DNA of 64,000 bases, from the NCBI GenBank assembly GCA_023954035.1, contig JAMLIT010000010.1:19501-83500 (forward strand), in the 5' to 3' direction. Below the pieces are notes generated by a model, which did no database searches, had not been told where the DNA came from, and was given only the letters and a program-made list of their open reading frames with translations. The stretch is from Burkholderiaceae bacterium. Lineage in GTDB: Bacteria; Pseudomonadota; Gammaproteobacteria; Burkholderiales; Burkholderiaceae_C. Shown here one piece after another: positions 1 through 64,000 of the stretch (position 1 is the first letter of the stretch; each line of letters starts with the position of its first letter). A program made the translations under genes and the position numbers.

Positions 1-31
1 CGCTGATTGCGCCAACCCGTACGATGCCGCC

Positions 32-883
32 ATGTCCGATACCGCTGCCCCAGCACCCCCTACATCCGCATCCGCATCAGCTGTAGCCTTCATTGGCGGC
101 GGCAACATGGCCAGCGCGCTGATCGGCGGCCTGCTGGCGCAAGGCATGGCGCCGGCGCAAATCGAGGTGGTGGAGCCCGCGGAGGCCGCGCGCAGCAGCT
201 TGCTCGCGCGCTTCGGCATCACCGCGCAAGCGCTTCCCGGACCACAGCTTCGGGACGCTGATCTGGTCGTCTGGGCCGTCAAACCCCAGGTGTTTCGCGA
301 AGCTGCCTTGCAGGCGCGTCCGCTCACGAACGCCGCCCTGCACCTGAGCGTAGCCGCGGGCATCCGCAGCAGCAGCATTGCCCAATGGCTGGGCACCGAG
401 CGCGTGGTGCGCGCCATGCCCAATACGCCGGCATTGATTGGCAGAGGCATGAGCGCGCTGTTTGCACGCAACGCCGTCGATGCGCTGGAATGCAAGCGGG
501 TCGAGCAGCTCATGGCACCCACCGGAGAGACGTTGTGGGTCACGCAAGAGCCGCTGCTTGACGCGGTGACCGCGCTCTCGGGCTCCGGCCCCGCCTACGT
601 TTTCTACTTTCTCGAAGCCATGACCCGCGCCGGTACCTCCATGGGACTGAGCGAGACGCAGGCGCACCGACTGGCGGTGGGCACTTTCGCCGGCGCGGCC
701 GAGCTGGCGCGCCAATCGGACGAGTCCCCGGAGGTGCTGCGCCAGCGCGTCACCTCCAAGGGCGGCACCACGCACGCAGCCATCGAATCCATGGAGCACG
801 CCGGCATCGCGGATGCCCTGGTCCGGGCCATCGAAGCGGCGCAGCAACGCGCACGCGAGCTCGGCGACGAGTTCGGCACTTGA
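32..883 (+). CDS. proC: Pyrroline-5-carboxylate reductase
   Basis: Last step of proline synthesis: NAD(P)H-dependent reduction of 1-pyrroline-5-carboxylate in the cytosol. The 283-residue product has the dinucleotide-binding motif IGGGNMA at residues 21-27, after a Ser/Ala/Pro-rich N-terminus of about 17 residues. The C-terminal dimerisation and substrate domain carries ALSGSGPAYVF and VTSKGGTTHAAIESM, both hallmarks of ProC. Length is normal for the family (about 270-285). The ATG at 32 is the first in frame and gives a full N-terminus. The gene converges on ubiA with a palindromic repeat between them. Family assignment is firm; whatever lies upstream is outside the window. Confidence 0.97.
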   Translation: MSDTAAPAPPTSASASAVAFIGGGNMASALIGGLLAQGMAPAQIEVVEPAEAARSSLLARFGITAQALPGPQLRDADLVVWAVKPQVFREAALQARPLTNAALHLSVAAGIRSSSIAQWLGTERVVRAMPNTPALIGRGMSALFARNAVDALECKRVEQLMAPTGETLWVTQEPLLDAVTALSGSGPAYVFYFLEAMTRAGTSMGLSETQAHRLAVGTFAGAAELARQSDESPEVLRQRVTSKGGTTHAAIESMEHAGIADALVRAIEAAQQRARELGDEFGT

Positions 884-895
884 GCCATTCAATTT

Positions 896-959
896 CAGAA
901 GTTTTTGGCCTCTAGCGCTTATTGGGCAAGCGCAAGCAGCTATTATTTTGATAGCTATT
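896..959 (+). repeat. Comamonadaceae-type palindromic repeat, intergenic copy 1
   Basis: AT-rich element between convergent proC and ubiA. The core GGCCTCTAGCGCTTATT lies at 907-923 and is followed by GCAAGCAGCTATTATTTTGA. The same core occurs exactly at 19447, 22080 and 48395. The ubiA stop codon (955-957 on the minus strand) lies inside the element, so the repeat defines the end of UbiA. T-rich tracts flank the inverted AGCGC arms, so it may also help terminate transcription from either side. Confidence 0.85.
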
Positions 960-1824
960 GCCGCAACAAGAGATCGGTGGCGATGCCGGCAAACAGGGTC
1001 AATCCGATCCAATGGTTCAGTCGAAAAGCGCGAAAACACCCGTCGCGCGTGCGGCCCCGGATCATTAGCGCGTGCCAAACCACCTGCACCAGCACCAGCG
1101 CCAGCGCAGTGAACAACCCCACGCCAAAGCCCTGCGCCCGCAGCGCCAGCCCCCAGATCACCACCAGCCCCAGGTAGAAAGCGAGCACGGCGGCCACGTC
1201 GAACCGACCCAGCGTAATGGCCGAGGTCTTCATGCCGATCTTCAGATCGTCGTCGCGGTCCACCATCGCGTACTCGGTGTCGTAGGCCAGCACCCAGCAC
1301 GCATTGCCCAGCAGCAGCCAGGCGGCCAGCATGGGCACGTCGTTGTTCACAGCGGCAAACGCCATGGGAATGCCGAAGCTGAACGCCAGGCCCAGCACCG
1401 CCTGCGGCATGGCCACATAGCGCTTGGCAAAGGGATAGACCACGGTGATCGCCAGCGCCGCCACCGACCAGGCCATGGTCAGCACATTGGTCAGCAGCAC
1501 CAGGCCAAAGGCGGCGGCGGCCAACGCCGCGGCCAGGATCAGGGCCTCGCGCACCGACACCGCTCCGGTGGTCACCGGCCGCTGCGCCGTGCGCTTGACG
1601 TGGCGGTCGAACTCTCGGTCGGCCACGTCGTTGATGCAGCAGCCCGCGCTGCGCATCAAAATGGTGCCCAGCGCAAACACCGCCAGCAGCCGCCACCCCG
1701 GAAAACCACCCGCCGCAATCCACAGGGCCGACAGCGTGGGCCAGAGCAGCAGCAGCCAGCCGGCGGGTCGATTCCAGCGAATCAGGTCCAGGTACAGGGC
1801 AAAGCGGGAGCGGGGGGCGGACAT
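955..1824 (-). CDS. ubiA: 4-hydroxybenzoate polyprenyltransferase
   Basis: Inner-membrane prenyltransferase that attaches the polyprenyl tail to 4-hydroxybenzoate in ubiquinone synthesis. The 289-residue polytopic protein has both Asp-rich motifs of the family: NDVADREFD starting at about residue 65, and [12 protein letters not shown] at about residue 182. These bind Mg-diphosphate. Hydrophobic helices such as [18 protein letters not shown] surround them. Length matches UbiA (about 290). The TAG stop falls within the repeat at 896-959. UbiA is well supported over other prenyltransferases by the second motif and length. Confidence 0.95.
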
Positions 1825-1937
1825 GGCAGGCGGGGCAATGGGCGACGGGCGCAGCGGGCAGAGCCTTCGCGGCGGCTGCTCAATGTAGCAGCCGCGGCGA
1901 ACCCGTGAGGCGCCCGTCTTTTGGTGACAATGCTTGC

Positions 1938-1952
1938 GTGCACAGTGTGCAC
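1938..1952. promoter_or_regulatory. Perfect 7-1-7 palindrome upstream of the hybrid kinase
   Basis: The sequence GTGCACAGTGTGCAC is an uninterrupted inverted repeat (GTGCACA, central G, TGTGCAC). It ends 28 bases before the preferred ATG of the hybrid kinase. Position and symmetry suit an operator for a dimeric regulator, but I cannot name the regulator. It also argues that the in-frame TTG at 1921 and ATG at 1930 are not the true start. Confidence 0.45.
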
Positions 1953-1980
1953 GGCCTCAAAAGAACTTCGAAACCCCAAG

Positions 1981-4900
1981 ATGCTGCCAGCCACCGACGT
2001 CTCTCCCCTGCCGCTTGCGCCCACGCTACCGGGCGATGTGCACTCCGAACGCGACGAAGTGCGCGTTTCGCGGCGCGTGATGTTCGGGTTCCTGCTTGCG
2101 GCGCTGGCCACCGTCCTCATCGGCATCGTCACCTACTGGGCCTCGGCCGAGCGCGGGAACGCCGTGGCGCGTCTGGGACGCGCGCAGCAATCGGTTGAAC
2201 AACTGCAGAAGGTCATGCGCACCGCAATCGAAGCGGAGAGCGGCCAGCGCGGCTTCCTGCTGACCGGCGAGGCGCGCTACCTCAGCGTGTACGAAATGGC
2301 GGTCGGGAAAATGCCCGAACAGCTCGACGCGCTTCGCCGCACGCTCAATGAACGCGAATCCTTGATCGAACGCCACAAGGAACTGGCCGCGCTCATCGAT
2401 GCCAAATGGGACCAGCTGGCGCGCACCGTCGCGCTGTACCGCAGCGGCAAAACCGACGAGGCCCTCTCCCTCGCGCGCGCGGGCCACGGCCAAACCATCC
2501 TGGAAAAGCTGCGCGCCGTGGGGGATGCCTTTGCTGCCGAGCTGCAGCAGCGCGCCGACGAGCGCCGCGACGAATGGCGCACCTCGGCCAATTGGTCGAC
2601 CTGGGTCGCCGGGGGCGGCTCCGTGCTGCTGCTGGTGCTCATCGGCATGGCCGCCGCCATGACGGCCCGCGAGCAGGCGAACAAGGCGCGCCAATCCTGG
2701 GTCGACCGCGGAATCCTGGGGTTGGGCGTCGCGCTGCAAGGCGATCATGCCCTGGACGGCCTCGGCGAGCTGGCCATGCGCCAGCTCGCGGCCTACATGG
2801 GTGCACAGGTGGGCGCGGCCTATGTGGTGCGGGGCGCGCAGCGGCTGGAGCTGTTTGGCGCGTACGCCCTCGATTCCCAGCACGCCATGGGCACCGTGGT
2901 ACCGGGCGAGGGCTTGCTGGGCGAAGCCTTGCGTTCTCGCGCGTTGCACCACGTGCGCGAGGTGCCCGAGGGCTACCTGCGCGTCACCTCGGCCACAGGC
3001 GCGGCCACGCCCCGCGAATTGCTGCTGATGCCGGCGGTCTACGGCGCCCGCGTGTTTGCGGTGCTGGAACTGGGTTTCTTCCGCGAAGTGCGTCTGGCCG
3101 ACAAAGAGCTGCTGCGGCGCGCTTCGGAGATGCTAGCGCTCGCCATTCGCGCCGCGCTCGACCGCAGCGAACTCGAGCGCCTGCTGCGCGAGACGCAGCG
3201 CCAGTCCGAACAGCTTCAGACGCAGCAGGAAGAGCTGCGCGTATCGAACGAAGAGCTGGAGCAGCAAAGCCGCTCGCTCCAGGCATCGCAGGCACAGATG
3301 GAACTGCAGCAAACGGAGCTCGAGCAGACCAACGCCCAACTGGAGGAGCAGACCAGCCAGTTGGAGGAGCAGCGCGAGAAGCTGCTCATCGCCCAGGAAA
3401 TCCTGACCGCCAAGGCCAGCGAGCTGGAGCTGGCCAGCCAGTACAAAAGCGAATTCCTGGCCAACATGAGCCATGAACTGCGCACCCCGCTCAATTCCTC
3501 GCTCATTCTGGCCAAACTGCTGGGCGACAACAAAAGCGGCAATTTGAGCGCCGAGCAAGTGAAGTACGCGCAAACGATTTACGCCGCCGGCAACGACTTG
3601 CTGGCGCTGATCAACGACATCCTCGACCTGGCCAAAATCGAATCGGGCCAGGCCGACGTCGAGGTGGAACCCATTCCCATCGCCAAGACGCTGACCGCCC
3701 TGCTCGACCCGCTGCGCCCGCTGGCAGCGCAGAAAGGCCTGGCGATTTCCAGCAGCATCGACGCGGACGTCCCTGGTCACATGGAAACCGACCCGCGCCG
3801 CCTGGGCCAGATACTGAAAAACCTGCTCTCCAACGCGATCAAATTCACGGAAAACGGCTCGATCCACGTGCATGTCGGGATGGCGCCCAGCGGGCGGATT
3901 GCGTTTTCGGTGCGCGACACCGGCATTGGTATCGCCGCGCACCAGCAGGCCCTGGTGTTCGAGGCGTTTCGCCAGGCCGATGGCAGCACCCACCGCAAAT
4001 ACGGCGGCACGGGCCTGGGCCTTTCGATTTCGCGCAGCCTGGCGCACCGCCTGGGCGGCGACATCGTGCTCGAGAGCGTGCCCGGCCAGGGAAGCACCTT
4101 CACGCTCGAACTGCCGGTGCGCCTGGTGGACACCCGGCCCGCCGCGCCTGCTCCGGCTGCGGCGACGCCCGCCCTGCCGCCGCCAGCGCGGTCCACCCCT
4201 GCGCAGCCATGGAGCCAGGGCGCGCGCAGCCTGCTGGTGATCGAGGACGACCCCCGGTTTGCCCAGATTCTGCAAGAGCTGGCCGTCGAGAGGGGGTTTG
4301 AATGCGCCGTGGCCAGCAACGCGGCCCAAGGGCTGGAGATTGCCGCCGCGCATCCACCTGCAGCCATCGTGCTGGACGTGAACCTGCCCGATTTCTCCGG
4401 CCTGGGCGTGCTCGACCAGCTCAAGCGCAATCCGGCGACGCGCCATATTCCGGTGCACATCGTCTCCGTGGCCGACTATGCCAAGGAGGCGCTCGAGCGC
4501 GGCGCCGTGGGCTACGCGCTCAAGCCCGTCAAACGCGAGGAACTGGTGCGCGCGCTCGAGCGCCTGGAAGGCAAATTCACCCCCGGCCTGCGCCGCGTTC
4601 TGGTGGTGGAGGACGATGCCCGCCAGCGCGAGAGCGTGCGCGCGCTGCTGCAAAGCGACGGGATCGAGATCGTCGGCGTCGAAACCGCGGCGCAGGCCCT
4701 GGAGCAACTGGCCCGCAGCACCTTCGACTGCATGGTGATGGACGTGAATCTGCCCGACCTGAGCGGCTACGAATTGCTGGAGAAAATGGCCGAACAGGAA
4801 GAGGTGTCGTTCCCCCCCGTGATCGTCTACACCGGCCGGGCCCTGAACGCCGACGAAGAGCAGAAGCTGCGGCGTTTTTCGCGCTCGATCATCATCAAGG

Positions 4901-5403
4901 ACGCTCATTCGCCCGAACGCTTGCTCGACGAGGTCACCCTGTTCCTGCACCAGGTGGAATCCGAAATGAGCGAGGAGCGCCAGCGCATGCTGCAACGGGC
5001 GCGCAACCGCGAAGAGGCGTTCGAAGGCCGCACCATCCTGGTGGTGGAGGACGACGTGCGCAATGTCTTTGCGCTCGCCAGCGTGCTCGAACCCACCGGC
5101 ATCCGCGTGGAAATTGCCCGCAACGGGCGCGAAGCGCTGGAGTGGCTGGACAGCCACCGCGGCAAGCAAGGTGCCGATCTGGTCCTGATGGACATCATGA
5201 TGCCGGAGATGGACGGCTACACCGCCATGCGCGAGATTCGCAAGCGCCCGGATGGCAAGCGCATTCCCATCATTGCGCTCACGGCCAAGGCCATGCGCGA
5301 CGACCAGGAAAAATGCCTGGCCGCTGGCGCGAGCGACTACATCGCCAAGCCGCTGGACGTGGACAAGCTGATGTCGCTGGTGCGCGTCTGGATGCCGAAG
5401 TAA
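1981..5403 (+). CDS. Hybrid sensor histidine kinase with CHASE3, GAF and three receiver domains
   Basis: Membrane sensor kinase, 1140 residues from the preferred ATG. Order: TM1 near residues 33-53, a CHASE3-like extracytoplasmic domain to about 205, TM2 near 209-229, a GAF domain to about 390, and a Gln/Glu-rich coiled coil (about 395-490). A HisKA box SHELRTPLN follows with phosphorylatable His498, then the HATPase with DTGIGI and GGTGLGLSIS. Three receiver domains carry acceptor Asp799, Asp921 and Asp1071. Multiple receivers suggest branched phosphotransfer to the downstream CheR/CheB/kinase products. It heads a tight four-gene operon. The in-frame TTG 1921 and ATG 1930 are alternative starts; the palindrome at 1938-1952 argues against them. 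The input signal is unknown. Confidence 0.9.
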   Translation: MLPATDVSPLPLAPTLPGDVHSERDEVRVSRRVMFGFLLAALATVLIGIVTYWASAERGNAVARLGRAQQSVEQLQKVMRTAIEAESGQRGFLLTGEARYLSVYEMAVGKMPEQLDALRRTLNERESLIERHKELAALIDAKWDQLARTVALYRSGKTDEALSLARAGHGQTILEKLRAVGDAFAAELQQRADERRDEWRTSANWSTWVAGGGSVLLLVLIGMAAAMTAREQANKARQSWVDRGILGLGVALQGDHALDGLGELAMRQLAAYMGAQVGAAYVVRGAQRLELFGAYALDSQHAMGTVVPGEGLLGEALRSRALHHVREVPEGYLRVTSATGAATPRELLLMPAVYGARVFAVLELGFFREVRLADKELLRRASEMLALAIRAALDRSELERLLRETQRQSEQLQTQQEELRVSNEELEQQSRSLQASQAQMELQQTELEQTNAQLEEQTSQLEEQREKLLIAQEILTAKASELELASQYKSEFLANMSHELRTPLNSSLILAKLLGDNKSGNLSAEQVKYAQTIYAAGNDLLALINDILDLAKIESGQADVEVEPIPIAKTLTALLDPLRPLAAQKGLAISSSIDADVPGHMETDPRRLGQILKNLLSNAIKFTENGSIHVHVGMAPSGRIAFSVRDTGIGIAAHQQALVFEAFRQADGSTHRKYGGTGLGLSISRSLAHRLGGDIVLESVPGQGSTFTLELPVRLVDTRPAAPAPAAATPALPPPARSTPAQPWSQGARSLLVIEDDPRFAQILQELAVERGFECAVASNAAQGLEIAAAHPPAAIVLDVNLPDFSGLGVLDQLKRNPATRHIPVHIVSVADYAKEALERGAVGYALKPVKREELVRALERLEGKFTPGLRRVLVVEDDARQRESVRALLQSDGIEIVGVETAAQALEQLARSTFDCMVMDVNLPDLSGYELLEKMAEQEEVSFPPVIVYTGRALNADEEQKLRRFSRSIIIKDAHSPERLLDEVTLFLHQVESEMSEERQRMLQRARNREEAFEGRTILVVEDDVRNVFALASVLEPTGIRVEIARNGREALEWLDSHRGKQGADLVLMDIMMPEMDGYTAMREIRKRPDGKRIPIIALTAKAMRDDQEKCLAAGASDYIAKPLDVDKLMSLVRVWMPK

Positions 5404-5420
5404 ATCGGGTTTTTGCATCC

Positions 5421-6260
5421 ATGGCGCATCGCAAACTCTCCAAGACCGCCGACATCGAGCAGCGTTTGCTGCTGGACGCCATTTTTCTGCGCTACCACTA
5501 CGACTTTCGCTCCTATGCCCAGGCTTCGCTGCGTCGGCGGCTCAACGCAGCGCTGGCGCACTTCCAATGCAAGACGATTTCGCAGCTTCAGGACCGCGTG
5601 CTGCACGAGCCCGAGGTATTTGCCGGCATGCTGGACTACCTCACCGTGCAAGTGAGCGACATGTTCCGCGACCCCAGCTATTTTCGCGCTCTGCGCGAAC
5701 AGGTGCTGCCGCATTTGCGCACCTATCCGTCCCTGAAAATCTGGGTGGCCGGTTGCAGCGCGGGCGAAGAGGTGTATTCGCTGGCCGTGCTGCTCAAGGA
5801 GGCCGGATTGCTCGAACGCAGCCTGATCTACGCCACCGATATCAACACCCGGGCGCTGCAGGCCGCCAGCGCCGGTGTCTTCGACATCGAGCGCGTGGCG
5901 GCGTTCACGCAGAACCACGCCGCTTCCGGTGCGGCGGGCTCGCTCTCGGACTACTACACGGCCGGCTACGGCCGGGTCGTGTTCCACAAGTCGCTGCGCG
6001 AACACATGGTGTTCTCCGACCACAGCCTGGCCACGGACAGCGTCTTTTCCGAAGTCCATCTGGTGTCCTGCCGCAACGTGCTGATCTATTTTGAGCGCAG
6101 CTTGCAGGACCGCGCCCTCGGCCTGTTCCGCGAGGCGCTGTGCCATCGGGGGTTTCTGGGTCTTGGCAGCAAGGAGTCGCTGCGCTTTTCCAGCCACGCC
6201 GACGCGTTCGAGGACTTCGTGCTGCCGCAGCGCATTTACCGCAAGAGAGCGCCGGCATGA
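5421..6260 (+). CDS. cheR: CheR-type protein-glutamate methyltransferase
   Basis: SAM-dependent methylation of glutamates, classically on chemoreceptors. The 279-residue protein has the CheR N-terminal helical domain and the SAM pocket motif VAGCSAGEEVYSLA at about residues 109-122. CRNVLIYF follows further on. ATG 5421 lies 17 bases after the kinase stop and gives a standard-length protein. The stop overlaps the next ATG (ATGA), so it is translationally coupled to the methylesterase. No chemoreceptor, cheA or cheW is in this operon, so its target may not be classical chemotaxis; such CheR/CheB-kinase modules exist in many proteobacteria. Confidence 0.93.
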   Translation: MAHRKLSKTADIEQRLLLDAIFLRYHYDFRSYAQASLRRRLNAALAHFQCKTISQLQDRVLHEPEVFAGMLDYLTVQVSDMFRDPSYFRALREQVLPHLRTYPSLKIWVAGCSAGEEVYSLAVLLKEAGLLERSLIYATDINTRALQAASAGVFDIERVAAFTQNHAASGAAGSLSDYYTAGYGRVVFHKSLREHMVFSDHSLATDSVFSEVHLVSCRNVLIYFERSLQDRALGLFREALCHRGFLGLGSKESLRFSSHADAFEDFVLPQRIYRKRAPA

Positions 6261-6850
6261 CCCGTCCGATCCAGGCATTTCAGGCCATCGTTATCGGCGG
6301 CTCCGCCGGCGCCATGGAAGCCTTGCTGACCTTGCTGCCCGCCCTGCCGGCGACGCTGCGCGCCAGCATCGCCGTGACGCTGCACGTGCAGCGCGATAAG
6401 CCCAGCCTTCTCGCGCAAGTGTTTGGCCCGCGCTGCGCCCTGGCGGTCCGCGAGGCGCACGACCAAGAGCCGCTCGAGCCCGGCACCATCTTTTTTGCAC
6501 CGCCCGACTACCATTTGCTGGTGGACCAGGGGCCGCGGTTGAGCCTTTCCTTGGACGCGCCGCTGCATTTCTCGCGCCCGGCCATCGACGTTCTCTTTGA
6601 ATCGGCAGCCGACCTCCTGGGCGAGCACCTGATCGGCATCCTGCTTTCTGGCGCCAACGCCGACGGCGCCCAGGGCCTTGCTGCCATCCACCGGGCCGGC
6701 GGTTTGTGTCTGGTGCAATCGCCGGACAGCGCCCCATCGCCCACGATGCCGCTGGCCGCGCTGTCACTGGTTCCCGACGGCGCACAGGTCCTGAGCCCGG
6801 CGGCCATGGCCGAGACCCTCATCGGCCTGCACACGCGGAGATTGCTGTGA
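6257..6850 (+). CDS. cheB: CheB-type methylesterase lacking a receiver domain
   Basis: Hydrolyses glutamyl methyl esters, opposing CheR. The 197-residue product consists only of the CheB catalytic domain. The nucleophile lies in IGGSAGAMEAL (Ser16), a His in LHVQRD, and the catalytic Asp in LLSGANADGAQG. The usual N-terminal receiver is missing, so activity would be controlled by partner receivers, plausibly those of the hybrid kinase or the next gene. It starts inside the cheR stop (ATGA) and its own stop overlaps the GTG of the next gene (GTGA). Confidence 0.9.
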   Translation: MTRPIQAFQAIVIGGSAGAMEALLTLLPALPATLRASIAVTLHVQRDKPSLLAQVFGPRCALAVREAHDQEPLEPGTIFFAPPDYHLLVDQGPRLSLSLDAPLHFSRPAIDVLFESAADLLGEHLIGILLSGANADGAQGLAAIHRAGGLCLVQSPDSAPSPTMPLAALSLVPDGAQVLSPAAMAETLIGLHTRRLL

Positions 6851-7995
6851 AACGACCTGCCAGCCTGGACGCGCAACGCCAAACGCCGATCAAGTGCCTG
6901 ATCGTCGACGACATCGAGGAAAACCTGGTGGCCCTGCAAGCCTTGCTCGAGCGCGAGGGGCTGCTGATTCTCAAGGCGCGCTCGGGCGCGCAGGCGCTGG
7001 AACTGCTGCTTGCGCATGGCGACATTGCGCTGGCACTGCTGGACGTACAAATGCCCGAAATGAACGGCTTCGAACTCGCCGAGCTGATTCGCGGACGCGA
7101 GCGCACGCGCCACATTCCGCTGATCTTCATCACCGCGGGCGCGCAAAACCCGGGCTGGCAGTTCAAAGGCTACGACGCCGGCGCCGTGGATTTTCTCTAC
7201 AAGCCCATCGACCCGCACATTTTGCTGAGCAAGGTCGAAGTGTTTTTCACCCTGCACCGCCAAAAACGCGCGCTGGCGCACGAACTGGCCGAGCGGACCG
7301 AGGCGCTGCGCATCAACGAGATGTTCATGGCGGTGCTGGGCCACGACCTGCGCACCCCACTGACTTCGGTCACTCTGGCCTCCGGCGCCCTGGCGCGCAC
7401 CTGTACGGACGACAAGAGCAAGGCGCTGGCCGAGCGCATTCTCTCCAGCGCGCGGCGCATGGACGCGATGATCGAGGATTTGCTCGACCTCACACGCATC
7501 CGCCAATACGGTGGCCTCAGCCTGCATCCCAAACCGCTGGATCTGGGCGAACTGTGCGAGCGCCTCGTCGACGAGCTGCATGGTCACGGCGACCGGCAGG
7601 TGGTGCTCAGCCGCACGGGCACGCTGACCGGGTCGTGGGACGGGGATCGCCTGGCCCAGGTGCTGAGCAATCTGCTGGGCAATGCGCTGCGCCACGGTGC
7701 AGCCGACCGCCCCATTGCCCTGGCACTCGATGGCAGCCAAGGGGGTGAGGTTCGCCTGGAAATAAGCAATGGCGGCTGTATTGCCGCCGATTTGCTGCCG
7801 GTGTTGTTCCACCCTTTTCGCGGTGGCAGCGGTCAAGGTGGGCGGCGCGATGGGCTGGGCCTGGGCCTGTACATCGTGCAGCAAATCGTCAGCAGCCACG
7901 GCGGCAACATTGCGGTGCACAGCGCGGACGAGCGCACCTGCTTTACCGTCCACCTTCCCAGGCAGTGCCCAGGAACCCGCCTCTCAGGCGCCTGA
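6847..7995 (+). CDS. Receiver-histidine kinase fusion
   Basis: Soluble 382-residue protein with an N-terminal receiver (CLIVDDIEEN, acceptor Asp66 in LLDVQMPEMNG, Lys in YKPID). A HisKA box GHDLRTPLTSV follows with His166, then a HATPase ending in DGLGLGLYIVQQI. There are no membrane segments, so it takes its signal from another protein, probably the upstream hybrid kinase. The start is GTG 6847, overlapping the cheB stop by four bases. Its 3' end overlaps that of the opposite-strand response regulator by 12 bases (7984-7995), an unusually tight convergent arrangement. Confidence 0.9.
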   Translation: MKRPASLDAQRQTPIKCLIVDDIEENLVALQALLEREGLLILKARSGAQALELLLAHGDIALALLDVQMPEMNGFELAELIRGRERTRHIPLIFITAGAQNPGWQFKGYDAGAVDFLYKPIDPHILLSKVEVFFTLHRQKRALAHELAERTEALRINEMFMAVLGHDLRTPLTSVTLASGALARTCTDDKSKALAERILSSARRMDAMIEDLLDLTRIRQYGGLSLHPKPLDLGELCERLVDELHGHGDRQVVLSRTGTLTGSWDGDRLAQVLSNLLGNALRHGAADRPIALALDGSQGGEVRLEISNGGCIAADLLPVLFHPFRGGSGQGGRRDGLGLGLYIVQQIVSSHGGNIAVHSADERTCFTVHLPRQCPGTRLSGA

Positions 7996-8361
7996 ATTCC
8001 TGCCAGGGGCCAGGGCCCACTCGGCCTCCTGCAGCAGCGCGTCGAGCTGCTCGACCTCGAACGGTTTGAGCAGCGTGTGCACATGGGGTCCCCAGGCCTG
8101 CGCATGCGGGCCCAGTTGGTAGCCCGAGCACAGCACCAGCCAGCGGTTCCGATCCGCGGCCAGCAGGCGCTGCGCCAGGTCAATCCCCGACAGACCAGGC
8201 AGACTGACGTCGGTCACCACCAGGTTGAATGCGTGCTCCGCATCCAGCGCCAGGGCGTGCTCGGCGCTTTCGCACAGCGTGACCGAGCGCCCCTCAGCCT
8301 CCATCAGCATGCCAATCGTCTCTCGCAGCTCGGCGTGGTCTTCAACGTACAGAATGCGCAT
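7984..8361 (-). CDS. Single-domain response regulator
   Basis: A receiver domain only (125 residues): acidic pocket ILYVEDH at residues 3-9, acceptor Asp in VVTDVSLPGLSG, and the conserved Lys in LLKPFE. It has no output domain, so it should work as a CheY/Spo0F-like phosphorelay intermediate. Convergent with the receiver-kinase gene and probably part of the same network, though transcribed separately. ATG 8361 is used; it has no clear Shine-Dalgarno sequence. Confidence 0.87.
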   Translation of the reverse strand: MRILYVEDHAELRETIGMLMEAEGRSVTLCESAEHALALDAEHAFNLVVTDVSLPGLSGIDLAQRLLAADRNRWLVLCSGYQLGPHAQAWGPHVHTLLKPFEVEQLDALLQEAEWALAPGRNSGA

Positions 8362-8456
8362 GGGGGGCGGGAAGGGGGATGCTCGCAAACCACGATCATC
8401 GCAAGAGCCCTCGCCCGCGCGCTGTAGGACGGCGCCCTGAGCGCCCGCGGTGAAAA

Positions 8457-8966
8457 CTACTCCTCCAGCAGCGAGCGCAGCATCCAGGCGGTCTGCTCGT
8501 GCACCGTCAGACGTTGGGTCAGCAGGTCGGCCGTGGGTTCGTCGCCCGCCTTGTCGGCCAGCGGGAACAGCTCGCGCGCCGTGCGGGCCACAGCCTCGTG
8601 GCCGGTGACCAGTACGCGCACCATGTCCAGCGCTCGCGGCGGCTCGGCCGGAGCATCGGGAAGACTGGTGAGCTTGCCAAACTGCGCGTAGGATCCCGGC
8701 GCCGTATGGCCCAGCGAGCGCACGCGCTCGGCAATCGGATCGACGGCATTCCACAGCTCGGTGTACTGCCCCATGAACATCAGGTGCAAGGTGTTGAACA
8801 TCGGGCCGGTGACGTTCCAGTGGAAATTGTGCGTCGTGAGGTAGAGCGTATAAGTGTCTGCCAGCAGGCGCGAAAGCCCCTTGGCGATCGCTGCGCGGTC
8901 TTGCTCCGAGATGCCGATATTGATGCGCGGTGCCCCACCAGCGGGAGATGCGGGTTTTTTGGCCAT
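8457..8966 (-). CDS. dps: Dps family ferritin-like DNA-protection protein
   Basis: Dodecameric mini-ferritin that oxidises and stores iron with peroxide and protects DNA. It is 169 residues long. Inter-subunit ferroxidase ligands are visible as His49 (in FHWNVTG), His61, Asp76 and Glu80; the 12-15-4 spacing matches the family. A Lys/Ala/Pro-rich N-terminal tail ([11 protein letters not shown]) may contact DNA. The start at 8966 is chosen over an upstream in-frame start because AAAGGA precedes it at proper spacing. It lies directly downstream of oxyR, a classical regulator of dps. Confidence 0.95.
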
Positions 8967-9012
8967 GAGACGTCCTTTCGACTGATAAAGAAAAACAGCT
9001 TGGTGCCTTCCC

Positions 9013-9041
9013 ACTATAGGTCGGGTTCAGGTCAGCCGTTG
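9013..9041 (-). promoter_or_regulatory. Possible dps promoter
   Basis: On the minus strand TATAGT (9013-9018) resembles a -10 box, 47 bases before the dps start. The -35 position (CAACGG) is poor, as expected for a promoter that needs an activator such as OxyR. This is inference from spacing; no OxyR site was identified with confidence. Confidence 0.3.
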
Positions 9042-9992
9042 GACGCCCGGCAGACTGCAGGCCACTACGGCATTGCGCAGCGCGGCGATCGCCTCGTACC
9101 GGGTGAAACTGCGCCGCCAGACCAGCACCACCCGCCGCGTCGGCGCAGGCGTGCCGTCGGGTTCTCGGATGGGCAGATAGCGAAGATGCGGGTCGTCCGC
9201 ATGCCGCCGCTGGGGGGCGTTGGCCAGCGCCGCTTCGGGCACGGCCAGGCGCGGCACAAGGGTCACGCCCATGCCGGCAGCCACCATGTGCTTGATGGTC
9301 TCCAGCGACGAGCCCTCGAATCGCCGGGCAATGCCATCGCCCTGGCTGGCGACGCGAGCGAACTCCGGGCACACCTGCAGCACATGATCGCGAAAACAAT
9401 GGCCCGCGCCCAGGAGCAACACCTGTTCCTTCTTGAGCTCTTCGGTGCTGACACATTTCTGCGCGGCCAGCGCATGCTTGCCGGGAATGGCAGCGAGAAA
9501 GGGTTCGTCATACAGCGCGGCTGTGGCCAGGCCCGCATCGGGAAACGGCTCGGCCAGGATCGCGCAGTCGATCTCGCCGGTGCGCAGCATGTCTAGCAGC
9601 CGCGCCGTGAAGTTTTCCTGCAACACCAGCGGCATCTGGGGCGTGTGCTTGATCACGCTGTGCACCAGTTCGGGCAGGAGGTACGGGCCAATGGTGTAAA
9701 TCACGCCCAGCGTGAGCGCCCCGGCCAGGGGATCTTTGCCACGGCGCGCCAGCTCCTTGATGGCGGCTGCCTGCTCCAGCACCACCTGCGCCTGGCGCAC
9801 GATTTCCTCGCCCAGCGGCGTCACCGACACGTCGCCGGCGCTGCGCTCGAAGAGCTTGAGTTCAAGCTCTTCTTCGAGTTTCTTCACCGCCACCGACAAG
9901 GTCGGCTGCGAAACATGGCAGGCCTCAGCCGCGCGCCCGAAATGGCGCTCGCGTGCCACAGCGACGATGTATTTGAGTTCGGTGAGGGTCAT
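9027..9992 (-). CDS. oxyR: Hydrogen-peroxide sensor OxyR (LysR family)
   Basis: LysR-type activator of peroxide defence, 321 residues. The N-terminal winged helix is intact (FGRAAEACHVSQPTLSVAVKKLE). The two redox cysteines fall at Cys199 (GHCFRDH) and Cys208 (QVCPEF), the same numbers as in E. coli OxyR, so disulphide switching is expected. ATG 9992 gives the standard N-terminus MTLTELKYIV. It follows recG by 25 bases and precedes dps by 60. The recG/oxyR linkage is known from other proteobacteria such as Pseudomonas, in a different order. Confidence 0.96.
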   Translation of the reverse strand: MTLTELKYIVAVARERHFGRAAEACHVSQPTLSVAVKKLEEELELKLFERSAGDVSVTPLGEEIVRQAQVVLEQAAAIKELARRGKDPLAGALTLGVIYTIGPYLLPELVHSVIKHTPQMPLVLQENFTARLLDMLRTGEIDCAILAEPFPDAGLATAALYDEPFLAAIPGKHALAAQKCVSTEELKKEQVLLLGAGHCFRDHVLQVCPEFARVASQGDGIARRFEGSSLETIKHMVAAGMGVTLVPRLAVPEAALANAPQRRHADDPHLRYLPIREPDGTPAPTRRVVLVWRRSFTRYEAIAALRNAVVACSLPGVQRLT

Positions 9993-10017
9993 GGCATGCC
10001 GGCAGTTCGCAATGGTC

Positions 10018-12114
10018 TCAGGCCTTGAGGTAATCCGATTTTCCGCCCAGCCAGCGCTCCAGGTGCTGCGCCGCCAGGTCGGGGTGGTGCTCCAGCATTT
10101 TCGGCGCTGTTTCGCGCGCCCAATCGAGCATTTGCGTGTCGGTGGCGAGGTCGGCAAAACGCAGGAGCGCATCGCCCGACTGGCGCGCCCCCAGAAACTC
10201 GCCTGGGCCACGGATTTCCAGGTCGCGCCGGGCAATTTCAAACCCGTCGCTGGTTTCTGCCATGGCGCGAAGACGCTCTTTCGCCGTCTCGCCGACGCGC
10301 CCGCTGTCGTTGGTGGCGTACAGCAGAACGCAGGCCGACGCCGCCGCGCCGCGCCCCACCCGGCCGCGCAACTGGTGCAGTTGCGAGAGACCAAAACGCT
10401 CGGCGTGCTCGATCACCATCAGCGAGGCATTGGGCACGTCCACACCCACCTCGATGACGGTGGTGCTGACCAGCACGCCCAAATGCCCTTCGGTGAACAA
10501 CTCCATCACGGCCTTTTTTTCCGCCACCGGCATGCGCGAGTGCAGCAGACCGACTGCCACGCCCGGCAGGGCTTGGCTGAGTTCGGCATGCACCGCCGTG
10601 GCGTTGGACAGGTCCAGCGCCTCGCTCTCTTCGATCAGCGGGCAGACCCAGTAGACCTGGCGGCCGGCGGCCACCTGGGTGGCAATGCGCGCGATGACTT
10701 CTTCCTTGCGGCTGTCGGCAATCAGCTTGGTGACCACCGGAGTGCGGCCGGGGGGCAGTTCGTCGATGACCGAGACATCCAGATCCGCGTAATAGCTCAT
10801 GGCCAGCGTGCGGGGGATGGGCGTCGCGCTCATCATCAGCATGTGCGGCTCCATGCCGTGCGCAGCGAGCTTTTGCCGCAGCGCCAGGCGCTGGAGCACG
10901 CCAAAGCGGTGCTGCTCGTCGACGACGGCCAGCGCCAGGCGCTCGAACGCCACCTGCTCCTGGATGACGGCGTGCGTGCCCACGACCAAGGCCGCCTCGC
11001 CGCTGGCTGCACGGACGAGCGCGGCGCTGCGCTCCTTTTTTTTCTGCCCGCCGACCAGCCAGGCGACGCTGCGGCCCCGCGCGGCCAGCAAAGGCTCGAG
11101 CCAAGCCACGAGCTTGGCAAAGTGCTGCGCTGCGAGGATTTCGGTCGGGGCCATCAGCGCGCACTGCCAGCCTGCGTCGATGGCGCGGGTGGCGGCCAGC
11201 GCCGCCACCACGGTCTTGCCCGAGCCCACGTCGCCCTGCAGCAGGCGGTGCATGGGCTGTGGGCGCGCCAGGTCGGCGTTGATTTCCCGCGCCACCCGCT
11301 GCTGCGCGGCGGTCAGCGCAAAGGGCAAAACGGCCAGCAGTTGGGCGCCAAGCGCCCCTGGCCCCGGCACCGCGGCCAGCACCGGGGCGCGCAACCGGCT
11401 GCGCTCGCGCCGCGCCTGGAACTGCGAGAGTTGCTGGGCCAGCAGTTCCTCGGCCTTGAGGCGTTGCCAGGCCGGGTGGCTGTGGTCCTGCAAGGTGCAG
11501 AGCGCTACCTCGGGCGCAGGCCGGTGCAAAAATGTGAGCGCTTCGCGCAGACCCATAAAGCGCTGGAGGCCAATATGGTTTGAAACCCGGCTGGCGATGG
11601 GCGCCAGCGGCGGCGGTACGGTTTCGGGCAGGTCTGCCCGCGCCAGTGCGCCTGCGATCAGGCGGCGCAGCAGCGGCTGGGGAAGGCCCGAGACCGTCGG
11701 GTACACCGGCGTCAGCGCCGTGGGAAGTTCGCCGCCGGCAGCACGACATACGGGGTGCAGCATCTGCCGACCCCAGAAGCCGCCACGCACCTCGCCGCGA
11801 ATGCGCAGTCGCGCGCCCACTGCCAGGGCCTTCTGCTGCGAAGGATAGAAGCTGAAGAAGCGCAGCGTGCAGGCACCCGACGCGTCCTCGACCTGCACCA
11901 CGAGCTGGCGGCGCGGGCGCAGCTGCACCTCGCAACTGCGCACCGTGGCCTCGATCTGCGCCAGCTCGCCGTCGCGCACGCTGGCGATCGGCGTGATGCG
12001 GGTTTCGTCCTCGTAGCGCAACGGCAAATGCAGCGCCAGATCGATGTCGCGCAAAAGGCCCAGCTTGGCGAGGGCTTTCTGTATTGCGGGAGCCAGGGGG
12101 CGAGGCGCGGGCAT
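10018..12114 (-). CDS. recG: ATP-dependent DNA helicase RecG
   Basis: Monomeric branch-migration helicase that remodels stalled replication forks and Holliday junctions. It is 698 residues, normal for the family. An N-terminal OB/wedge domain (VQVEDASGACTLRFF) precedes Walker A GDVGSGKT (Lys300), DEQHRFG (Asp399) and SATPIPRTLAM. Motif VI, QLRGRVGRG, and a C-terminal TRG-type motif follow. ATG 12114 gives the usual N-terminus. Residues about 177-187 (SRVSNHIGLQRF region) may be a short repeat-derived segment. Divergent from the HD-GYP gene. Confidence 0.96.
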   Translation of the reverse strand: MPAPRPLAPAIQKALAKLGLLRDIDLALHLPLRYEDETRITPIASVRDGELAQIEATVRSCEVQLRPRRQLVVQVEDASGACTLRFFSFYPSQQKALAVGARLRIRGEVRGGFWGRQMLHPVCRAAGGELPTALTPVYPTVSGLPQPLLRRLIAGALARADLPETVPPPLAPIASRVSNHIGLQRFMGLREALTFLHRPAPEVALCTLQDHSHPAWQRLKAEELLAQQLSQFQARRERSRLRAPVLAAVPGPGALGAQLLAVLPFALTAAQQRVAREINADLARPQPMHRLLQGDVGSGKTVVAALAATRAIDAGWQCALMAPTEILAAQHFAKLVAWLEPLLAARGRSVAWLVGGQKKKERSAALVRAASGEAALVVGTHAVIQEQVAFERLALAVVDEQHRFGVLQRLALRQKLAAHGMEPHMLMMSATPIPRTLAMSYYADLDVSVIDELPPGRTPVVTKLIADSRKEEVIARIATQVAAGRQVYWVCPLIEESEALDLSNATAVHAELSQALPGVAVGLLHSRMPVAEKKAVMELFTEGHLGVLVSTTVIEVGVDVPNASLMVIEHAERFGLSQLHQLRGRVGRGAAASACVLLYATNDSGRVGETAKERLRAMAETSDGFEIARRDLEIRGPGEFLGARQSGDALLRFADLATDTQMLDWARETAPKMLEHHPDLAAQHLERWLGGKSDYLKA

Positions 12115-12252
12115 GGTCAAAAAAGGGCGGCAGCGGTAGCGCAGGAAGACGGACCCACAGCATAGACGGGCGCCCGGCCTGGCCGACCTGGCAGCGCCCT
12201 GAGCGGGACTAAAATTCAAGGTCCTCTTTTCTTTACTCTGTCCCTCGCGGCC

Positions 12253-13545
12253 ATGCTCAAGCGCATACAAGTGCAGGATCTCGCGCTCGGCATGTTCGTG
12301 CAGGAATTTTGTGGCTCCTGGATGGACCACCCCTTCTGGCGCAGCAAGTTTCTGCTGGAAGAGCCGTCCGACCTGGCCCGCATCCGCGCCACGGCCATCA
12401 CCGAACTGTGGATCGACACCGCACGCGGGCGCGACGTCGCCGCGGGCGCAGTGACCCAGACGCGGGAGGAGGTGCACGCGCGCATCGACACCGATTTCAG
12501 CGACCTGGCTGCCATGCATGCGATGGAGACTGCGGGCGCGAGCGCTGTGCGCCCGCCAGCCACGCCGGCGCCGAGGCGCCGCGACAGCGCCAGCATGCAA
12601 AGCGAGCTGCGCGAGGCCGCGTCGATCTGCATGCAGGCCAAGGAGGCCGTCATCTCCATGTTCACCGAGGCGCGCATGGGCCGCGCCGTCGATGCCGGCC
12701 AGGCGCAGGAACTGGTCCAGGAAATCAGCGATTCCGTGGCCCGCAACCCCGGGGCGCTCATCAGCCTGGCGCGGCTGAAAACCGCCGACGACTACACCTA
12801 CATGCATTCCGTGGCCGTGTGCGCGCTGATGGTGTCGCTGGCGCGCCAGCTGGGCCTTTCCGACGCGCACACCCGCAGCGCGGGGCTGGCCGGCCTGCTG
12901 CACGACCTGGGCAAGGCGGCGGTTCCGCTGGAAGTGCTGAACAAGCCCGGCAAGCTCACGGACGAGGAATTCGAGGTGGTGCGCGGCCACCCTGTGGCCG
13001 GCTACCAGATGCTCAAGGAAGCCGCCCAGGTCAGCGCGCCCGTGCTCGATGCCTGCCTGCACCACCACGAAAAGATCGACGGCACCGGCTACCCTGACCG
13101 CCTGGCGGGCGACCAGATCAGCCTCATCGCGCGCATGGCCGCGGTCTGCGACGTGTACGACGCAGTCACCTCCGATCGCCCCTACAAGCGCGGCTGGGAC
13201 CCCTCCGAATCGCTGCGGCGCATGGCCGAATGGACCGGCGGCCATTTCGACCCGCGCGTGTTCCAGGCCTTTGTCAAAAGCATTGGCATCTACCCGGTCG
13301 GCTCGCTGGTGCGCCTGGCGTCCGGGCGGCTGGGGGTGGTGACCGAGCAAGGCCAGAAATCGCTGGTCACGCCGCGCGTGAAGGTTTTTTTCTCCACCCG
13401 CTCGAACTTGCGAATTCCCCCGGAGGAGATCGATCTCGCCGCCCCCAGCTGCAGCGACCGCATAGCCGCGCGCGAAGACCCGGCCAAATGGAATTTCCCG
13501 GACCTGCATTCCATGTGGACCGGCGTCGCCGGCCAGCCCTGGTAG
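12253..13545 (+). CDS. HD-GYP domain cyclic-di-GMP phosphodiesterase
   Basis: Predicted hydrolysis of c-di-GMP. The 430-residue cytosolic protein has an N-terminal DUF3391-like domain (MLKRIQVQDLALGMFV). The HD-GYP domain carries LLHDLGK, HHHEKIDGTGYPD and DVYDAVTSDRPYK. Both HD and GYP signatures are complete, so activity is expected. It neighbours two GGDEF proteins on the opposite strand, forming a local c-di-GMP synthesis and breakdown set. The 138 bases to divergent recG should hold both promoters; 13546-13738 downstream shows no gene I can support. Confidence 0.93.
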   Translation: MLKRIQVQDLALGMFVQEFCGSWMDHPFWRSKFLLEEPSDLARIRATAITELWIDTARGRDVAAGAVTQTREEVHARIDTDFSDLAAMHAMETAGASAVRPPATPAPRRRDSASMQSELREAASICMQAKEAVISMFTEARMGRAVDAGQAQELVQEISDSVARNPGALISLARLKTADDYTYMHSVAVCALMVSLARQLGLSDAHTRSAGLAGLLHDLGKAAVPLEVLNKPGKLTDEEFEVVRGHPVAGYQMLKEAAQVSAPVLDACLHHHEKIDGTGYPDRLAGDQISLIARMAAVCDVYDAVTSDRPYKRGWDPSESLRRMAEWTGGHFDPRVFQAFVKSIGIYPVGSLVRLASGRLGVVTEQGQKSLVTPRVKVFFSTRSNLRIPPEEIDLAAPSCSDRIAAREDPAKWNFPDLHSMWTGVAGQPW

Positions 13546-13738
13546 AGCCGCCTTACCCGCATGTCCGCCGTTGCCACGCTCAGACCGAACCGGGCATGGG
13601 ATCTGTCGGTGCGCACGGCCCGGTGCAAAGCCGCGCACAAGCTGTGCGCTGCCACAGCGTGCTGCGCCATCCTGCCCGGATGCGGTGCTGCGCCTGCGCG
13701 ACCAGGTGCAGGTCACGGCACGGGCTGGGCCCGCACCC

Positions 13739-14857
13739 TCAGCCCGCCACCCACCGATTGCGTCCAGTGGCCTTGGCCTGGTATAGCGCGGCGTCGGCCT
13801 GGGCCAGCAACTGCACTGCGGCGTCCTTGTCCACCTGCTGGTGCGCGCTGGCGCCGACACTCACTGTGACATGCGGAGCCACGTCTGAGCCCCTGTGCGG
13901 CAACGCAAGCGCCGCCACCTGCGCCACCACGCGAGCGGCGACCACAGCGGCGCCCGCAGCATCGGTGTCGTACAAGATCACCACGAATTCTTCGCCACCA
14001 TAGCGTGCCAGCAGGTCCGTGCTGCGCGGCAGGGCCTGCGCCACAGCACGCGCCACGGCCTGCAAGCAGCCGTCTCCGGCCGGGTGGCCATAGCTGTCGT
14101 TGTAACGCTTGAAATGGTCCACGTCGATGATCAGCAACCCCAGTGGCTGGGCGCGGCGCTGGGCGCTGGCGCAAGCGTCGACGATGCGCACATCAAAGCA
14201 ACCCCGGTTGGCGATTTTTAGCAAGGCGTCGGTGCTGGCGTAGGCTTCCAGACGGGCGTTGGCGTGCGCCAGTTCGCACGTGCGCTCGGCGACGCGCTCT
14301 TCCAGCAAGGCGTTGGAGCGCGCCAGTTCGGCGTTCTGCACCGTCAGCACGTGGTAGAGCCTGCCCACCATGCCGATGAGTGCCTGGGTTCCCTGGTCAT
14401 GCAACTGGGCTTCCCGTGCGTACGCCTGCTCGGCCGTCAATCCCTGCGCCATGCTCTGCATCTGCCGTGCCATGGCCTGGTCGATACCCAAGATGTGCAT
14501 GCCCAGCCAATAGGCCAGAAACCCGACAAAGGACTGCGCGGGCTGCTGAAGTGCCGAGCGCGCGCTCCACATGGTGGCTACCTGCTCGGCAAACTGCCTG
14601 TGCAGTGCGCTGTGGGTCTTGACATGGCGCGCGTCCAGGCCGCGCTCGCGCATCAGCTGCTCTTCCTCGGCAAAGTGGTAGAGCGTGTAGCACAGCATGT
14701 GCTCGTACGCCTGGCCCAGCGCTTGGTCGTCGCCGGTCGCATTGCTGTACTGAAGTGCGTCGCTGAGTGCATTGAAGGATGCGATCAGCGTCTGGTGTTG
14801 ATCGTCTACGTCCACCAGGCCCGTGATGAAGTTTTCATCCCACACAAAGGTATCCAT
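13739..14857 (-). CDS. Bacteriohemerythrin-GGDEF diguanylate cyclase (copy A)
   Basis: Predicted c-di-GMP synthase controlled by oxygen or redox state at a non-haem di-iron site. The 372-residue protein has an N-terminal hemerythrin domain with the full ligand set: DDQH, HFAEEEQLM, RHVKTHSALH and MHILGID. A short coiled linker (LEERVAERTCELAHANARLE) precedes a GGDEF domain with the active motif RYGGEEF. Hemerythrin-cyclase fusions of this kind are known from Vibrio cholerae. It is a tandem paralogue of the next gene, 110 bases away. Confidence 0.92.
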   Translation of the reverse strand: MDTFVWDENFITGLVDVDDQHQTLIASFNALSDALQYSNATGDDQALGQAYEHMLCYTLYHFAEEEQLMRERGLDARHVKTHSALHRQFAEQVATMWSARSALQQPAQSFVGFLAYWLGMHILGIDQAMARQMQSMAQGLTAEQAYAREAQLHDQGTQALIGMVGRLYHVLTVQNAELARSNALLEERVAERTCELAHANARLEAYASTDALLKIANRGCFDVRIVDACASAQRRAQPLGLLIIDVDHFKRYNDSYGHPAGDGCLQAVARAVAQALPRSTDLLARYGGEEFVVILYDTDAAGAAVVAARVVAQVAALALPHRGSDVAPHVTVSVGASAHQQVDKDAAVQLLAQADAALYQAKATGRNRWVAG

Positions 14858-14967
14858 GGGCAGCCTCTCCCCCGGGTGTCTCTTAGAGTTGCGCGCAGCA
14901 TAGCGCTGCAGCTGGTGCGCGCAAGGGGCTTGCGTCAATCGGCCTTCACAGCTCTCCGATCGGCCAT

Positions 14968-16116
14968 TCAGTGTGGCGCTAGTACCCAGCGGTTGCGTCC
15001 ACCGGCCTTGGCCTCGTACAGGGCGGCGTCGGCCTCCTCGACCAGGCTGGCGCTGCCGAACTTTTGCGGCGGCACCTGCGCGGCCGCGCCCACGCTGACG
15101 CTCACGTGCGGCGACACCTGGGATGCGCCGTGGACCAGCGCCAGCGCAGCCACGTTGGCCACTACGCGGGCTGCCACGGTGGCCGCACCTTCGGCGTCGG
15201 TGTCGGGCAGGATGACCGCCAGCTCCTCGCCGCCGTAGCGCGCCACGAGGTCGGTGCTGCGCGTCATCGTTTGCTGCACGGCGCGCGCCACCGCCTGCAG
15301 GCACCGATCGCCCTCGGGGTGACCGTGGCAGTCGTTGAACTGCTTGAAATGATCGACGTCGATCATCAACAACGCCAAGGGTTGCTCGCGCCGGAACGCC
15401 GCTGCGCAGGCCTGCGCCAGGCGTTCGTCGAAATAGTTTCTGTTGGCAATGCCCAGCAAGCCATCGGTGCGCGAAAACGCCTCCAGCATGCGGTTGGCAT
15501 GCTGCAGCTCCTCATTGGTCTGCGCCAGCTGCTGGGTCCGCTGGGCAACCCGTTCTTCAAGCAGGCGATTGGCGTTGATCAGCCCGGCGTTTTGCTGCGC
15601 CAGCACGTGGTAGAGGCGATCGATCAACTTGAGCAGGGCCTGCGTGCTGTTGCTCTCCGTGGCCTGGTGCTCCTTGTTCCAGGCCTGCTCGGGCGTGGCG
15701 CCAGCGGCCACGGCCACGATTTGCCGCGCCAACGCCTGGTCGGTTCCCAGAATATGCAGCCCCAGCCAGGAGGTAAGAAACCCGATGATGGACTCGGCCG
15801 TGTCGGGCATGGAATGGCGCGCCGACCAGATGTCGTTGATCTGCCGGACAAACTGCGCGTGCTGCGCCTCCTGCAGCGCAATGTGGCGCGGGTCGATACC
15901 GACACCGCGCATCAGCGCCTCCTCGTCGCGAAAGTGGTATTCGGTGTAGGCCACCAGCCGCGCGAAGGTGTCGTTCAGCAAGGCCTCGCGGTTGTGCAGG
16001 TCGGTGCTTTGGAACGTCTCGCTCAGCTCGTTGAACAGGTCTACCAGCGCGTGATGCTGATCGTCCACGTCTTCCAGACCGGTAATGAAATTCTGGTCCC
16101 AGACAAAGGCTTCCAT
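14968..16116 (-). CDS. Bacteriohemerythrin-GGDEF diguanylate cyclase (copy B)
   Basis: Same architecture as its downstream neighbour, 382 residues. The hemerythrin ligands are all present (DDQH, YHFRDEEALM, HIALQEAQHAQF, LHILGTD). The coiled linker is RTQQLAQTNEELQHANRMLE, and the cyclase domain carries RYGGEEL; Leu replaces the usual final Phe but the catalytic GGEE is intact. Differences between the paralogues are spread along the length, so this is an old duplication. Divergent from queA. Confidence 0.92.
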   Translation of the reverse strand: MEAFVWDQNFITGLEDVDDQHHALVDLFNELSETFQSTDLHNREALLNDTFARLVAYTEYHFRDEEALMRGVGIDPRHIALQEAQHAQFVRQINDIWSARHSMPDTAESIIGFLTSWLGLHILGTDQALARQIVAVAAGATPEQAWNKEHQATESNSTQALLKLIDRLYHVLAQQNAGLINANRLLEERVAQRTQQLAQTNEELQHANRMLEAFSRTDGLLGIANRNYFDERLAQACAAAFRREQPLALLMIDVDHFKQFNDCHGHPEGDRCLQAVARAVQQTMTRSTDLVARYGGEELAVILPDTDAEGAATVAARVVANVAALALVHGASQVSPHVSVSVGAAAQVPPQKFGSASLVEEADAALYEAKAGGRNRWVLAPH

Positions 16117-16248
16117 GGGCGGCGTCCTTGAAGAATCTTGAGCAAGACAAGCTTACGCGCACATGCCGGCGCCGGGTTTGACACAATCGCGCCCTTTTCT
16201 CCTGATTTTCCCGATTTTTCGAACGCGGGCCTGTTCTGCCCCTGCCCT

Positions 16249-17367
16249 ATGACCGCATCCTCGCCTGCTGGCACCGCGCCTGCCTTCACCCTCAGCGACT
16301 TCGATTTTGATCTGCCGCCCGAGCGCATCGCGCAGCACCCCAGCGCCGAACGCAGCGCCTCGCGCCTGCTCGATGGTCGCAGCCTGCCTCCGGCGGACCG
16401 CATCTTCCGCGCATTGCCCGGCCTGCTGCAGGCAGGCGACCTGCTGGTTTTCAACGACACCCGGGTCGTCAAGGCGCGCCTCTTTGGCGAAAAGCCCAGT
16501 GGCGGCAGGCTGGAATTGCTGATCGAGCGCGTGCTCACCGGCAACGAGGTGGTGGCCCACATGAAGGTCAGCAAAAAGCCGCCGGTCGGCGCACGCATCC
16601 ACCTGGCCGGTGGCCTGGCGGCCGGCGGCTTCGACGCCACCTTGCTCGCCCGCTGGCCAGACACGAGCGGCCCGCTGTTTCGCTTTGCCCTGCAAGGCCC
16701 GGCGGACGAGAGCGCCTGGGAGTTGATGGAGCGCTGCGGCCACCTGCCGCTGCCGCCCTACATTGCGCGCAACCAGGCCAGCGGCAACGACCCCGACGCC
16801 GCCGAGGACGCCGAGCGCTACCAGACAGTGTTTGCCCGCGCACCCGGCGCCGTGGCCGCCCCCACCGCCGCCCTGCATTTTGACGAGGCGGTGCTGGCCG
16901 ACCTGGCCCGGCGCGGCATCGAGCGCGCCAGCGTGACGCTGCATGTCGGCGCCGGCACCTTCCAGCCCGTCAAGACCGAAAACCTGGCCGAGCACCAGAT
17001 GCACAGCGAGTGGTACGAGGTGCCCCTGGCCACCCTGGCAGCCCTGGAGCGCTGCCGCCAGCGCGGCGGCCGCGTGGTGGCCGTGGGCACGACGACGGTG
17101 CGCACGCTCGAATCCTGGGCGCGCTCGGGGTTGGCCACGGGCGACACCAATATCTTCATCACGCCGGGATTCGCGTTCCAGGTCGTGGACCTGCTGGTCA
17201 CCAACTTCCATCTGCCCAAAAGCACGCTGATGATGCTGGTGAGCGCCTTTGCGGGGTACGACCGGGTGATGGCGCTGTACCGCCATGCGATTGCACAGGA
17301 GTACCGGTTTTTCAGCTACGGCGATGCGATGCTGCTGGAGCGCGCCGCGCCCACGGCCCGCCTGTAG
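16249..17367 (+). CDS. queA: S-adenosylmethionine:tRNA ribosyltransferase-isomerase
   Basis: Transfers the ribosyl moiety of SAM to preQ1 in tRNA, forming epoxyqueuosine. It is 372 residues. Family motifs include [55 protein letters not shown] and the C-terminal [22 protein letters not shown] 16249 is preferred over an upstream in-frame start because it begins just before the conserved N-terminus. A TTGACA-like hexamer near 16180 may belong to its promoter. The gene ends before the bidirectional terminator repeat. Confidence 0.95.
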
Positions 17368-17419
17368 CGGCATTGCGCGCTCAGCGATTGACCCCGAATG
17401 GACGCTCAGGGCCGCATTT

Positions 17420-17478
17420 TTACTATCAAAAAAATAGCTGCCAGCGCTTATTTATAAAGCGCCAGCAGCCTTTTTTGC
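17420..17478. terminator. Inverted copy of the palindromic repeat acting as bidirectional terminator
   Basis: Between convergent queA and trpB. The arms GCTGCCAGCGCTT and AAGCGCCAGCAGC pair almost completely around an ATTTATA loop. The right arm is followed by CTTTTTTG and the left is preceded by CAAAAAAATA, so each strand reads as stem plus U-run. The sequence is a reverse-orientation member of the repeat at 896, 19441, 22072 and 48388. Confidence 0.85.
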
Positions 17479-17485
17479 CTAAAGT

Positions 17486-18685
17486 CTACAACCCCAGGTG
17501 CTGCGCCACGAAATCGGCGTCCTTGTCGCCCCGGCCTGAGAGGTTGACCAGAATGTTCTTCTCTGGGGGCAGAGTCTTCGCCAGCTTCATGGCGTAGGCC
17601 AGCGCATGCGCGCTCTCCAGCGCCGGGATGATCCCTTCGGTGCGCGAGAGCGTCATGAAGGCATCGAGGCACTCGTCGTCCGTCACCGACTCATACTGCA
17701 CGCGGCCTACGTCCTTGAGGTAGCAGTGCTGCGGGCCGACGCCAGGGTAGTCCAGGCCCGAGGCAATCGAGTACACCGGCAGCGGCTCGCCCTTGTCATC
17801 CTGCAGGTTGTAGCAAATGAAGCCGTGGATGGCGCCCTTGACGCCGAGCGTCATGGTGGCGGCGTGGTCGGGGGTATCGAGGCCGCGACCGGCAGGCTCG
17901 ACACCCACGAGCTGCACATCGGCATCGGGCAGGAATTCCGTGAAGATGCCCATGGCGTTCGAGCCGCCGCCCACGCAGGCCGTCACCACATCGGGCAGGC
18001 GCTGGTGCTCTGCCAGAAACTGCGCCCGCGCCTCGCGCCCGACGATGCTCTGGAAGTCGCGCACCATTTTTGGAAACGGGTGCGGGCCCACGACCGAGCC
18101 GATGGCATAGAAGAAATTGACCGGATCTTTCATGTACTCCTCAAACGCGCTGTCGACTGCGTCCTTGAGGGTGCGCGTGCCGCGCGTGACCGGCACCAGC
18201 CTGGCGCCCAGAATTTTCATCTTGGTGACGTTGGGGTGCTCCTTGGCAATGTCGATCTCGCCCATGTGGATTTCGCACTCGATGCCCACCAGCGCGCAGG
18301 CCGACGCCAGCGCCACGCCGTGCTGGCCCGCCCCGGTTTCGGCCAGCACCTTGGTCTTGCCCATGTGCTTGGCCAGCAGCGCCTCGCCCAGGCAGTGGTT
18401 GATCTTGTGCGCGCCGGTGTGGTTGAGGTCTTCGCGCTTCAAGTGGATGTGCGCGCCGCCCTGGCGATCGGACAGGCGCCGGGCATAAAAGATCGGGCTC
18501 GGCCGGCCGACGTAATGCGCGTACAGGTCGGTCAGCTCGTCCTGGAAGGCTGCGGTCTTGCGGACCTCCTCGTAGGCGTCATTGATGCCGTCCATCACGG
18601 CCTTGAGTTCAGGCGGGAGGATCTGCCCTCCGTATTCGCCAAAGTAGCCCTGCTGGTCGGGCATTTCCAGAAACTGCTGTGCCAT
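17486..18685 (-). CDS. trpB: Tryptophan synthase beta chain, stand-alone and divergent
   Basis: PLP enzyme joining indole and serine to make tryptophan. It is 399 residues. Lys94 in HTGAHKIN is the Schiff-base lysine; [21 protein letters not shown] and [10 protein letters not shown] complete the active site. The start at 18685 is favoured by AAGGAGGG just upstream. No trpA or trpF adjoins it. Segments such as [20 protein letters not shown] and [17 protein letters not shown] differ from the TrpB usual beside trpFA in betaproteobacteria, so it may be a second copy using free indole. It follows ung on the same strand. Confidence 0.92.
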
Positions 18686-18721
18686 GCGCTGTCCCTCCTT
18701 GTGATGAAAAACCGCCAAATC

Positions 18722-19438
18722 TTATCCGCCGTGCAAACGCCGAAACGCCCGCGCCTGCCCAAAATGCCCGCAGCCGATGAAAGGCACGGGCGGGCGCAGC
18801 GCCGACAAGGGCGACGGGTGGTTGGCGCTGAGCACCAGATGCCGCGGGCCGTCGACGAGCGCGCGCTTCGATTGTGCGTGCGCGCCCCAGAGCAGGAACA
18901 CCACCGGTTGGGGCTGCGTCGCGACGTGGGCGATCAGCGCGTCGGTCAGCAGCTCCCAGCCGCGCTTGGCGTGGCTGCCTGGCTGGCCCTCCTCCACCGT
19001 GAGCACGGTGTTGAGCAGCAGGGCGCCTTGCTCGGCCCAATGCACCAGACTGCCGCCGGGCACAGGAAACGCAGGTGGCGGCGTACCCAAGTCGCGCTCG
19101 ATTTCCTTGAAGATGTTGCGCAACGAAGGCGGGATTGGAACGCCCGGCGCGACGGAAAACGCCAGACCCTGCGCCTGCCCGCGGCCGTGGTAGGGGTCCT
19201 GCCCCAGGATGACGACGCGCACTTTCTCAGGCGGTGTGAGTTCGAGCGCGCGCAGCGGCTGCGGCGGGAAGATGCTGGCTCCGGCCGCCAGGCGCTCGCG
19301 CAAGAACGCCAGCAGTTGCACGCCTGACGGCGATTGGAAAAATTGCTCGACCAAGGTCTGCCAGCCCGGCGCCACCGGCCAGTCGCGCGGGTCGGCCGTC
19401 TGGAGCTGATCGGGGGGCGACAGGGCGGCGGATTTCAT
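18722..19438 (-). CDS. ung: Uracil-DNA glycosylase
   Basis: Removes uracil from DNA to begin base-excision repair. It is 238 residues, family 1. The water-activating motif [18 protein letters not shown] and the C-terminal minor-groove loop HPSPLS are intact. [17 protein letters not shown] matches the family. The ATG sits two bases before a repeat copy. It lies in the trp gene string, after trpC and before trpB, with no metabolic link that I can see. Confidence 0.95.
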
Positions 19439-19440
19439 AT

Positions 19441-19498
19441 GAAAATGGCCTCTAGCGCTTATTCCATATGCGCAAAAAGCTACATTCTCGATAGCAAA
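19441..19498 (+). repeat. Palindromic repeat, intergenic copy 3
   Basis: Core GGCCTCTAGCGCTTATT at 19447-19463, followed by CATATGCGCAAAAAGCTACA and ending GATAGC. It separates trpC from ung, which are codirectional, so here it lies within a presumed transcript and could act as a processing, attenuating or terminating structure. Confidence 0.85.
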
Positions 19499-19525
19499 TG
19501 CGGTTTGTACCCGCTGAACAGGGCT

Positions 19526-20326
19526 TCACGCAAACAGTTCCGCCAGCGCCAGCCCAGGCTCCTCGGCACGCATAAAGGCTTCGCCTACCAAAAACGCCTG
19601 CACACCAGCGGCGCGCAGCAGCGTGACATCGGCGCGCGTGGCCACCCCCGATTCGGTCACCAGCAGGCGCTCCGGCGGCACGTGCTTTTGCAGATCCAAC
19701 GTGGTCTGCAAGCTGACCTCGAACGTCTTCAAATTGCGGTTGTTCACGCCGACGAGCGGGGTCTGCAAGCGCAGCGCACGCTCCATCTCGGCGGCGTCGT
19801 GCACCTCAACCAGCACCGCCATATCAAGGCCGCGCGCAATCGCTTCGAAATCGCGCATCTGGGCGTCGTCAAGGCAGGCGGCAATCAGCAGCACGGCATC
19901 TGCGCCAATGGCGCGCGACTCGTAAATCTGCCATTCGTCAACCATGAAGTCCTTGCGCAGCACCGGCAGCATGCAGCTCGCGCGGGCCTGCTTCAAATAG
20001 TCGATGCGGCCCTGGAAATACTGCCCATCGGTCAGCACCGAAAGACACGCGGCGCTGACCTCGCCGTCGCCCTCGGAATAGCTCTGGGCGATGTCGGCGG
20101 GTTCGAAATCGGCGCGCAGCACGCCCTTGCTGGGGCTGGCCTTCTTGATCTCGGCAATCACCGCCGCTTGCCCGCGCGTGATTTTGGCGCGCAGCGCGGC
20201 TTCAAAATCGCGCGTCAGCACGCGGCTCTCGGCGTCCTGGCGGATGCCGGCGAGCGGCGTGCGGTGCTTGGCCGCAGCGACTTCTTGCTGTTTGGTGGCA
20301 ACGATCTGGCTGAGGATGTCGGACAT
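19526..20326 (-). CDS. trpC: Indole-3-glycerol phosphate synthase
   Basis: Closes the indole ring from CdRP in tryptophan synthesis. It is 266 residues, monofunctional with no TrpF fusion. Motifs: [13 protein letters not shown] near the N-terminus, [32 protein letters not shown] and [13 protein letters not shown]. It lies three bases after trpD, so translation is probably coupled. Confidence 0.96.
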
Positions 20327-20329
20327 GGC

Positions 20330-21361
20330 TTATCCCTTCTGCGCTTGCGTGAAGGCGACCAGCTGGCGCAGCCGCTCGCGGGCGGCGCCCGAGGCGAGGG
20401 CGGCGCGGGCACGCTCCAGGCCGCCCCCAATCGAACCGGCCACGCCGGCCACGTACAGCGCGGCGCCGGCGTTCAGACACACGATGTCGGCGGCGGGCCC
20501 CGCTGCGCCGTCGAGCACCGAGAGCAGCATGTCGCGCGACGCTTCGGGCGTCTCCACCTTGAAGGCCCGGTTGCTGGCCATGGGCAGCCCAAAGTCCTCG
20601 GGGTGAATTTCGTATTCGCGCACCTGGCCGTCCTTGAGCTCGCCCACCAGCGTGGCCGCACCCAGGCTGATTTCGTCCATGCCATCGCGGCCATAGACCA
20701 CGAGCGCATGCTCGGCGCCCAGGCGCTGCAGGGCGCGCACCTGGATACCGACGAGGTCGGGGTGGAACACACCCATCAAAATGTTTGGTGCCCCGGCGGG
20801 GTTGGTCAGCGGGCCGAGGATGTTGAAGATGGTACGCACGCCCAGTTCGCGCCGCACCGGGGCCACGTTTTTCATCGCCGGGTGGTGGTTGGGCGCGAAC
20901 ATGAAGCCAATGCCCACCTGGGCAATGCTCTCGGCGATGGCGGCAGGCGGCAGGTCGATGTGCACGCCGAGCTGCTCCATCACATCGGCGCTGCCACTCT
21001 TGCTGGAGACGCTGCGTCCGCCATGCTTGGCTGCACGCGCGCCCGCAGCAGCCGCGACAAACATGGCACAGGTAGAGATATTGAAACTGCCGGCACCGTC
21101 GCCCCCGGTGCCCACGATGTCGACCAGGTGCGTGGTGTCTGCCACTGGCACCTTGTTGGAGAACTCGCGCATCACCTGCGCGGCCGCAGTGATCTCGCCA
21201 ATGGTTTCCTTCTTGACGCGCAGGCCGGTGATGATGGCGGCGGTCATGACAGGGGACAGCTCGCCCCGCATGACCATGCGCATCAGGTGCAGCATCTCGT
21301 CGTGAAAGATCTCGCGGTGTTCGACGGTGCGCTGCAGCGCTTCTTGCGGGGTGATGAGCAT
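20330..21361 (-). CDS. trpD: Anthranilate phosphoribosyltransferase
   Basis: Transfers phosphoribose from PRPP to anthranilate. It is 343 residues, monofunctional. PRPP-binding [14 protein letters not shown] and [16 protein letters not shown] are intact. ATG 21361 is taken because the protein then begins [11 protein letters not shown], the normal N-terminus. The upstream lysE gene ends 41 bases away (21402), and trpC follows after three bases. Confidence 0.96.
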
Positions 21362-21401
21362 GGCAGAGGTTCCCAATGAATGACGAGAGGACAGAGCGGT
21401 G

Positions 21402-22052
21402 TCAAAGTCTGGCGGGCGCATCGGTCAGCGCCAGCTTCACGCCGAAGCCGATGAAGAGCGATCCCGCCACGCCATCGAGCCAGCGCATGGCGCGCTGCAT
21501 GGCGCCCGCGCGGCGCGCCGCCCAGGCGGCGGCACAGGCCCAGCCGGTGTTGACCAGCGTGCTGTTGAACGTAAACAAAAGGCCCAGCGCCAAAAACATG
21601 GCGGGCGCATGCGCGCTGCCCGGCGCAATGAACTGCGGCACGAAGGCGAGGAAGAACAGCGCCACCTTGGGGTTGAGCACGTTGGTCAGAAAGCCCCGGC
21701 GAAAAACCGTGGTCAGCGCCACCTGTGTGTCGGCAGCGCCCCGCGCGCCCGACGAGCCAGAACCACCCAGCCCGGCGATCAGCATGCGAACGCCCACGTA
21801 TACCAGGTAGATCGCGCCCAACCACTTGAGCACACCAAACGCCGTGGCCGACGCTGCCACCAGGGCGCTCACGCCCACGGCAGCGGCCAGCACGTGCACG
21901 CAGCAGCCCGCAGAAATGCCCAGCGCCGCCACCACCCCAGCACGCACGCCGCGCCGCGCCGCATGGGCGATGATGAAGAACACATCCGGCCCCGGCGTGA
22001 GGTTGAGCAAGACGCCGGCGGCGACGAACAGAATCCACTGGTGGGTGGGCAT
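21402..22052 (-). CDS. LysE/RhtB family amino-acid exporter
   Basis: Inner-membrane exporter of amino acids or derivatives, 216 residues. About six hydrophobic segments are visible. The family signature [20 protein letters not shown] is at residues 15-34, and [21 protein letters not shown] in the centre. It sits between trpG and trpD on the same strand, so export of an aromatic amino acid or of anthranilate is possible. The substrate cannot be read from sequence. Confidence 0.9.
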
Positions 22053-22071
22053 GGGGTCGGTAGAAAATTGA

Positions 22072-22134
22072 TTGAAATTGGCCTCTAGCGCTTATTCATA
22101 AAGCGCTAACAGCTATCTATTCAATAGCATTCAA
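22072..22134 (+). repeat. Palindromic repeat, intergenic copy 4 (overlaps trpG 3' end)
   Basis: Core GGCCTCTAGCGCTTATT at 22080-22096, then CATAAAGCGCTAACAGCTAT and a terminal CAATAGC. AGCGCTTATTCATAAAGCGCT is a near-perfect hairpin. The last residues and TAG stop of trpG (22117-22119) are encoded by the repeat, so insertion replaced the original 3' end of the gene. Confidence 0.88.
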
Positions 22135-22716
22135 TGCGGTCGGATGCAAGAAATTGCGCAGCAGTGCGTGTCCATGTTCCGAGAGGATGCTTTCCGGGTG
22201 GAACTGCACGCCCTCAATGGACAGTTGCTTGTGACGCACGCCCATGATTTCGCCGTCCTCCGTCCAGGCGGTGATTTGCAGCACCTCGGGGCAGCTGGCG
22301 CGCTCGATGGAGAGCGAGTGGTAGCGGTTGACCGTGAACTGGCGCGGCAGGCCGGCGAACACGCCCGTCTGCGTGGTCGTGATGACGCTGGTCTTGCCGT
22401 GCATCAGCTCCTGCGCGCGCACGATGGTGCCGCCGAAGGCTGCGCCGATGGCCTGGTGCCCCAGGCACACACCCAAAATCGGCAGGCGGCCAGCGAAATG
22501 CTGGATGGCGGGCACAGAGATTCCGGCCTCGGCCGGCGAGCAGGGGCCGGGCGAGACCACCAGCCGGTCCATTGCGCCCGATGCCAGCCGCGCGTCCAGA
22601 TCGGCCAGCGTGACCTCGTCGTTGCGCACCACTTCGACCTCGGCGCCCAGCTCGCCGAAGTACTGGACGATGTTCCAGGTGAAGCTGTCGTAGTTGTCGA
22701 TCATCAATAGCTTCAT
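22117..22716 (-). CDS. trpG: Anthranilate synthase glutamine amidotransferase component
   Basis: Supplies ammonia from glutamine to TrpE. It is 199 residues, a class I amidotransferase. The triad Cys is in [10 protein letters not shown] and the His-Glu pair in [26 protein letters not shown] precedes the nucleophile. Its start overlaps the chorismate mutase stop (ATGA). The C-terminal residues LNAIE come from the adjacent repeat, outside the catalytic fold. Confidence 0.96.
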
Positions 22717-23048
22717 GCGCCTTCTCCCTGATTGGAGGTTTCGCGCAGCCGCACGAACTCGCGCTCTTCAAAGGCAATGCAAGCCTCCATCATGCTGCGG
22801 TAGATCTGCTCGATGACATCGCTGTCGCCACCCTCTCTCAAAGCGGCCTGGCGCACCCGGCGCACGATGTCTTCGATGCGCGCTTCGTCGCGCACCTGAC
22901 TGGCGCGCTGCTTGATGCGCGCAGCCTGCGTCATGTACGCCACGCGCTCCACCAGCAGCGGCACCAGCACGTCATCAAGCGCGTTGATGGCGCCGCGCAC
23001 ATCCTGCATGTCCTGGCAGGGCTTCACTTTTTCGATCGCGCGCGTCAT
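22713..23048 (-). CDS. AroQ-type chorismate mutase domain protein
   Basis: Predicted conversion of chorismate to prephenate. The 111-residue all-helical protein has the AroQ pattern [24 protein letters not shown], then [20 protein letters not shown] and a C-terminal helix. It overlaps trpE upstream and trpG downstream by four bases each, placing a Phe/Tyr branch enzyme inside the anthranilate synthase transcript. An alternative is the related isochorismate-pyruvate lyase; sequence alone does not separate the two. Confidence 0.85.
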
Positions 23049-24544
23049 TCCAGCCCCTCTTCCACCAGTTCAGCGGCGCGCAGCAGGGCACGCGCCTTGT
23101 GTTCCGTCTCGCGCCATTCCAGCTCGGGCACCGAATCGGCCACCACGCCGGCCGCAGCCTGCACGTAAAGCTCGCCGTCCTTGACGATGGCGGTGCGAAT
23201 GGCAATCGCCACATCCATGTCGCCGGCGTAGCTCAGGTAGCCGCAAGCACCACCGTAGAGGCCGCGTTTGGTGGGCTCCAGCTGATCAATGATTTCCATG
23301 GCGTGCACCTTGGGCGCGCCCGTCAGGGTGCCGGCGGGGAAGGTGGCGCGCAGCACGTCCATGTTGCTCATGCCGGGCTTCAAGATGCCTTCGACGTTGC
23401 TCACGATGTGCATGACGTGGCTGTAGCGCTCTACCGCAAAGGCTTCGGTGACCTTGACCGTACCGGTCTGCGCAATGCGGCCAATGTCGTTGCGCGCCAG
23501 GTCGATCAGCATGACATGCTCTGCGCGCTCCTTGGGATCGTTGATGAGTTCCTGCTCGGTCAGCTTGTCCAGCTCGGGCGTGGCGCCGCGCGGACGGGTG
23601 CCGGCCAGCGGGCGGATCGTCACCTTCTCGCCGGCCTCTGTTTTTTCCTGCCGCACCAGAATCTCCGGGCTGGCGCCCACCACGTGGCTGTCGCCAAAGT
23701 GGTAGTAGTACATGTAGGGGCTGGGGTTGAGCGAGCGCAGCGCGCGGTAGAGCGAGAGCGGACTGGCATCAAAGCGCTTGTGAATGCGCTGGCCCACCTG
23801 CACCTGCATGAAGTCTCCCCCGGCAATCAGCTCCTTGGCGCGCACCACGGCGGCCAGGTAGTCCGCCTTGGCGAAGTCGCGCTGCGCCGGGTGACCCAGG
23901 CTGGCTTGCACCTGCGGGGCGCTGACCGAATAGCGCAGTTGTTCGCGCAGGCTGCGCAAGCGCTTCTTGGCGTTGCTGAAGGCCTCAGGACGCGCCGGGT
24001 CGGCATAGACGATCAGGTAGAGCTTGCCCGAGAGGTTGTCGATGACCGCCAATTCCTCGCATTGCAGCAACAGGATATCGGGCATGCCCAGGGTGTCGGG
24101 CGGACAGCTCTTCTCCAGCTTCTTCTCGATGTGGCGCACCACGTCGTAGCCAAAATAGCCTGCAAGGCCCCCGCAAAAGCGCGGCAGGCCAGGGCGCAGC
24201 GCCACCTTGAAGCGCTTCTGGTAGGCCTCGACGAAATCGAGTGGATTGCCGGAGGCGGTTTCAACCACCTGGCCGTCGGTCACCACTTCGGTCACGGCGT
24301 CGGCGCCGAAGCCGCGCGAACGCAAGAGCGTGCGCGCCGGCAGGCCGATGAAGCTGTAACGACCAAAGCGCTCGCCACCCACCACGGATTCGAGCAGGAA
24401 GCTGTGCGCTCCACCGCCTTGGCTGTGGGCCAATTTGAGGTACAGCGACAGAGGGGTTTCAAGATCCGCGAAGGCTTCGGCCATCAGCGGAATGCGGTTG
24501 TAGCCTTCGCGCGCGAGGCTCTGGAATTCAAGTTCAGTGATCAC
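23045..24544 (-). CDS. trpE: Anthranilate synthase component I
   Basis: Makes anthranilate from chorismate with TrpG ammonia. It is 499 residues. The N-terminal domain has LLESVVGGERFGRYSFIG, where LLES is the tryptophan feedback-inhibition motif. The chorismate-binding domain shows SPEILVR, RPLAGTRPRG, DLARNDIGR and FPAGTLTGAPK. The start is GTG 24544 with AGGAAAC upstream. It follows the trpL leader and an alternative hairpin set, so attenuation is likely. Confidence 0.97.
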   Translation of the reverse strand: MITELEFQSLAREGYNRIPLMAEAFADLETPLSLYLKLAHSQGGGAHSFLLESVVGGERFGRYSFIGLPARTLLRSRGFGADAVTEVVTDGQVVETASGNPLDFVEAYQKRFKVALRPGLPRFCGGLAGYFGYDVVRHIEKKLEKSCPPDTLGMPDILLLQCEELAVIDNLSGKLYLIVYADPARPEAFSNAKKRLRSLREQLRYSVSAPQVQASLGHPAQRDFAKADYLAAVVRAKELIAGGDFMQVQVGQRIHKRFDASPLSLYRALRSLNPSPYMYYYHFGDSHVVGASPEILVRQEKTEAGEKVTIRPLAGTRPRGATPELDKLTEQELINDPKERAEHVMLIDLARNDIGRIAQTGTVKVTEAFAVERYSHVMHIVSNVEGILKPGMSNMDVLRATFPAGTLTGAPKVHAMEIIDQLEPTKRGLYGGACGYLSYAGDMDVAIAIRTAIVKDGELYVQAAAGVVADSVPELEWRETEHKARALLRAAELVEEGLE

Positions 24545-24567
24545 GGGAGTTTCCTGCCAGGGCGGCA

Positions 24568-24591
24568 GGCGGGCCAGCAGACTGGCGCGCC
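24568..24591 (-). promoter_or_regulatory. trpE-proximal hairpin of the trp leader
   Basis: Arms GGCGGGCCAG (24568-24577) and CTGGCGCGCC (24582-24591) pair over ten positions with one mismatch and a four-base loop. In the transcript, CGCCAG of this arm can instead pair with CTGGCG overlapping the second Trp codon of trpL. That gives mutually exclusive structures. No U-run follows the hairpin, so it may act on trpE translation or Rho rather than as a simple intrinsic terminator. Confidence 0.55.
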
Positions 24592-24624
24592 GGGTTCATC
24601 GGAAAGGCCGCAGAGGGCCGCATG

Positions 24625-24699
24625 TCAGGCGCAGCAGGAACGCCAGGGCCAGGCCCCCCGGTCGCTGCGACCTGCGATGAACGCGCGGTGTGTGAACAT
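24625..24699 (-). CDS. trpL: trp operon leader peptide with Trp-Pro-Trp
   Basis: A 24-codon ORF ending 80 bases before trpE, with tandem-type Trp codons W17-P18-W19. Enrichment of Trp in a tiny ORF just upstream of trpE is the hallmark of a ribosome-sensed attenuator. The ORF starts ATG 24699, only seven bases from an extended -10 box, and has no Shine-Dalgarno sequence, so the mRNA probably begins at the AUG. Leaderless trpL is known from Sinorhizobium. Confidence 0.75.
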   Translation of the reverse strand: MFTHRAFIAGRSDRGAWPWRSCCA

Positions 24700-24706
24700 G
24701 GCGCAA

Positions 24707-24715
24707 AGTGTAGCA
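24707..24715 (-). promoter_or_regulatory. Extended -10 element of the trp promoter
   Basis: On the minus strand TGCTACACT is an extended -10 (TGn plus TACACT), ending seven bases from the trpL ATG. No convincing -35 box is seen at 16-18 bases, which fits an extended -10 promoter. Predicted transcription start is at or next to 24699. The remaining sequence to 24837 holds no gene I can support. Confidence 0.5.
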
Positions 24716-24837
24716 AATGCCCCTGGGTCACCGAGCGCGGGTCGCCGAGCGCGGCTGGCGTGTGCGTGGGCCCGCAGGCAGGGGAAATCCCCAATAGGCC
24801 AGGGGCCTGACTGACATACACTTTGTTTCAGTATTAC

Positions 24838-24849
24838 GAACGATCGTTC
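24838..24849. promoter_or_regulatory. 12-bp palindrome, candidate operator
   Basis: GAACGATCGTTC is a perfect inverted repeat, 19 bases upstream of the chosen start of the chalcone-isomerase-like gene and followed by a T-run. Palindromes of this form are common for TetR-family repressors. No such regulator is encoded nearby, so the assignment is speculative. Confidence 0.4.
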
Positions 24850-24868
24850 TTTTTTTATGGGGTTGGAC

Positions 24869-25450
24869 ATGTGGAACACATTGCGCACTCTGCTGGTGGC
24901 TTTCGGTCTGTGCTGGAGCGTGGCCGCGTTTGCCATGGTCGAACTTGCCGGCGTCAAGGTCGAAGACTCGGTGACGGTCGCCGGCACCAAGCTGCAGCTC
25001 AACGGCGCCGGCATCCGCTACAAAGGCCCTTTCAAGGTCTATGTGGGCGATCTGTACACCACCCAGCCGGTCAAGTCGCTTGACGAGCTGATCGCAGCGC
25101 CCGGCCCCAAGCGCCTGGGAATGACCTTCTTGCGCGAAATCAACTCCGCCGACTTCGGCAAGCTTCTCACGCGCGGCATCGAGGACAACGTCAGCCGCAG
25201 CGAGCTGTCCAAGATCATCCCCGGGATGATCAAGATGGGTGAGATTTTTGCGGCCAACAAGGCCTTCGTGCCCGGCGACGTCTGCGCCCTCGAGTGGGAT
25301 CCGGCGACAGGGTTGAGCATTTGGGCCAAGGGCAAGCTGCAGGCCGAGCCCTTCAAGGACCCCGCGTTCTTCCGCGCGCTGATGTCCATCTGGTTCGGCA
25401 ACTCCCCCGCCGACTGGAAGCTCAAGGACCAGATGCTGGGAATCAAGTAA
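24869..25450 (+). CDS. Chalcone isomerase-like periplasmic protein
   Basis: A 193-residue protein with a signal peptide (MWNTLRTLLVAFGLCWSVAAFA) and the bacterial chalcone-isomerase-like fold pattern: YKGPFKVYVGDLYT, KRLGMTFLREINSADF, and a C-terminal FFRALMSIWFG. Plant-type flavonoid activity should not be assumed; bacterial members are mostly uncharacterised periplasmic proteins. ATG 24869 is chosen over 24857 because GGGGTTGG lies just before it and the signal peptide is then compact. It is preceded by a 12-bp palindrome. Confidence 0.8.
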   Translation: MWNTLRTLLVAFGLCWSVAAFAMVELAGVKVEDSVTVAGTKLQLNGAGIRYKGPFKVYVGDLYTTQPVKSLDELIAAPGPKRLGMTFLREINSADFGKLLTRGIEDNVSRSELSKIIPGMIKMGEIFAANKAFVPGDVCALEWDPATGLSIWAKGKLQAEPFKDPAFFRALMSIWFGNSPADWKLKDQMLGIK

Positions 25451-25526
25451 GCGCCTGTCGCCACACAGACAGCGCCCGGCCAACGCAACCCGTAGTCTTT
25501 GGCGTCTCCTTCACGGTTCTACGATT

Positions 25527-27119
25527 ATGTTGCGCACGCTTCGCATCGGTCCACGCTTGGGCCTGGGCTTTGGTCTCATTCTGATCATTACGGCATTGAT
25601 GGCGGCCCTGGGCATCTGGCGAATCCAGACCTTGGCAGCCGACAGCGAGCGCGTCTCCACCGTGGAAATGGAGCGCCAGGCCCAGGTGGAGCGCTGGGCC
25701 GCGCTCCTGCGCCTCAACTGGGTTCGCACCGAGGCCTTTCTCAAGGCCATCGACCGCGAATACATGGACCAGCTGCAGGCCAGCACCGAGGCAACGACGC
25801 GCGACATGGAACAGAGCGTGCAGCGTGTCCATGCCCTGGTGTCCGGCGAATCGGCCAAGGTCCTGCTGGCCGACGTGGACGCCGCGCAGGGCGCGTATCT
25901 GCAGCGCCTGGCAGAGATTCGTGAACTGCACCGCGGCGGCGAACCCAGCGTACCGAACCTGGTCGACAAGGACTTGCGTCCGCTGGCGGACAAAACCCTT
26001 GCCGCGCTGGATGCCTTGCGCCAGCACATGGGCCAGCTGCTCGTCGCCAGCCAGCAGCGCAGCGCCTCGGTGGCGCAATCGAGCGAATGGATTCTGGGCG
26101 GGGCTGCGCTGCTGGCGATTGCGCTCGGCCTGGCGCTGGCCGCCCTGGTCACCCGTTCCATCGTCGGGCCGGTCCAGCGCAGCCGTCAGTGGGCGCAGGC
26201 CATCGCCCAGGGCGACCTGACGCGTGCGAGCGAGGGCCATGCCCAGGACGAGCCGGGCCAGTTGTTGCAGGCATTGGGGACCATGCAGCAGCGTTTGGCC
26301 GGCATCGTCGGCGAAGTGCGCCGCGGCGCCGAAGGCGTGGCCAGCGCGAGCGCCGAGATCGCCCACGGCAACAGTGATCTTTCGGCGCGCACGGAGCAGC
26401 AGGCCAGCGCACTGGAAGAAACCTCCGCATCCATGGAAGAACTCAATTCCACCGTGCGCCAGAACGCCGACAACGCGCGCGCGGCCAACCAGCTGGCACG
26501 CAATGCGCAGACCGTGGCGACGCAGGGCGGCGAGGTCGTCGCCGAAGTGGTTCGCACCATGAAGGGCATTAACGACAGCAGCCGCAAGATTGCCGACATC
26601 ATTGGCGTGATTGACGGGATTGCGTTTCAGACCAACATCCTCGCGCTCAATGCCGCCGTGGAGGCGGCGCGCGCTGGCGAGCAAGGTCGCGGCTTTGCCG
26701 TGGTCGCCAGCGAAGTGCGCAGCCTGGCCGGGCGCAGCGCAGACGCGGCCAAGGAAATCAAGGCCTTGATTGGCGCCAGTGTGGAGCGGGTGGAAGCGGG
26801 CTCGGCTCTGGTGGACCGCGCCGGCCACACCATGAGCGAGGTGGTGCAGGCCATTGGCCGCGTGACCGACATCGTGAGCGAAATCAGCGCGGCCAGCCAG
26901 GAGCAAAGCCAGGGCGTGGCCCAGGTGGGCGAAGCCATCACGCAAATGGACCAGGCGACGCAGCAGAACGCGGCCCTGGTCGAGCAAAGCGCCGCTGCGG
27001 CCGACGGCCTCAAGAGCCAGGCGGCGCAGCTGGTCCAGGCGGTGGCGGTGTTCCGCCTGGACGGCAACGGGCCGACGTTGCAGGCCGCAGGCTCTCCGCT
27101 GCGCATTGCGCAGCGCTGA
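25527..27119 (+). CDS. Methyl-accepting chemotaxis protein
   Basis: Transmembrane chemoreceptor of 530 residues. TM1 lies near residues 12-32, then a four-helix-bundle type periplasmic sensor to about 187. TM2 is near 188-210, then a HAMP domain (RSIVGPVQRSRQWAQAIAQG). The signalling domain has the hairpin tip motif IAFQTNILALNAAVEAARAG at about 368-387. Likely methylation helices flank it (ARTEQQASALEETSASMEEL). No chemotaxis operon adjoins it. The cheR/cheB at 5.4 kb are 19 kb away and may or may not act on it. The ligand is unknown. Confidence 0.94.
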   Translation: MLRTLRIGPRLGLGFGLILIITALMAALGIWRIQTLAADSERVSTVEMERQAQVERWAALLRLNWVRTEAFLKAIDREYMDQLQASTEATTRDMEQSVQRVHALVSGESAKVLLADVDAAQGAYLQRLAEIRELHRGGEPSVPNLVDKDLRPLADKTLAALDALRQHMGQLLVASQQRSASVAQSSEWILGGAALLAIALGLALAALVTRSIVGPVQRSRQWAQAIAQGDLTRASEGHAQDEPGQLLQALGTMQQRLAGIVGEVRRGAEGVASASAEIAHGNSDLSARTEQQASALEETSASMEELNSTVRQNADNARAANQLARNAQTVATQGGEVVAEVVRTMKGINDSSRKIADIIGVIDGIAFQTNILALNAAVEAARAGEQGRGFAVVASEVRSLAGRSADAAKEIKALIGASVERVEAGSALVDRAGHTMSEVVQAIGRVTDIVSEISAASQEQSQGVAQVGEAITQMDQATQQNAALVEQSAAAADGLKSQAAQLVQAVAVFRLDGNGPTLQAAGSPLRIAQR

Positions 27120-27155
27120 GGAGGCCGCGCGCGTTCCCCGTCCATTTCGTCCGGC

Positions 27156-27863
27156 TCAAGGCGGCACGGCCAACTCGGCGAGGGAATCCACCCAGGCGTC
27201 GGCGTCGACCGAGCGCGCGCTCTGACCGTGGTTGTAGCCGTAGGTCACCAGCAGCACCGGGCAGCCGGCCGCACGTGCGGCCTGCGCGTCGTTGGCCGAG
27301 TCGCCGATCATCAGGCAGCGCGCCGGCGCGACTTCGAGCGCGGCGCAGCAGCGCAGCAACGGCAGCGGATCGGGCTTCCTGCGCTCGAAGGCGTCGCCGC
27401 CGAACACCAGGGAAAAGCAGTCCAATCCCAGCGAGCGCAGCAGCGCTTTGGCAAAGGCGGTCGGTTTGTTGGTGACGCAGGCCAGGGGCAGACCGGCTGC
27501 GCTCAGGACCTGCAGCGCCTGCCTCACCCCGGGATAGACTTGCGCGTGGCGGCCGTTGATGGCCGCGTAGTGGCGCTGGTAGCTGGGCCAGGCCTGGCGA
27601 TAGAGTGCTTCTAATTCAATAGCAGACAACGCTTTACCATCTTGCCCTAGCACGTGTTTTAACACCGAAACCAGCAAATGCTCCGAGCCCTTTCCGACCA
27701 TGGTGGCGATGGGCTCCAGTGCGATGGGCGCAAGCCCAAGATCGGCCAGCATGCGGCTGAGCGCTTCACCAAAGTCGCCCAAGGTATCGACCAGCGTGCC
27801 GTCGAGGTCGAGAATGACGGCATCGACCTCGAATGTCTTGTCGGAAAGCGTGAGTCTGGTCAT
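27156..27863 (-). CDS. gph: Phosphoglycolate phosphatase (HAD family)
   Basis: Dephosphorylates 2-phosphoglycolate. The 235-residue HAD protein has motif I VILDLDGTLVDT at residues 15-26, motif II VTNKPT, and motif III/IV RKPDPLP with MIGDSANDAQAARAAG. In Burkholderiales gph normally lies between rpe and trpE. Here rpe is at 37.3 kb and trpE at 24.5 kb, so the cluster is split. Residues about 67-85 (KHVLGQDGKALSAIELEAL region) are encoded by a copy of the palindromic repeat. ATG 27863 gives the usual N-terminus. Confidence 0.92.
   Translation of the reverse strand: MTRLTLSDKTFEVDAVILDLDGTLVDTLGDFGEALSRMLADLGLAPIALEPIATMVGKGSEHLLVSVLKHVLGQDGKALSAIELEALYRQAWPSYQRHYAAINGRHAQVYPGVRQALQVLSAAGLPLACVTNKPTAFAKALLRSLGLDCFSLVFGGDAFERRKPDPLPLLRCCAALEVAPARCLMIGDSANDAQAARAAGCPVLLVTYGYNHGQSARSVDADAWVDSLAELAVPP
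27609..27662 (-). repeat. Palindromic repeat copy inside gph
   Basis: AT-rich patch in a G+C-rich gene. Read on the minus strand, GTGCTAGGGC then TAAAGCGTTGTCTGCTATTG aligns with the consensus CCTCTAGCGC then TAAAGCGCTAACAGCTATTG. It keeps the reading frame and lies in the HAD cap domain, where length varies. Confidence 0.65.
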
Positions 27864-28044
27864 GTGCGAATGGTGAGGCCATGGGCAAAAGCCGGGAGTG
27901 TAGGGGGGCAAGGCTTTCCGCGGTGCCCGCCCTCTTGCACTGCCGACCCTGTCCGACAACCAGGCGCCCGCCCTGGACCTAGGCTGTCCCTGCGCGCGGG
28001 AAGCACTGCGCCCGTTCTTCCAATCCAGCCACAAGGACTCTGTC

Positions 28045-28443
28045 ATGAACATCCCCCCTCCCACCCTGCGCGCCTTCTTCGGCACCCTCCTTTGGATCGG
28101 CGTCGCCGCGCATGCGGCCAGCGAAAGCGATGCCCAAGCGCGCTATGAAAGGGACCGCGCTGCCTGCCTGAGCGGCCAGACGCAGCAGGCGCGCGACGTC
28201 TGCCTGCGCGAGGCGGGGGCAGCGCGCGACGCAGCGCGCAAGGGGGCGCTGACGGGCAGCGGGGCGCACGAGACGGCAGCAAATGCGCTCGAGCGCTGCA
28301 AGGTATTCACCAAGACCGACGAGCATGCCGCCTGCGTAGACCGCATCCGCGGCGCCGGCAACAGCAGCGGATCAGCCCTGGAAGGCGGCATCCTGCGCGA
28401 GAGCGTGACGACGACCACCACCGTCCTCCCCGCAAAGCGCTAG
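28045..28443 (+). CDS. Small secreted protein, unknown function
   Basis: A 132-residue protein with an N-terminal signal peptide ending near AHAASES and no later membrane segment. The mature part is charged, with four Cys in spaced pairs (AACLSG, VCLREAG, RCKVF, AACVDR), suggesting two disulphides in the periplasm. AAGGAC precedes the ATG. It is convergent with ndvB. I do not recognise a named family. Confidence 0.75.
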   Translation: MNIPPPTLRAFFGTLLWIGVAAHAASESDAQARYERDRAACLSGQTQQARDVCLREAGAARDAARKGALTGSGAHETAANALERCKVFTKTDEHAACVDRIRGAGNSSGSALEGGILRESVTTTTTVLPAKR

Positions 28444-28467
28444 CCAGGCCGCCTGCGGCCGGCGCGT

Positions 28468-31400
28468 TCAGACCCGACCCGGTGGCTTGGCGCATCGGGT
28501 CGGCAAGACCACTAGGTAGTTGCCAGCTTGCCCGCCGTCCAGGCGCACCCATTCGCCCGCCTGCAATGGCGCTGCCCCCGATTCGGCTGCCTGCGAGAGC
28601 AACGCCAGGGCGTTGGCAAAGCAGATCGTGAACCTGTGCCTGGCGCCGGCGCGCTCCAGGCTCAGCACCACATGGGGCCAGTGGCTGGGCAGGCAGGGGC
28701 GCAGGCAGACGCGATCGGCCCGCACTTGCAGACCCAGCATGGACTCAATGGCGGCGCGGTGCATCCAGGCGGCCGAACCGGTGTACCAGCTCCAGCCGCC
28801 GCGGCCCACGTACGGCGCTTCGGTGTACACGTCCCCTGCCATCACATAAGGCTCGAGCGCATAGGCCGCCCGCCGCGCGGGATGGGCGCTGCGGTGCGCC
28901 GGACTCAGCTGCGTGAAAGTGCGGTAGGCACCATCTCCGTCGCCCAGCTGCGCTTGCGCCATCAATTTCCATACGCCGGCATGCGAGTACTGGCCGCCGT
29001 TTTCGCGCACGCCCGGCGGGTAGGCCTGGATGTAGCCCGCGCTGGGCACCATGTGCTGCAGTGGAGGCGTGAGCAAACGGTTGAGGCCCGCATCGTCGTC
29101 CACTAGCCACTTGGCCACCGCGGCCATCGCCGAGCGCTGGCGCTGCGGCGTGGCGGCACCGGACAGGACGCTCCAGGCCTGCGCGATCAGGTCGATGCGG
29201 CACTCTGCTGCAGTGTGGGTGCCCAGCGGCGTCCCGTCGTCAAAAAATGCGCGCTTGTACCAGGCGCCGTCCCAGGCCGGTCCGGCGAGCGCCTGGCGCC
29301 AACCCTTGGCCGCCTGGCGCCAGCGCTCGACGCGCAGGGTATCTCCGCGTGCCTGTGCCAGGGGACCGAAGCCGTCGCTCACGGCGCACAGAAACCACGC
29401 CAGCCAGACCGATTCGCCACGGCCCTGGTCGCCTACTTGGTTCATGCCGTCGTTCCAGTCGCCATTGCCCATCAGCGGAAGCCCGTGCGCGCCCACTTGC
29501 AGGCTGCGGTCCAGGGCCCGTGCGCAGTGCTCGTACAGACTGGCCGATGCGCTGCTGACCGTGGGCACGAAGTAGGCGTCGTGCGTGCCTTCGGGGATGG
29601 TCGGGCCGTCCAGGAAGGGCACGCATTCGTCAAGCACGGCGGCGTCGCCCGTGATGTCTACGTAGCGCGCCGCGGCCTCAGGCAGCCAGAGCAGGTCGTC
29701 CGAACAATGGGTGCGCACGCCGGCACCCGTAGGCGGATGCCACCAGTGCTGCACGTCACCTTCCTCAAACTGGCGCGACGCCGACAGCAGCAATTGCTGG
29801 CGCAGCGCCTGCGGATGAGAAATGGCCAGGGCCATCGCGTCTTGCAACTGGTCGCGAAAGCCGAAGGCACCCCCCGCCTGGTAGAAGCCGGCCCGCGCCC
29901 ACATGCGGCAAGCGACCGTCTGGTACAGCAGCCAATGGTTGACCAGGGCATCGAACAAGGGGTCGGGCGTTTGCACCTGGACGGGCGCAAGCCATTGCGC
30001 CCACCGGGCGCGCGCCACCTCGTCCCACGGAGGATGGTCCGCCGCAGCGCACTCGGCCAGGCACTGGCGCGCCAGTGCCAGCGCCTCCGCCTTGCTGGCA
30101 CCGTGGCCCAGAAGAAAGAGGCAGTCACGGCTTGCCCGGGGCGCAATGTCCAGCGGGCACGACAGCGCCGCGCAGGGGTCCAAACCCAGTCCGGCCCGCT
30201 CAGCCAGGTGGTCTGGCACGACGAGGCGGCCGCGTGCGTCAAAAAACTCGCGCCGGTCGCAGGTCCAGTCAACGGGGGGCGCGTCGCCTTCACGCGGCGC
30301 GCAGACGGCAAAGAACGCCGTGCTGCCGCCATGGCCGGACAGGGCGTCGCGCTGGATCGCCAGCAGCACGGGAGCGGCATCGCCCGGCGGTTGGCCGCCC
30401 GCCTCGCTCGCTTCGCACGCGGTGGCGACGCTCTGGCGGTCCAGGCGCCGGCTGCCCAGCACCCATTCCATCAACCCGACGGCACGCAGACGAACGGCTT
30501 GCTGGCGATGGTTGGTCACGCTCAGGCGCACCTGCTTGACGGGGCGCTCCCCGTCGACGCACCAGATGCTGCGCAGGGTCAGCCCGTCGTGGTTTTGCTC
30601 GATCACCGTATTGCCCTGGCCGTGCGCCACCTTGCGCACGCCGTCCAAGCCCTTGCCGATGCCAAACACGACTTTGCTCTGCAGGTCTTGCAGCCAGAAC
30701 GTCTCTCCGCCGGGGTCGGACACCGGATCGTTGGTCCAGACGGTGAGCTTGTTCTGCTGGCTGTTGCCAGCCCAGCTGTATCCGGCTCCGGCCTCGGACA
30801 CTTGCGTGCCGAAGCCGGGGTTGGCCAGCACGTTGATCCAGGGGCGCGCGACCTGCTGCTGCGCAGAAATCTCGAACCGGAAGACGCCGCTATCCGCGTC
30901 GAAGGCGCCTTGCGCAGCTGCCTCGGGCCGTGCGGCGGCGGGCACGGGCGCGACAGCGTGCGATTGGTTGATGCGCGCGTCCAGCGCAGCGTCGTGCCAC
31001 TGCGTCAGCTCGGCCAGGTGCAGCGCCAATGGGCGGCCGTCCGCAGCGAACCGCACGCGCGCCAACATGCGCAGCGTGGTGTGCTCCTCGCCCGATAGCT
31101 CGGGCAGGCGCAGCAGGTGCAGACCGCAGACACGGGCCGCGTCCACGCTGGCGCTTTGCACCTGGTACGCCTCCCTGAGCCCTTGCAGAGCCCTTTGCAG
31201 CGGCATCTGGTACGACGGCGGTTCGCCATTGAGCACCACCAGATCGCACGGCAATCCTCCCCAGCTCCACAGATGCAGTGCCTTGACCAGCGAGCGCACC
31301 AGACGAATGCCATGCTCCGCGCTGATTTCCACCAGCAGTTGTGGCCGGTCGCCCGAAATGCCAAAGCGCCACAGCGCACGTCGGTCGCCCAGATACTGCA

Positions 31401-34400
31401 CGCCTGTCGGCAGCGTTGGCGGGCCGGGCCGGGCATGCAGCTGCGCTATGAGCGTCGAAAGCGTTTGGATGGCAGCGCGGTCCTCTCGCAAAATGCCCAT
31501 CTCGCGCATGCGCACGCCGGCAAAGGTGGAGGACATGAGGATGGATCGCTCGATCACCGCTGGCTGGCGGTAACGGTCCACCAAGGTCTCCAGGGCCTCG
31601 CGCTCCGTAGCTGCCGCGGTTCCCAGGGTGAACTGCATATGTGAATGGGCGGGCACCTCGATGCGCAGCGACAGCACGGCCACAGGGTCCAGCCCCGTCG
31701 CAAGACTGGCAGCGTGTTGCGGGGCATCGACGCAATGCGCAAGCGGGGACGTGGCATCGCGGTTGCGCCCCAGCCAAAGCGCTCGGTCGGTCTGCAGTCG
31801 CACGGCCATCGGCTTGCGCTCGCTTTGGGCCAGAAAATGCGCGGCGTGTACGCCCTTCTGGACGCTGGTGTGGGGATGGCGGGCGAAGTACAGACACTGC
31901 TCGCTGGGCGCCCAGTCTGCCTTGACGAACAGGTTGGCAAAGGCAGGATGCGCCTCGTCCGCGCGGGCTTCGAGCAAGGAGACTTCCCATGCGGAGAACA
32001 GATCCAGCAGCAACGGCTCGGAGCTGAGATTCCACAGCTCGACGCGCCGCAGCTCCACGTCGTCTTCCGGGCTGACCCAGACCGTGCAACAACTGCGCAG
32101 ATCGGGCCACTGGGCGTGCAGGCAGGCGCGGTCGCCTTGCAGACTGGCGCGGTACGCAGCATTCGGATCGGCCGCAGGATGCTGGGTGAGCGAGACCAAA
32201 GCCGATGCCTGCCCGTCGAGCGCGGCGGCCGAAGGCGATCGCCGCAGGTAGATGAAATGCCCATAGGCATCGCGCAGAGCGTCGTCCCGCCAGCGCGAGA
32301 GATCGGCACCTGCGAAGCGGCTCCAACCCGCGCCATGGGCACGCAGCGACACGCTGTAGCGGCCGTTGGAAAGCAGCAAGGTCGGCTCGATGCCGCTGGC
32401 GCCCGGCGTGAGTTCGCGCGAACCCGTGTCGGGTGCCTGGACGCGAGCCGTGCGGCGCGGCTGGGCGAGCGGCTCGAGCAGACGCGGAAGCTCGCGCGGA
32501 ACCGCTTCCTGGAGCAGGATGGAAACTGCCCGCAGCCGCGCGTTGGCCATCGCCCAGCGACGGGGTGCGCCGTCCAGGAGCACGTTCGCCAGCGCCACCA
32601 GGATCATGCCCTGGTGGTGGGCCATGAAGGTGGAAACCGGCTGAAACCAGCTCCCGCCTTGCTGGCGCTCGGCGCTGAAGTCAAGAGCCTCGATGAATCC
32701 CCAGTCGGTGCGTGCCTGCAGCGATTCCAGCCGGAGAAAATTGCGCTCCGCGGCAGACCGATCGAACATTGTCGCCAGGCCGGTGGCGTACGGAGCGACC
32801 ACCAATTCGTCGGTGGGCGTGCGGCGCAGAGCCAGGCGCGGCACGCCCTGGGGTGCGTACTGGTAGGCCAGCGATTGGTCTCCAACCGCGTACGCGCACT
32901 CCGACACGCCCCAGGGCACACCGTGGCCTTGACCATGGCGCTGCTGCTCCAGCAGGGCAGATTGCGCTGCGGCATGGAGCGCACTGCCCACGGGTTCGTC
33001 GAGCACCAACGCGGGCATCAGATACTCGAACATGGAGCCCGACCAGGAACGCAGCGCGGCATGCCGTCCCAGGCCATAGAAGGGACGACCGAGCGCACCC
33101 CAGTGCTCCGGCGGCAGGTCGCCCTTGGCAATCGCCCACAGGCTGGCCAACCGTGCCTCGGAAGCCAGAAGATCGTAGAAGCTGTGGTCCAGCGCGCCTT
33201 CGGCCACTCGGTAGCCGATGTGGAGAAGGCGCTTGCGCGGGTGGTACAAAAACCCGAACTGTGGCTCCGCTGCCCATTCCCGGCAGCTGGTGGCAAGCGC
33301 CCGCAGCCGCGCCCGCACGTCGGGAGCAAGTGCGTCTTGCGCCTCCAGTAGCGCGTCGCATGCGCCGGCAAGGGCCAGCAGATGGCCGCACAGGTTCCCG
33401 CTGTCGACCGTGGAGACGTAGGCCGGTTGCAGCACCTGCAGGCTGCGCGTGTCGTACCAGTTGAGAAAGTGCCCGTTGTGGCGCGCCAGCCGGCCCAGGG
33501 TAGCGAAGGTGGCTTCGCAGCGCGCCAGAAACTGCGCAGTGTCGATCCAGCCGAAGGCGCGCGCGCAGGCCAGCGCCAGCAGGTACAGACCGATGTTGGT
33601 GGGCGACGTCCGCTCGGCAACCATGGTGTTGGGCACCGTCTGCACGTTGTCCGGCGGCAGATGATGGGTCGATTCACCGACGTGCATTTCAAAAAAACGC
33701 CAGGTATCCCGCGCAATCCCCTGCAGATAGGCTTGCTCCTGCACCGTGGCGGGCTGGGCTTTCTGCCAGTGCCGAGGTCGGCTCACCAGCCAAACCCAAA
33801 GAGGCGTCAGCGCCCAGGCAGCGCAAAGCAGTGCGCTGAGCAGCGGCCAGGCCGTGTTCCCTTGCCACAGCGCGAGCCATAGCAGAGCCGCCGCCACCGT
33901 CACCGGGGAATGCGCAGCGAGCAGTCCGGACAAGCTCGTCTGCGCTGCCGCCTGCGCACTGGCGGCCGTGGTCCACTGCAGCAGACCCCGGCGGCTGACG
34001 AAGGTGCGCCAGAGCGCGCAGCCGGCGGCGTGCAGCAACACCAGAGCCTGCTGCAGCAAGGTGGCCAGATTCCACAACGCCACTCCAAGCGCCCGCGCGA
34101 GCTCCTTCAAACCATGCAGGTAGAAATAAGCCGGTGCGACCCTGTTGCGGCTCGGCACCAGGCCCGCGAGTGCACCGATCAGCGGGCCCGCACCGGAGGC
34201 CAGCATCACCCAGGCCAAAGCCGACCAGGGAGACAATGGTGCACCCGCCAGCGCCAGGACCAGCAGGACCACACACGCGGGCGGCACCAATGAGCGGCGC
34301 AGGTTATCCACCAGCTTCCAGCGCGCGATGCCCGGCAAGGCGTAGCGGCGCCATTGCAGCATCAGCGGCAGCAGCTGCCAGTCGCCACGGGTCCAGCGAT

Positions 34401-36834
34401 GAATGCGCGCTGCTGCCACGTCGGCATGCAGGGGGGCGTCTTCCATCAGCGTGATGTCGCTCACCGTGGCGCAGCGCGCCAACGAGCCTTCCAGAAGGTC
34501 GTGGCTCAGAACCTGTCCCTCGGGCAGCCGCTGTCCCAGCACGGCGTGCATGGCGCGAACGTTCAGCAAGCCCTTCCCAACGAAGCTACCTTCCGAAAAA
34601 AGGTCCTGGTAGACCTCGGAGGTGGCCGCGCTGTAGGGATCGACCCCGCAGCGTCCGGAAAACAACCAGTGGAAGGGCGTGGCCGTCGCGGGCTCGGGCA
34701 GCGGCGTGATCAACCGGGGCTGCAGAATCCCGAATCCGGAGGTAACGCGACGAAGCCGGGCGTCGACATGCGGTCGATTGAGTGGGTGCGCCGCAACGCC
34801 TACCAAGGCGCGCAGCGTGCCCGGCGGCAAGCCGGTGTCGCTGTCCAGAGTCAGGACGTAGGGCGTTTGCGGCACGGGTTGGGACATGGGCCCGAGGTCC
34901 AGAAACGGCGAGGGACCCTCTTGCGCCAGCCACTGGAGCAATTGCTCCAGCTTGCCCCGCTTGCGCTCCCATCCGATCCAGCAGCGCTCGGTGCGGGCCC
35001 AGCTGCGCTCACGGTGCAGCAGCAGGAAACGGCGGCTGGCACCGTCCAGGGGGGCGTGGCAGTAGCGCGCCTCCAGCGCTTCGATTTCGGCGCGGGCCTG
35101 CTTCAGCAATGCGGTGTCACTTGGATGCGTGAGCGCGCCCGCGTCGGAAAAATCGGTCAGCAAAGCAAACTGGGCACAAGCCTCGCCATTCGCAAGGTAA
35201 TGCTGTTCCAGCTGCAGCACCAGGGCGCGGACCGTGCCGGCCGAAGTCAGCATCGACGGCAGGACGACCAAGACCCGGTGCTCGGGGACGATTCCCCCGG
35301 TCAACGCATAGCGGGGCATGCGCCGCGGCGGCAGGGATTCGCTGAGCATGCGGTGCACCACGGCAAGCGCGGCCTCTCCCGCCGGAAACAGCGCCAGGAA
35401 TCCCAGACCCCACAGCGCCGGGTCGGCCGCAGCCAGCCATGCCCAATCGCTGCGCACCAGCCAGGCGGCAGCGCCCACGCTGGCCGCCAACAGGACCATG
35501 ACGTACAGCGGCAGGACCGCCCGACGCAACCACTTTCTGGCCTCCCAGTAGCGCTGCGCCCGCAGTCCAAGTGCACGGTGCAAGCGCGCGCGTCCCGGGC
35601 CGCGCAGCCAGAAGCCCGGGGTTTGCGGCGCGCGGTCCGGAAGTGCGTCGCCGCCTCTGGCCACTGGCGAGGCGTCTGCGGCGCGCGCTCCGGGCAGTGC
35701 GTCCTTGCCCTCGACCTGCATCAGACGCAGCAACACGTCGGCAATGTCGGACTCGCTGCGCATGCTGCGCCGCGCCAGGCGCTGGACGGCCCGCAGGCTG
35801 GCGTCCTGCGTGTCTTCGCGCTCGGCGCAGAAGGCGGGCGAGGCGTGAAGCGCGCGCACCAGGACGCTGGTGCGGTCGATCACCTCGCGCCAGTCGGCCT
35901 CCTCCAGCGTGCGCAGCGCCAAGATCGCGTTGCGCATGCTCAGACTGTCCGCGGCCTTGTCGGCGTGCTGCTGGACCTGCGCCGAAGAAGGGTCGGGAAG
36001 AAAACGCACCAAGGCGACACGCGCCTCATCGAGCGCCGCGCGCGACGCGGCCTGTCTTGCGCCGGCGAGTTCGGCCACCTCGGCGCCCAACCTTTCGTTC
36101 ACCTGCAAGGCAAACGCCCGGCCAACGCCGCGCAATTGCATCGCAGCCAGGCGCTGACCGAACGCGGGGACGCGTGCATCCGGGTGCGCGATCAGCGCGT
36201 CACACCATGCGTCTGCGGCATTGCGTGCTGCCATGGATGCAGCCACCTGTTCGGCCAGACGGCGCAGATTTTCCACGAGCAGAACGCGCAGCGTGGGCGC
36301 AAGCGCCCAGATTTCGCCAATGGCCAGCGGGACCACGGTCTGGTAGGCGTTCAGGAAGCTCGCCAGCAAGTCGCTCTCGAGGGCACTGTCGGTATGCGCC
36401 ATGAAAGCCCATGCGACCGCGTAGATGCGGGGCATGCCCGACAGGTGCTGGCCGCCGAGCACCGCAAGCCGAGCGAAATAGCGTCTGGGCAGCGAGTGCG
36501 CGATGTCGTCGGTCTGCGCCATCAGCATCTGGAAATTGTCCAGCAACCATTCGCCTGCCGGGCTGACATGGTGTCCGCTGCGCTCCTGTTCCGCGATATA
36601 GGCATGCGAAAGGCGCAAGACACGCAGGTTTTGCTGCAACCGCGGGAAGAACGGACGCGCGCGGGCCGGGACCGTCCCGCATTCGAGATGCGCCTGCGCC
36701 AAGCTGCGACCGTGCTGCTCCAGACGCGCGAGACCGAAGAGTTCGGCGCGAATGGGGGGCTCCCGCTCACCCAGGGCCGGGGCGAGCAGTCGCTCAAAGC
36801 CGATGCCGTCGGCCTGGGGCCGCCTGCTGTGCAC
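28468..36834 (-). CDS. ndvB: Cyclic beta-1,2-glucan synthase (NdvB/ChvB/Cgs family)
   Basis: Giant inner-membrane enzyme that initiates, elongates and cyclises beta-1,2-glucan, released to the periplasm as osmoregulated glucan. It has about 2788 residues; rhizobial and Brucella members are 2830-2870. Hydrophobic blocks lie near 441, 852-892 and 985-1018. The glycosyltransferase domain shows LDSDTGLPPG (Asp664) and RIHRWTRGDW (about 810). The C-terminal half is GH94 phosphorylase-like, with NGDWNDGMNQVG near 2455. GTG 36834 is a tentative start after the small upstream gene; a TTG at 36990 and ATG 36969 are open in the same frame. It interrupts rpe-gph. Confidence 0.9.
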   Translation of the reverse strand: MHSRRPQADGIGFERLLAPALGEREPPIRAELFGLARLEQHGRSLAQAHLECGTVPARARPFFPRLQQNLRVLRLSHAYIAEQERSGHHVSPAGEWLLDNFQMLMAQTDDIAHSLPRRYFARLAVLGGQHLSGMPRIYAVAWAFMAHTDSALESDLLASFLNAYQTVVPLAIGEIWALAPTLRVLLVENLRRLAEQVAASMAARNAADAWCDALIAHPDARVPAFGQRLAAMQLRGVGRAFALQVNERLGAEVAELAGARQAASRAALDEARVALVRFLPDPSSAQVQQHADKAADSLSMRNAILALRTLEEADWREVIDRTSVLVRALHASPAFCAEREDTQDASLRAVQRLARRSMRSESDIADVLLRLMQVEGKDALPGARAADASPVARGGDALPDRAPQTPGFWLRGPGRARLHRALGLRAQRYWEARKWLRRAVLPLYVMVLLAASVGAAAWLVRSDWAWLAAADPALWGLGFLALFPAGEAALAVVHRMLSESLPPRRMPRYALTGGIVPEHRVLVVLPSMLTSAGTVRALVLQLEQHYLANGEACAQFALLTDFSDAGALTHPSDTALLKQARAEIEALEARYCHAPLDGASRRFLLLHRERSWARTERCWIGWERKRGKLEQLLQWLAQEGPSPFLDLGPMSQPVPQTPYVLTLDSDTGLPPGTLRALVGVAAHPLNRPHVDARLRRVTSGFGILQPRLITPLPEPATATPFHWLFSGRCGVDPYSAATSEVYQDLFSEGSFVGKGLLNVRAMHAVLGQRLPEGQVLSHDLLEGSLARCATVSDITLMEDAPLHADVAAARIHRWTRGDWQLLPLMLQWRRYALPGIARWKLVDNLRRSLVPPACVVLLVLALAGAPLSPWSALAWVMLASGAGPLIGALAGLVPSRNRVAPAYFYLHGLKELARALGVALWNLATLLQQALVLLHAAGCALWRTFVSRRGLLQWTTAASAQAAAQTSLSGLLAAHSPVTVAAALLWLALWQGNTAWPLLSALLCAAWALTPLWVWLVSRPRHWQKAQPATVQEQAYLQGIARDTWRFFEMHVGESTHHLPPDNVQTVPNTMVAERTSPTNIGLYLLALACARAFGWIDTAQFLARCEATFATLGRLARHNGHFLNWYDTRSLQVLQPAYVSTVDSGNLCGHLLALAGACDALLEAQDALAPDVRARLRALATSCREWAAEPQFGFLYHPRKRLLHIGYRVAEGALDHSFYDLLASEARLASLWAIAKGDLPPEHWGALGRPFYGLGRHAALRSWSGSMFEYLMPALVLDEPVGSALHAAAQSALLEQQRHGQGHGVPWGVSECAYAVGDQSLAYQYAPQGVPRLALRRTPTDELVVAPYATGLATMFDRSAAERNFLRLESLQARTDWGFIEALDFSAERQQGGSWFQPVSTFMAHHQGMILVALANVLLDGAPRRWAMANARLRAVSILLQEAVPRELPRLLEPLAQPRRTARVQAPDTGSRELTPGASGIEPTLLLSNGRYSVSLRAHGAGWSRFAGADLSRWRDDALRDAYGHFIYLRRSPSAAALDGQASALVSLTQHPAADPNAAYRASLQGDRACLHAQWPDLRSCCTVWVSPEDDVELRRVELWNLSSEPLLLDLFSAWEVSLLEARADEAHPAFANLFVKADWAPSEQCLYFARHPHTSVQKGVHAAHFLAQSERKPMAVRLQTDRALWLGRNRDATSPLAHCVDAPQHAASLATGLDPVAVLSLRIEVPAHSHMQFTLGTAAATEREALETLVDRYRQPAVIERSILMSSTFAGVRMREMGILREDRAAIQTLSTLIAQLHARPGPPTLPTGVQYLGDRRALWRFGISGDRPQLLVEISAEHGIRLVRSLVKALHLWSWGGLPCDLVVLNGEPPSYQMPLQRALQGLREAYQVQSASVDAARVCGLHLLRLPELSGEEHTTLRMLARVRFAADGRPLALHLAELTQWHDAALDARINQSHAVAPVPAAARPEAAAQGAFDADSGVFRFEISAQQQVARPWINVLANPGFGTQVSEAGAGYSWAGNSQQNKLTVWTNDPVSDPGGETFWLQDLQSKVVFGIGKGLDGVRKVAHGQGNTVIEQNHDGLTLRSIWCVDGERPVKQVRLSVTNHRQQAVRLRAVGLMEWVLGSRRLDRQSVATACEASEAGGQPPGDAAPVLLAIQRDALSGHGGSTAFFAVCAPREGDAPPVDWTCDRREFFDARGRLVVPDHLAERAGLGLDPCAALSCPLDIAPRASRDCLFLLGHGASKAEALALARQCLAECAAADHPPWDEVARARWAQWLAPVQVQTPDPLFDALVNHWLLYQTVACRMWARAGFYQAGGAFGFRDQLQDAMALAISHPQALRQQLLLSASRQFEEGDVQHWWHPPTGAGVRTHCSDDLLWLPEAAARYVDITGDAAVLDECVPFLDGPTIPEGTHDAYFVPTVSSASASLYEHCARALDRSLQVGAHGLPLMGNGDWNDGMNQVGDQGRGESVWLAWFLCAVSDGFGPLAQARGDTLRVERWRQAAKGWRQALAGPAWDGAWYKRAFFDDGTPLGTHTAAECRIDLIAQAWSVLSGAATPQRQRSAMAAVAKWLVDDDAGLNRLLTPPLQHMVPSAGYIQAYPPGVRENGGQYSHAGVWKLMAQAQLGDGDGAYRTFTQLSPAHRSAHPARRAAYALEPYVMAGDVYTEAPYVGRGGWSWYTGSAAWMHRAAIESMLGLQVRADRVCLRPCLPSHWPHVVLSLERAGARHRFTICFANALALLSQAAESGAAPLQAGEWVRLDGGQAGNYLVVLPTRCAKPPGRV

Positions 36835-36857
36835 GATGGTCGGGAAAGATTTGCCGG

Positions 36858-37094
36858 TCAGCAGGACGCGCCGATGGCCAGCAGACCCGCCGCTGCCACC
36901 ACGGTGCTGACGACGCGCCCGCTGAGCACGGAGCGCAGCCACTCGGCCTGGCAGCGCACGCCGTGCCATGCGCCTCTGGCCCGGTAGCAATCCTGCACAT
37001 GCCGCGCAAGGCTCTGTCCGTCCCCAGAAGGGGCGGGCGCCAAGCTGCTGCGACGCTCAGCCTGCGGGAGAGGAAAGACGTGGGTATCGGGCAT
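36858..37094 (-). CDS. Small protein with C-terminal membrane segment
   Basis: A 78-residue ORF ending 23 bases before the ndvB start. GAGAGG precedes the ATG (37094) at good spacing. The C-terminus is hydrophobic (VVSTVVAAAGLLAIGASC), resembling a tail anchor, and the rest is polar with Cys and His. It may be coupled to glucan synthase expression or activity. I recognise no family, and it could still be an artefact of high G+C. Confidence 0.45.
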   Translation of the reverse strand: MPDTHVFPLPQAERRSSLAPAPSGDGQSLARHVQDCYRARGAWHGVRCQAEWLRSVLSGRVVSTVVAAAGLLAIGASC

Positions 37095-37259
37095 ACAACC
37101 TCTCGACTGGGGCTCGCCGAGGCCCGGCGGGCAAAGGCGTCGACGCAAACGTCCATCCTACGGTGTCGCCCTCCCCGGCGCTGTCAGCCAAAGGGCCGAG
37201 AAGCGGAGGATCGCGCTGTAGGTAGCCGCCTTGGCGCCACCCGATCGCTTGCGCGAAAC

Positions 37260-37946
37260 TCAGTCTCTCGCCAGCTCCACGCGCATGGCGTCAATCACCG
37301 CCCGGTAGTCGCGCTGGCCAAAAATGGCGCTGCCCGCGACAAAGGTATCCGCCCCGGCGTCGGCGACGCGGCGGATGTTGTCCTGCTTGATCCCGCCATC
37401 CACTTCCAGGCGGATGTCCTTGCCGCAGGCGTCGATGCGCCGGCGCACGGCCTCAATCTTGCGCAAAGCCGAGTCGATGAAGCTCTGCCCGCCAAATCCC
37501 GGGTTGACGCTCATGATCAGGATGAGGTCGATGTCCTCGATGACCCAGTCGAGTACGTCCAGCGAGGCCGCCGGGTTGAACACCAGGCCGGGACGCACGC
37601 CCTGGGCGCGAATCGCCTGGATGCTGCGATGCACATGCTGCACCGCATCGGGATGAAAGCTGATGCTGTCAGCCCCAGCTGCAGCAAATGCCGCAGCCAG
37701 CGCATCCACCGGCTGGACCATCAGATGCACGTCGATGGGCACCGCTTCGCCCGCGGACGTCCTGGCGTGCGGCTTGAGCGCCTCGCACACCATGGGCCCG
37801 AACGTCAGGTTCGGCACATAGTGGTTGTCCATGACGTCAAAGTGGATCCAGTCCGCTCCGCCTGCGATGACGCTCGCGACTTCCTGTCCCAGGCAGGCAA
37901 AGTCGGCGGACAGGATCGACGGGGCAATGCGGTAGGTGCGGCTCAT
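37260..37946 (-). CDS. rpe: Ribulose-phosphate 3-epimerase
   Basis: Interconverts ribulose-5-P and xylulose-5-P in the pentose phosphate and Calvin pathways. The 228-residue TIM barrel has [29 protein letters not shown] (metal ligands), [18 protein letters not shown] and LEVDGGI, all typical. ATG 37946 lies 30 bases from divergent apaG. This is the first gene of the ancestral rpe-gph-trp cluster. The 165 bases between its stop and the small upstream gene (37095-37259) show nothing definite. Confidence 0.97.
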
Positions 37947-37976
37947 GCTCGGATTGTCGCAGTTACCATCCTGCCC

Positions 37977-38366
37977 ATGCAATCGTCCGCTTTCGACATT
38001 CAGGTCCAGTCCGCCTACCTGGAAGACCAATCCGCGCCCGAGCGCGAGGTGTTCACCTTCAGCTACACCATCACCATTGCCAACCGGGGCGACGCGCCGG
38101 CCCAGCTGATTGCCCGGCACTGGCACATCGAGGACGAACGCGGCCCGCAGGACGAGGTGCGCGGTCTGGGCGTCGTCGGTCAGCAGCCTTTGCTGCGGCC
38201 CGGCGAGCGTTTCGAGTACACCAGCGGCTGCCGTCTGCGCAGCGACACCGGCAGCATGCAGGGGAGCTACCGCTTCGTCACCGAAGCCGGCGAATTCTTC
38301 GACGTGGCCATTCCCCGCTTCGTCCTGCACGCCGCCCAGGACGGCGGCCAGCGCGTTCTTCATTGA
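37977..38366 (+). CDS. apaG: ApaG (CorD) protein
   Basis: A 129-residue beta-sandwich protein, linked to divalent cation homeostasis and Ap4A turnover in enterobacteria; its biochemistry is still unclear. Family patterns are [44 protein letters not shown] and [10 protein letters not shown]. Divergent from rpe, the usual Burkholderiales neighbour. The antiporter gene begins 25 bases after its stop, so the two may be cotranscribed. Confidence 0.95.
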
Positions 38367-38391
38367 CGCACGGCACCAGCGCTCCCGCCCC

Positions 38392-39687
38392 ATGGAATTT
38401 CTGCCCGCATGGCCGTTTTCGGTCAACACCCTGTTCTTTTTTGGTTTTCTGCTGTTTTCCGGCGCATTGGGCGGCTACTTTGCGCACCGCTGGCGCTGGC
38501 TGCCCAGTATCACCGGCTTCATGGTGGTGGGCTTCGTCGCCGGGCCCAACGTGCTGGGGGTCATCGGTGAGGCCGCCCTGGCGCAGTCGCGCATCGTGGT
38601 CGACGTGGCCCTGGCCCTGATTTTGTACCGGCTGGGGCTGTCGATCGACACCAAGCGCATCAAGCAGGACCGGCAGGTCCTGCTGGTGTCTCTTGCGGAG
38701 AGCGCGCTCACCTTCGCTGCGGTGTATTTCGGGCTGGCTCTGGTGGGCGTCTCTGGCCTGACGGCGGCAGTGATCAGCACCATTGCCATCTCCTCCTCGC
38801 CGGCCGTGCTGATTCACGTGGCGCACGAACTGGACGCCTCGGGCCCCGTCACCGAGCGCGCCATGCTGCTGGTGGCCCTGAACAACGTGATTGCCTTCAT
38901 TGCCTTTGCCGCCGTCTTGCCTGCGCTCTACGGCGAAGCCAAGGCGCCGCTGGCGGTGATGGTGGGCGCGCCGCTCTACCAGGTGGTCGGCTCGGGCGCA
39001 CTCGGATTGGCCATGGGCGGCCTGTTGCATCTGGCGGCGCGCAAAACCAAGGTGGCCGAGCAGTACCAGCTGGCGCTGGTGATCGGCGCGGTCATGATGA
39101 CCGTGGGCGCCGCGTTGGCGTTCAAGCTGTCGGCCCTGTTCGCGCCACTGGTGCTGGGCATGGTGGTGCGCAGCATGGAGCGCGCCAAGCTGATTGCCAG
39201 CATCCATTTCGGCCCTGCGTTCGAGTTGTTCTTCATCGTGCTGTTCGTGTATGCGGGCGCCAACCTGCACGTCGCGGAGATCGTCGACTACTGGCCCGCC
39301 GTGCTGATGTTTCTCGGCGCCCGCGCCGCGGCCAAGTGGCTGGGCGTGGGCGGTTCGGCTCTGCTGCTGGGCGCCACGCCGCGCCAGGCGGGCAGTACCG
39401 GCCTTCTGCTGCTGCCCATGGCCGGGCTCGCGATTGGTCTGGTCAACACCACGCTGAGTCTGTTTCCGGAGAAAGGCGCGGCCATCGGCTCCATCGTTCT
39501 GGCTGCCGTGGCGCTGCTGGAGACGATTGGGCCACCGATTGCCGTGCGCGCGCTGCGCTGGTCGGGCGACCAGCTCAACGACCAGGCTGCCGAACGCGCC
39601 AGCCGCACAGCACCCACCGCCCCGAGCAATCAGGCGCCGACGGCGGCCCCGCCCCGGCTGCAGCCGCCCGCAGCGCCCGAGGCCTGA
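38392..39687 (+). CDS. CPA2-type cation:proton antiporter (KefB/C-like), first copy
   Basis: Inner-membrane Na+/H+ exchanger-fold protein of 431 residues with about 12 hydrophobic segments. The N-terminus ([20 protein letters not shown]) and [15 protein letters not shown] match CPA2 helices, and [19 protein letters not shown] the central family region. The C-terminus is a short Ala/Pro tail with no RCK (TrkA-N) domain, unlike true KefC. Likely exchanges K+ or Na+ for protons. It is followed by a related antiporter and a GCS2 ligase. Confidence 0.87.
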
Positions 39688-39825
39688 GCAAGGCCGTTGG
39701 GCCGAACCAGCCGCTGGGTCGGGGCGCTCTGCAGGCGAGTCGGGCCCGCCCTGTATATTTGGCCTGGCCCTCTGCCTGCACCCTCCATGGGCCCACGGCG
39801 CATGCAGCGGGCGAAGGAATCACGA

Positions 39826-41085
39826 ATGAACGAACTCTTGAGCTTTTGGGCGCAGTGGCTTCGCCCTTCGGCCGGTCTGCCCACCGTGCAGTGGTCTTTG
39901 CTGCTTGCCGTGGCGGCCATGGCTGGGCATTTGCTGCAGCGCCACGTCGGTCTGCCCAAGGTGGTCGGCTATACCCTGGTCGGCACCCTGGCAGGTCTCG
40001 CCGGATTCAGCGGCGCACCCTGGCCCCTGCAGGGCATCAGCCTGTTCCTGCTGGAACTGGGCTTGGCCGTGGTGCTGTTTGAAGCGGGGGGGCGGATTCC
40101 GCTGCGCTGGTTCCGGCACAACCCCATGGTGCTGGTGCAAAGCATTGTCGAGTCGGCCCTGACGTATTTTGCGGTGTACTGGACGCTCGCCTGGCTGGGG
40201 CTGGAGCTGCAGGTCGCGGGCCCGCTGGCGCTGGTGGCGCTGGCGGCGTCGCCCTCGGTGCTCACGCGCGTCGTGGCGGACAACCGCGCTGCCGGCCCGG
40301 TGACCGAGCGCGCCATCGTGCTCTCCACCCTCTCGACGTTGTACGCGCTGACGCTGGCCAGTGCCCGGGCAGAGCTGATGATCCGCCCGCCAGTCACCTT
40401 CAGCGACACCATCTACCCGGTGATGGTCGTGCTCGGCGTCTCCATCGTGGTCGCTGCGGCGCTGGCGCTGGCGCTGCGCACGGCGCTGCGCTTCATGACA
40501 CCCACCAGCGAGAACACCTCCATCCTGCTGCTGACGCTGGTGGCCGCGGCCACCGCCGTGGCGGCGCATATGGGCGGCTCTGCGCCGCTGGCGGCGCTGC
40601 TCGGCGCCATGCTGCTCAAGCAGCTCAACCCGCGGCCCTGGGCCTGGCCGCGCCAGTTGGGCAATGCGTCGGCGCTGTTGACCATGCTGATGTTCGTGCT
40701 GGTGTCGACGGTGGCGGCGCAGGCCGACTGGAGCGGGCGGGTGGCCGGCGTCGTGCTTGCCTTGATCGCGGTGCGCCTGGTGGCCAAGGGCGTGGGCGTG
40801 GGCCTTGGCAACGTCGGCAGCGGCGCGAGCTGGCGCCAGGCTTTGCTGGTGGCCAGCGCGATGACGCCGATGTCGTCCATTGCCCTGCTGATAGCCTCGC
40901 AGTTTGTCGTGGCGTCGCCCCAGACGGGGCAGTTGATTGCGCAGATCGCCCTGCCCGCGATCCTGCTGATGGAAGTGGCCGGTGCCGTGATTGCCACGGT
41001 CGCCATTTACCGCGCGGGCGAAAGCTCCAAGCCCTGGGCGCCTCTGACCACCCGCGAGAGCATCGGAGAGCACCATGGGTCTTGA
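39826..41085 (+). CDS. CPA2-type cation:proton antiporter (KefB/C-like), second copy
   Basis: A 419-residue polytopic paralogue of the preceding gene, with [16 protein letters not shown] and [19 protein letters not shown] and the family region [20 protein letters not shown]. It too lacks an RCK domain. GAAGGA stands before ATG 39826. Its stop overlaps the ligase start by 11 bases, giving translational coupling. Two non-identical antiporters in tandem could form a heterodimer, since CPA2 proteins work as dimers. Confidence 0.87.
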
Positions 41086-42196
41086 ATCCTTCAACCATTC
41101 CGAACCGCTCACCCTGGGCGTGGAGCTGGAGCTGCAACTGGTCAACACGCACGACTACGACCTGGCGCCCTACGCCGAGGACATGCTGCGCCTGATGGAA
41201 AAGCACCCGCTGCCAGGCAGCGTGGTGCCCGAGATGACCAACGGAATGATCGAGGTCTCGACCGGCATCTGCCACTCGAGCAGCGAGGTGCTGGGGCAGC
41301 TGACGCAGATCCGCGACGCCCTGGTCAAATGCGCCGACAAGCTCAACATCGCGGTGGTGGGCGGCGGCACGCACCCGTTCCAGGAATGGTATGAGCGGCG
41401 CATCTACGACAAGCCACGCTTTCGCGAACTCTCGGCGCTGTATGGCTACCTGTCCAAGCAGTTCACCATTTTTGGCCAGCATGTGCACATTGGCTGCCCG
41501 GACGCCGATTCCGCCCTGCTCATGCTGCACCGCATGTCGCGCTTCATTCCGCACTTCATCGCGTTGTCGGCATCCAGCCCCTACATCCAGGGGCACGACA
41601 CGGCCTTTGATTCGGCGCGGCTCAATTCGGTCTTTGCGTTTCCGCTGTCTGGCCGCGCGCCCATGGCGCTGACCTGGAAGGATTTCGAGGTCTATTTCGA
41701 CAAGATGACGCACACCGGCGTGGTGCGCAGCATGAAGGATTTCTACTGGGACATTCGTCCCAAGCCCGAGTTCGGCACCATCGAAATCCGCGTCTTCGAC
41801 ACCCCGCTGACCATCGAGCGCGCGGCGGCGCTGTCGGGCTTTGTGCAGTCGCTCGGGGCCTGGTTTCTGGCCGACCAGCCTTTCATGCCGCAGGAAGACG
41901 ACTACCTGGTCTACACCTACAACCGTTTTCAGGCCTGCCGCTTTGGCATGGACGCGGTCTACGTCGACCCGGCCACTGGCGAGCACATGCCTTTGCGCGA
42001 GCACATCATGCGCACCATCGACCGCATTGCCGGCCACGCCGCCGCGCACGGCGCCACCGGCGCGCTGCACCTGCTGCGCAGCGAGGCGGCGGCCGCGCAA
42101 AACGACGCCCGCTGGTTTCGCGAGCGCCAGCGCGAGGAGCAGCTGCTGGCCGAAGTCACGCGCCAGGCCGCGCAGCGGTTCAGGGGGAGGAATTGA
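41075..42196 (+). CDS. ybdK: Carboxylate-amine ligase, YbdK/GCS2 family
   Basis: A 373-residue ATP-grasp-like ligase of the glutamate-cysteine ligase type 2 family. Motifs: [12 protein letters not shown] near the N-terminus, [26 protein letters not shown], and [12 protein letters not shown]. coli YbdK has weak gamma-glutamylcysteine ligase activity. GGAGAG lies before the ATG. The overlap with an antiporter gene invites the idea that its product is a thiol or gamma-glutamyl ligand that gates the antiporters, as glutathione does for KefC. Confidence 0.9.
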
Positions 42197-42370
42197 TTCC
42201 GCCCGAGCCGCTTCACATCTTCCGCCTGAGGGGGCGCCTCCAGCACACTGGCTACCTCCGATGCGCCGTGGCAATGGGAGCCCGCTGTCAAGCTCTGCGG
42301 CACGGCGATCGGCGAGCGTCCCAGCTTGCGCCCCCCTTGCTTGACTCGATGATCGAACCCGAAAACCTCC

Positions 42371-43345
42371 ATGGGTGAATTCGACTTGATCGCCAGGCAT
42401 TTCAAGCGCCCGGTGCGCCGCTCACCCCTGGGCGTGGGGGACGACTGCGCCCTCCTGGCGCCGCGCCCCGGGATGCAGTTGGCGGTGTCGTCGGACATGC
42501 TGATCGAAGGGCGCCACTTCTTTGCCGACGTCGCGCCGCAGGCGCTGGGCCACAAGGCCTTGGCGGTCAACCTCTCCGACCTGGCCGCGTGCGGCGCCGA
42601 ACCGCTGGCGTTCACGCTGGCGCTGGCGCTGCCGCAGGCCGACGACGCCTGGCTGGCGGCTTTCGCCAGCGGCCTGTGGGCCCTGGCCGATGCCCATGGT
42701 TGCGAGCTGGTGGGCGGCGACACGACGCGCGGCCCGCTCACCCTGTGCATCACCGCCTTGGGCGAGGTGCCGGCCGGCCAGGCCCTGCTGCGCAGTGGCG
42801 CGCAGGCCGGCGACGACCTCTACGTCAGCGGAACGCTGGGGGATGCGCGCCTGGCGCTCGAAGCCTTGCAGCACCGCGTCGTACTTCCGGACGAGGTGCT
42901 CGCCGCTGCGCGCGCGCGGTTCGAGCGCCCGGCGCCCCGGGTGGCGCTGGGACTGGCGCTGCGCGGCCTGGCCACCAGCGCGATCGACCTGAGCGACGGG
43001 CTCTGTGGCGACCTGGGCCACATTCTGGAAGCCTCGGGCGTCGGAGCCAGTCTCGACCTGGACGTTACTATGTCTTTGATAGCATCAAACATATACAGGA
43101 CGAGCGCTGGAGTTCAATTTGGCTTGGATTTTTGGCAACAATGCGTGCTCGCCGGGGGCGACGATTACGAACTTTTGTTCACCGCCCCGCCGCAGCGTCG
43201 GGCCGCAGTGCAGGCGGCAGCCCAAGCCAGCCAGACGCCGGTCGCACGCATTGGCCACATTGATTCGGCCCCCGGTCTGCGCATACTGGACGGCTCCGGT
43301 CGGCCGGTGGACGCGCGCTTTGCCTCGTTCGACCATTTCGGCTGA
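42371..43345 (+). CDS. thiL: Thiamine-monophosphate kinase
   Basis: Phosphorylates thiamine monophosphate to the active diphosphate. It is 324 residues. Motifs: GVGDDCALL, SSDMLIEGRHF, NLSDLAACGAEP, VGGDTTRG, DLSDGLCGDLGHI and LAGGDDYELLF. Residues about 232-254 (TMSLIASN to FGLDFW) are unlike the family and derive from an in-frame repeat copy at 43065-43128. Its usual partner pgpA is displaced 4 kb downstream. The 174 bases upstream (42197-42370) show no TPP riboswitch and no gene I can support. Confidence 0.94.
   Translation: MGEFDLIARHFKRPVRRSPLGVGDDCALLAPRPGMQLAVSSDMLIEGRHFFADVAPQALGHKALAVNLSDLAACGAEPLAFTLALALPQADDAWLAAFASGLWALADAHGCELVGGDTTRGPLTLCITALGEVPAGQALLRSGAQAGDDLYVSGTLGDARLALEALQHRVVLPDEVLAAARARFERPAPRVALGLALRGLATSAIDLSDGLCGDLGHILEASGVGASLDLDVTMSLIASNIYRTSAGVQFGLDFWQQCVLAGGDDYELLFTAPPQRRAAVQAAAQASQTPVARIGHIDSAPGLRILDGSGRPVDARFASFDHFG
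43065..43128 (-). repeat. Palindromic repeat copy inside thiL
   Basis: AT-rich segment in a G+C-rich gene. ACTATGTCTTTGATAGC is followed by AGCGCTGGAGTTCAATTTGG, which aligns with the reversed repeat end AGCGCTAGAGGCCAATTT. It keeps the thiL frame, adding about 20 residues between the DLSDGL helix region and the LAGGDDYELLF motif. Confidence 0.7.
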
Positions 43346-43395
43346 GCCAAGCACGGCTCTTTCGTATCTCTGGAAGGTCCGTTCAGAGCGAAACG

Positions 43396-44268
43396 CTACA
43401 CCAGCTTCGACACCAGCGGGTGAGCCAGCTTGCGCTCGGTACTGATGGCGTAGTAGTTTTCCTGCACCCCATCGCACGCGCCGACCAGCTTCACCTGGCA
43501 GCGCTGCAGCAGTTCGGCCTGCGCGGCCACTGCACCTGGAAACACGCCCAGGCCCGTACCGCCAAAGGCTTCCATCAGCGCGTTGTCCTCAAACTCCCCG
43601 GCGACCTGCGGGTGCAGGCCCTTTTGCGCCAGCCAGTGGTCGATGAGATGGCGAACGATGGAGTGCGTCGTCGGCAGCAGCACCGGCAGGCCTTGCAGCG
43701 ATGCCGGAAAACCCTCGACCGCCCGAGCCCACCATTGCGGCGCGGCGTACCAGCCCATGGCCGAGCTGCCCAGCGGATGGTTGTGCACCTTGAACCGCGG
43801 CTGAAAAGGTGCCGGATGATCGGACAAGACCACGTCGAGTTTGTGCAGCGCCAGCTGCGCCAACAGATCGGGCATCTCGCCCTCCAGGCACACCAGGCGC
43901 AAGCCGGGCACGCCAAGCACCGGGCGCAGCAGCCGCTGCACCTCCAGCTTGGGCAGGCCATCGGCGATGCCCACCACCAGCCGCACTGAGGGGCTCTGCG
44001 CCGCGGCCCGCACCAGTTCGGGCAAAGCCTCGCCGAGCTGGAAGATCGATTCCGCCTGCCGCAGGGCCACCACGCCGGCCTCGGTCAGCGCCAGGCCGCG
44101 GCCCGCAGGACGCAGCAACTGGCAACCGAGGTCGCGCTCGAGCTCGCGCACCTGCGTGCTCACGGTCTGCACTGCCATGTCCAGCCGCGCGGCGGCGTTG
44201 GACATGCTGCCCTCCTTGGCCACCATCCAGAAATAGTAGAGGTGGCGGTAGTTGAAGGGCGTGCTCAT
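43396..44268 (-). CDS. NhaR-like LysR-type regulator
   Basis: A 290-residue LysR protein. The N-terminus NYRHLYYFWMVAKEGSMSNA resembles NhaR, activator of the nhaA Na+/H+ antiporter. The helix-turn-helix covers about residues 20-45, and the C-terminal domain has GEFEDNALMEAFGGTGLGVF, also seen in NhaR. No nhaA is near; the closest antiporters are 2-5 kb upstream. Divergent from the BI-1 gene across an AT-rich 96-base promoter region, so it may control that gene. Confidence 0.88.
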   Translation of the reverse strand: MSTPFNYRHLYYFWMVAKEGSMSNAAARLDMAVQTVSTQVRELERDLGCQLLRPAGRGLALTEAGVVALRQAESIFQLGEALPELVRAAAQSPSVRLVVGIADGLPKLEVQRLLRPVLGVPGLRLVCLEGEMPDLLAQLALHKLDVVLSDHPAPFQPRFKVHNHPLGSSAMGWYAAPQWWARAVEGFPASLQGLPVLLPTTHSIVRHLIDHWLAQKGLHPQVAGEFEDNALMEAFGGTGLGVFPGAVAAQAELLQRCQVKLVGACDGVQENYYAISTERKLAHPLVSKLV

Positions 44269-44364
44269 TGGCAGATTTTACGGAACAGAGCGTCAGTTTT
44301 AATCTTCTTTTTCAGAATTTATCCGGCAGGTATCTTGCGTGCTCCTCTTCATTCTGGAACGCAC

Positions 44365-45042
44365 ATGAACCAACTTGCCACCCACCCCAAGGGCACCGTC
44401 CCAAGCGCTCTGGGCAGCACCCTGGCCACGCATCGGGTGCTGCGCAACACCTACGCGCTGCTTTCGATGACGCTGTTGTTCAGCGCCGCCGTGGCGTCGG
44501 TCGCGGTCGCGCTGCGCCTGCCCGCGCCCGGCCTGATCCTGACACTGGCCGGCTATTTCGGTCTGCTCTATCTGGTCCACAAGGTGCAGGCCAGTGGCTG
44601 GGCGATCGGCGCGGTGTTTGCGCTCACCGGCTTCATGGGCTACACGCTCGGGCCGGTGCTCTCGGCGCATTTGGCCTTGCCCGGTGGCGGGCAGACCATT
44701 GCCCTGGCTCTGGGCGCCACTGGCACCACCTTCCTGGCGCTGTCGCTCTGGGTTCTGGCGACGCGGCGCGACTTCAGCTTCATGGGCGGCTTTCTCTTTG
44801 CCGGCATGGTCATTGCCATTCTCGGCGCGCTGGCGGCCATGTTTTTCCAGATCCCGGCCCTGGGCCTGGCGGTTTCGGCGATGGTGGCGCTGCTGTCGGC
44901 CGGGCTGATCCTGTTTGAAACCAGCCGCATCGTCAGCGGCGGCGAAACCAATTACGTGCTGGCCACGGTGGGCCTGTTCGTCGCGCTGTTCAACCTGTTC
45001 ACCAGCCTGCTGAGCCTGTTTGGCTTTGGCAGCAACGATTGA
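44365..45042 (+). CDS. BAX inhibitor-1 (BI-1/YccA) family membrane protein
   Basis: A 225-residue inner-membrane protein with seven hydrophobic segments and an N-terminal cytosolic stretch ending VLRNTYALLSMTLLFSA. The C-terminal FETSRIVSGGETNYVLATVG is typical of bacterial BI-1/YccA. YccA binds FtsH and modulates membrane-protein turnover; other members are pH-gated Ca2+ leak channels. Which applies here is unknown. ATG 44365 gives a normal length. Confidence 0.9.
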   Translation: MNQLATHPKGTVPSALGSTLATHRVLRNTYALLSMTLLFSAAVASVAVALRLPAPGLILTLAGYFGLLYLVHKVQASGWAIGAVFALTGFMGYTLGPVLSAHLALPGGGQTIALALGATGTTFLALSLWVLATRRDFSFMGGFLFAGMVIAILGALAAMFFQIPALGLAVSAMVALLSAGLILFETSRIVSGGETNYVLATVGLFVALFNLFTSLLSLFGFGSND

Positions 45043-45059
45043 CCTTCCACACGCCACCC

Positions 45060-45503
45060 ATGAACCACACATCCCGCACCAGCGCCCTCGTCATCGCCTT
45101 GGCCATCGCCGCCTTGGCTTCGCCCACCCTCGCCCACGCCAAGCGCCTGGGAGGCGGCAAGGCCCGCTCGATTCCCCCCGCAAGCATCGGCAAGGCACCC
45201 GCGGCGCCGGCCGCACCCAAGGCGCCGGCCCCGCCTGTGGCGCCTGCGGCCGCGGCCCCTGCTGCCGCAGCACCCGCCGCACGCGGGCCGGGCATGATGG
45301 GCACCATGGGAGCCGCCGCGGTCGGCGCCGTGGCCGGCACGCTGGCGGGCAACGCGCTGGCCAGCCCCGGCACTGCAGAGAAAGACGCCAAAGCCGCCAA
45401 GGCGGCCGAAGCCGAGGCCGCAGAGAAGCAGGCGCAGGAACTGCAGCGCAAGGCCGACGAGGCCAAGGCCAAAGCCGCTGCCGCGCGGGCTGCCAGCCTG
45501 TAG
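45060..45503 (+). CDS. Ala/Pro/Lys-rich secreted protein
   Basis: 147 residues: a signal peptide ending LAHAKRLGG, an Ala/Pro-rich region, then a Gly/Ala hydrophobic segment (GTMGAAAVGAVAGTLAGNAL) and a charged helical C-terminus rich in Ala, Lys and Glu (EAEAAEKQAQELQRKADEAK). The glycine-zipper-like segment suggests envelope association. ATG 45060 is used because an upstream TTG would overlap the BI-1 stop. Function unknown. Confidence 0.72.
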   Translation: MNHTSRTSALVIALAIAALASPTLAHAKRLGGGKARSIPPASIGKAPAAPAAPKAPAPPVAPAAAAPAAAAPAARGPGMMGTMGAAAVGAVAGTLAGNALASPGTAEKDAKAAKAAEAEAAEKQAQELQRKADEAKAKAAAARAASL

Positions 45504-45611
45504 CCCAGCATCGCCGCTGCGGGCCGGCTGGAGCCGACGGGTATTCCCGCCGGGGGTTGTAGTTGCGGCTGCGCTAGCATGCGCCATCTGCCATGCCCCA
45601 GGAGGCTGCTC

Positions 45612-47303
45612 TTGCGCACTGACCACCCCCCCGCAGGCCCCCGCCACACCGGACCGGCGCGACGCGTGCGGCCGCTCCTGGCCGCCAGCTTGTGCGTGGC
45701 CAGTGCCTGGGCCGCACTGTGCGGCGCAGTGCTGGCCCAAACCCCTCTGCAGCCAGGCCCCGCCTCCCGTATCGACAAGGTCACGCTTTACCAAGGCAGC
45801 GCCACCGTGGAGCGAACGCTGCGCGTGCCCGCCGGCGCGCGCGAGGCGCAGTTCCTCTGCCTGCCAGCAGCGCTCGACGCGCAAAGCCTGCAGGTGAGCG
45901 GGGAGGCCGGACTGCGCATCGGCGAGCTGCGCGTGCAAACCACCGAGCGCGCCTTGGCCAGCGCCTGCGCGAGCCCGCTGGACGCCCAGATCCGCAGCTT
46001 GCAGGACGAGCTCGCCCATGTCGCCGCCGCCGCCAGCGCGCTCCAACTCGTCGACAAATACCTGCACACCGTGGCTGGCGGCGCACCAGCCGAGGGCGGC
46101 AAGGCCGTACCCGCCAGCCCGGCCCAGATCCATGCCACGGCCGACGCTTTGCGCCGCAGCGCCGAAGATGGACAGAAACGCGCCCACCAGCTGCAGCGCG
46201 ACAAGGAAGCGCTGGAGCTGCGCCTCCAACCCCTGCTGGCAGAGCGCGAGCGCACAGCGGGCCAGCGCTCGCGCGTGGTCTCCGTGCAGGTGCAGCTGGC
46301 CAGCGAGCGCGACGCCACCCTGCGTCTGGCCTACCAGGTGCGCGGCCCGAACTGGCAAAGCAGCTACCGCGCCGCGCTGGACGTTGACACGTCCACACTT
46401 CGCCTGGAGCGCCAGGCCATCGTGGCCCAGGCCAGCGGCGAGGACTGGAGCGGCGTACAACTGCGCCTCTCGACCGGAGCGCCCGCGCGCAGCACCCAGG
46501 CACGCCTGCCGCGCCCGTGGACGCTGGACATCGCCCCGCCCGCGCCGCCGCCCGCACCCGCACCCGCGCGCGCGATGTCGATGGCCAAGGGCGCAGCCGC
46601 TCCCAACGCCGCCGTGGAAACCGACATCGCTGAAGCGCCGCTGCCCGACTTCGAGGTGCAGACCGAGGAGGGCGCCTACGCTACCGAATTCGCCGTGCCC
46701 GGCCGCACCAGCGTGCCCAGCAGCGGCGAGCGCGTGACATTGGCGCTGGGCACGGTCGATGCCCCCGTGCGCTTGCTCACCCGCACCGCACCCGGCGTGG
46801 AGCAGGCTGCCTACCTGGTCGCCGAACTGGCGCGCCCCAGTGGCGTCTGGCCGGCGGGGCCGGTGGCGCTGCTGCAGGGCACGCGTTTTGTCGGCAACGG
46901 CCGGCTCGATTTCGCCGCATCCGCAACCGCCACCGCCACCACCGAACTGGCCTTTGGCCGCGACGACCAGATCACGGTACGCGCCGAGCCGGTGCAAGAG
47001 CAGCGCGGCAGCGCCGGCCTGACGGGATCGCGCACCGAGCGCACGGTCCAAAGCCGCTACCGGGTAGACAACCGCCACACGGGCGCCATCGAGCTGCAGG
47101 TACTGCACGCCGCGCCGATTTCGCGCGACGAGACAATCGAAGTGTCTTCGCGCTACACGCCCGAGCCTGCCAGCCTCGCCTTCGCGGGCCAGCCCGGCAC
47201 CGTGCTCTGGCAGCAAAGCCTGGCCGGCGGCGCCAGCGCCACGTTGGCCGCAGAGCATGTGCTGCGCTACCCCAAGGACGCGCCGCTGCGCGAACGCCGA
47301 TGA
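45612..47303 (+). CDS. MuiA-like mucoidy inhibitor family protein (DUF4139/DUF4140)
   Basis: Secreted 563-residue protein: an N-terminal signal (VRPLLAASLCVASAWAALCG), then a DUF4140-like domain (SRIDKVTLYQGSATVERTL). A central coiled coil with LQDELAHVAAAASALQLVDK follows, then a DUF4139 beta domain (YQVRGPNWQSSYRAALDVDT, QASGEDWSGVQLRLSTG). TTG 45612 is chosen because AGGAGG (45600-45605) stands six bases before it; ATG 45579 lacks such a site. Its stop overlaps pgpA (ATGA). The family name comes from mucoidy suppression in Serratia; its molecular role is unknown. Confidence 0.85.
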   Translation: MRTDHPPAGPRHTGPARRVRPLLAASLCVASAWAALCGAVLAQTPLQPGPASRIDKVTLYQGSATVERTLRVPAGAREAQFLCLPAALDAQSLQVSGEAGLRIGELRVQTTERALASACASPLDAQIRSLQDELAHVAAAASALQLVDKYLHTVAGGAPAEGGKAVPASPAQIHATADALRRSAEDGQKRAHQLQRDKEALELRLQPLLAERERTAGQRSRVVSVQVQLASERDATLRLAYQVRGPNWQSSYRAALDVDTSTLRLERQAIVAQASGEDWSGVQLRLSTGAPARSTQARLPRPWTLDIAPPAPPPAPAPARAMSMAKGAAAPNAAVETDIAEAPLPDFEVQTEEGAYATEFAVPGRTSVPSSGERVTLALGTVDAPVRLLTRTAPGVEQAAYLVAELARPSGVWPAGPVALLQGTRFVGNGRLDFAASATATATTELAFGRDDQITVRAEPVQEQRGSAGLTGSRTERTVQSRYRVDNRHTGAIELQVLHAAPISRDETIEVSSRYTPEPASLAFAGQPGTVLWQQSLAGGASATLAAEHVLRYPKDAPLRERR

Positions 47304-47851
47304 GCCCGGCCCCGCTTCCGATGGTGGCACAGGTGCAGCAGACGCCGCCGCCCTCTGCGCGCCGCGCCACCGCCCGCTTTCTGCTGGCGCACCCGGCGCA
47401 CTTCATTGCGCTGGGCTTTGGCTCGGGCCTCTCGCCCTGGGCGCCGGGCACGGTAGGCACGCTGTGGGCGTGGGTGGCGTGGCTGGTGCTGCAGCGCTGG
47501 TTCAACCTTGCCGAGTTGGGCCTGCTGATCGCGGGCGGCACGCTGGTCGGCTGGTGGGCCTGCGCCGTGGCGGCCCGCAATCTGGGCGTGGCCGACCCAG
47601 GCTGCATCGTCTGGGACGAGGTGCTTGCCTTCTGGCTCATCCTCTGGCTGGCCATGCCCATGGGGCTGCTCGGCCAAGCGGTGGCCTTTGCGCTGTTTCG
47701 GTATTTCGACGCCGCCAAACCCGGGCCGGTGAAATGGGCCGACGCGCAATTCAAGGGCTTTGGCGCACGCGGCGCCTTCGGCATTCTGTTCGACGACTTC
47801 GTCGCCGCCTTTTGCACCCTGCTGGTGATCGCGCTGTGGAGGTTTGCATGA
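47300..47851 (+). CDS. pgpA: Phosphatidylglycerophosphatase A
   Basis: Membrane phosphatase that makes phosphatidylglycerol from its phosphate. It is 183 residues. FGSGLSPWAPGTVGTLWA near residues 40-57, VWDEVLAFW and the C-terminal RYFDAAKPGPVKWAD and GFGILFDD-type region are diagnostic. It overlaps both neighbours by four bases. In related genomes it directly follows thiL; here 4 kb of other genes intervene. Confidence 0.94.
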   Translation: MSPAPLPMVAQVQQTPPPSARRATARFLLAHPAHFIALGFGSGLSPWAPGTVGTLWAWVAWLVLQRWFNLAELGLLIAGGTLVGWWACAVAARNLGVADPGCIVWDEVLAFWLILWLAMPMGLLGQAVAFALFRYFDAAKPGPVKWADAQFKGFGARGAFGILFDDFVAAFCTLLVIALWRFA

Positions 47852-48372
47852 GCCTGGAATCGCTCTTAAATCAGGAGCTGCAAGCGCAGTCGCCATCTGC
47901 GCTGGAGGCCGATTTGACCCATGTTTCAACCCAGTTGCTGGCGCGCGGTGAAATGCTGGCCACGGCCGAGAGCTGCACCGGTGGCCTGATTGCCGCCGCC
48001 TGCACTGCGCTGGCGGGTTCGAGCCAATGGTTCGAGCGCGGCTTCGTCAGCTATTCGAATGCCGCCAAGAGCGAGCTGCTGGGCGTGGACGCAGCGTTGA
48101 TCGCCGCCCAGGGCGCCGTCAGCGAGGCGGTGGTCCGCGCCATGGCCGAGGGCGCACTGGCCCATTCGGCCGCGCAGGCCAGCCTGGCCGTCACCGGCAT
48201 CGCCGGCCCCACGGGCGCCGCTGCCGGCAAGCCCGTGGGCACCGTGTGGTTCGGGTGGTGCGTGGCCGGCCGAACGCACAGCGAAGTTCAGCACTTCCCC
48301 GGGGACCGCGCCGCGGTGCGCGCGGCCACGGTGGCACATGCGCTGGCGCGGCTGAAGTCGCTGCTGCAATGA
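47848..48372 (+). CDS. pncC: Nicotinamide-nucleotide amidase (CinA C-terminal type)
   Basis: Deamidates NMN to recycle pyridine nucleotides. It is 174 residues, matching stand-alone PncC with no CinA N-domain. Motifs: TAESCTGGLIAA, GFVSYSNAAKSELLGV and AVTGIAGPTGAAAGKPVGTVW. Residues about 5-26, before LLARGEMLATAES, are repeat-like and replace the short N-terminus of the family. ATG 47848 overlaps the pgpA stop. Confidence 0.93.
   Translation: MSLESLLNQELQAQSPSALEADLTHVSTQLLARGEMLATAESCTGGLIAAACTALAGSSQWFERGFVSYSNAAKSELLGVDAALIAAQGAVSEAVVRAMAEGALAHSAAQASLAVTGIAGPTGAAAGKPVGTVWFGWCVAGRTHSEVQHFPGDRAAVRAATVAHALARLKSLLQ
47860..47918 (-). repeat. Palindromic repeat-like segment at the pncC N-terminus
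   Basis: TCTTAAATCAGGAGCTGC, then AAGCGC, then TGCGCTGGAGGCCGATTT aligns with the reversed repeat (AGCTGCTTGCGCTT, AAGCGCTAGAGGCCAATTT). It is more G+C-rich than other copies, suggesting an old, amelioriated insertion. It keeps the frame. Confidence 0.55.
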
Positions 48373-48387
48373 AACGGAAAAATTCGG

Positions 48388-48440
48388 AGAAATGGGCCTC
48401 TAGCGCTTATTCATCGGGCATTGAAAGCTATTTTTTCAGG
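48388..48440 (+). repeat. Palindromic repeat, intergenic copy 5
   Basis: Core GGCCTCTAGCGCTTATT at 48395-48411, followed by CATCGGGCATTGAAAGCTAT and a T-run. It lies between pncC and the SEC-C gene on the opposite strand, as with other copies at convergent gene ends, and may terminate pncC transcription. Confidence 0.85.
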
Positions 48441-48445
48441 AGCGA

Positions 48446-49285
48446 TCAGGCGCCGTGGCATTTCTTGAACTTCTTGCCGCTGCCGCACCAGCAGGGGTCA
48501 TTGCGGCCGGGTTCTGGCGCCTTGCGCAGCGTCTCCACGCGCGGGCCCAGGCTCTTCCATAGCTGGCGCAGGTCGTACACCGCCCAGATCGCCTCGCCAA
48601 ACTGCTCCACGCGGGTTTCGCTCACCGAAGGCGGGCCGTCTTCCGTGTACATGTTGACGGCCGGCTTGCCGGTGTCGTCCTCGGTCAGCGCGACGATGGA
48701 GTCCAGCGCGTCGTCCAGCCACTGGGCCTGCTCACGATCGCGCGGCGGCGCCCAATCCTCGGGCCAGTTTTCCACTGCGAACATGAAGCCCAGCGCCCAG
48801 ACCTGGGCAAACGAGGGCACTTCGCCGTCTTGCATGGCCGGGCGCTCGGCCTCGGGCAAGGCGAGCAGCGCGCCGCGCACATCCATGACTTCGGGCTCCA
48901 GCGTGCGCGGGTCGTCCAGCGCCTCGACGGGGGTGTCCAGCGCCAGCGCCACTTCGTCAAAGCGGCGCTGCCACAGCGCAAGAAAACGCTCCTGCTGCGC
49001 CATGTCGGCAAACATGGGCAGGCGGCGCAGCGGGGCATCGGCGGGCCACTGAATGGGCTCGCCATCGCCCAGCAGCATGGGCAGGTACTCGGTTGGCGCA
49101 ATAGCGCGGCGGCTGCAGACCAGTGCGGTGAGAAAACCGTCGCAGAACTCCCACTGCGGGGTTTCGTCCAGGCGCGCCCGCATCTCGTCGAGGATGTCGT
49201 CCAGCGCCTCCAGGTCCTGCGGCGAGAGCGCGCGGGCCGGGTCGGCACCCTCTTGTGCGGACGAATCTTGCGTGGCTTCGGTCAT
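48446..49285 (-). CDS. UPF0149/YecA family protein with C-terminal SEC-C zinc motif
   Basis: A 279-residue acidic protein with an N-terminal YgfB/YecA-like helical domain (QWEFCDGFLTALVCSRRAIA, EYLPMLLGD). The C-terminal SEC-C zinc finger PGRNDPCWCGSGKKFKKCHG is the metal-binding tail first seen in SecA. It is likely a ribosome- or SecA-associated accessory factor. ATG 49285 gives a clean N-terminus. Divergent from the kinase-like gene. Confidence 0.88.
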   Translation of the reverse strand: MTEATQDSSAQEGADPARALSPQDLEALDDILDEMRARLDETPQWEFCDGFLTALVCSRRAIAPTEYLPMLLGDGEPIQWPADAPLRRLPMFADMAQQERFLALWQRRFDEVALALDTPVEALDDPRTLEPEVMDVRGALLALPEAERPAMQDGEVPSFAQVWALGFMFAVENWPEDWAPPRDREQAQWLDDALDSIVALTEDDTGKPAVNMYTEDGPPSVSETRVEQFGEAIWAVYDLRQLWKSLGPRVETLRKAPEPGRNDPCWCGSGKKFKKCHGA

Positions 49286-49404
49286 GTCGGTCGGTCCTAT
49301 GATTGGCCGGCGGCTGTGCTCAAAAATGCCATGCCGCGCGTGGCGGCCAGTGTAGCGCCGGCCCTTCTTTCTTCCGACGACTTCGACCCGACCACTCCCA
49401 GCCT

Positions 49405-50202
49405 GTGACCGCCCCGATCGACTACCCCGGCTTTCTGCGCACCCAGGCTGCCGCCCAGGCACGCAGCATCGCCAGCTACCTGCCGAGCGGCGAGCAGCTC
49501 TGGCTCAAAAAGGCCGGGCCGCGCAACCCCGCAAGCCGCTACCGGGCCATGGGCGCGCTCGCTGCGCTGTTGCGATTGCCGCTGCTCACCCCCGTGCCGA
49601 ACCGCGGCGGGCACCAAGCCATTGCCACCGAGGCGCGCAGGCTGCGCGAACTGGCTGCGATCGGCATCCACGTGCCCGTCTTGCTCGCCGTGCAGCCCGA
49701 TGCCCTGCTGCTGCGCCACCTGGGCGTGCCCGGTCAACCCACGCCGTCGCTGGCCAACGAGATGCGCGACGCCGTACCCGCAGGCGCTGGCGCCGTGCTG
49801 ACCCTGTGGCAACAAGGCCTGGCCGCGATCGGCGAAGTGCACGCCCGCGGCAGCTACCTGAGCCAGGCCTTTGCGCGCAACCTGGTGCGCTGCGCTGATG
49901 GCCAGGTCGGTTTCATCGATTTCGAGGACGACCCTGGCGCCGTACTGCCGCTGGCGTTGTGCCAGGCGCGCGATGCCCTGTGCTTCGCGCATTCCAGCGC
50001 ACTGTCCCTGCACGAAGCGGATGCCATGTCCATGGCGCGACCGATATGGCACGCCTGGTTGGCACGGGGTTCGCCCCCGATGCAGGCCGCCCTGGTCGCC
50101 AGCGCCGCGCGCCTCGCCTGGCTGCGCCACCTGCCTGCCAGCCGACGCCTCGGCCGCGATCTGCAGCGCGCGCGCGCCGCGCACGATTTGCTGGCGCAAT
50201 GA
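49405..50202 (+). CDS. Protein kinase-like fold protein, unknown substrate
   Basis: A 265-residue protein. GSYLSQAFARNLV looks like a kinase catalytic loop with Asn, and GFIDFEDDPG like the metal-binding DFG-type motif, as in lipopolysaccharide or aminoglycoside kinase-like folds. An early Lys in LWLKKAGP could bind ATP. No membrane segments. The start is GTG 49405, matching where recognisable sequence begins. The substrate is not apparent; calling it a Ser/Thr kinase would be unsupported. Confidence 0.7.
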   Translation: MTAPIDYPGFLRTQAAAQARSIASYLPSGEQLWLKKAGPRNPASRYRAMGALAALLRLPLLTPVPNRGGHQAIATEARRLRELAAIGIHVPVLLAVQPDALLLRHLGVPGQPTPSLANEMRDAVPAGAGAVLTLWQQGLAAIGEVHARGSYLSQAFARNLVRCADGQVGFIDFEDDPGAVLPLALCQARDALCFAHSSALSLHEADAMSMARPIWHAWLARGSPPMQAALVASAARLAWLRHLPASRRLGRDLQRARAAHDLLAQ

Positions 50203-50251
50203 GTTCTTCGCTGCGGCACACTGGCAGCATTCGCCATGTACAGGAGCCAAC

Positions 50252-51220
50252 ATGAAACTCACCGCCGCCGTCGCCCAGTGCGCCACCGTGTTGTTCGACA
50301 CCGCCGCCACCGTCGCCAAGGCACAAAGGCTGATGCAGCAGGCTGCAGCACAAGGCGCGCAGGTGCTGGTCTTTCCCGAAGCCTATCTGGGCGGCTATCC
50401 GAAAGGTGCAGACTTTCACATCTTTGTCGGCGCACGCACACCCGAGGGGCGCGAGGACTTCAAAAAATACTACGACGCCGCCGTCGCCCTGGACGGCCCG
50501 GAGCTTGCGCAGCTTGCCCAGACCGCTGCCGAATGCCGGCTCACGGTGTGCATCGGCATCATCGAGCGCGATGGCGGCACGCTGTACTGCACTGCCGTCT
50601 ACCTGGGCCCCGATGCCCAGGGCGAAGGCCGGGTGCTGGGCCACCACCGCAAGCTGATGCCGACCGCACTCGAGCGCCTGGTCTGGGGCTATGGCGACGG
50701 CTCGACGCTGAAAGCCATCGACACACCCTACGGCAAGCTCGGCGCAGTGATTTGCTGGGAGAACTACATGCCGGCCCTGCGCATGGCCATGTACCAGCAG
50801 CGCGTGGCCCTGTACTGCGCCCCCACGGCAGACGACCGCGACAGCTGGATTGCCAGCATGCAGCACATCGCCATGGAAGGCCGCTGCTTTGTGCTCTCCA
50901 GCTGCCAGCACCTGCGCCGAAAAGACTTCCCCATGGACGCCATGCACAACCGCCTGCCCGAAGCCCAGGACACCCTCCTGATGCGCGGCGGAAGCTGCAT
51001 CGTCGGCCCGCTGGGCCAGGTGCTTGCGGGGCCGGTATACGGCGAGGATGTGCTGTTGACCGCAGAGATCGACACCGGCGACATCACGCGCGCGCAGATG
51101 GACTTTGACCCGGTGGGCCACTACGCACGGCCCGACGTGTTCCAGCTGGCGGTGAACACCGCGCCGCAGCGCGCAGTGCATCTGGCGCCCGGCGCCAGCA
51201 CCTCGGCGGACTGCCCATGA
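50252..51220 (+). CDS. Nitrilase-family carbon-nitrogen hydrolase
   Basis: A 322-residue hydrolase with the full catalytic set: Glu in VFPEAYLGGYPKG, Lys in HHRKLMPTALERLVWGYGDG, and the nucleophilic Cys in GAVICWENYMPALR. The LVWGYGDGS segment is typical of true nitrilases, which convert organic nitriles to acids and ammonia, rather than amidases. CAGGAG precedes ATG 50252. It overlaps the nitroreductase gene by four bases. Confidence 0.92.
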   Translation: MKLTAAVAQCATVLFDTAATVAKAQRLMQQAAAQGAQVLVFPEAYLGGYPKGADFHIFVGARTPEGREDFKKYYDAAVALDGPELAQLAQTAAECRLTVCIGIIERDGGTLYCTAVYLGPDAQGEGRVLGHHRKLMPTALERLVWGYGDGSTLKAIDTPYGKLGAVICWENYMPALRMAMYQQRVALYCAPTADDRDSWIASMQHIAMEGRCFVLSSCQHLRRKDFPMDAMHNRLPEAQDTLLMRGGSCIVGPLGQVLAGPVYGEDVLLTAEIDTGDITRAQMDFDPVGHYARPDVFQLAVNTAPQRAVHLAPGASTSADCP

Positions 51221-51894
51221 AGGTTTCCGAAGCCATTGCAAAGCGGATGTCGGTGCGCGCCTTCACCCAGGAAGTGCCGCCTGCCACCACGGTGCGCAGC
51301 ATCCTCGAAGCCGCAGCGCGGGCTCCCTCGGGAGGCAACCTGCAGCCGTGGCAGGTGCATGCACTGACGGGGACGCCGCTGGCTGAGTTGCTGGCCCGTG
51401 TTGCGGCCAGTCCGCCGCAGCCCGAACCCGAGTACGCCGTTTACCCGCCGAGCTTGTGGGAACCCTACCGCACGCGCCGCTTTGAGAACGGCGAGCAGCT
51501 CTACAGCACCTTGGAAATTGCGCGCGAAGACAAGGCCGCACGCCTGCGCCAGATGGCAAAAAATGCGCGGTTCTTTGGTGCGCCCGTAGGCATCTTTTTG
51601 ACCATCGACCGGCGCATGGGGCCGCCGCAATGGGCCGATCTGGGCTGCTATTTGCAAAACGTGCTGCTGCTGGCGGTCGAAGCAGGTCTGGCCGCCTGCC
51701 CGCAGGAATACTGGGCGTTTTGCTCCGAACCGGTGAAGGCGTTTTTGCGCCTGAGCCCGGAGCAGCTCCTGTTCGCCGGGATTGCGCTGGGCTATGCGGA
51801 CGAACAGGCCCCCGTCAACCAGATGCGCACGCAGCGGGCACCGTTCTGTGAAGTTGCCCACATGTGGGGCTTCCCTCCCGATCAGTCGCTCTGA
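51217..51894 (+). CDS. Nitroreductase-family flavoprotein
   Basis: Predicted FMN-dependent NAD(P)H oxidoreductase of 225 residues. RMSVRAFTQE near the N-terminus and ARAPSGGNLQPW bind FMN; GCYLQNVLLLAVEAGLAACPQ and GIALGYADEQAPVN match the family. It is translationally coupled to the nitrilase, so both may process a nitrogenous xenobiotic or plant compound. The actual substrate is unknown. Confidence 0.9.
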   Translation: MKVSEAIAKRMSVRAFTQEVPPATTVRSILEAAARAPSGGNLQPWQVHALTGTPLAELLARVAASPPQPEPEYAVYPPSLWEPYRTRRFENGEQLYSTLEIAREDKAARLRQMAKNARFFGAPVGIFLTIDRRMGPPQWADLGCYLQNVLLLAVEAGLAACPQEYWAFCSEPVKAFLRLSPEQLLFAGIALGYADEQAPVNQMRTQRAPFCEVAHMWGFPPDQSL

Positions 51895-52020
51895 GTCTCC
51901 CCAACCGGCATGTAAAATCTGCGGCTTTTCAAGACCCGGATGACTGGCCTGCTGGCGTCGCAGGTCGCTTGCTTTCCATGCAAAGCGAGCACGGCGCGCG
52001 TTCCAAGAAAAACAACCCTG

Positions 52021-54090
52021 ATGTCTGCTGCCGCCCACGCCCTATCGCATCCGAAATACCGACCTGACATTGACGGCCTGCGGGCGGTCGCCGTTGTATC
52101 GGTCGTCGCGTTCCACGCTGCTCCCGACTGGATTGCCGGTGGCTTCATCGGCGTCGACATTTTTTTCGTGATTTCCGGTTTTTTGATTTCGACGATTCTG
52201 TTCAATAACCTGGAAAGGGACACGTTCAGCCTGCGCGAGTTTTACGCACGTCGCATTCAACGCATCTTCCCATCCTTGGTCGTCGTGCTTACGGCGACTT
52301 ACGCCATGGGCTGGTGGGTGCTGCTGGCCAACGAATTCGCACAACTTGGCAAGCACATCGTTGCGGGCGCGCTGTTTGTCTCCAACCTCGCGCTCTGGGG
52401 CGAATCGGGCTATTTCGACGCCGCTGCGGAAACCAAGCCGCTTCTCCATTTGTGGAGTTTGGGAATTGAAGAGCAGTTCTACATCGTTTGGCCGCTCCTG
52501 TTGCTGGTGGGGTGGAACCGCAGGTACAACTTGTTGACCCTTACGCTTGTGTTGGGCGGCCTTTCCATGTGGCTGAACCTCAAGGGGATGGCCAAAAACC
52601 CGACCGCCACTTTCTATGCGCCCCAAACGCGGTTCTGGGAACTGCTGGCGGGAAGCTTTCTGGCATGGGCTTGGCTGCATCCCCACGCTAAAACACGGAG
52701 TCTGAGCAATGCTGTGGATCGTTGGATCCACCGCATGCTGTACCGCGACATGCCTTCTGGCGACGGCAAGGCACTCGCCAATGCACTGTCCGTGATCGGG
52801 GTGATCCTGCTTGCCTTCGGTGTTTTCAGGATCAAGGCCGCATTCGGATTTCCTGGCAAATGGGCGATCGTGCCGGTGCTCGGCGCTGTCTGCATCATCT
52901 CGGCGGGACCTACGGCATGGTTCAACAGAATCGTTTTGTCCAGCCGGCCCGCCGTATGGCTTGGTCTGATCAGCTTTCCACTGTACTTATGGCATTGGCC
53001 GTTGCTGGCGTTTGCCCGGGTCATGGAAGAGGGTCTTCCCAGTGCGCAAATCCGCATCGCAGCCGTCGTGCTGGCCGTTGTGCTGGCGTGGCTGACCTAC
53101 CGACTCGTGGAACGGCCCTTGCGGTTCGGTGCCCGCAAACGCTTGAAGATTCTTGTTTTGTGTGGCTTGATGGCTTGCATCGGCGCCGTGGGCTATTACA
53201 CCTTCAGCAAGGCCGGCCTGGTCTTTGGCGCGCAATCGCGAATCACCAACGCACTGTTGGAGCAAATTGTGGAGCCGCCGAATACGCGCCTTTCCGATGG
53301 ATCCTGCGAGAAATACCTTCAATTCTCCTTGGGACCGGGCGCCGTCTGTCTCACCAATTCCTCGGCTCCGCAGGTGCTTTTCGTGGGCGACAGCCACGCC
53401 ATGTCTCTGAACAGCGCAGCCGTGCTCGGCAAAGTGGCCATCCAATCGATGCTGATTGGGAACCATGGTTGTGCTCCGCTCATGAGCCACTCCATCATGG
53501 AAGGCAAAGTGAACAAGGGCTGCAATGCCTTGCCCGACGAGGCGCTGAAGGTACTCTCTCGGTTCCCCACGATCCAGACGGTCGTCCTCGACTCGCGGGG
53601 GCCCCTGTATTTTTCAGGACAAGGCTATGGCGTTGAGGGCGCAAGCAACTATTCGATTTTTGCCTTGGATGGCTCTTCCGGCGCAACCCAGGCCGAAATG
53701 TTCCGAAAGGGCTATTCCGAATTCGCGGCCGCCCTGTTGGCGCTGCACAAGCAAGTGGTTGTTGTCATCGACCCGCCCGAACTGGGAGAGGATCCCCGGG
53801 CCTGCGTGGTTGTGCGACCCGTGTCCCTCTCCCCAAAAACCCTCTCCAGTTGCACGCAGAGCCGATCCAAAGTCGATGAAAGGCAGGCGGTGTACCGGCA
53901 GCTGGTCGCGCAAATCCAGGCGGACAACCCTGGGCTGGCGGTGTACGACCCGATAGATCTGTTTTGCGATGATGCGCAGTGCTACGGCTTGCGCAATGGA
54001 AACTTGCTCTATTGGGACGACGATCACATATCGACCTGGGCCAGCGAACTGGTTCTGACGGACATGCAAAAGCGCAAGCTTCTCCCCTAG
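52021..54090 (+). CDS. OafA/YrhL-type acyltransferase with C-terminal SGNH domain
   Basis: Integral-membrane O-acyltransferase for envelope or exopolysaccharide, 689 residues. The N-terminal half is acyltransferase 3: YRPDIDGLRAVAVVSVVAFH at residues 14-33, GGFIGVDIFFVISGFLIS and WSLGIEEQFYIVWPLLLLV. The C-terminal half is an SGNH esterase/transferase-like domain with GDSHAMSL near 455 and WDDDHIST near 667. ATG 52021 is preferred over an upstream in-frame start. Base composition and codon use are visibly less G+C-rich than its neighbours, suggesting transfer. Confidence 0.92.
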   Translation: MSAAAHALSHPKYRPDIDGLRAVAVVSVVAFHAAPDWIAGGFIGVDIFFVISGFLISTILFNNLERDTFSLREFYARRIQRIFPSLVVVLTATYAMGWWVLLANEFAQLGKHIVAGALFVSNLALWGESGYFDAAAETKPLLHLWSLGIEEQFYIVWPLLLLVGWNRRYNLLTLTLVLGGLSMWLNLKGMAKNPTATFYAPQTRFWELLAGSFLAWAWLHPHAKTRSLSNAVDRWIHRMLYRDMPSGDGKALANALSVIGVILLAFGVFRIKAAFGFPGKWAIVPVLGAVCIISAGPTAWFNRIVLSSRPAVWLGLISFPLYLWHWPLLAFARVMEEGLPSAQIRIAAVVLAVVLAWLTYRLVERPLRFGARKRLKILVLCGLMACIGAVGYYTFSKAGLVFGAQSRITNALLEQIVEPPNTRLSDGSCEKYLQFSLGPGAVCLTNSSAPQVLFVGDSHAMSLNSAAVLGKVAIQSMLIGNHGCAPLMSHSIMEGKVNKGCNALPDEALKVLSRFPTIQTVVLDSRGPLYFSGQGYGVEGASNYSIFALDGSSGATQAEMFRKGYSEFAAALLALHKQVVVVIDPPELGEDPRACVVVRPVSLSPKTLSSCTQSRSKVDERQAVYRQLVAQIQADNPGLAVYDPIDLFCDDAQCYGLRNGNLLYWDDDHISTWASELVLTDMQKRKLLP

Positions 54091-54135
54091 GCGCACTTTC
54101 CGCCCAACGGCGCCGGGCCGATGTCCCTGCCACGC

Positions 54136-54591
54136 TCAGGCGGAAGCTGCCAGCGCTGGGCCGACTTCAGCCCCCAATGCCTGAAGGCGCTTTCGCAACC
54201 GCAGCACTGCGCGGTCTTTGCTCAGCAGAATCGCGCTGTGCTGCACCGCCAGGTCGACGAACGGCTGATCGTCCGGGTCCTTGCAGATGGCGCTGGTGCG
54301 AGGGGCAGGTTCCACCGTCTGCACGCCAGCGTCATAACGGGCGAGCACTTCCTCCGGCGTCAGCCGGTAGAACGCAACACGGGGCGCGATTTGCGGATAG
54401 CCCAGCACGCGCGCCAGTTCGCTGCGCATGCCCGCTGTGGCGACCCAGCGCAGTGCCCCCGAAGCCAGCAGGCCAGGCAGCGCGGCGACGGCAGGGTCGG
54501 CAAATACCAGCAGGTCGAGCACCACATTGGTGTCCAGCACCAGGGCGCGGCTGCCTGCAGCGGGCGGCCGGGCCTTGGATTCAGGCGCCAT
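54136..54591 (-). CDS. PIN-domain ribonuclease-like protein
   Basis: A 151-residue protein of the PIN (PilT N-terminus) fold: VLDTNVVLDLLV supplies the first acidic residues, CKDPDDQPFVDLA the central acidic cluster, and LLSKDRAVLRL the last. It is predicted to be a metal-dependent RNase. Such proteins are often annotated as VapC-like toxins, but no antitoxin gene is adjacent. It overlaps the 3' end of the rlmL-type gene by 11 bases. Confidence 0.82.
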   Translation of the reverse strand: MAPESKARPPAAGSRALVLDTNVVLDLLVFADPAVAALPGLLASGALRWVATAGMRSELARVLGYPQIAPRVAFYRLTPEEVLARYDAGVQTVEPAPRTSAICKDPDDQPFVDLAVQHSAILLSKDRAVLRLRKRLQALGAEVGPALAASA

Positions 54592-55900
54592 GGGCAGGGG
54601 CGGCAGCGTCCCCTGGGCGCTGGCGCAGGCTGCCGCGAATCAGGTCGAAGCGAAACAGCCGGCATTCGATGGGACCGTTCCACATCGGGACCCGGCGCGA
54701 CTCCTTCAGGCGCATCTTGCCGGGGAGCTTCAAGTCGGGCGTGAGCATCCAGGCCTGCCAGCCGGTGTAGTTTTTCTTCCAGTGGCTGGCAAGCTGCTGG
54801 AAGAATTCGCTGCCGTCTCCCCCAGCCCCCTCCGCGCCCGGTACTTCTGCCGCTTCCCGGCCCACCACCGCGCCCTGCGCGCGCTGCTGGGCGCGCTCGC
54901 GCGCGTTCTGGCCCGCGCTGCCTGCGGCGGCGATGCGCTCGCCATACGGTGGATTGAGCAGCATGATCCCCGACTCCTCGCAGGGCGGCATGCGCTGCAG
55001 GGCGTCGCCGCCGCGCAGTTGCAGCGCGCCCGCGACGCCAGCGCGCTGGGCGTTGTGCTCGGCAAAATCGACCATGCGGTGTGAAATATCACTGCCAAAT
55101 ATGCCCGTAGCGCAGGCAGTGATTGCGCTATTAGCTTCTTCTTTGATAGCACCCCAGACATGCGCCTGAAACGGCAGCAATTTTTCAAAGGCAAAGCGCC
55201 GTTGCAAGCCCGGCGCGATGCGGCAGGCCATTTGGGCGGCTTCGATCAGCACCGTGCCGCTGCCGCAGCAGGGGTCGTAAAGCGGCAGGGGCGCCTCGCC
55301 GTGCGGATCCCAGCCGGTGGCGGCGATCATGGCGGCGGCGAGCGTCTCTTTGAGCGGGGCGTCGCCTTTGGCCCCGCCGTCGCGCACGTTGCGCCAGCCG
55401 CGCTTGAACAGCGGCTCGCCCGAGGTGTCGATGTAAACCGTGGCTTCGTCGGTGGTCAGGTGCAGGTGCACGCGCACGTCGGGCCACTGCGTGTCCACGT
55501 CGGGGCGCACGCCGGCCTTGGCACGAAAGCGGTCGGCCACGGCGTCCTTGGTGCGCAGCGCGGCAAAGTTCAGGCTGGTCAGCGGGCTGTGCTGGGCCGT
55601 GACCTCCACCTTGAAGCTCTGGCGCGGCGTGAACCAGATTTCCCAGGCAATGCTGGACGCCAGGGCGTAAATATCGTTCTCGCTGCGGTACAAGCCCTGG
55701 GCCAGCTGGACCAGCACGCGCTGCGCCAGACGGCTGTTCAGGTTGAGAAAGAGCGCATCGCGCCAAGAAGCCTTGAGCAGCACGCCGCCGCGTCCCACCA
55801 GCAGATCGTTGCCTGTGAGCCCCGTGATCTGGTGCACCTCGTCGGCCAGAAAGCCCTCGACGCCGGCGGCGCAGGGCAAGAAAAGTTGTAGCTGATTCAT
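54581..55900 (-). CDS. rlmL: 23S rRNA (guanine-N2)-methyltransferase, RlmL N-domain type
   Basis: SAM-dependent rRNA methylase equivalent to the RlmL half of E. coli RlmKL (no RlmK domain). It is 439 residues. An N-terminal THUMP domain is followed by the methyltransferase, with the SAM motif LYDPCCGSGTVLIEAA and catalytic LLNPPYGER. Residues about 251-269 (AIKEEANSAITACATGIFG) are encoded by an in-frame repeat copy between SAM motifs. It overlaps rpoN by four bases. Confidence 0.88.
   Translation of the reverse strand: MNQLQLFLPCAAGVEGFLADEVHQITGLTGNDLLVGRGGVLLKASWRDALFLNLNSRLAQRVLVQLAQGLYRSENDIYALASSIAWEIWFTPRQSFKVEVTAQHSPLTSLNFAALRTKDAVADRFRAKAGVRPDVDTQWPDVRVHLHLTTDEATVYIDTSGEPLFKRGWRNVRDGGAKGDAPLKETLAAAMIAATGWDPHGEAPLPLYDPCCGSGTVLIEAAQMACRIAPGLQRRFAFEKLLPFQAHVWGAIKEEANSAITACATGIFGSDISHRMVDFAEHNAQRAGVAGALQLRGGDALQRMPPCEESGIMLLNPPYGERIAAAGSAGQNARERAQQRAQGAVVGREAAEVPGAEGAGGDGSEFFQQLASHWKKNYTGWQAWMLTPDLKLPGKMRLKESRRVPMWNGPIECRLFRFDLIRGSLRQRPGDAAAPAHGA
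55096..55150 (+). repeat. Palindromic repeat copy inside rlmL
   Basis: AAATATGCCCGTAGCGC, then GATTGCGCTATTAGCT, then TTTGATAGC aligns block by block with consensus AAATGGCCTCTAGCGC, AAAGCGCTAACAGCT and TTTGATAGC. It lies antisense within the gene and preserves the frame. The local base composition is AT-rich compared with the flanks. Confidence 0.72.
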
Positions 55901-57456
55901 AGTGTCTTGCGCAGCGTCGTGACCGGAATCTTCAGCGCTTCGCGATACTTGGCCACGGTGCGGCGCGCGCAGTCGATGCCTTGCTCCTTGAGCATGTCGG
56001 CAATCTGGTTGTCAGACAGCGGCCTGGCCGGGTTCTCGGCGGCGACAAACTGTTTGATGAGCGCCCGCACCGCCGTGCTCGACGCGTTGCCGCCGGTGTC
56101 CGTCCCCAGGCCCGAGCCAAAGAAGTACTTGAGCTCGTAGGTGCCCTGGGGGGTCGCCATGTACTTGGCGGTGGTAACGCGCGAGATCGTCGATTCGTGC
56201 AGGCCCAGCTCGTCGGCAATGTCGCGCAGCACCAGCGGGCGCATGGCGAGTTCGCCGTGCACAAAGAAGTTTTTCTGCCGCTCGACAATCGCCTTGGAGA
56301 CCCGCAGGATGGTGTCAAAGCGCTGCTGAATGTTCTTGATGAACCAGCGCGCTTCCTGCAGGCGCTGCTGCAGTGCCTGGTGGCCGTCGCTGCCGCGGTG
56401 GCCGCGCAGGGCGCCTGCGTAGATGTCGTGCACGCGCAGGCGCGGCATCACATCGGGGTTGAGCTGAACGACGAACTGTGCCGAGCCCGTGCCCACGCGG
56501 CGCACCAGGACGTCGGGCACGATGGCGTTGCGCTCCACATTGGAAAAGCGCCGCCCAGGCCGGGGTTCGAGCTGCGCAATCAAGGCCATGGCTGCGCGCG
56601 TGACTTCTTCGCTGGCACCGCAAAGCGGCGCCAGACGCCGCAGATCGCGCCGTGCCAACAGGTCGAGTGGCTGCTGGCAGATGCACAGCGCCGTGGCCAC
56701 CAGAACTGCATCGTGCACGCCGTCCGCCTGCAGTTCGCGCAGCTGCAGGCTCAGGCATTCGCCCAGATGGCGCGCGCCCACGCCCGTGGGCTCCAGGCTC
56801 TGCAACAAACGCAGCGCCACGGTAAAGCGGTGCACCAGTTCTTCGGCTTCCTCGGCGTCCCCCTGCGCCAAGCCTGCGGCCAGCGCCTCGATGGGATCTT
56901 CCAGGTAGCCGTTGTCGCTGAGCGACTCGATCAGGAAGGAGAGCGCCGCGCGGTCGATGTCCCCGAGCCGCAGCGCCAGCGCCTGGCGGTGCAGGAAGTC
57001 GGTGAGCGAGCCGTGCTCGTGCGCGCGGTCGAGCGCATCGCCCGTGCCTTCGCCGGAATCGCTGGACACTCGCGCGGGGGCGTCGCCGCCCCACTCGGCG
57101 TCGTCCGGCGCCATCTCATGCGTTCCGTCACCGGACCAATCCAGCAGGTCGTCGGCCGGGAAATCTGAGTCATTTTGGCTCTCAGCGCTTGCTGTGCTTG
57201 TGTTGTCAGCTCCTGAATACGTAGCAAACTCCATGCTTGCGTCTGTGCTCTCTGCCGGGATATCGGCATGCGCCAGGCCAAATTCTTCCCGCGGCGCCTC
57301 TTCGTTTTCGCGTTCCAGAAACGGGTTTTCGTCCAGCATCTGCTCGACTTCCTGGGCGATTTCCAGCGTCGAGAGCTGCAGCAAACGGATGGATTGCTGC
57401 AGCTGCGGCGTCAAGGCCAGGTGCTGCGAGACGCGCAGCGACAGGCCCGGCTTCAT
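55897..57456 (-). CDS. rpoN: RNA polymerase sigma-54 factor
   Basis: Directs RNA polymerase to -24/-12 promoters. It is 519 residues. Region I is the Gln/Leu-rich start (LALTPQLQQSIRLLQLSTLE), region II is acidic, and region III ends with the helix-turn-helix and the RpoN box ARRTVAKYRE. Residues about 77-96 (MEFATYSGADNTSTASAES) are encoded by a repeat copy within the variable acidic region II. ATG 57456 is used, though no strong ribosome site is seen. Downstream of lptAB, its conserved place. Confidence 0.96.
   Translation of the reverse strand: MKPGLSLRVSQHLALTPQLQQSIRLLQLSTLEIAQEVEQMLDENPFLERENEEAPREEFGLAHADIPAESTDASMEFATYSGADNTSTASAESQNDSDFPADDLLDWSGDGTHEMAPDDAEWGGDAPARVSSDSGEGTGDALDRAHEHGSLTDFLHRQALALRLGDIDRAALSFLIESLSDNGYLEDPIEALAAGLAQGDAEEAEELVHRFTVALRLLQSLEPTGVGARHLGECLSLQLRELQADGVHDAVLVATALCICQQPLDLLARRDLRRLAPLCGASEEVTRAAMALIAQLEPRPGRRFSNVERNAIVPDVLVRRVGTGSAQFVVQLNPDVMPRLRVHDIYAGALRGHRGSDGHQALQQRLQEARWFIKNIQQRFDTILRVSKAIVERQKNFFVHGELAMRPLVLRDIADELGLHESTISRVTTAKYMATPQGTYELKYFFGSGLGTDTGGNASSTAVRALIKQFVAAENPARPLSDNQIADMLKEQGIDCARRTVAKYREALKIPVTTLRKTL
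57171..57228 (+). repeat. Palindromic repeat copy inside rpoN
   Basis: CATTTTGGCTCTCAGCGCTT, then TGTCAGCTCCTGAATACG and TAGC aligns with consensus ATTTTGGCCTCTAGCGCTT, CAGCTATTTTGA and TAGC. It lies antisense to rpoN, in frame, in the linker-like region II, where length and sequence vary between species. Confidence 0.75.
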
Positions 57457-57507
57457 GCGACCCAACCACTACCGCGCGCAGGCAAAGAAAGGAATGCGCC
57501 CATCACG

Positions 57508-58323
57508 CTACATCCGGAAGTGCTCGCCCAGGTACACCCGGCGCACTTCCGCGTTGTCGACGATTTCTGTCGGTGTGCCCTCGGCCAGCACCTCGCCTTC
57601 GCTGATGATGAAGGCGTGATCGCAGATGCCCAGCGTTTCGCGCACGTTGTGGTCGGTGATCAATACGCCGATGCCGCGCGCCTTCAGAAAACCGATGATG
57701 CGCTGGATCTCGATCACGGCGATCGGGTCGATGCCGGCAAAAGGCTCGTCAAGCAGGATAAAACGCGGCTGCGTCGCCAGCGCCCGGGCAATCTCGACGC
57801 GCCGCCGTTCACCCCCCGAGAGCGAGAGCGCCGACGAGTCGCGCAGGTGCTCCACACGCAGCTCCTGCAAAAGCGAGGTGAGACGCTCCTCGATCACTTC
57901 CTTGGACAGGGGCTTGCCATCTTCGCCATGCTGCAGCTCCAGCACGGCGCGCACATTTTGCTGCACCGTGAGCTTGCGGAAGATCGAGGCCTCCTGCGGC
58001 AGATAAGACATGCCAAGCCGCGAGCGCCGGTGAATCGGCATGTTGCCCACCGAGCGGCCATCGATGAAGATGTCGCCCGCGTCGCTGCGCACCAGGCCAA
58101 CGATCATGTAGAACGAGGTGGTTTTGCCGGCACCATTGGGGCCGAGCAAGCCCACGACTTCACCCTTGCGCACGTTGAGCGAGACATCCTTGACGACCTT
58201 GCGTCCGCCGTAGGCCTTGGCCAGGTGGCGCACTTCCAGCAAGCTCGACGACGCAGCCGCCGGTTCGCTGCTTGCACCAGGCGCCGCCTCGCCAAGCGCT
58301 TCGCTGGCCTCGGTGGCGCTCAT
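57508..58323 (-). CDS. lptB: LPS export ABC transporter ATPase LptB
   Basis: Cytoplasmic ATPase of the LptB2FG complex that extracts lipopolysaccharide from the inner membrane. It is 271 residues. Walker A is [13 protein letters not shown], the signature [16 protein letters not shown], and Walker [17 protein letters not shown]. About 28 extra Ala/Ser-rich residues precede the ABC core ([13 protein letters not shown]), so a later start is possible. It overlaps lptA by four bases. Confidence 0.96.
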
Positions 58324-59006
58324 CGGCGCGGGCCTTCCAGGCGGCTGCTGGGCTTGAGGTCCGGGTTCGGACCGGGCGCAGGGGCGGCGGGCGCGGCGGG
58401 CGACGCATCGCGCGGGGCCAGGATGGCGCGAACGCGCCCGCCCGCCTCTGCGCCATCGCCCGGCGACTTGCCGGACTTGCGGCCCTCAACGGTGAAGACG
58501 TCGGTGAGGTTGTTGTACACGATGACCTCGCCGGTGATCTCGTCGCTCAGTTCGCCGCCCCTATAGCGACGCAATTGGGCGCGCGCGACAAAACGAACCG
58601 TGTCGGCCTTGCCGCTGTACTCGATGGTTTCCCCTTCGCCTTCGATGAATTCTTCAGGTGCGCCCGCGGGGGTGTCGCGCTTCTGCCGGAAAAACGCGCG
58701 CTGACCGCCCCCACCCGTCACCACGGCCGACTGGTAGCCCTCATCATCCTGGCGCACTTCCAGGCGGGCCCCGCGCAGCACGATACTGCCTTTGGTGACG
58801 ACGACGCGGCCGGTGAAAACGCTGGTCTGCTGCAAGGCGTCGTGGCGCAGCTGGTCGGCTTCGATGTTCATGGGCTGGTTGCGATCGGCTTTCTCCGCGA
58901 ACGCAGGCAATGCAGCCAGGGCGCAGACGGCAGCGGCCAGGCCCAGCACGACGGCACAGGCGCGCCTGCGACGGCCGTGGGGGAGGAAGGGGGAAGTCAG
59001 GAGCAT
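58320..59006 (-). CDS. lptA: Periplasmic LPS-binding protein LptA
   Basis: Forms the periplasmic bridge carrying lipopolysaccharide to the outer membrane. The 228-residue protein has a signal peptide ([21 protein letters not shown]) and the OstA beta-jellyroll pattern [40 protein letters not shown], with a Pro/Ala-rich tail. ATG 59006 gives a normal signal. lptC and kdsC, its usual upstream partners in enterics, are absent here; dsbA lies upstream. Confidence 0.94.
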
Positions 59007-59056
59007 GCGTAGGTCCGAAGTGGGCGCGCAGAGCCGCCCTGCGGCGGCACGAATCT

Positions 59057-59072
59057 TGCAGTCATTGTGCCA
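59057..59072 (-). promoter_or_regulatory. Candidate sigma-54 promoter of lptA-lptB-rpoN
   Basis: Minus-strand TGGCACAATGACTGCA has the -24 GG and -12 GC ten bases apart and a perfect TGGCAC block. One position differs from consensus (C for T before TGC). It lies between the dsbA terminator and the lptA start, where the operon promoter must be. It would make rpoN autoregulated. Enhancer sites were not identified. Confidence 0.4.
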
Positions 59073-59082
59073 CGCACCCACG

Positions 59083-59106
59083 AAAAAAAGCCCGCGTCGG
59101 CGGGCT
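59083..59106 (-). terminator. Rho-independent terminator after dsbA
   Basis: On the minus strand AGCCCGC, a CGAC loop and GCGGGCT form a perfect seven-pair stem followed by seven T. It lies 22 bases past the dsbA stop and separates dsbA from lptA transcription. Confidence 0.9.
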
Positions 59107-59128
59107 GCGGGAAGGCGGCGTTTGCGCG

Positions 59129-59779
59129 CTATGGGCTCTTGGCTGCCAGCGCCTCAACGACCTTGAGCATCGCTTTCAAGCTGCCTGCCATGGTTCCGTC
59201 GACGTAGTACCGCCCCGCCACACCCATGGAGGGAACGCCTTCGACCCCATAGGCATCCTGCAGCTGGGAAGCCTTGCGGACCTGGTTGGAGACGGTGAAG
59301 GAGTTGTACATCTCCTTGAACTTGGCCAGGTCCATGCCAGGCTGCTTGCCGATCCAGGCAAAAATTGCGTCGTCCTTGGAAAGATTTTGCTTCTCAACGT
59401 GGATCGCCCGAAACAACCTGGAATGCAGTTCATCGACCTTGCCCATGCCTTCCAGCGCGTAATACAGTTTTTGCTGCGGCGCAAAGCTGGCGTTGAAAGC
59501 GATTGGCACCCTGCGAAAGGCGATGTTTTTTGGCGCCGTCTTGAGCCAGGCTTCCAGCGTGGGCTCGAATTCATTGCAGTGCGGGCAGTTGTACCAAAAG
59601 AATTCGATGACCTCGACCTTGCCAGCAGGCGCGTCCGTGGCGACGGGTTTGGACAGCCGGGTGTACTCCTTGCCTTCCTTGGGCGCGGCGCTCTGGGCCC
59701 ACACGGGCAGCGAAAAGCCCGAGACGAGCATTGCGCCAGCGGTAGCCGCGGTGGCGGTGGAAAAATCGCGTCGATTCAT
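59129..59779 (-). CDS. dsbA: Thiol:disulphide interchange protein DsbA
   Basis: Periplasmic oxidase that introduces disulphides. It is 216 residues. The leader MNRRDFSTATAATAGAMLVS contains a Tat-like RRDF rather than a plain Sec signal. The active site is FFWYNCPHCNEFEP and the cis-Pro loop VEGVPSMGV, both typical. Tat-type leaders are common on DsbA in this bacterial group. It follows the SPOR gene on the same strand. Confidence 0.94.
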   Translation of the reverse strand: MNRRDFSTATAATAGAMLVSGFSLPVWAQSAAPKEGKEYTRLSKPVATDAPAGKVEVIEFFWYNCPHCNEFEPTLEAWLKTAPKNIAFRRVPIAFNASFAPQQKLYYALEGMGKVDELHSRLFRAIHVEKQNLSKDDAIFAWIGKQPGMDLAKFKEMYNSFTVSNQVRKASQLQDAYGVEGVPSMGVAGRYYVDGTMAGSLKAMLKVVEALAAKSP

Positions 59780-59831
59780 GCAAAAGACTCCTGTGGGGTT
59801 CGGCCTTGGGAGTGGGCCGGAATGGAAAAGT

Positions 59832-60449
59832 TCAGCGTTGCACGCGCACCAGGGCAGACTCCACCCCCGCGCCATCGAGCTTTTCCTTGAGCTGCTCGGC
59901 ATCGATGCGCTTGACGAAGGGGCCGATGCGCACGCGAAACACGGTGCGGCCGCCCTGTTCGCGCTCGTTCAGGCGGGCCTCCCAGCCCAGCATCGCCAAT
60001 TTGGCGCGCTGGGCGTCGGCGTCCTGCCTGGTACGAAACGCACCCGCCTGCACGAAGTAGTCAAAGGGATCGACGTCGGCCGCGGGCGCGGCCGCTGCCG
60101 GTGGCGTCGGCGCGGCGCTGCGCGCTTTGGCAAGATCGCCCAAGGGGTCTTCCGGCACGGCCGCCGGCGCTGGCGCCGACGCTGGCGCTGCCGCGACACC
60201 TGCTGCCGGCCCGGTGGCGCCGGACGCGGGCCGGGCGCCGCTTTTGCCGTACAGCGGGGAGTTCGGGTCCCAATTCTTGTTCTTTTGCGCTTCGACGTTG
60301 TCCTGCTCGGTGCCGCGTGTGGCGCCTTTGTTCAGAAAGGGCACGGGCAGCTTGGTGACATAGACGGCGACGCCCAGTGCCACGCCCAAGCCGACCAGCA
60401 GGCCGAGAATGAATCCAACGATGGTCCCGCCCGTTTGTTTCTTGTTCAT
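59832..60449 (-). CDS. SPOR-domain membrane protein
   Basis: Inner-membrane protein of 205 residues with a short cytoplasmic start, one membrane segment (GTIVGFILGLLVGLGVALGV) and an Ala/Pro-rich periplasmic linker. The C-terminal SPOR domain (DYFVQAGAFRTRQDADAQRA, RVRIGPFVKRIDAEQLKEKL) binds denuded septal peptidoglycan. FtsN-like architecture suggests a role in division, but it need not be FtsN itself. It lies 14 bases after argS, the common arrangement. Confidence 0.92.
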   Translation of the reverse strand: MNKKQTGGTIVGFILGLLVGLGVALGVAVYVTKLPVPFLNKGATRGTEQDNVEAQKNKNWDPNSPLYGKSGARPASGATGPAAGVAAAPASAPAPAAVPEDPLGDLAKARSAAPTPPAAAAPAADVDPFDYFVQAGAFRTRQDADAQRAKLAMLGWEARLNEREQGGRTVFRVRIGPFVKRIDAEQLKEKLDGAGVESALVRVQR

Positions 60450-60463
60450 ATGCTTGCCGAGTT

Positions 60464-62161
60464 TCACATCCTGCGCGGCGCCGACACGCCCAGCACCGCC
60501 AGGCCATTGTGCAATACCTGCGCTGTGGCGGCGACGAGCGCCAGGCGCGCTGATTTGACGCGTTCGTCGTCCACCAGAATGCGCTCGGCGTCGTAGTAGC
60601 TGTGGTAGCTGGCGGCCAGGTCGCGCAGATAGAAGGTCACGTCGTGCGGTGCTTCGCCCTCGGTGGCTGCCGTCAGCATCTCGGGGTATTTGGCCAGTTG
60701 CAGCATCAGCGCCTGGGCTTGCGGCCCGTCCAGGGGCGAGAGATCCGCGCCCGCCAGGCCAGAAGCATCGCCGCCCCAGGCCGCGAGCACCGAATGAATG
60801 CGGGCATGGGCGTACTGCACGTAGTACACCGGGTTGTCGTTGTTCTGCGCCACGGCCAGGTCGACATCGAAGGTGTATTCGGTATCGGGCTTGCGGCTCA
60901 GGAGGAAGAAGCGCACGGCGTCCTTGCTGGTCCATTCGATCAGGTCGCGCAGCGTGACGTAGCTGCCGGCACGCTTGCTGATCTTGACCTCCTCGCCGCC
61001 CTTGACCACACGCACCATGGTGTGCAGCACGTAATCGGGGTAGCCCTGCGGAATGCCGACGTCGGCCGCCTGCAGGCCCGCGCGCACGCGGGCGATGGTG
61101 CCGTGGTGGTCCGTGCCCTGAACATTCACGACTTTGGTGAAGCCACGCTCCCACTTGGCGATGTGGTAGGCCACGTCGGGCACAAAGTAGGTGTAGCTGC
61201 CGTCCTGCTTGCGCATGACGCGGTCCTTGTCATCGCCGTAGTCGCTGGTCCTGAGCCACAGGGCGCCGTCCTGCTCGTAGGTCTTGCCGTTGGCAATCAG
61301 GCGCTCAACCGTGGCCTCGACGCGGCCGCTGGTGTACAGGCTCGATTCGAGGTAGTACGCGTCGAATTGGAGGTTGAAGGCCTGAAGGTCCTTGTCCTGC
61401 TCATGGCGCAGGTAGGCGACGGCAAAGTTGCGGACCGATTCGACATCGTCCACGTCGCCGCTGGCGGTGTAGCTGCGATCATCGGCCTGAACGGTTTTCC
61501 TGGCCAGAAAATCGTTGGCAATGTCTTGAATGTAGTCGCCGTTGTAGAACGCCTTGCTGGCCGGATCCTCGGGGTCGATGGGCCAGCAGGCATCGCCCGG
61601 CTTGAACCCCTTGGCGCGCAATTGCGTGCTGTGCGTCAGCGTCTGTATCTGGACCCCGGCGTCGTTGTAATAGAACTCGCGGTGCACGTCCCAACCTTGC
61701 GTGGCAAACAGGTTGCTCAACGCGTCGCCCAGCGCCGCCTGGCGACCGTGGCCCACGTGCAGTGGGCCGGTCGGGTTGGCCGATACGAATTCCACCAGCA
61801 CCTTCTCGCCACGACGGGGCTGCAGGCCAAAGCGCGATCCGGTGTCCAGCACCTCTTGCACCACCTGCTGCTTGGCTGCGGCTCGGAGTCGGATGTTGAG
61901 AAAACCCGGCCCGGCAATGTCCATGGCCTGCACCCAGCGCTCAAACGCGGGCGCGGCCAGCAGCGCGGTGCGCAGGCGCTCGGCCAGTTCGCGCGGGTTG
62001 GCCTTGAGCGGTTTGGCCAGTTGCATCGCGGCGGTGCAAGCGAAGTCGCCATGCGCGGCCACCTTGGGCGACTCGAACGCGGCGCGGGCGCCAGCGCCGG
62101 GGGAAAAGCGCTCCAGCACGTCGGCGAGAGCCGCGAGCAGTTGTTTTTTTGCGGTAAGCAT
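60464..62161 (-). CDS. argS: Arginyl-tRNA synthetase
   Basis: Charges tRNA-Arg. It is 565 residues, class I. An N-terminal Add-1 domain precedes the signature [20 protein letters not shown] (HVGH) and the KMSKS-equivalent region [17 protein letters not shown]. The C-terminal anticodon-binding helices end [18 protein letters not shown]. Length is normal. It is transcribed divergently from psiF. Confidence 0.97.
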
Positions 62162-62270
62162 CGGCGGATTTTACGGGGCAGGCCACCGCGCCTGCTGCCG
62201 CCCCTGCTGCAGGCGTATATTGCGCTCGCGGGGTGGTTTGGCCCCGTGCCATTCCTCCAACGGAGCCCCC

Positions 62271-62609
62271 ATGAAAAAGCTTCTTGCCCTGACCACCCTC
62301 GGAATTGCCTGCACTTTCGGCGCCGCCCATGCCGCCGACGCGCCCGCTGCGGCTGCAGCAGCGCCAGCAGCCACGGCTTCGGCCGCCGCCAAAGCGCCCA
62401 GCAAGCAGCAGTCGAAAATGACGACCTGCAATGCCCAAGCCAAAGACATGAAAGGTGAGGAGCGCAAGGCCTTCATGAAGACCTGTTTGAGCAACAAGCC
62501 CGAAGCCCCCGCCACCCAGCAAAGCAAGATGAAAACCTGCAATGCCGAAGCCGCCGGCAAAAAGGGCGCCGAGCGCAAGGCCTTCATGAGCGAATGCCTG
62601 AAAAAGTGA
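62271..62609 (+). CDS. psiF: PsiF-repeat periplasmic protein
   Basis: A 112-residue secreted protein: a signal peptide ending GAAHAAD, an Ala-rich linker, then two PsiF repeats (SKMTTCNAQAKDMKGEERKA and SKMKTCNAEAAGKKGAERKA), each closing with FM..CL. E. coli PsiF is induced by phosphate starvation; its role is unknown. CGGAG stands before the ATG. A strong terminator follows. Confidence 0.92.
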   Translation: MKKLLALTTLGIACTFGAAHAADAPAAAAAAPAATASAAAKAPSKQQSKMTTCNAQAKDMKGEERKAFMKTCLSNKPEAPATQQSKMKTCNAEAAGKKGAERKAFMSECLKK

Positions 62610-62625
62610 ACCGACGCCCTTCCCG

Positions 62626-62651
62626 AAAAACCCCGCGACGCGGGGTTTTTT
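62626..62651. terminator. Bidirectional Rho-independent terminator
   Basis: AAAAA, then CCCCGC, a GA loop, GCGGGG, then TTTTTT. The stem is perfect and both strands end in a U-run. It serves convergent psiF and the DUF2214 gene. Confidence 0.93.
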
Positions 62652-62672
62652 GCTGTCTGAAGACAGCGTATT

Positions 62673-63128
62673 TCAGCGCGTCAGCACGCCGCGCGCGAGC
62701 AGCGCCGCAGCCAGCAGCACCAGGCCAATCAAATGCGTTTCGATCATGATCCAGCGGCGCGTGGCGCGCACCTCGTCGGGCGGCGGCAGCGCGCCTGTCG
62801 CGACCAGGTTGCGGCGCCAGCGCAAGAAGGAAGCGGTAGACCTGAGCGACATCAGCACAATGACCAGAAACAGCCCGAGCTTGAGGTGCAGCAACGGCTG
62901 GCTCCAGTACCAGGCCACGCCCTTGACACCCCAGAACGTGCGCGCCAGCCCCGCCAGCAGCACGCTGAGCGCGAAGATGCCGTAGATCAGATCCAAGCGC
63001 ACAAGGCGGTGCACCACTGCGGCATTCATCCATTCGGTGCGGCACAGCGCCGCTTCGCTTGCCATGAAGACCACCATGGTGAAGATGGCGACCAAATGGA
63101 AGAAGGCCAGAAACGATTCCAGGATCAC
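62673..63128 (-). CDS. DUF2214-type membrane protein
   Basis: A 151-residue polytopic protein with four hydrophobic segments, starting ILESFLAFFHLVAIFTMVVF and ending IGLVLLAAALLARGVL. FASEAALCRTEWM-like and RLVRLDLIYGIFALSVLLAG segments match DUF2214. GTG 63128 overlaps the LysR stop (GTGA), so it is coupled to the regulator. Function unknown; conserved His and Arg suggest a redox or ligand-binding membrane protein. Confidence 0.82.
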   Translation of the reverse strand: MILESFLAFFHLVAIFTMVVFMASEAALCRTEWMNAAVVHRLVRLDLIYGIFALSVLLAGLARTFWGVKGVAWYWSQPLLHLKLGLFLVIVLMSLRSTASFLRWRRNLVATGALPPPDEVRATRRWIMIETHLIGLVLLAAALLARGVLTR

Positions 63129-64000
63129 GCGGGCACTCCGGTTTGCCAGAACTGCGGCTGGCCATAGTGGTGTTTGAGAAATTCGATCCACAAGCGCACC
63201 CGCAGTGGCAGGTGCTTGCGCTGGGGAAAGACGACGTAGATGCCGTTGGGCGGCGCGGCATAGTCTTCCAGCACCGCCACCAGCTGGCCCGAGGCGATCT
63301 CACGTTCGACTTCCCAGGTGCTGCGCCAGGCAATGCCGTGGCCGGCGAGGCACCAGTCGAACAAGACCTGGCCGTCCGAACAATCCAGCGGCCCACGCGG
63401 ACGCAGATGCGTCACCTCGCTGCCGCCACCCGGCAAGGGCATGCAAAACGCCCAGCCGCGCGTTTGCGAGGCCTCGCTCGACAAGGTCAGGCAGGCATGC
63501 TGCGCCAGATCGGCCGGCTCGGCCGGCGTGCCGTGCTGGGCCAGGTACTGCGGCGTGGCCACGCAAAGCCGCCGGTTGTCGGCCACGCGCACGCTGACCA
63601 GCGAAGAATCGGGCAGATCGCCCACGCGCACGGCGCAGTCAAAGCCCTCGCCCGCCAGATCGACCACGCGGTCGCTCAGGTTGAGCGAGATCGTGACCTC
63701 GGGGTGCTGCGCGCGAAAACGGGGGACCAGCGGCGCCACATGGCGGCGGCCGAATCCGGCCGGCGCCGTGATGCGCAAATGCCCGCTGGCCTTGATGCCG
63801 CCGGCCGAGACGCTGGCCTCGGAATTGGCCACATCGGAGAGCACACGCTGGCAGTCTTCCAGAAAGGCGCTTCCTTCGTGCGTCAGGCTGATGCGGCGCG
63901 TGGTGCGTACCAGCAGCTTGACGCCCAGGTGCTCCTCCAGCGCATCGAGCCGCCGCCCCATGATGGCGGGCGCCACGCCCTCCGCCCGCGCCGCCGCAGT
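63125..64000 (-). CDS. LysR-type transcriptional regulator (N-terminus off the edge)
   Basis: CrgA/YhcS-like LysR regulator. The reading frame runs off the right edge at 64000, so the first 30 or so residues are missing. Visible are the end of the helix-turn-helix (AEGVAPAIMGRRLDALEEHLG), a linker, and the effector domain (GHLRITAPAGFGRRHVAPLV, GEGFDCAVRVGDLPDSSLV). ALA in place of the usual S.SA is notable in recognition helix context. It is coupled to the DUF2214 gene downstream. Target genes unknown. Confidence 0.9.
   Translation of the reverse strand, partial: TAAARAEGVAPAIMGRRLDALEEHLGVKLLVRTTRRISLTHEGSAFLEDCQRVLSDVANSEASVSAGGIKASGHLRITAPAGFGRRHVAPLVPRFRAQHPEVTISLNLSDRVVDLAGEGFDCAVRVGDLPDSSLVSVRVADNRRLCVATPQYLAQHGTPAEPADLAQHACLTLSSEASQTRGWAFCMPLPGGGSEVTHLRPRGPLDCSDGQVLFDWCLAGHGIAWRSTWEVEREIASGQLVAVLEDYAAPPNGIYVVFPQRKHLPLRVRLWIEFLKHHYGQPQFWQTGVPA

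Follow-up and report, generated by a model that had tools for sequence, protein, structure and literature searches.

Small bacterial repeats are usually read as mobile parasites or RNA hairpins. Rickettsia palindromic elements are small repeats of ~150 bp that lie in frame in unrelated genes (PMC10969869), and REP/REPIN sequences are defined by a palindrome of 20-40 bp with a GTAG- or CGTC-tagged end (PMC3733652). The uptake sequences of Haemophilus and Neisseria fall partly in reading frames; spread by molecular drive has been proposed for them, and point mutation has been argued to be their origin, many of the variants carrying mismatches (PMC1939737). The Beta-proteobacterial repeat element (BRE; Hot et al., 2011, PMC3110155) is described as ~90 bp long, 69% G+C and often in tandem. 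Among the papers listed by our literature searches on the repeat reported here, a fragment of it was seen in one (Tong, Schliekelman and Mrazek, 2017, PMC5217627), where an unexplained spaced motif pair, GCTTAT(N)5AAGCG, is given for a single genome, Acidovorax ebreus TPSY. Its 114 copies lie near gene ends; 107 are intergenic and 5 are in genes, and 44 are convergent.

The window, the whole 64,000-nucleotide stretch of a Burkholderiaceae bacterium that was analysed, had been predicted from its letters to carry a dispersed palindromic repeat of about 50-60 bases. As that prediction stated, a window scan found the core GGCCTCTAGCGCTTATT exactly at 907, 19447, 22080 and 48395, all on the + strand, and with up to 3 mismatches there were 5 matches against 0.14 expected. 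In the whole genome of origin the core occurred exactly 15 times and a reversed control pattern 0 times, an excess over chance. Fourteen of these 15 copies (the fifteenth, L014, was left out) aligned without gaps over 66 bp, a larger unit than first described, with ~39% G+C. The consensus begins AATTTTAAGT... and ends ...TTAATAGCA; on inspection these ends are not inverted copies of each other, and the symmetry is internal. At its centre lies GCTTAT(N)5AAGCG, held by 30 of 58 full copies, and all 34 occurrences of that pair in a 456-kb sample fall within element matches; the palindromic centre is thus already in print. The word 'palindromic' fits this centre but not the rest of the unit, and such pairing as there is appears at best weakly kept. 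Another motif of the same paper, ATAGCT(N)22CAAAAG of Polaromonas naphthalenivorans, did not match the element copies.

From 50 intergenic copies in the genome of origin we derived a weight matrix, which carries ~75 bits of information. At a score of at least 20 it found 11 sites in the window, whereas the reversed control matrix gave none, here or in any other set scanned at score 20; the window scan showed the full sites without a graded tail of weaker matches. The 11 copies are as follows, with covariance-model scores in bits.

891-956, + strand: element copy between the proC stop (883, +) and the ubiA stop (955, -), convergent; 75.4 bits.
11525-11587, - strand: weak copy inside recG (10018-13509, -; RecG domains); 22.3 bits.
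17421-17486, - strand: element copy between a gene at 16138-17367 (+) and a PALP-enzyme gene at 17486-18718 (-); 41.6 bits.
19431-19496, + strand: element copy between the trpC stop (19526, -) and the start of a UDG-family gene (19438, -); 72.0 bits.
22064-22129, + strand: element copy at the 3' end of trpG (22117-22716, -), holding the trpG stop codon, with a LysE gene next; 79.6 bits.
27606-27671, - strand: weak copy inside a gene at 27156-27863 (-), gph in the original prediction; matrix score 31.1.
43066-43131, - strand: element copy inside thiL (42371-43345, +); 16.3 bits.
47861-47926, - strand: element copy in the N-terminal codons of pncC (47836-48372, +; start codon at 47836 taken from our own gene caller); 49.3 bits.
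48379-48444, + strand: element copy between the pncC stop (48372, +) and the stop of a UPF0149/SEC-C gene (48446, -), convergent; 60.1 bits.
55086-55151, + strand: weak copy inside rlmL (54581-55900, -); 18.8 bits.
57161-57226, + strand: element copy inside rpoN (55897-57456, -); 29.4 bits.

The copy at 17421-17486 is the inverted variant that had been placed near 17420. All five predicted in-gene copies (gph, thiL, rlmL, rpoN, pncC) are present, and the one in recG is additional; the gph copy is found by the weight matrix only, the covariance model seeing just a 17-base fragment of it. At least 150 copies occur in the genome of origin, and hundreds per genome in many Acidovorax and Comamonas relatives. 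Genome match lists held no head-to-tail arrays, and the best 150 positions of the closed genome G303 followed no regular spacing or strand order. At columns 12-14, an A-tract, 52 of 58 copies read AAA or TTT where 24 would be expected, which points to DNA shape.

Placement was tabulated for 75 copies of the 456-kb sample, using our own gene calls (coding fraction 0.93) and after removal of 10 of 85 matches as opposite-strand or partial repeats of listed copies. Sixty were intergenic, in keeping with the predicted single dispersed family, and 20 of these lay between convergent genes, compared to 53 of all 325 gapped adjacent pairs. The remaining 15 lay within called genes, 9 antisense and 6 sense, and left the reading frame unbroken, which bears out the predicted in-frame presence; their hosts include glmU, thiL, rpoN, uvrD and a uvrA-like gene.

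The prediction had the element tolerated in protein loops. This leaves out that the DNA motif is retained inside genes beyond what the protein needs. In thiL, pncC, rlmL, rpoN and recG, a synonymous recoding test found the DNA motif to be stronger than the protein demands. This test is biased for the genome's own copies because they had been found by their DNA, and we therefore rely on orthologues. In element-bearing congeners, all 38 of 38 orthologous segments outscored all 400 synonymous recodings (G315 left out, its second contig G315b kept; segments too short in thiL of G303, rlmL of G313 and recG of G312). None of 5 segments did so in G301, G304 and G307, with pncC of G301 near the edge of its recodings (3/400). 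Across 30 genera, the thiL motif was present in all 15 genomes carrying 9 or more copies and in none of the 15 carrying 7 or fewer; these ThiL and GlmU comparisons cover 30 of the 39 genomes that gave a match, and the genomes lacking a thiL locus in this set include G327 (106 copies). Counting against retention, G352 (0 copies) also had a thiL that beat its recodings (0/200) at a score of about 0, and thiL of G348 nearly did so (1/200). At thiL and pncC the long motif stays at the same codons although the residues they encode change. Third codon positions of the thiL element showed no excess likeness between genera (0.47 alike, against 0.51 in the rest of thiL), a result that counts against the explanation we put first below.

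We compared the positions of copies between congeners. Stretches syntenic with the window in G303, G306, G311, G317 and G321 held 42 copies, of which 33 had both flanks matching the window, and 32 of these 33 stood at window sites; the 9 copies with one or no window flank were not counted, and the near-identical G315 was set aside. The gph site (27606-27671) was absent from the script's site list; two rows were assigned to it by hand, one via its left flank only, and copies of G317 and G303 map there. The single miss is a G321 copy inside ubiA that has no window counterpart, although the script had flagged it as the 891 site. Element sites are thus common across the genus, and the thiL site is common across genera. 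Divergence was concentrated in the less informative columns: between orthologous intergenic copies (31 pairs), the difference per pair was 0.046 over the 12 most informative columns and 0.458 over the 19 least informative, and the corresponding values for in-gene copies (118 pairs) were 0.109 and 0.502. This analysis uses model-found copies, so that losses of the best columns are under-counted.

Several sites carry net added sequence. The aligned thiL segment spans 66-79 residues, but for 12 of the 15 genomes with at most 7 copies it spans 58-62. Between the pncC start, by our own reading, and the first shared motif lie 45 residues in G321 and 29 in G301. GlmU has a net 7 residues more than a solved GlmU; it is not a clean proof of insertion, because several element-free genera share the long loop. 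Orthologues were compared in 20 of 26 genus genomes for the trp region and 17 of 26 for the pncC region. Empty orthologous sites were a proposed check on mobility. The trpG/LysE junction is filled in some of the compared genus genomes and empty in others, and no clean recent insertion with target duplication was seen among the junctions compared, whose flanks were too diverged and included no close filled/empty pair.

G301, G304 and G307 form a nested clade of the tree in which nearly all copies are gone, and 112 kb of these genomes held 0 element sites by the matrix. This loss is a natural experiment: a gene missing together with the sites should be the predicted reader.

The explanation that we tentatively put first is an old DNA site, anciently inserted and now kept by a lineage-specific agent acting in trans, likely a docking protein. 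What we observed is the repeat family, where its copies sit, that these places are shared across the genus and, at thiL, across the bacterial family, that the DNA is retained inside genes and that copies are lost jointly; that it originated by insertion, that an agent exists and that docking is its role are what we infer. The element would have spread long ago in the bacterial family to which Acidovorax, Comamonas, Rhodoferax and Polaromonas belong, as a dispersed DNA site. Units of the 66-bp type would have inserted mainly at the ends of genes and, in some cases, in frame within loops. Each site would then be maintained as DNA by the agent, acting on double-stranded DNA. Most likely this would be a protein reading both sequence and shape, with the hundreds of copies as putative chromosomal docking sites, and where it is missing the copies would erode. 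Against the docking-site reading, ~75 bits far exceeds what a binding site needs and smells of copying. The lack of regular spacing or strand order on G303 and the weak first-stem pairing excess in other genera likewise speak against this explanation.

The keeper could alternatively be biased allele replacement in place of a trans-acting reader, the motif being restored in its own favour at each site, as a DNA uptake signal in natural transformation or by transposase-driven homing at occupied sites. We regard this as unlikely, although copies in and between genes, retention site by site and joint loss are what such drive predicts, and the A/T tracts beside the core recall uptake signals, which have A/T tracts near theirs. 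Known uptake signals are several times shorter than the 66-bp unit, with a much shorter core, and the lack of a graded weak-match tail in the window and the net added sequence at the sites also speak against drive.

The original prediction held the element to be mobile and possibly mobilised in trans. An active non-autonomous element resembling a MITE or a Rickettsia palindromic element, still inserting and tolerated in loops and at gene ends, could produce the high copy number, the discrete full-length units, the in-frame copies and those beside stop codons, the trpG/LysE junctions both filled and empty, and the lone ubiA copy of G321. Present mobility was nevertheless not borne out, with 32 of 33 flank-mapped sites common to congeners, thiL shared across genera and no clean recent insertion seen in the junctions compared, and the non-uniform divergence along columns, the DNA retained in genes and the ends that are not inverted repeats are further arguments against it. 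A blastn search with one copy (E up to 1) hit 4 of 72,556 plasmid records and, among 50,697 phage records, none. As for a helper, a Y1/RAYT-like transposase was the only type tested, and it was dropped since its distribution does not co-vary with the family: of the 26 genomes of the genus, 22 have Y1_Tnp, with G301, G304 and G307 among them, and it is absent from G302, which has 129 copies. In the genome of origin the nearest element match lies more than 6 kb from the Y1 gene. Ongoing transposition thus seems to us distinctly unlikely.

An RNA-level element, be it a terminator, an mRNA stabiliser or a ribosome-binding hairpin at gene ends, appears improbable. The share of copies between convergent genes would suit it, as would AGAGG/GGAGG on the reverse strand ahead of the UDG start. 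In copies of other genera, the first stem was paired at 77.4% versus 74.7% in shuffles, with two-sided change in 6 of 8 pairs, and columns 27-41 were G-C in 7 copies and C-G in 6. The excess was reached in 1 of 500 shuffles for cells paired and in 31 of 500 for covariation, in an alignment fitted to the structure. By contrast, 12 of 29 ungapped other-genera copies were C-C at columns 27-41, and no pair reached p 0.05 among these 29. Within the genome of origin, RNAalifold and pair counts found no covariation, and no pair in 58 copies was clearly above shuffles (lowest p 0.04, 17 pairs); in-gene copies lie in both orientations, and Rfam at gathering score returned nothing for the window or for eight loci. 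With no covariation inside the genome of origin and only a weak signal between genera, a DNA site fits better than an RNA hairpin; we call the pairing weak, rather than absent, because of the first-stem signal across genera. Chance or a codon-usage artefact of AT-rich stretches, for which the low G+C of the copies and nothing further speaks, is already refuted by the silent control matrix, the 15 exact genome cores against none for the reversed pattern, and the 112 kb of G301, G304 and G307 in which the matrix found no site.

In its boldest form, the preferred DNA-site explanation would be a genome-wide DNA address code, with hundreds of asymmetric 66-bp sites per chromosome and a predicted family-specific DNA-binding reader, fixed over several genera, overriding housekeeping codon choice and eroding together on loss of the reader. 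We consider this possible but doubtful. If true, it would bring to light a new system of DNA recognition at chromosome scale in a large family of environmental bacteria, and would explain how unusual loops and codon use arise in GlmU, ThiL, UvrD and RpoN.

Among known systems, BRE is likewise a dispersed repeat of Betaproteobacteria, including Comamonadaceae, mostly intergenic with some copies in genes; its published description sets it apart by length and G+C (here 66 bp, 39% and no tandem arrays), and identity with it was dropped. Unlike MITEs, the 66-bp element has no terminal inverted repeats, and unlike REP/REPIN sequences with their RAYT, its consensus shows no GTAG/CGTC-tagged end on inspection, its unit is not an inverted pair, and it has no link to a Y1 transposase. 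Uptake sequences (USS/DUS) resemble it as an abundant signal in and between genes, but show graded mismatch variants, of which the window scan gave no tail; the net added sequence at the element's sites does not fit an origin by point mutation either. Compared by description, Rickettsia palindromic elements share its in-frame presence in unrelated genes, whereas the element is 66 rather than ~150 bp long and its DNA motif is kept beyond the protein over genera. The motif section of PMC5217627 gives the A. ebreus pair without the 66-bp unit, family-wide spread, age, DNA retention in genes or joint loss; beside these systems, the long unit, its age, the in-gene DNA retention and the joint loss appear to be new.

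The 17-base core, originally predicted at 907, 19447, 22080 and 48395, was exact at all four places, and a scan of the window is expected to give 0.14 matches by chance at up to three mismatches. In the whole genome, the exact core occurred 15 times and its reversed control not at all. Fourteen of these 15 copies aligned without gaps over 66 bases, and a covariance model built from the 14 returned at least 150 elements in the genome (the best 150 of 1836 candidates, the weakest listed at 35.5 bits) and ten distinct places in the window at an E-value of 0.00015 or better. Using a plain weight matrix of 50 intergenic copies, we recovered the predicted gph copy as an 11th in the window, where a reversed-control matrix gave zero matches. 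Across the window and stretches of five congeners the density was one element per 6 to 11 kb, which extrapolates, from one region per genome, to an estimated load of ~350-570 copies. The element carries ~75 bits of information in total and the weight-matrix scan found no tail of weaker sites below the full sites in the window, a pattern that suggests an origin through copying and not through point mutation. Two other features of the window were recorded:

62389-62589: direct repeat, two 90-bp copies at 73% identity, 111 bp apart
28468-36942, minus strand: one predicted gene of 2824 codons

Placement was examined in 456 kb, comprising the window and 20 stretches picked for holding matches and hence biased upward, with our own gene calls.

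Placement of 75 distinct copies in the 456-kb sample
Between convergent genes: 20/75
Between co-oriented genes: 33/75
Between divergent genes: 7/75
Inside genes: 15/75

Since the coding fraction of this sample is 0.93, the element strongly avoids genes. Copies occupy the space separating adjacent genes, often with flanking gaps of just -15 to +15 bases; the adjoining copy contains the trpG stop codon, and the purine-rich stretch ahead of the UDG start comes from the element's reverse strand.

The in-gene copies of the original prediction proved real, in genes identified as CinA/PncC, RpoN, RlmL and ThiL, and RecG also bears one in the window. Elsewhere in the genome, strong in-gene copies lie in UvrD, a UvrA-like gene, GlmU and a gene whose best match is uroporphyrinogen-III synthase. 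Among the 15 sampled in-gene copies, nine were antisense (eight in one phase, one in another) and six sense (two phases, three copies each). The predominant antisense phase is open in 21/50 intergenic copies, versus 3 and 0 for the other antisense phases, so its preference is explained by avoidance of stops. The sense phase most often open (22/50 intergenic copies) was unused by in-gene copies, although six sense cases are too few to judge.

We searched window-syntenic stretches from five congeners and found 42 copies, both flanks of which matched the window in 33. Window sites were occupied by 32 of these 33, counting two at the gph site, which is absent from the automatic site list and was recognised because the left flank stops about a dozen bases short (in one of the two the right flank maps elsewhere). 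The sole non-shared copy lay inside ubiA of congener G321. Named records of other genera contained 41 element matches across 80 trpD loci. Copies lay just 3' of trpG in 15 such records, where 13 share the antisense orientation of the window copy and two (L048, L056) run the opposite way, and just 3' of trpC in five records, all antisense (5/5). Three further observations concern individual loci:

~5540-5715, inside the LysE-type transporter gene: a single position with an element-like copy in each of seven Rhodoferax and Polaromonas records (L060, L066, L068, L076, L077, L083, L110)
~6530-6631, trpG-trpD junction of L162 (congener G314): two element-like sequences head to head, an inverted pair
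~7606-7941, trpC-UDG gap of L166 (element-free congener G301): unrelated DNA instead, including ATGTTTCAATCCACGC, which we take to resemble the start of a CRISPR-type repeat

An order-level survey gave matches in 9/300 genomes, six from the nine same-family genomes listed and three others with a single match each. With one genome per genus, 18/40 genomes of the family were positive (1 to at least 150 copies), and within the genus 21/24 genomes held at least 118 copies. The low-copy congeners G304 (three copies), G307 (one) and G301 (none) grouped in a single supported clade that lies within the element-rich genomes (FastTree, trp-operon and UDG proteins, 91 rows; the placement of G304 uses 22% of columns). 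Given this nested position, the element family was most likely lost there. Congener G315 has a second contig (C34) with trpD and pncC, suggesting a mixed assembly.

In orthologous copies, column divergence tracked information content: between the 12 best and the 19 poorest columns, differences per pair rose from 0.046 to 0.458 for 31 intergenic pairs and from 0.109 to 0.502 for 118 in-gene pairs, in a sample from which unrecognisable copies are missing and with columns ranked using copies of the same genome. Neutral decay would not be expected to give this dependence. As a stricter test, we chose segments by protein orthology only and compared their motif score with 400 synonymous recodings in each genome's codon use. 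Element-bearing congeners contributed 38 segments (thiL 9, pncC 14, rlmL 6, rpoN 3, recG 6), each of which outscored every recoding, whereas the five segments of G301, G304 and G307 were reached by 3, 13, 45, 48 and 127 of 400.

The ThiL comparison across genera covered 30 of the 39 family genomes that had a match. In the 15 genomes with nine or more elements the thiL motif always scored between 12 and 65, each score reached by 0/200 recodings, and in the 15 with seven or fewer it scored from ~0 down to -65; exceptions among the latter were G352 (0/200, score ~0) and G348 (1/200). The aligned segment spans 66 to 79 residues in the former group, versus 58 to 62 in 12/15 of the latter, the remainder being G348 and G330 (66 each) and G352 (47). 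G352 thus combines zero elements by covariance model and the shortest segment with a score above its recodings. In congener G307 the segment length is unchanged and the motif gone, which argues for erosion, not excision. Third-position identity between genera showed no excess in the thiL element (0.47) over the rest of thiL (0.51); what has been retained is thus the match to the motif, not raw identity.

We also considered whether the element acts as an RNA hairpin. Neither stem showed compensatory change among 58 copies of the genome, several pairs being too invariant to tell. In other genera, on an alignment itself fitted to the structure, the first stem showed a weak excess of pairing (77.4% of cells versus 74.7% in shuffles; 1/500) and a covariation score reached by 31/500 shuffles. 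No single pair reached p 0.05 in 29 ungapped copies of other genera, in which columns 27-41 were G-C in 7, C-G in 6 and C-C in 12. Pairing may therefore matter a little in some lineages, yet it is often broken amid retained surrounding sequence. Columns 12-14 read AAA or TTT in 52 copies (24 expected) and were mixed in 3 (31 expected), giving a tract of one base, whichever the strand, in keeping with minor-groove shape. Together with the asymmetry of the 66-bp unit and the often-broken pairing, this tract favours a protein that would read double-stranded DNA.

We observed the sites, their sharing, their retention and their joint loss. The mechanism we favour would begin with insertion of the element long ago, followed by upkeep through a putative trans-acting, lineage-specific DNA reader that would put it to use. 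The main rival to such a reader is that biased allele replacement maintains the element. A Y1 transposase, a RAYT-like helper candidate, does not fit as the reader. With a single copy as query, four plasmid records and no phage records matched.

In the open-licence literature, taken partly from among the matches listed, we found no account of the whole 66-bp unit. Its centre appeared in a 2017 paper as a motif pair, left unexplained, in Acidovorax ebreus, where 107 of the 114 copies are intergenic (PMC5217627); this pair is present in 30/58 copies of the present genome. The Beta-proteobacterial repeat element (BRE), described as G+C-rich and longer, is set apart from the present element by these features (PMC3110155).
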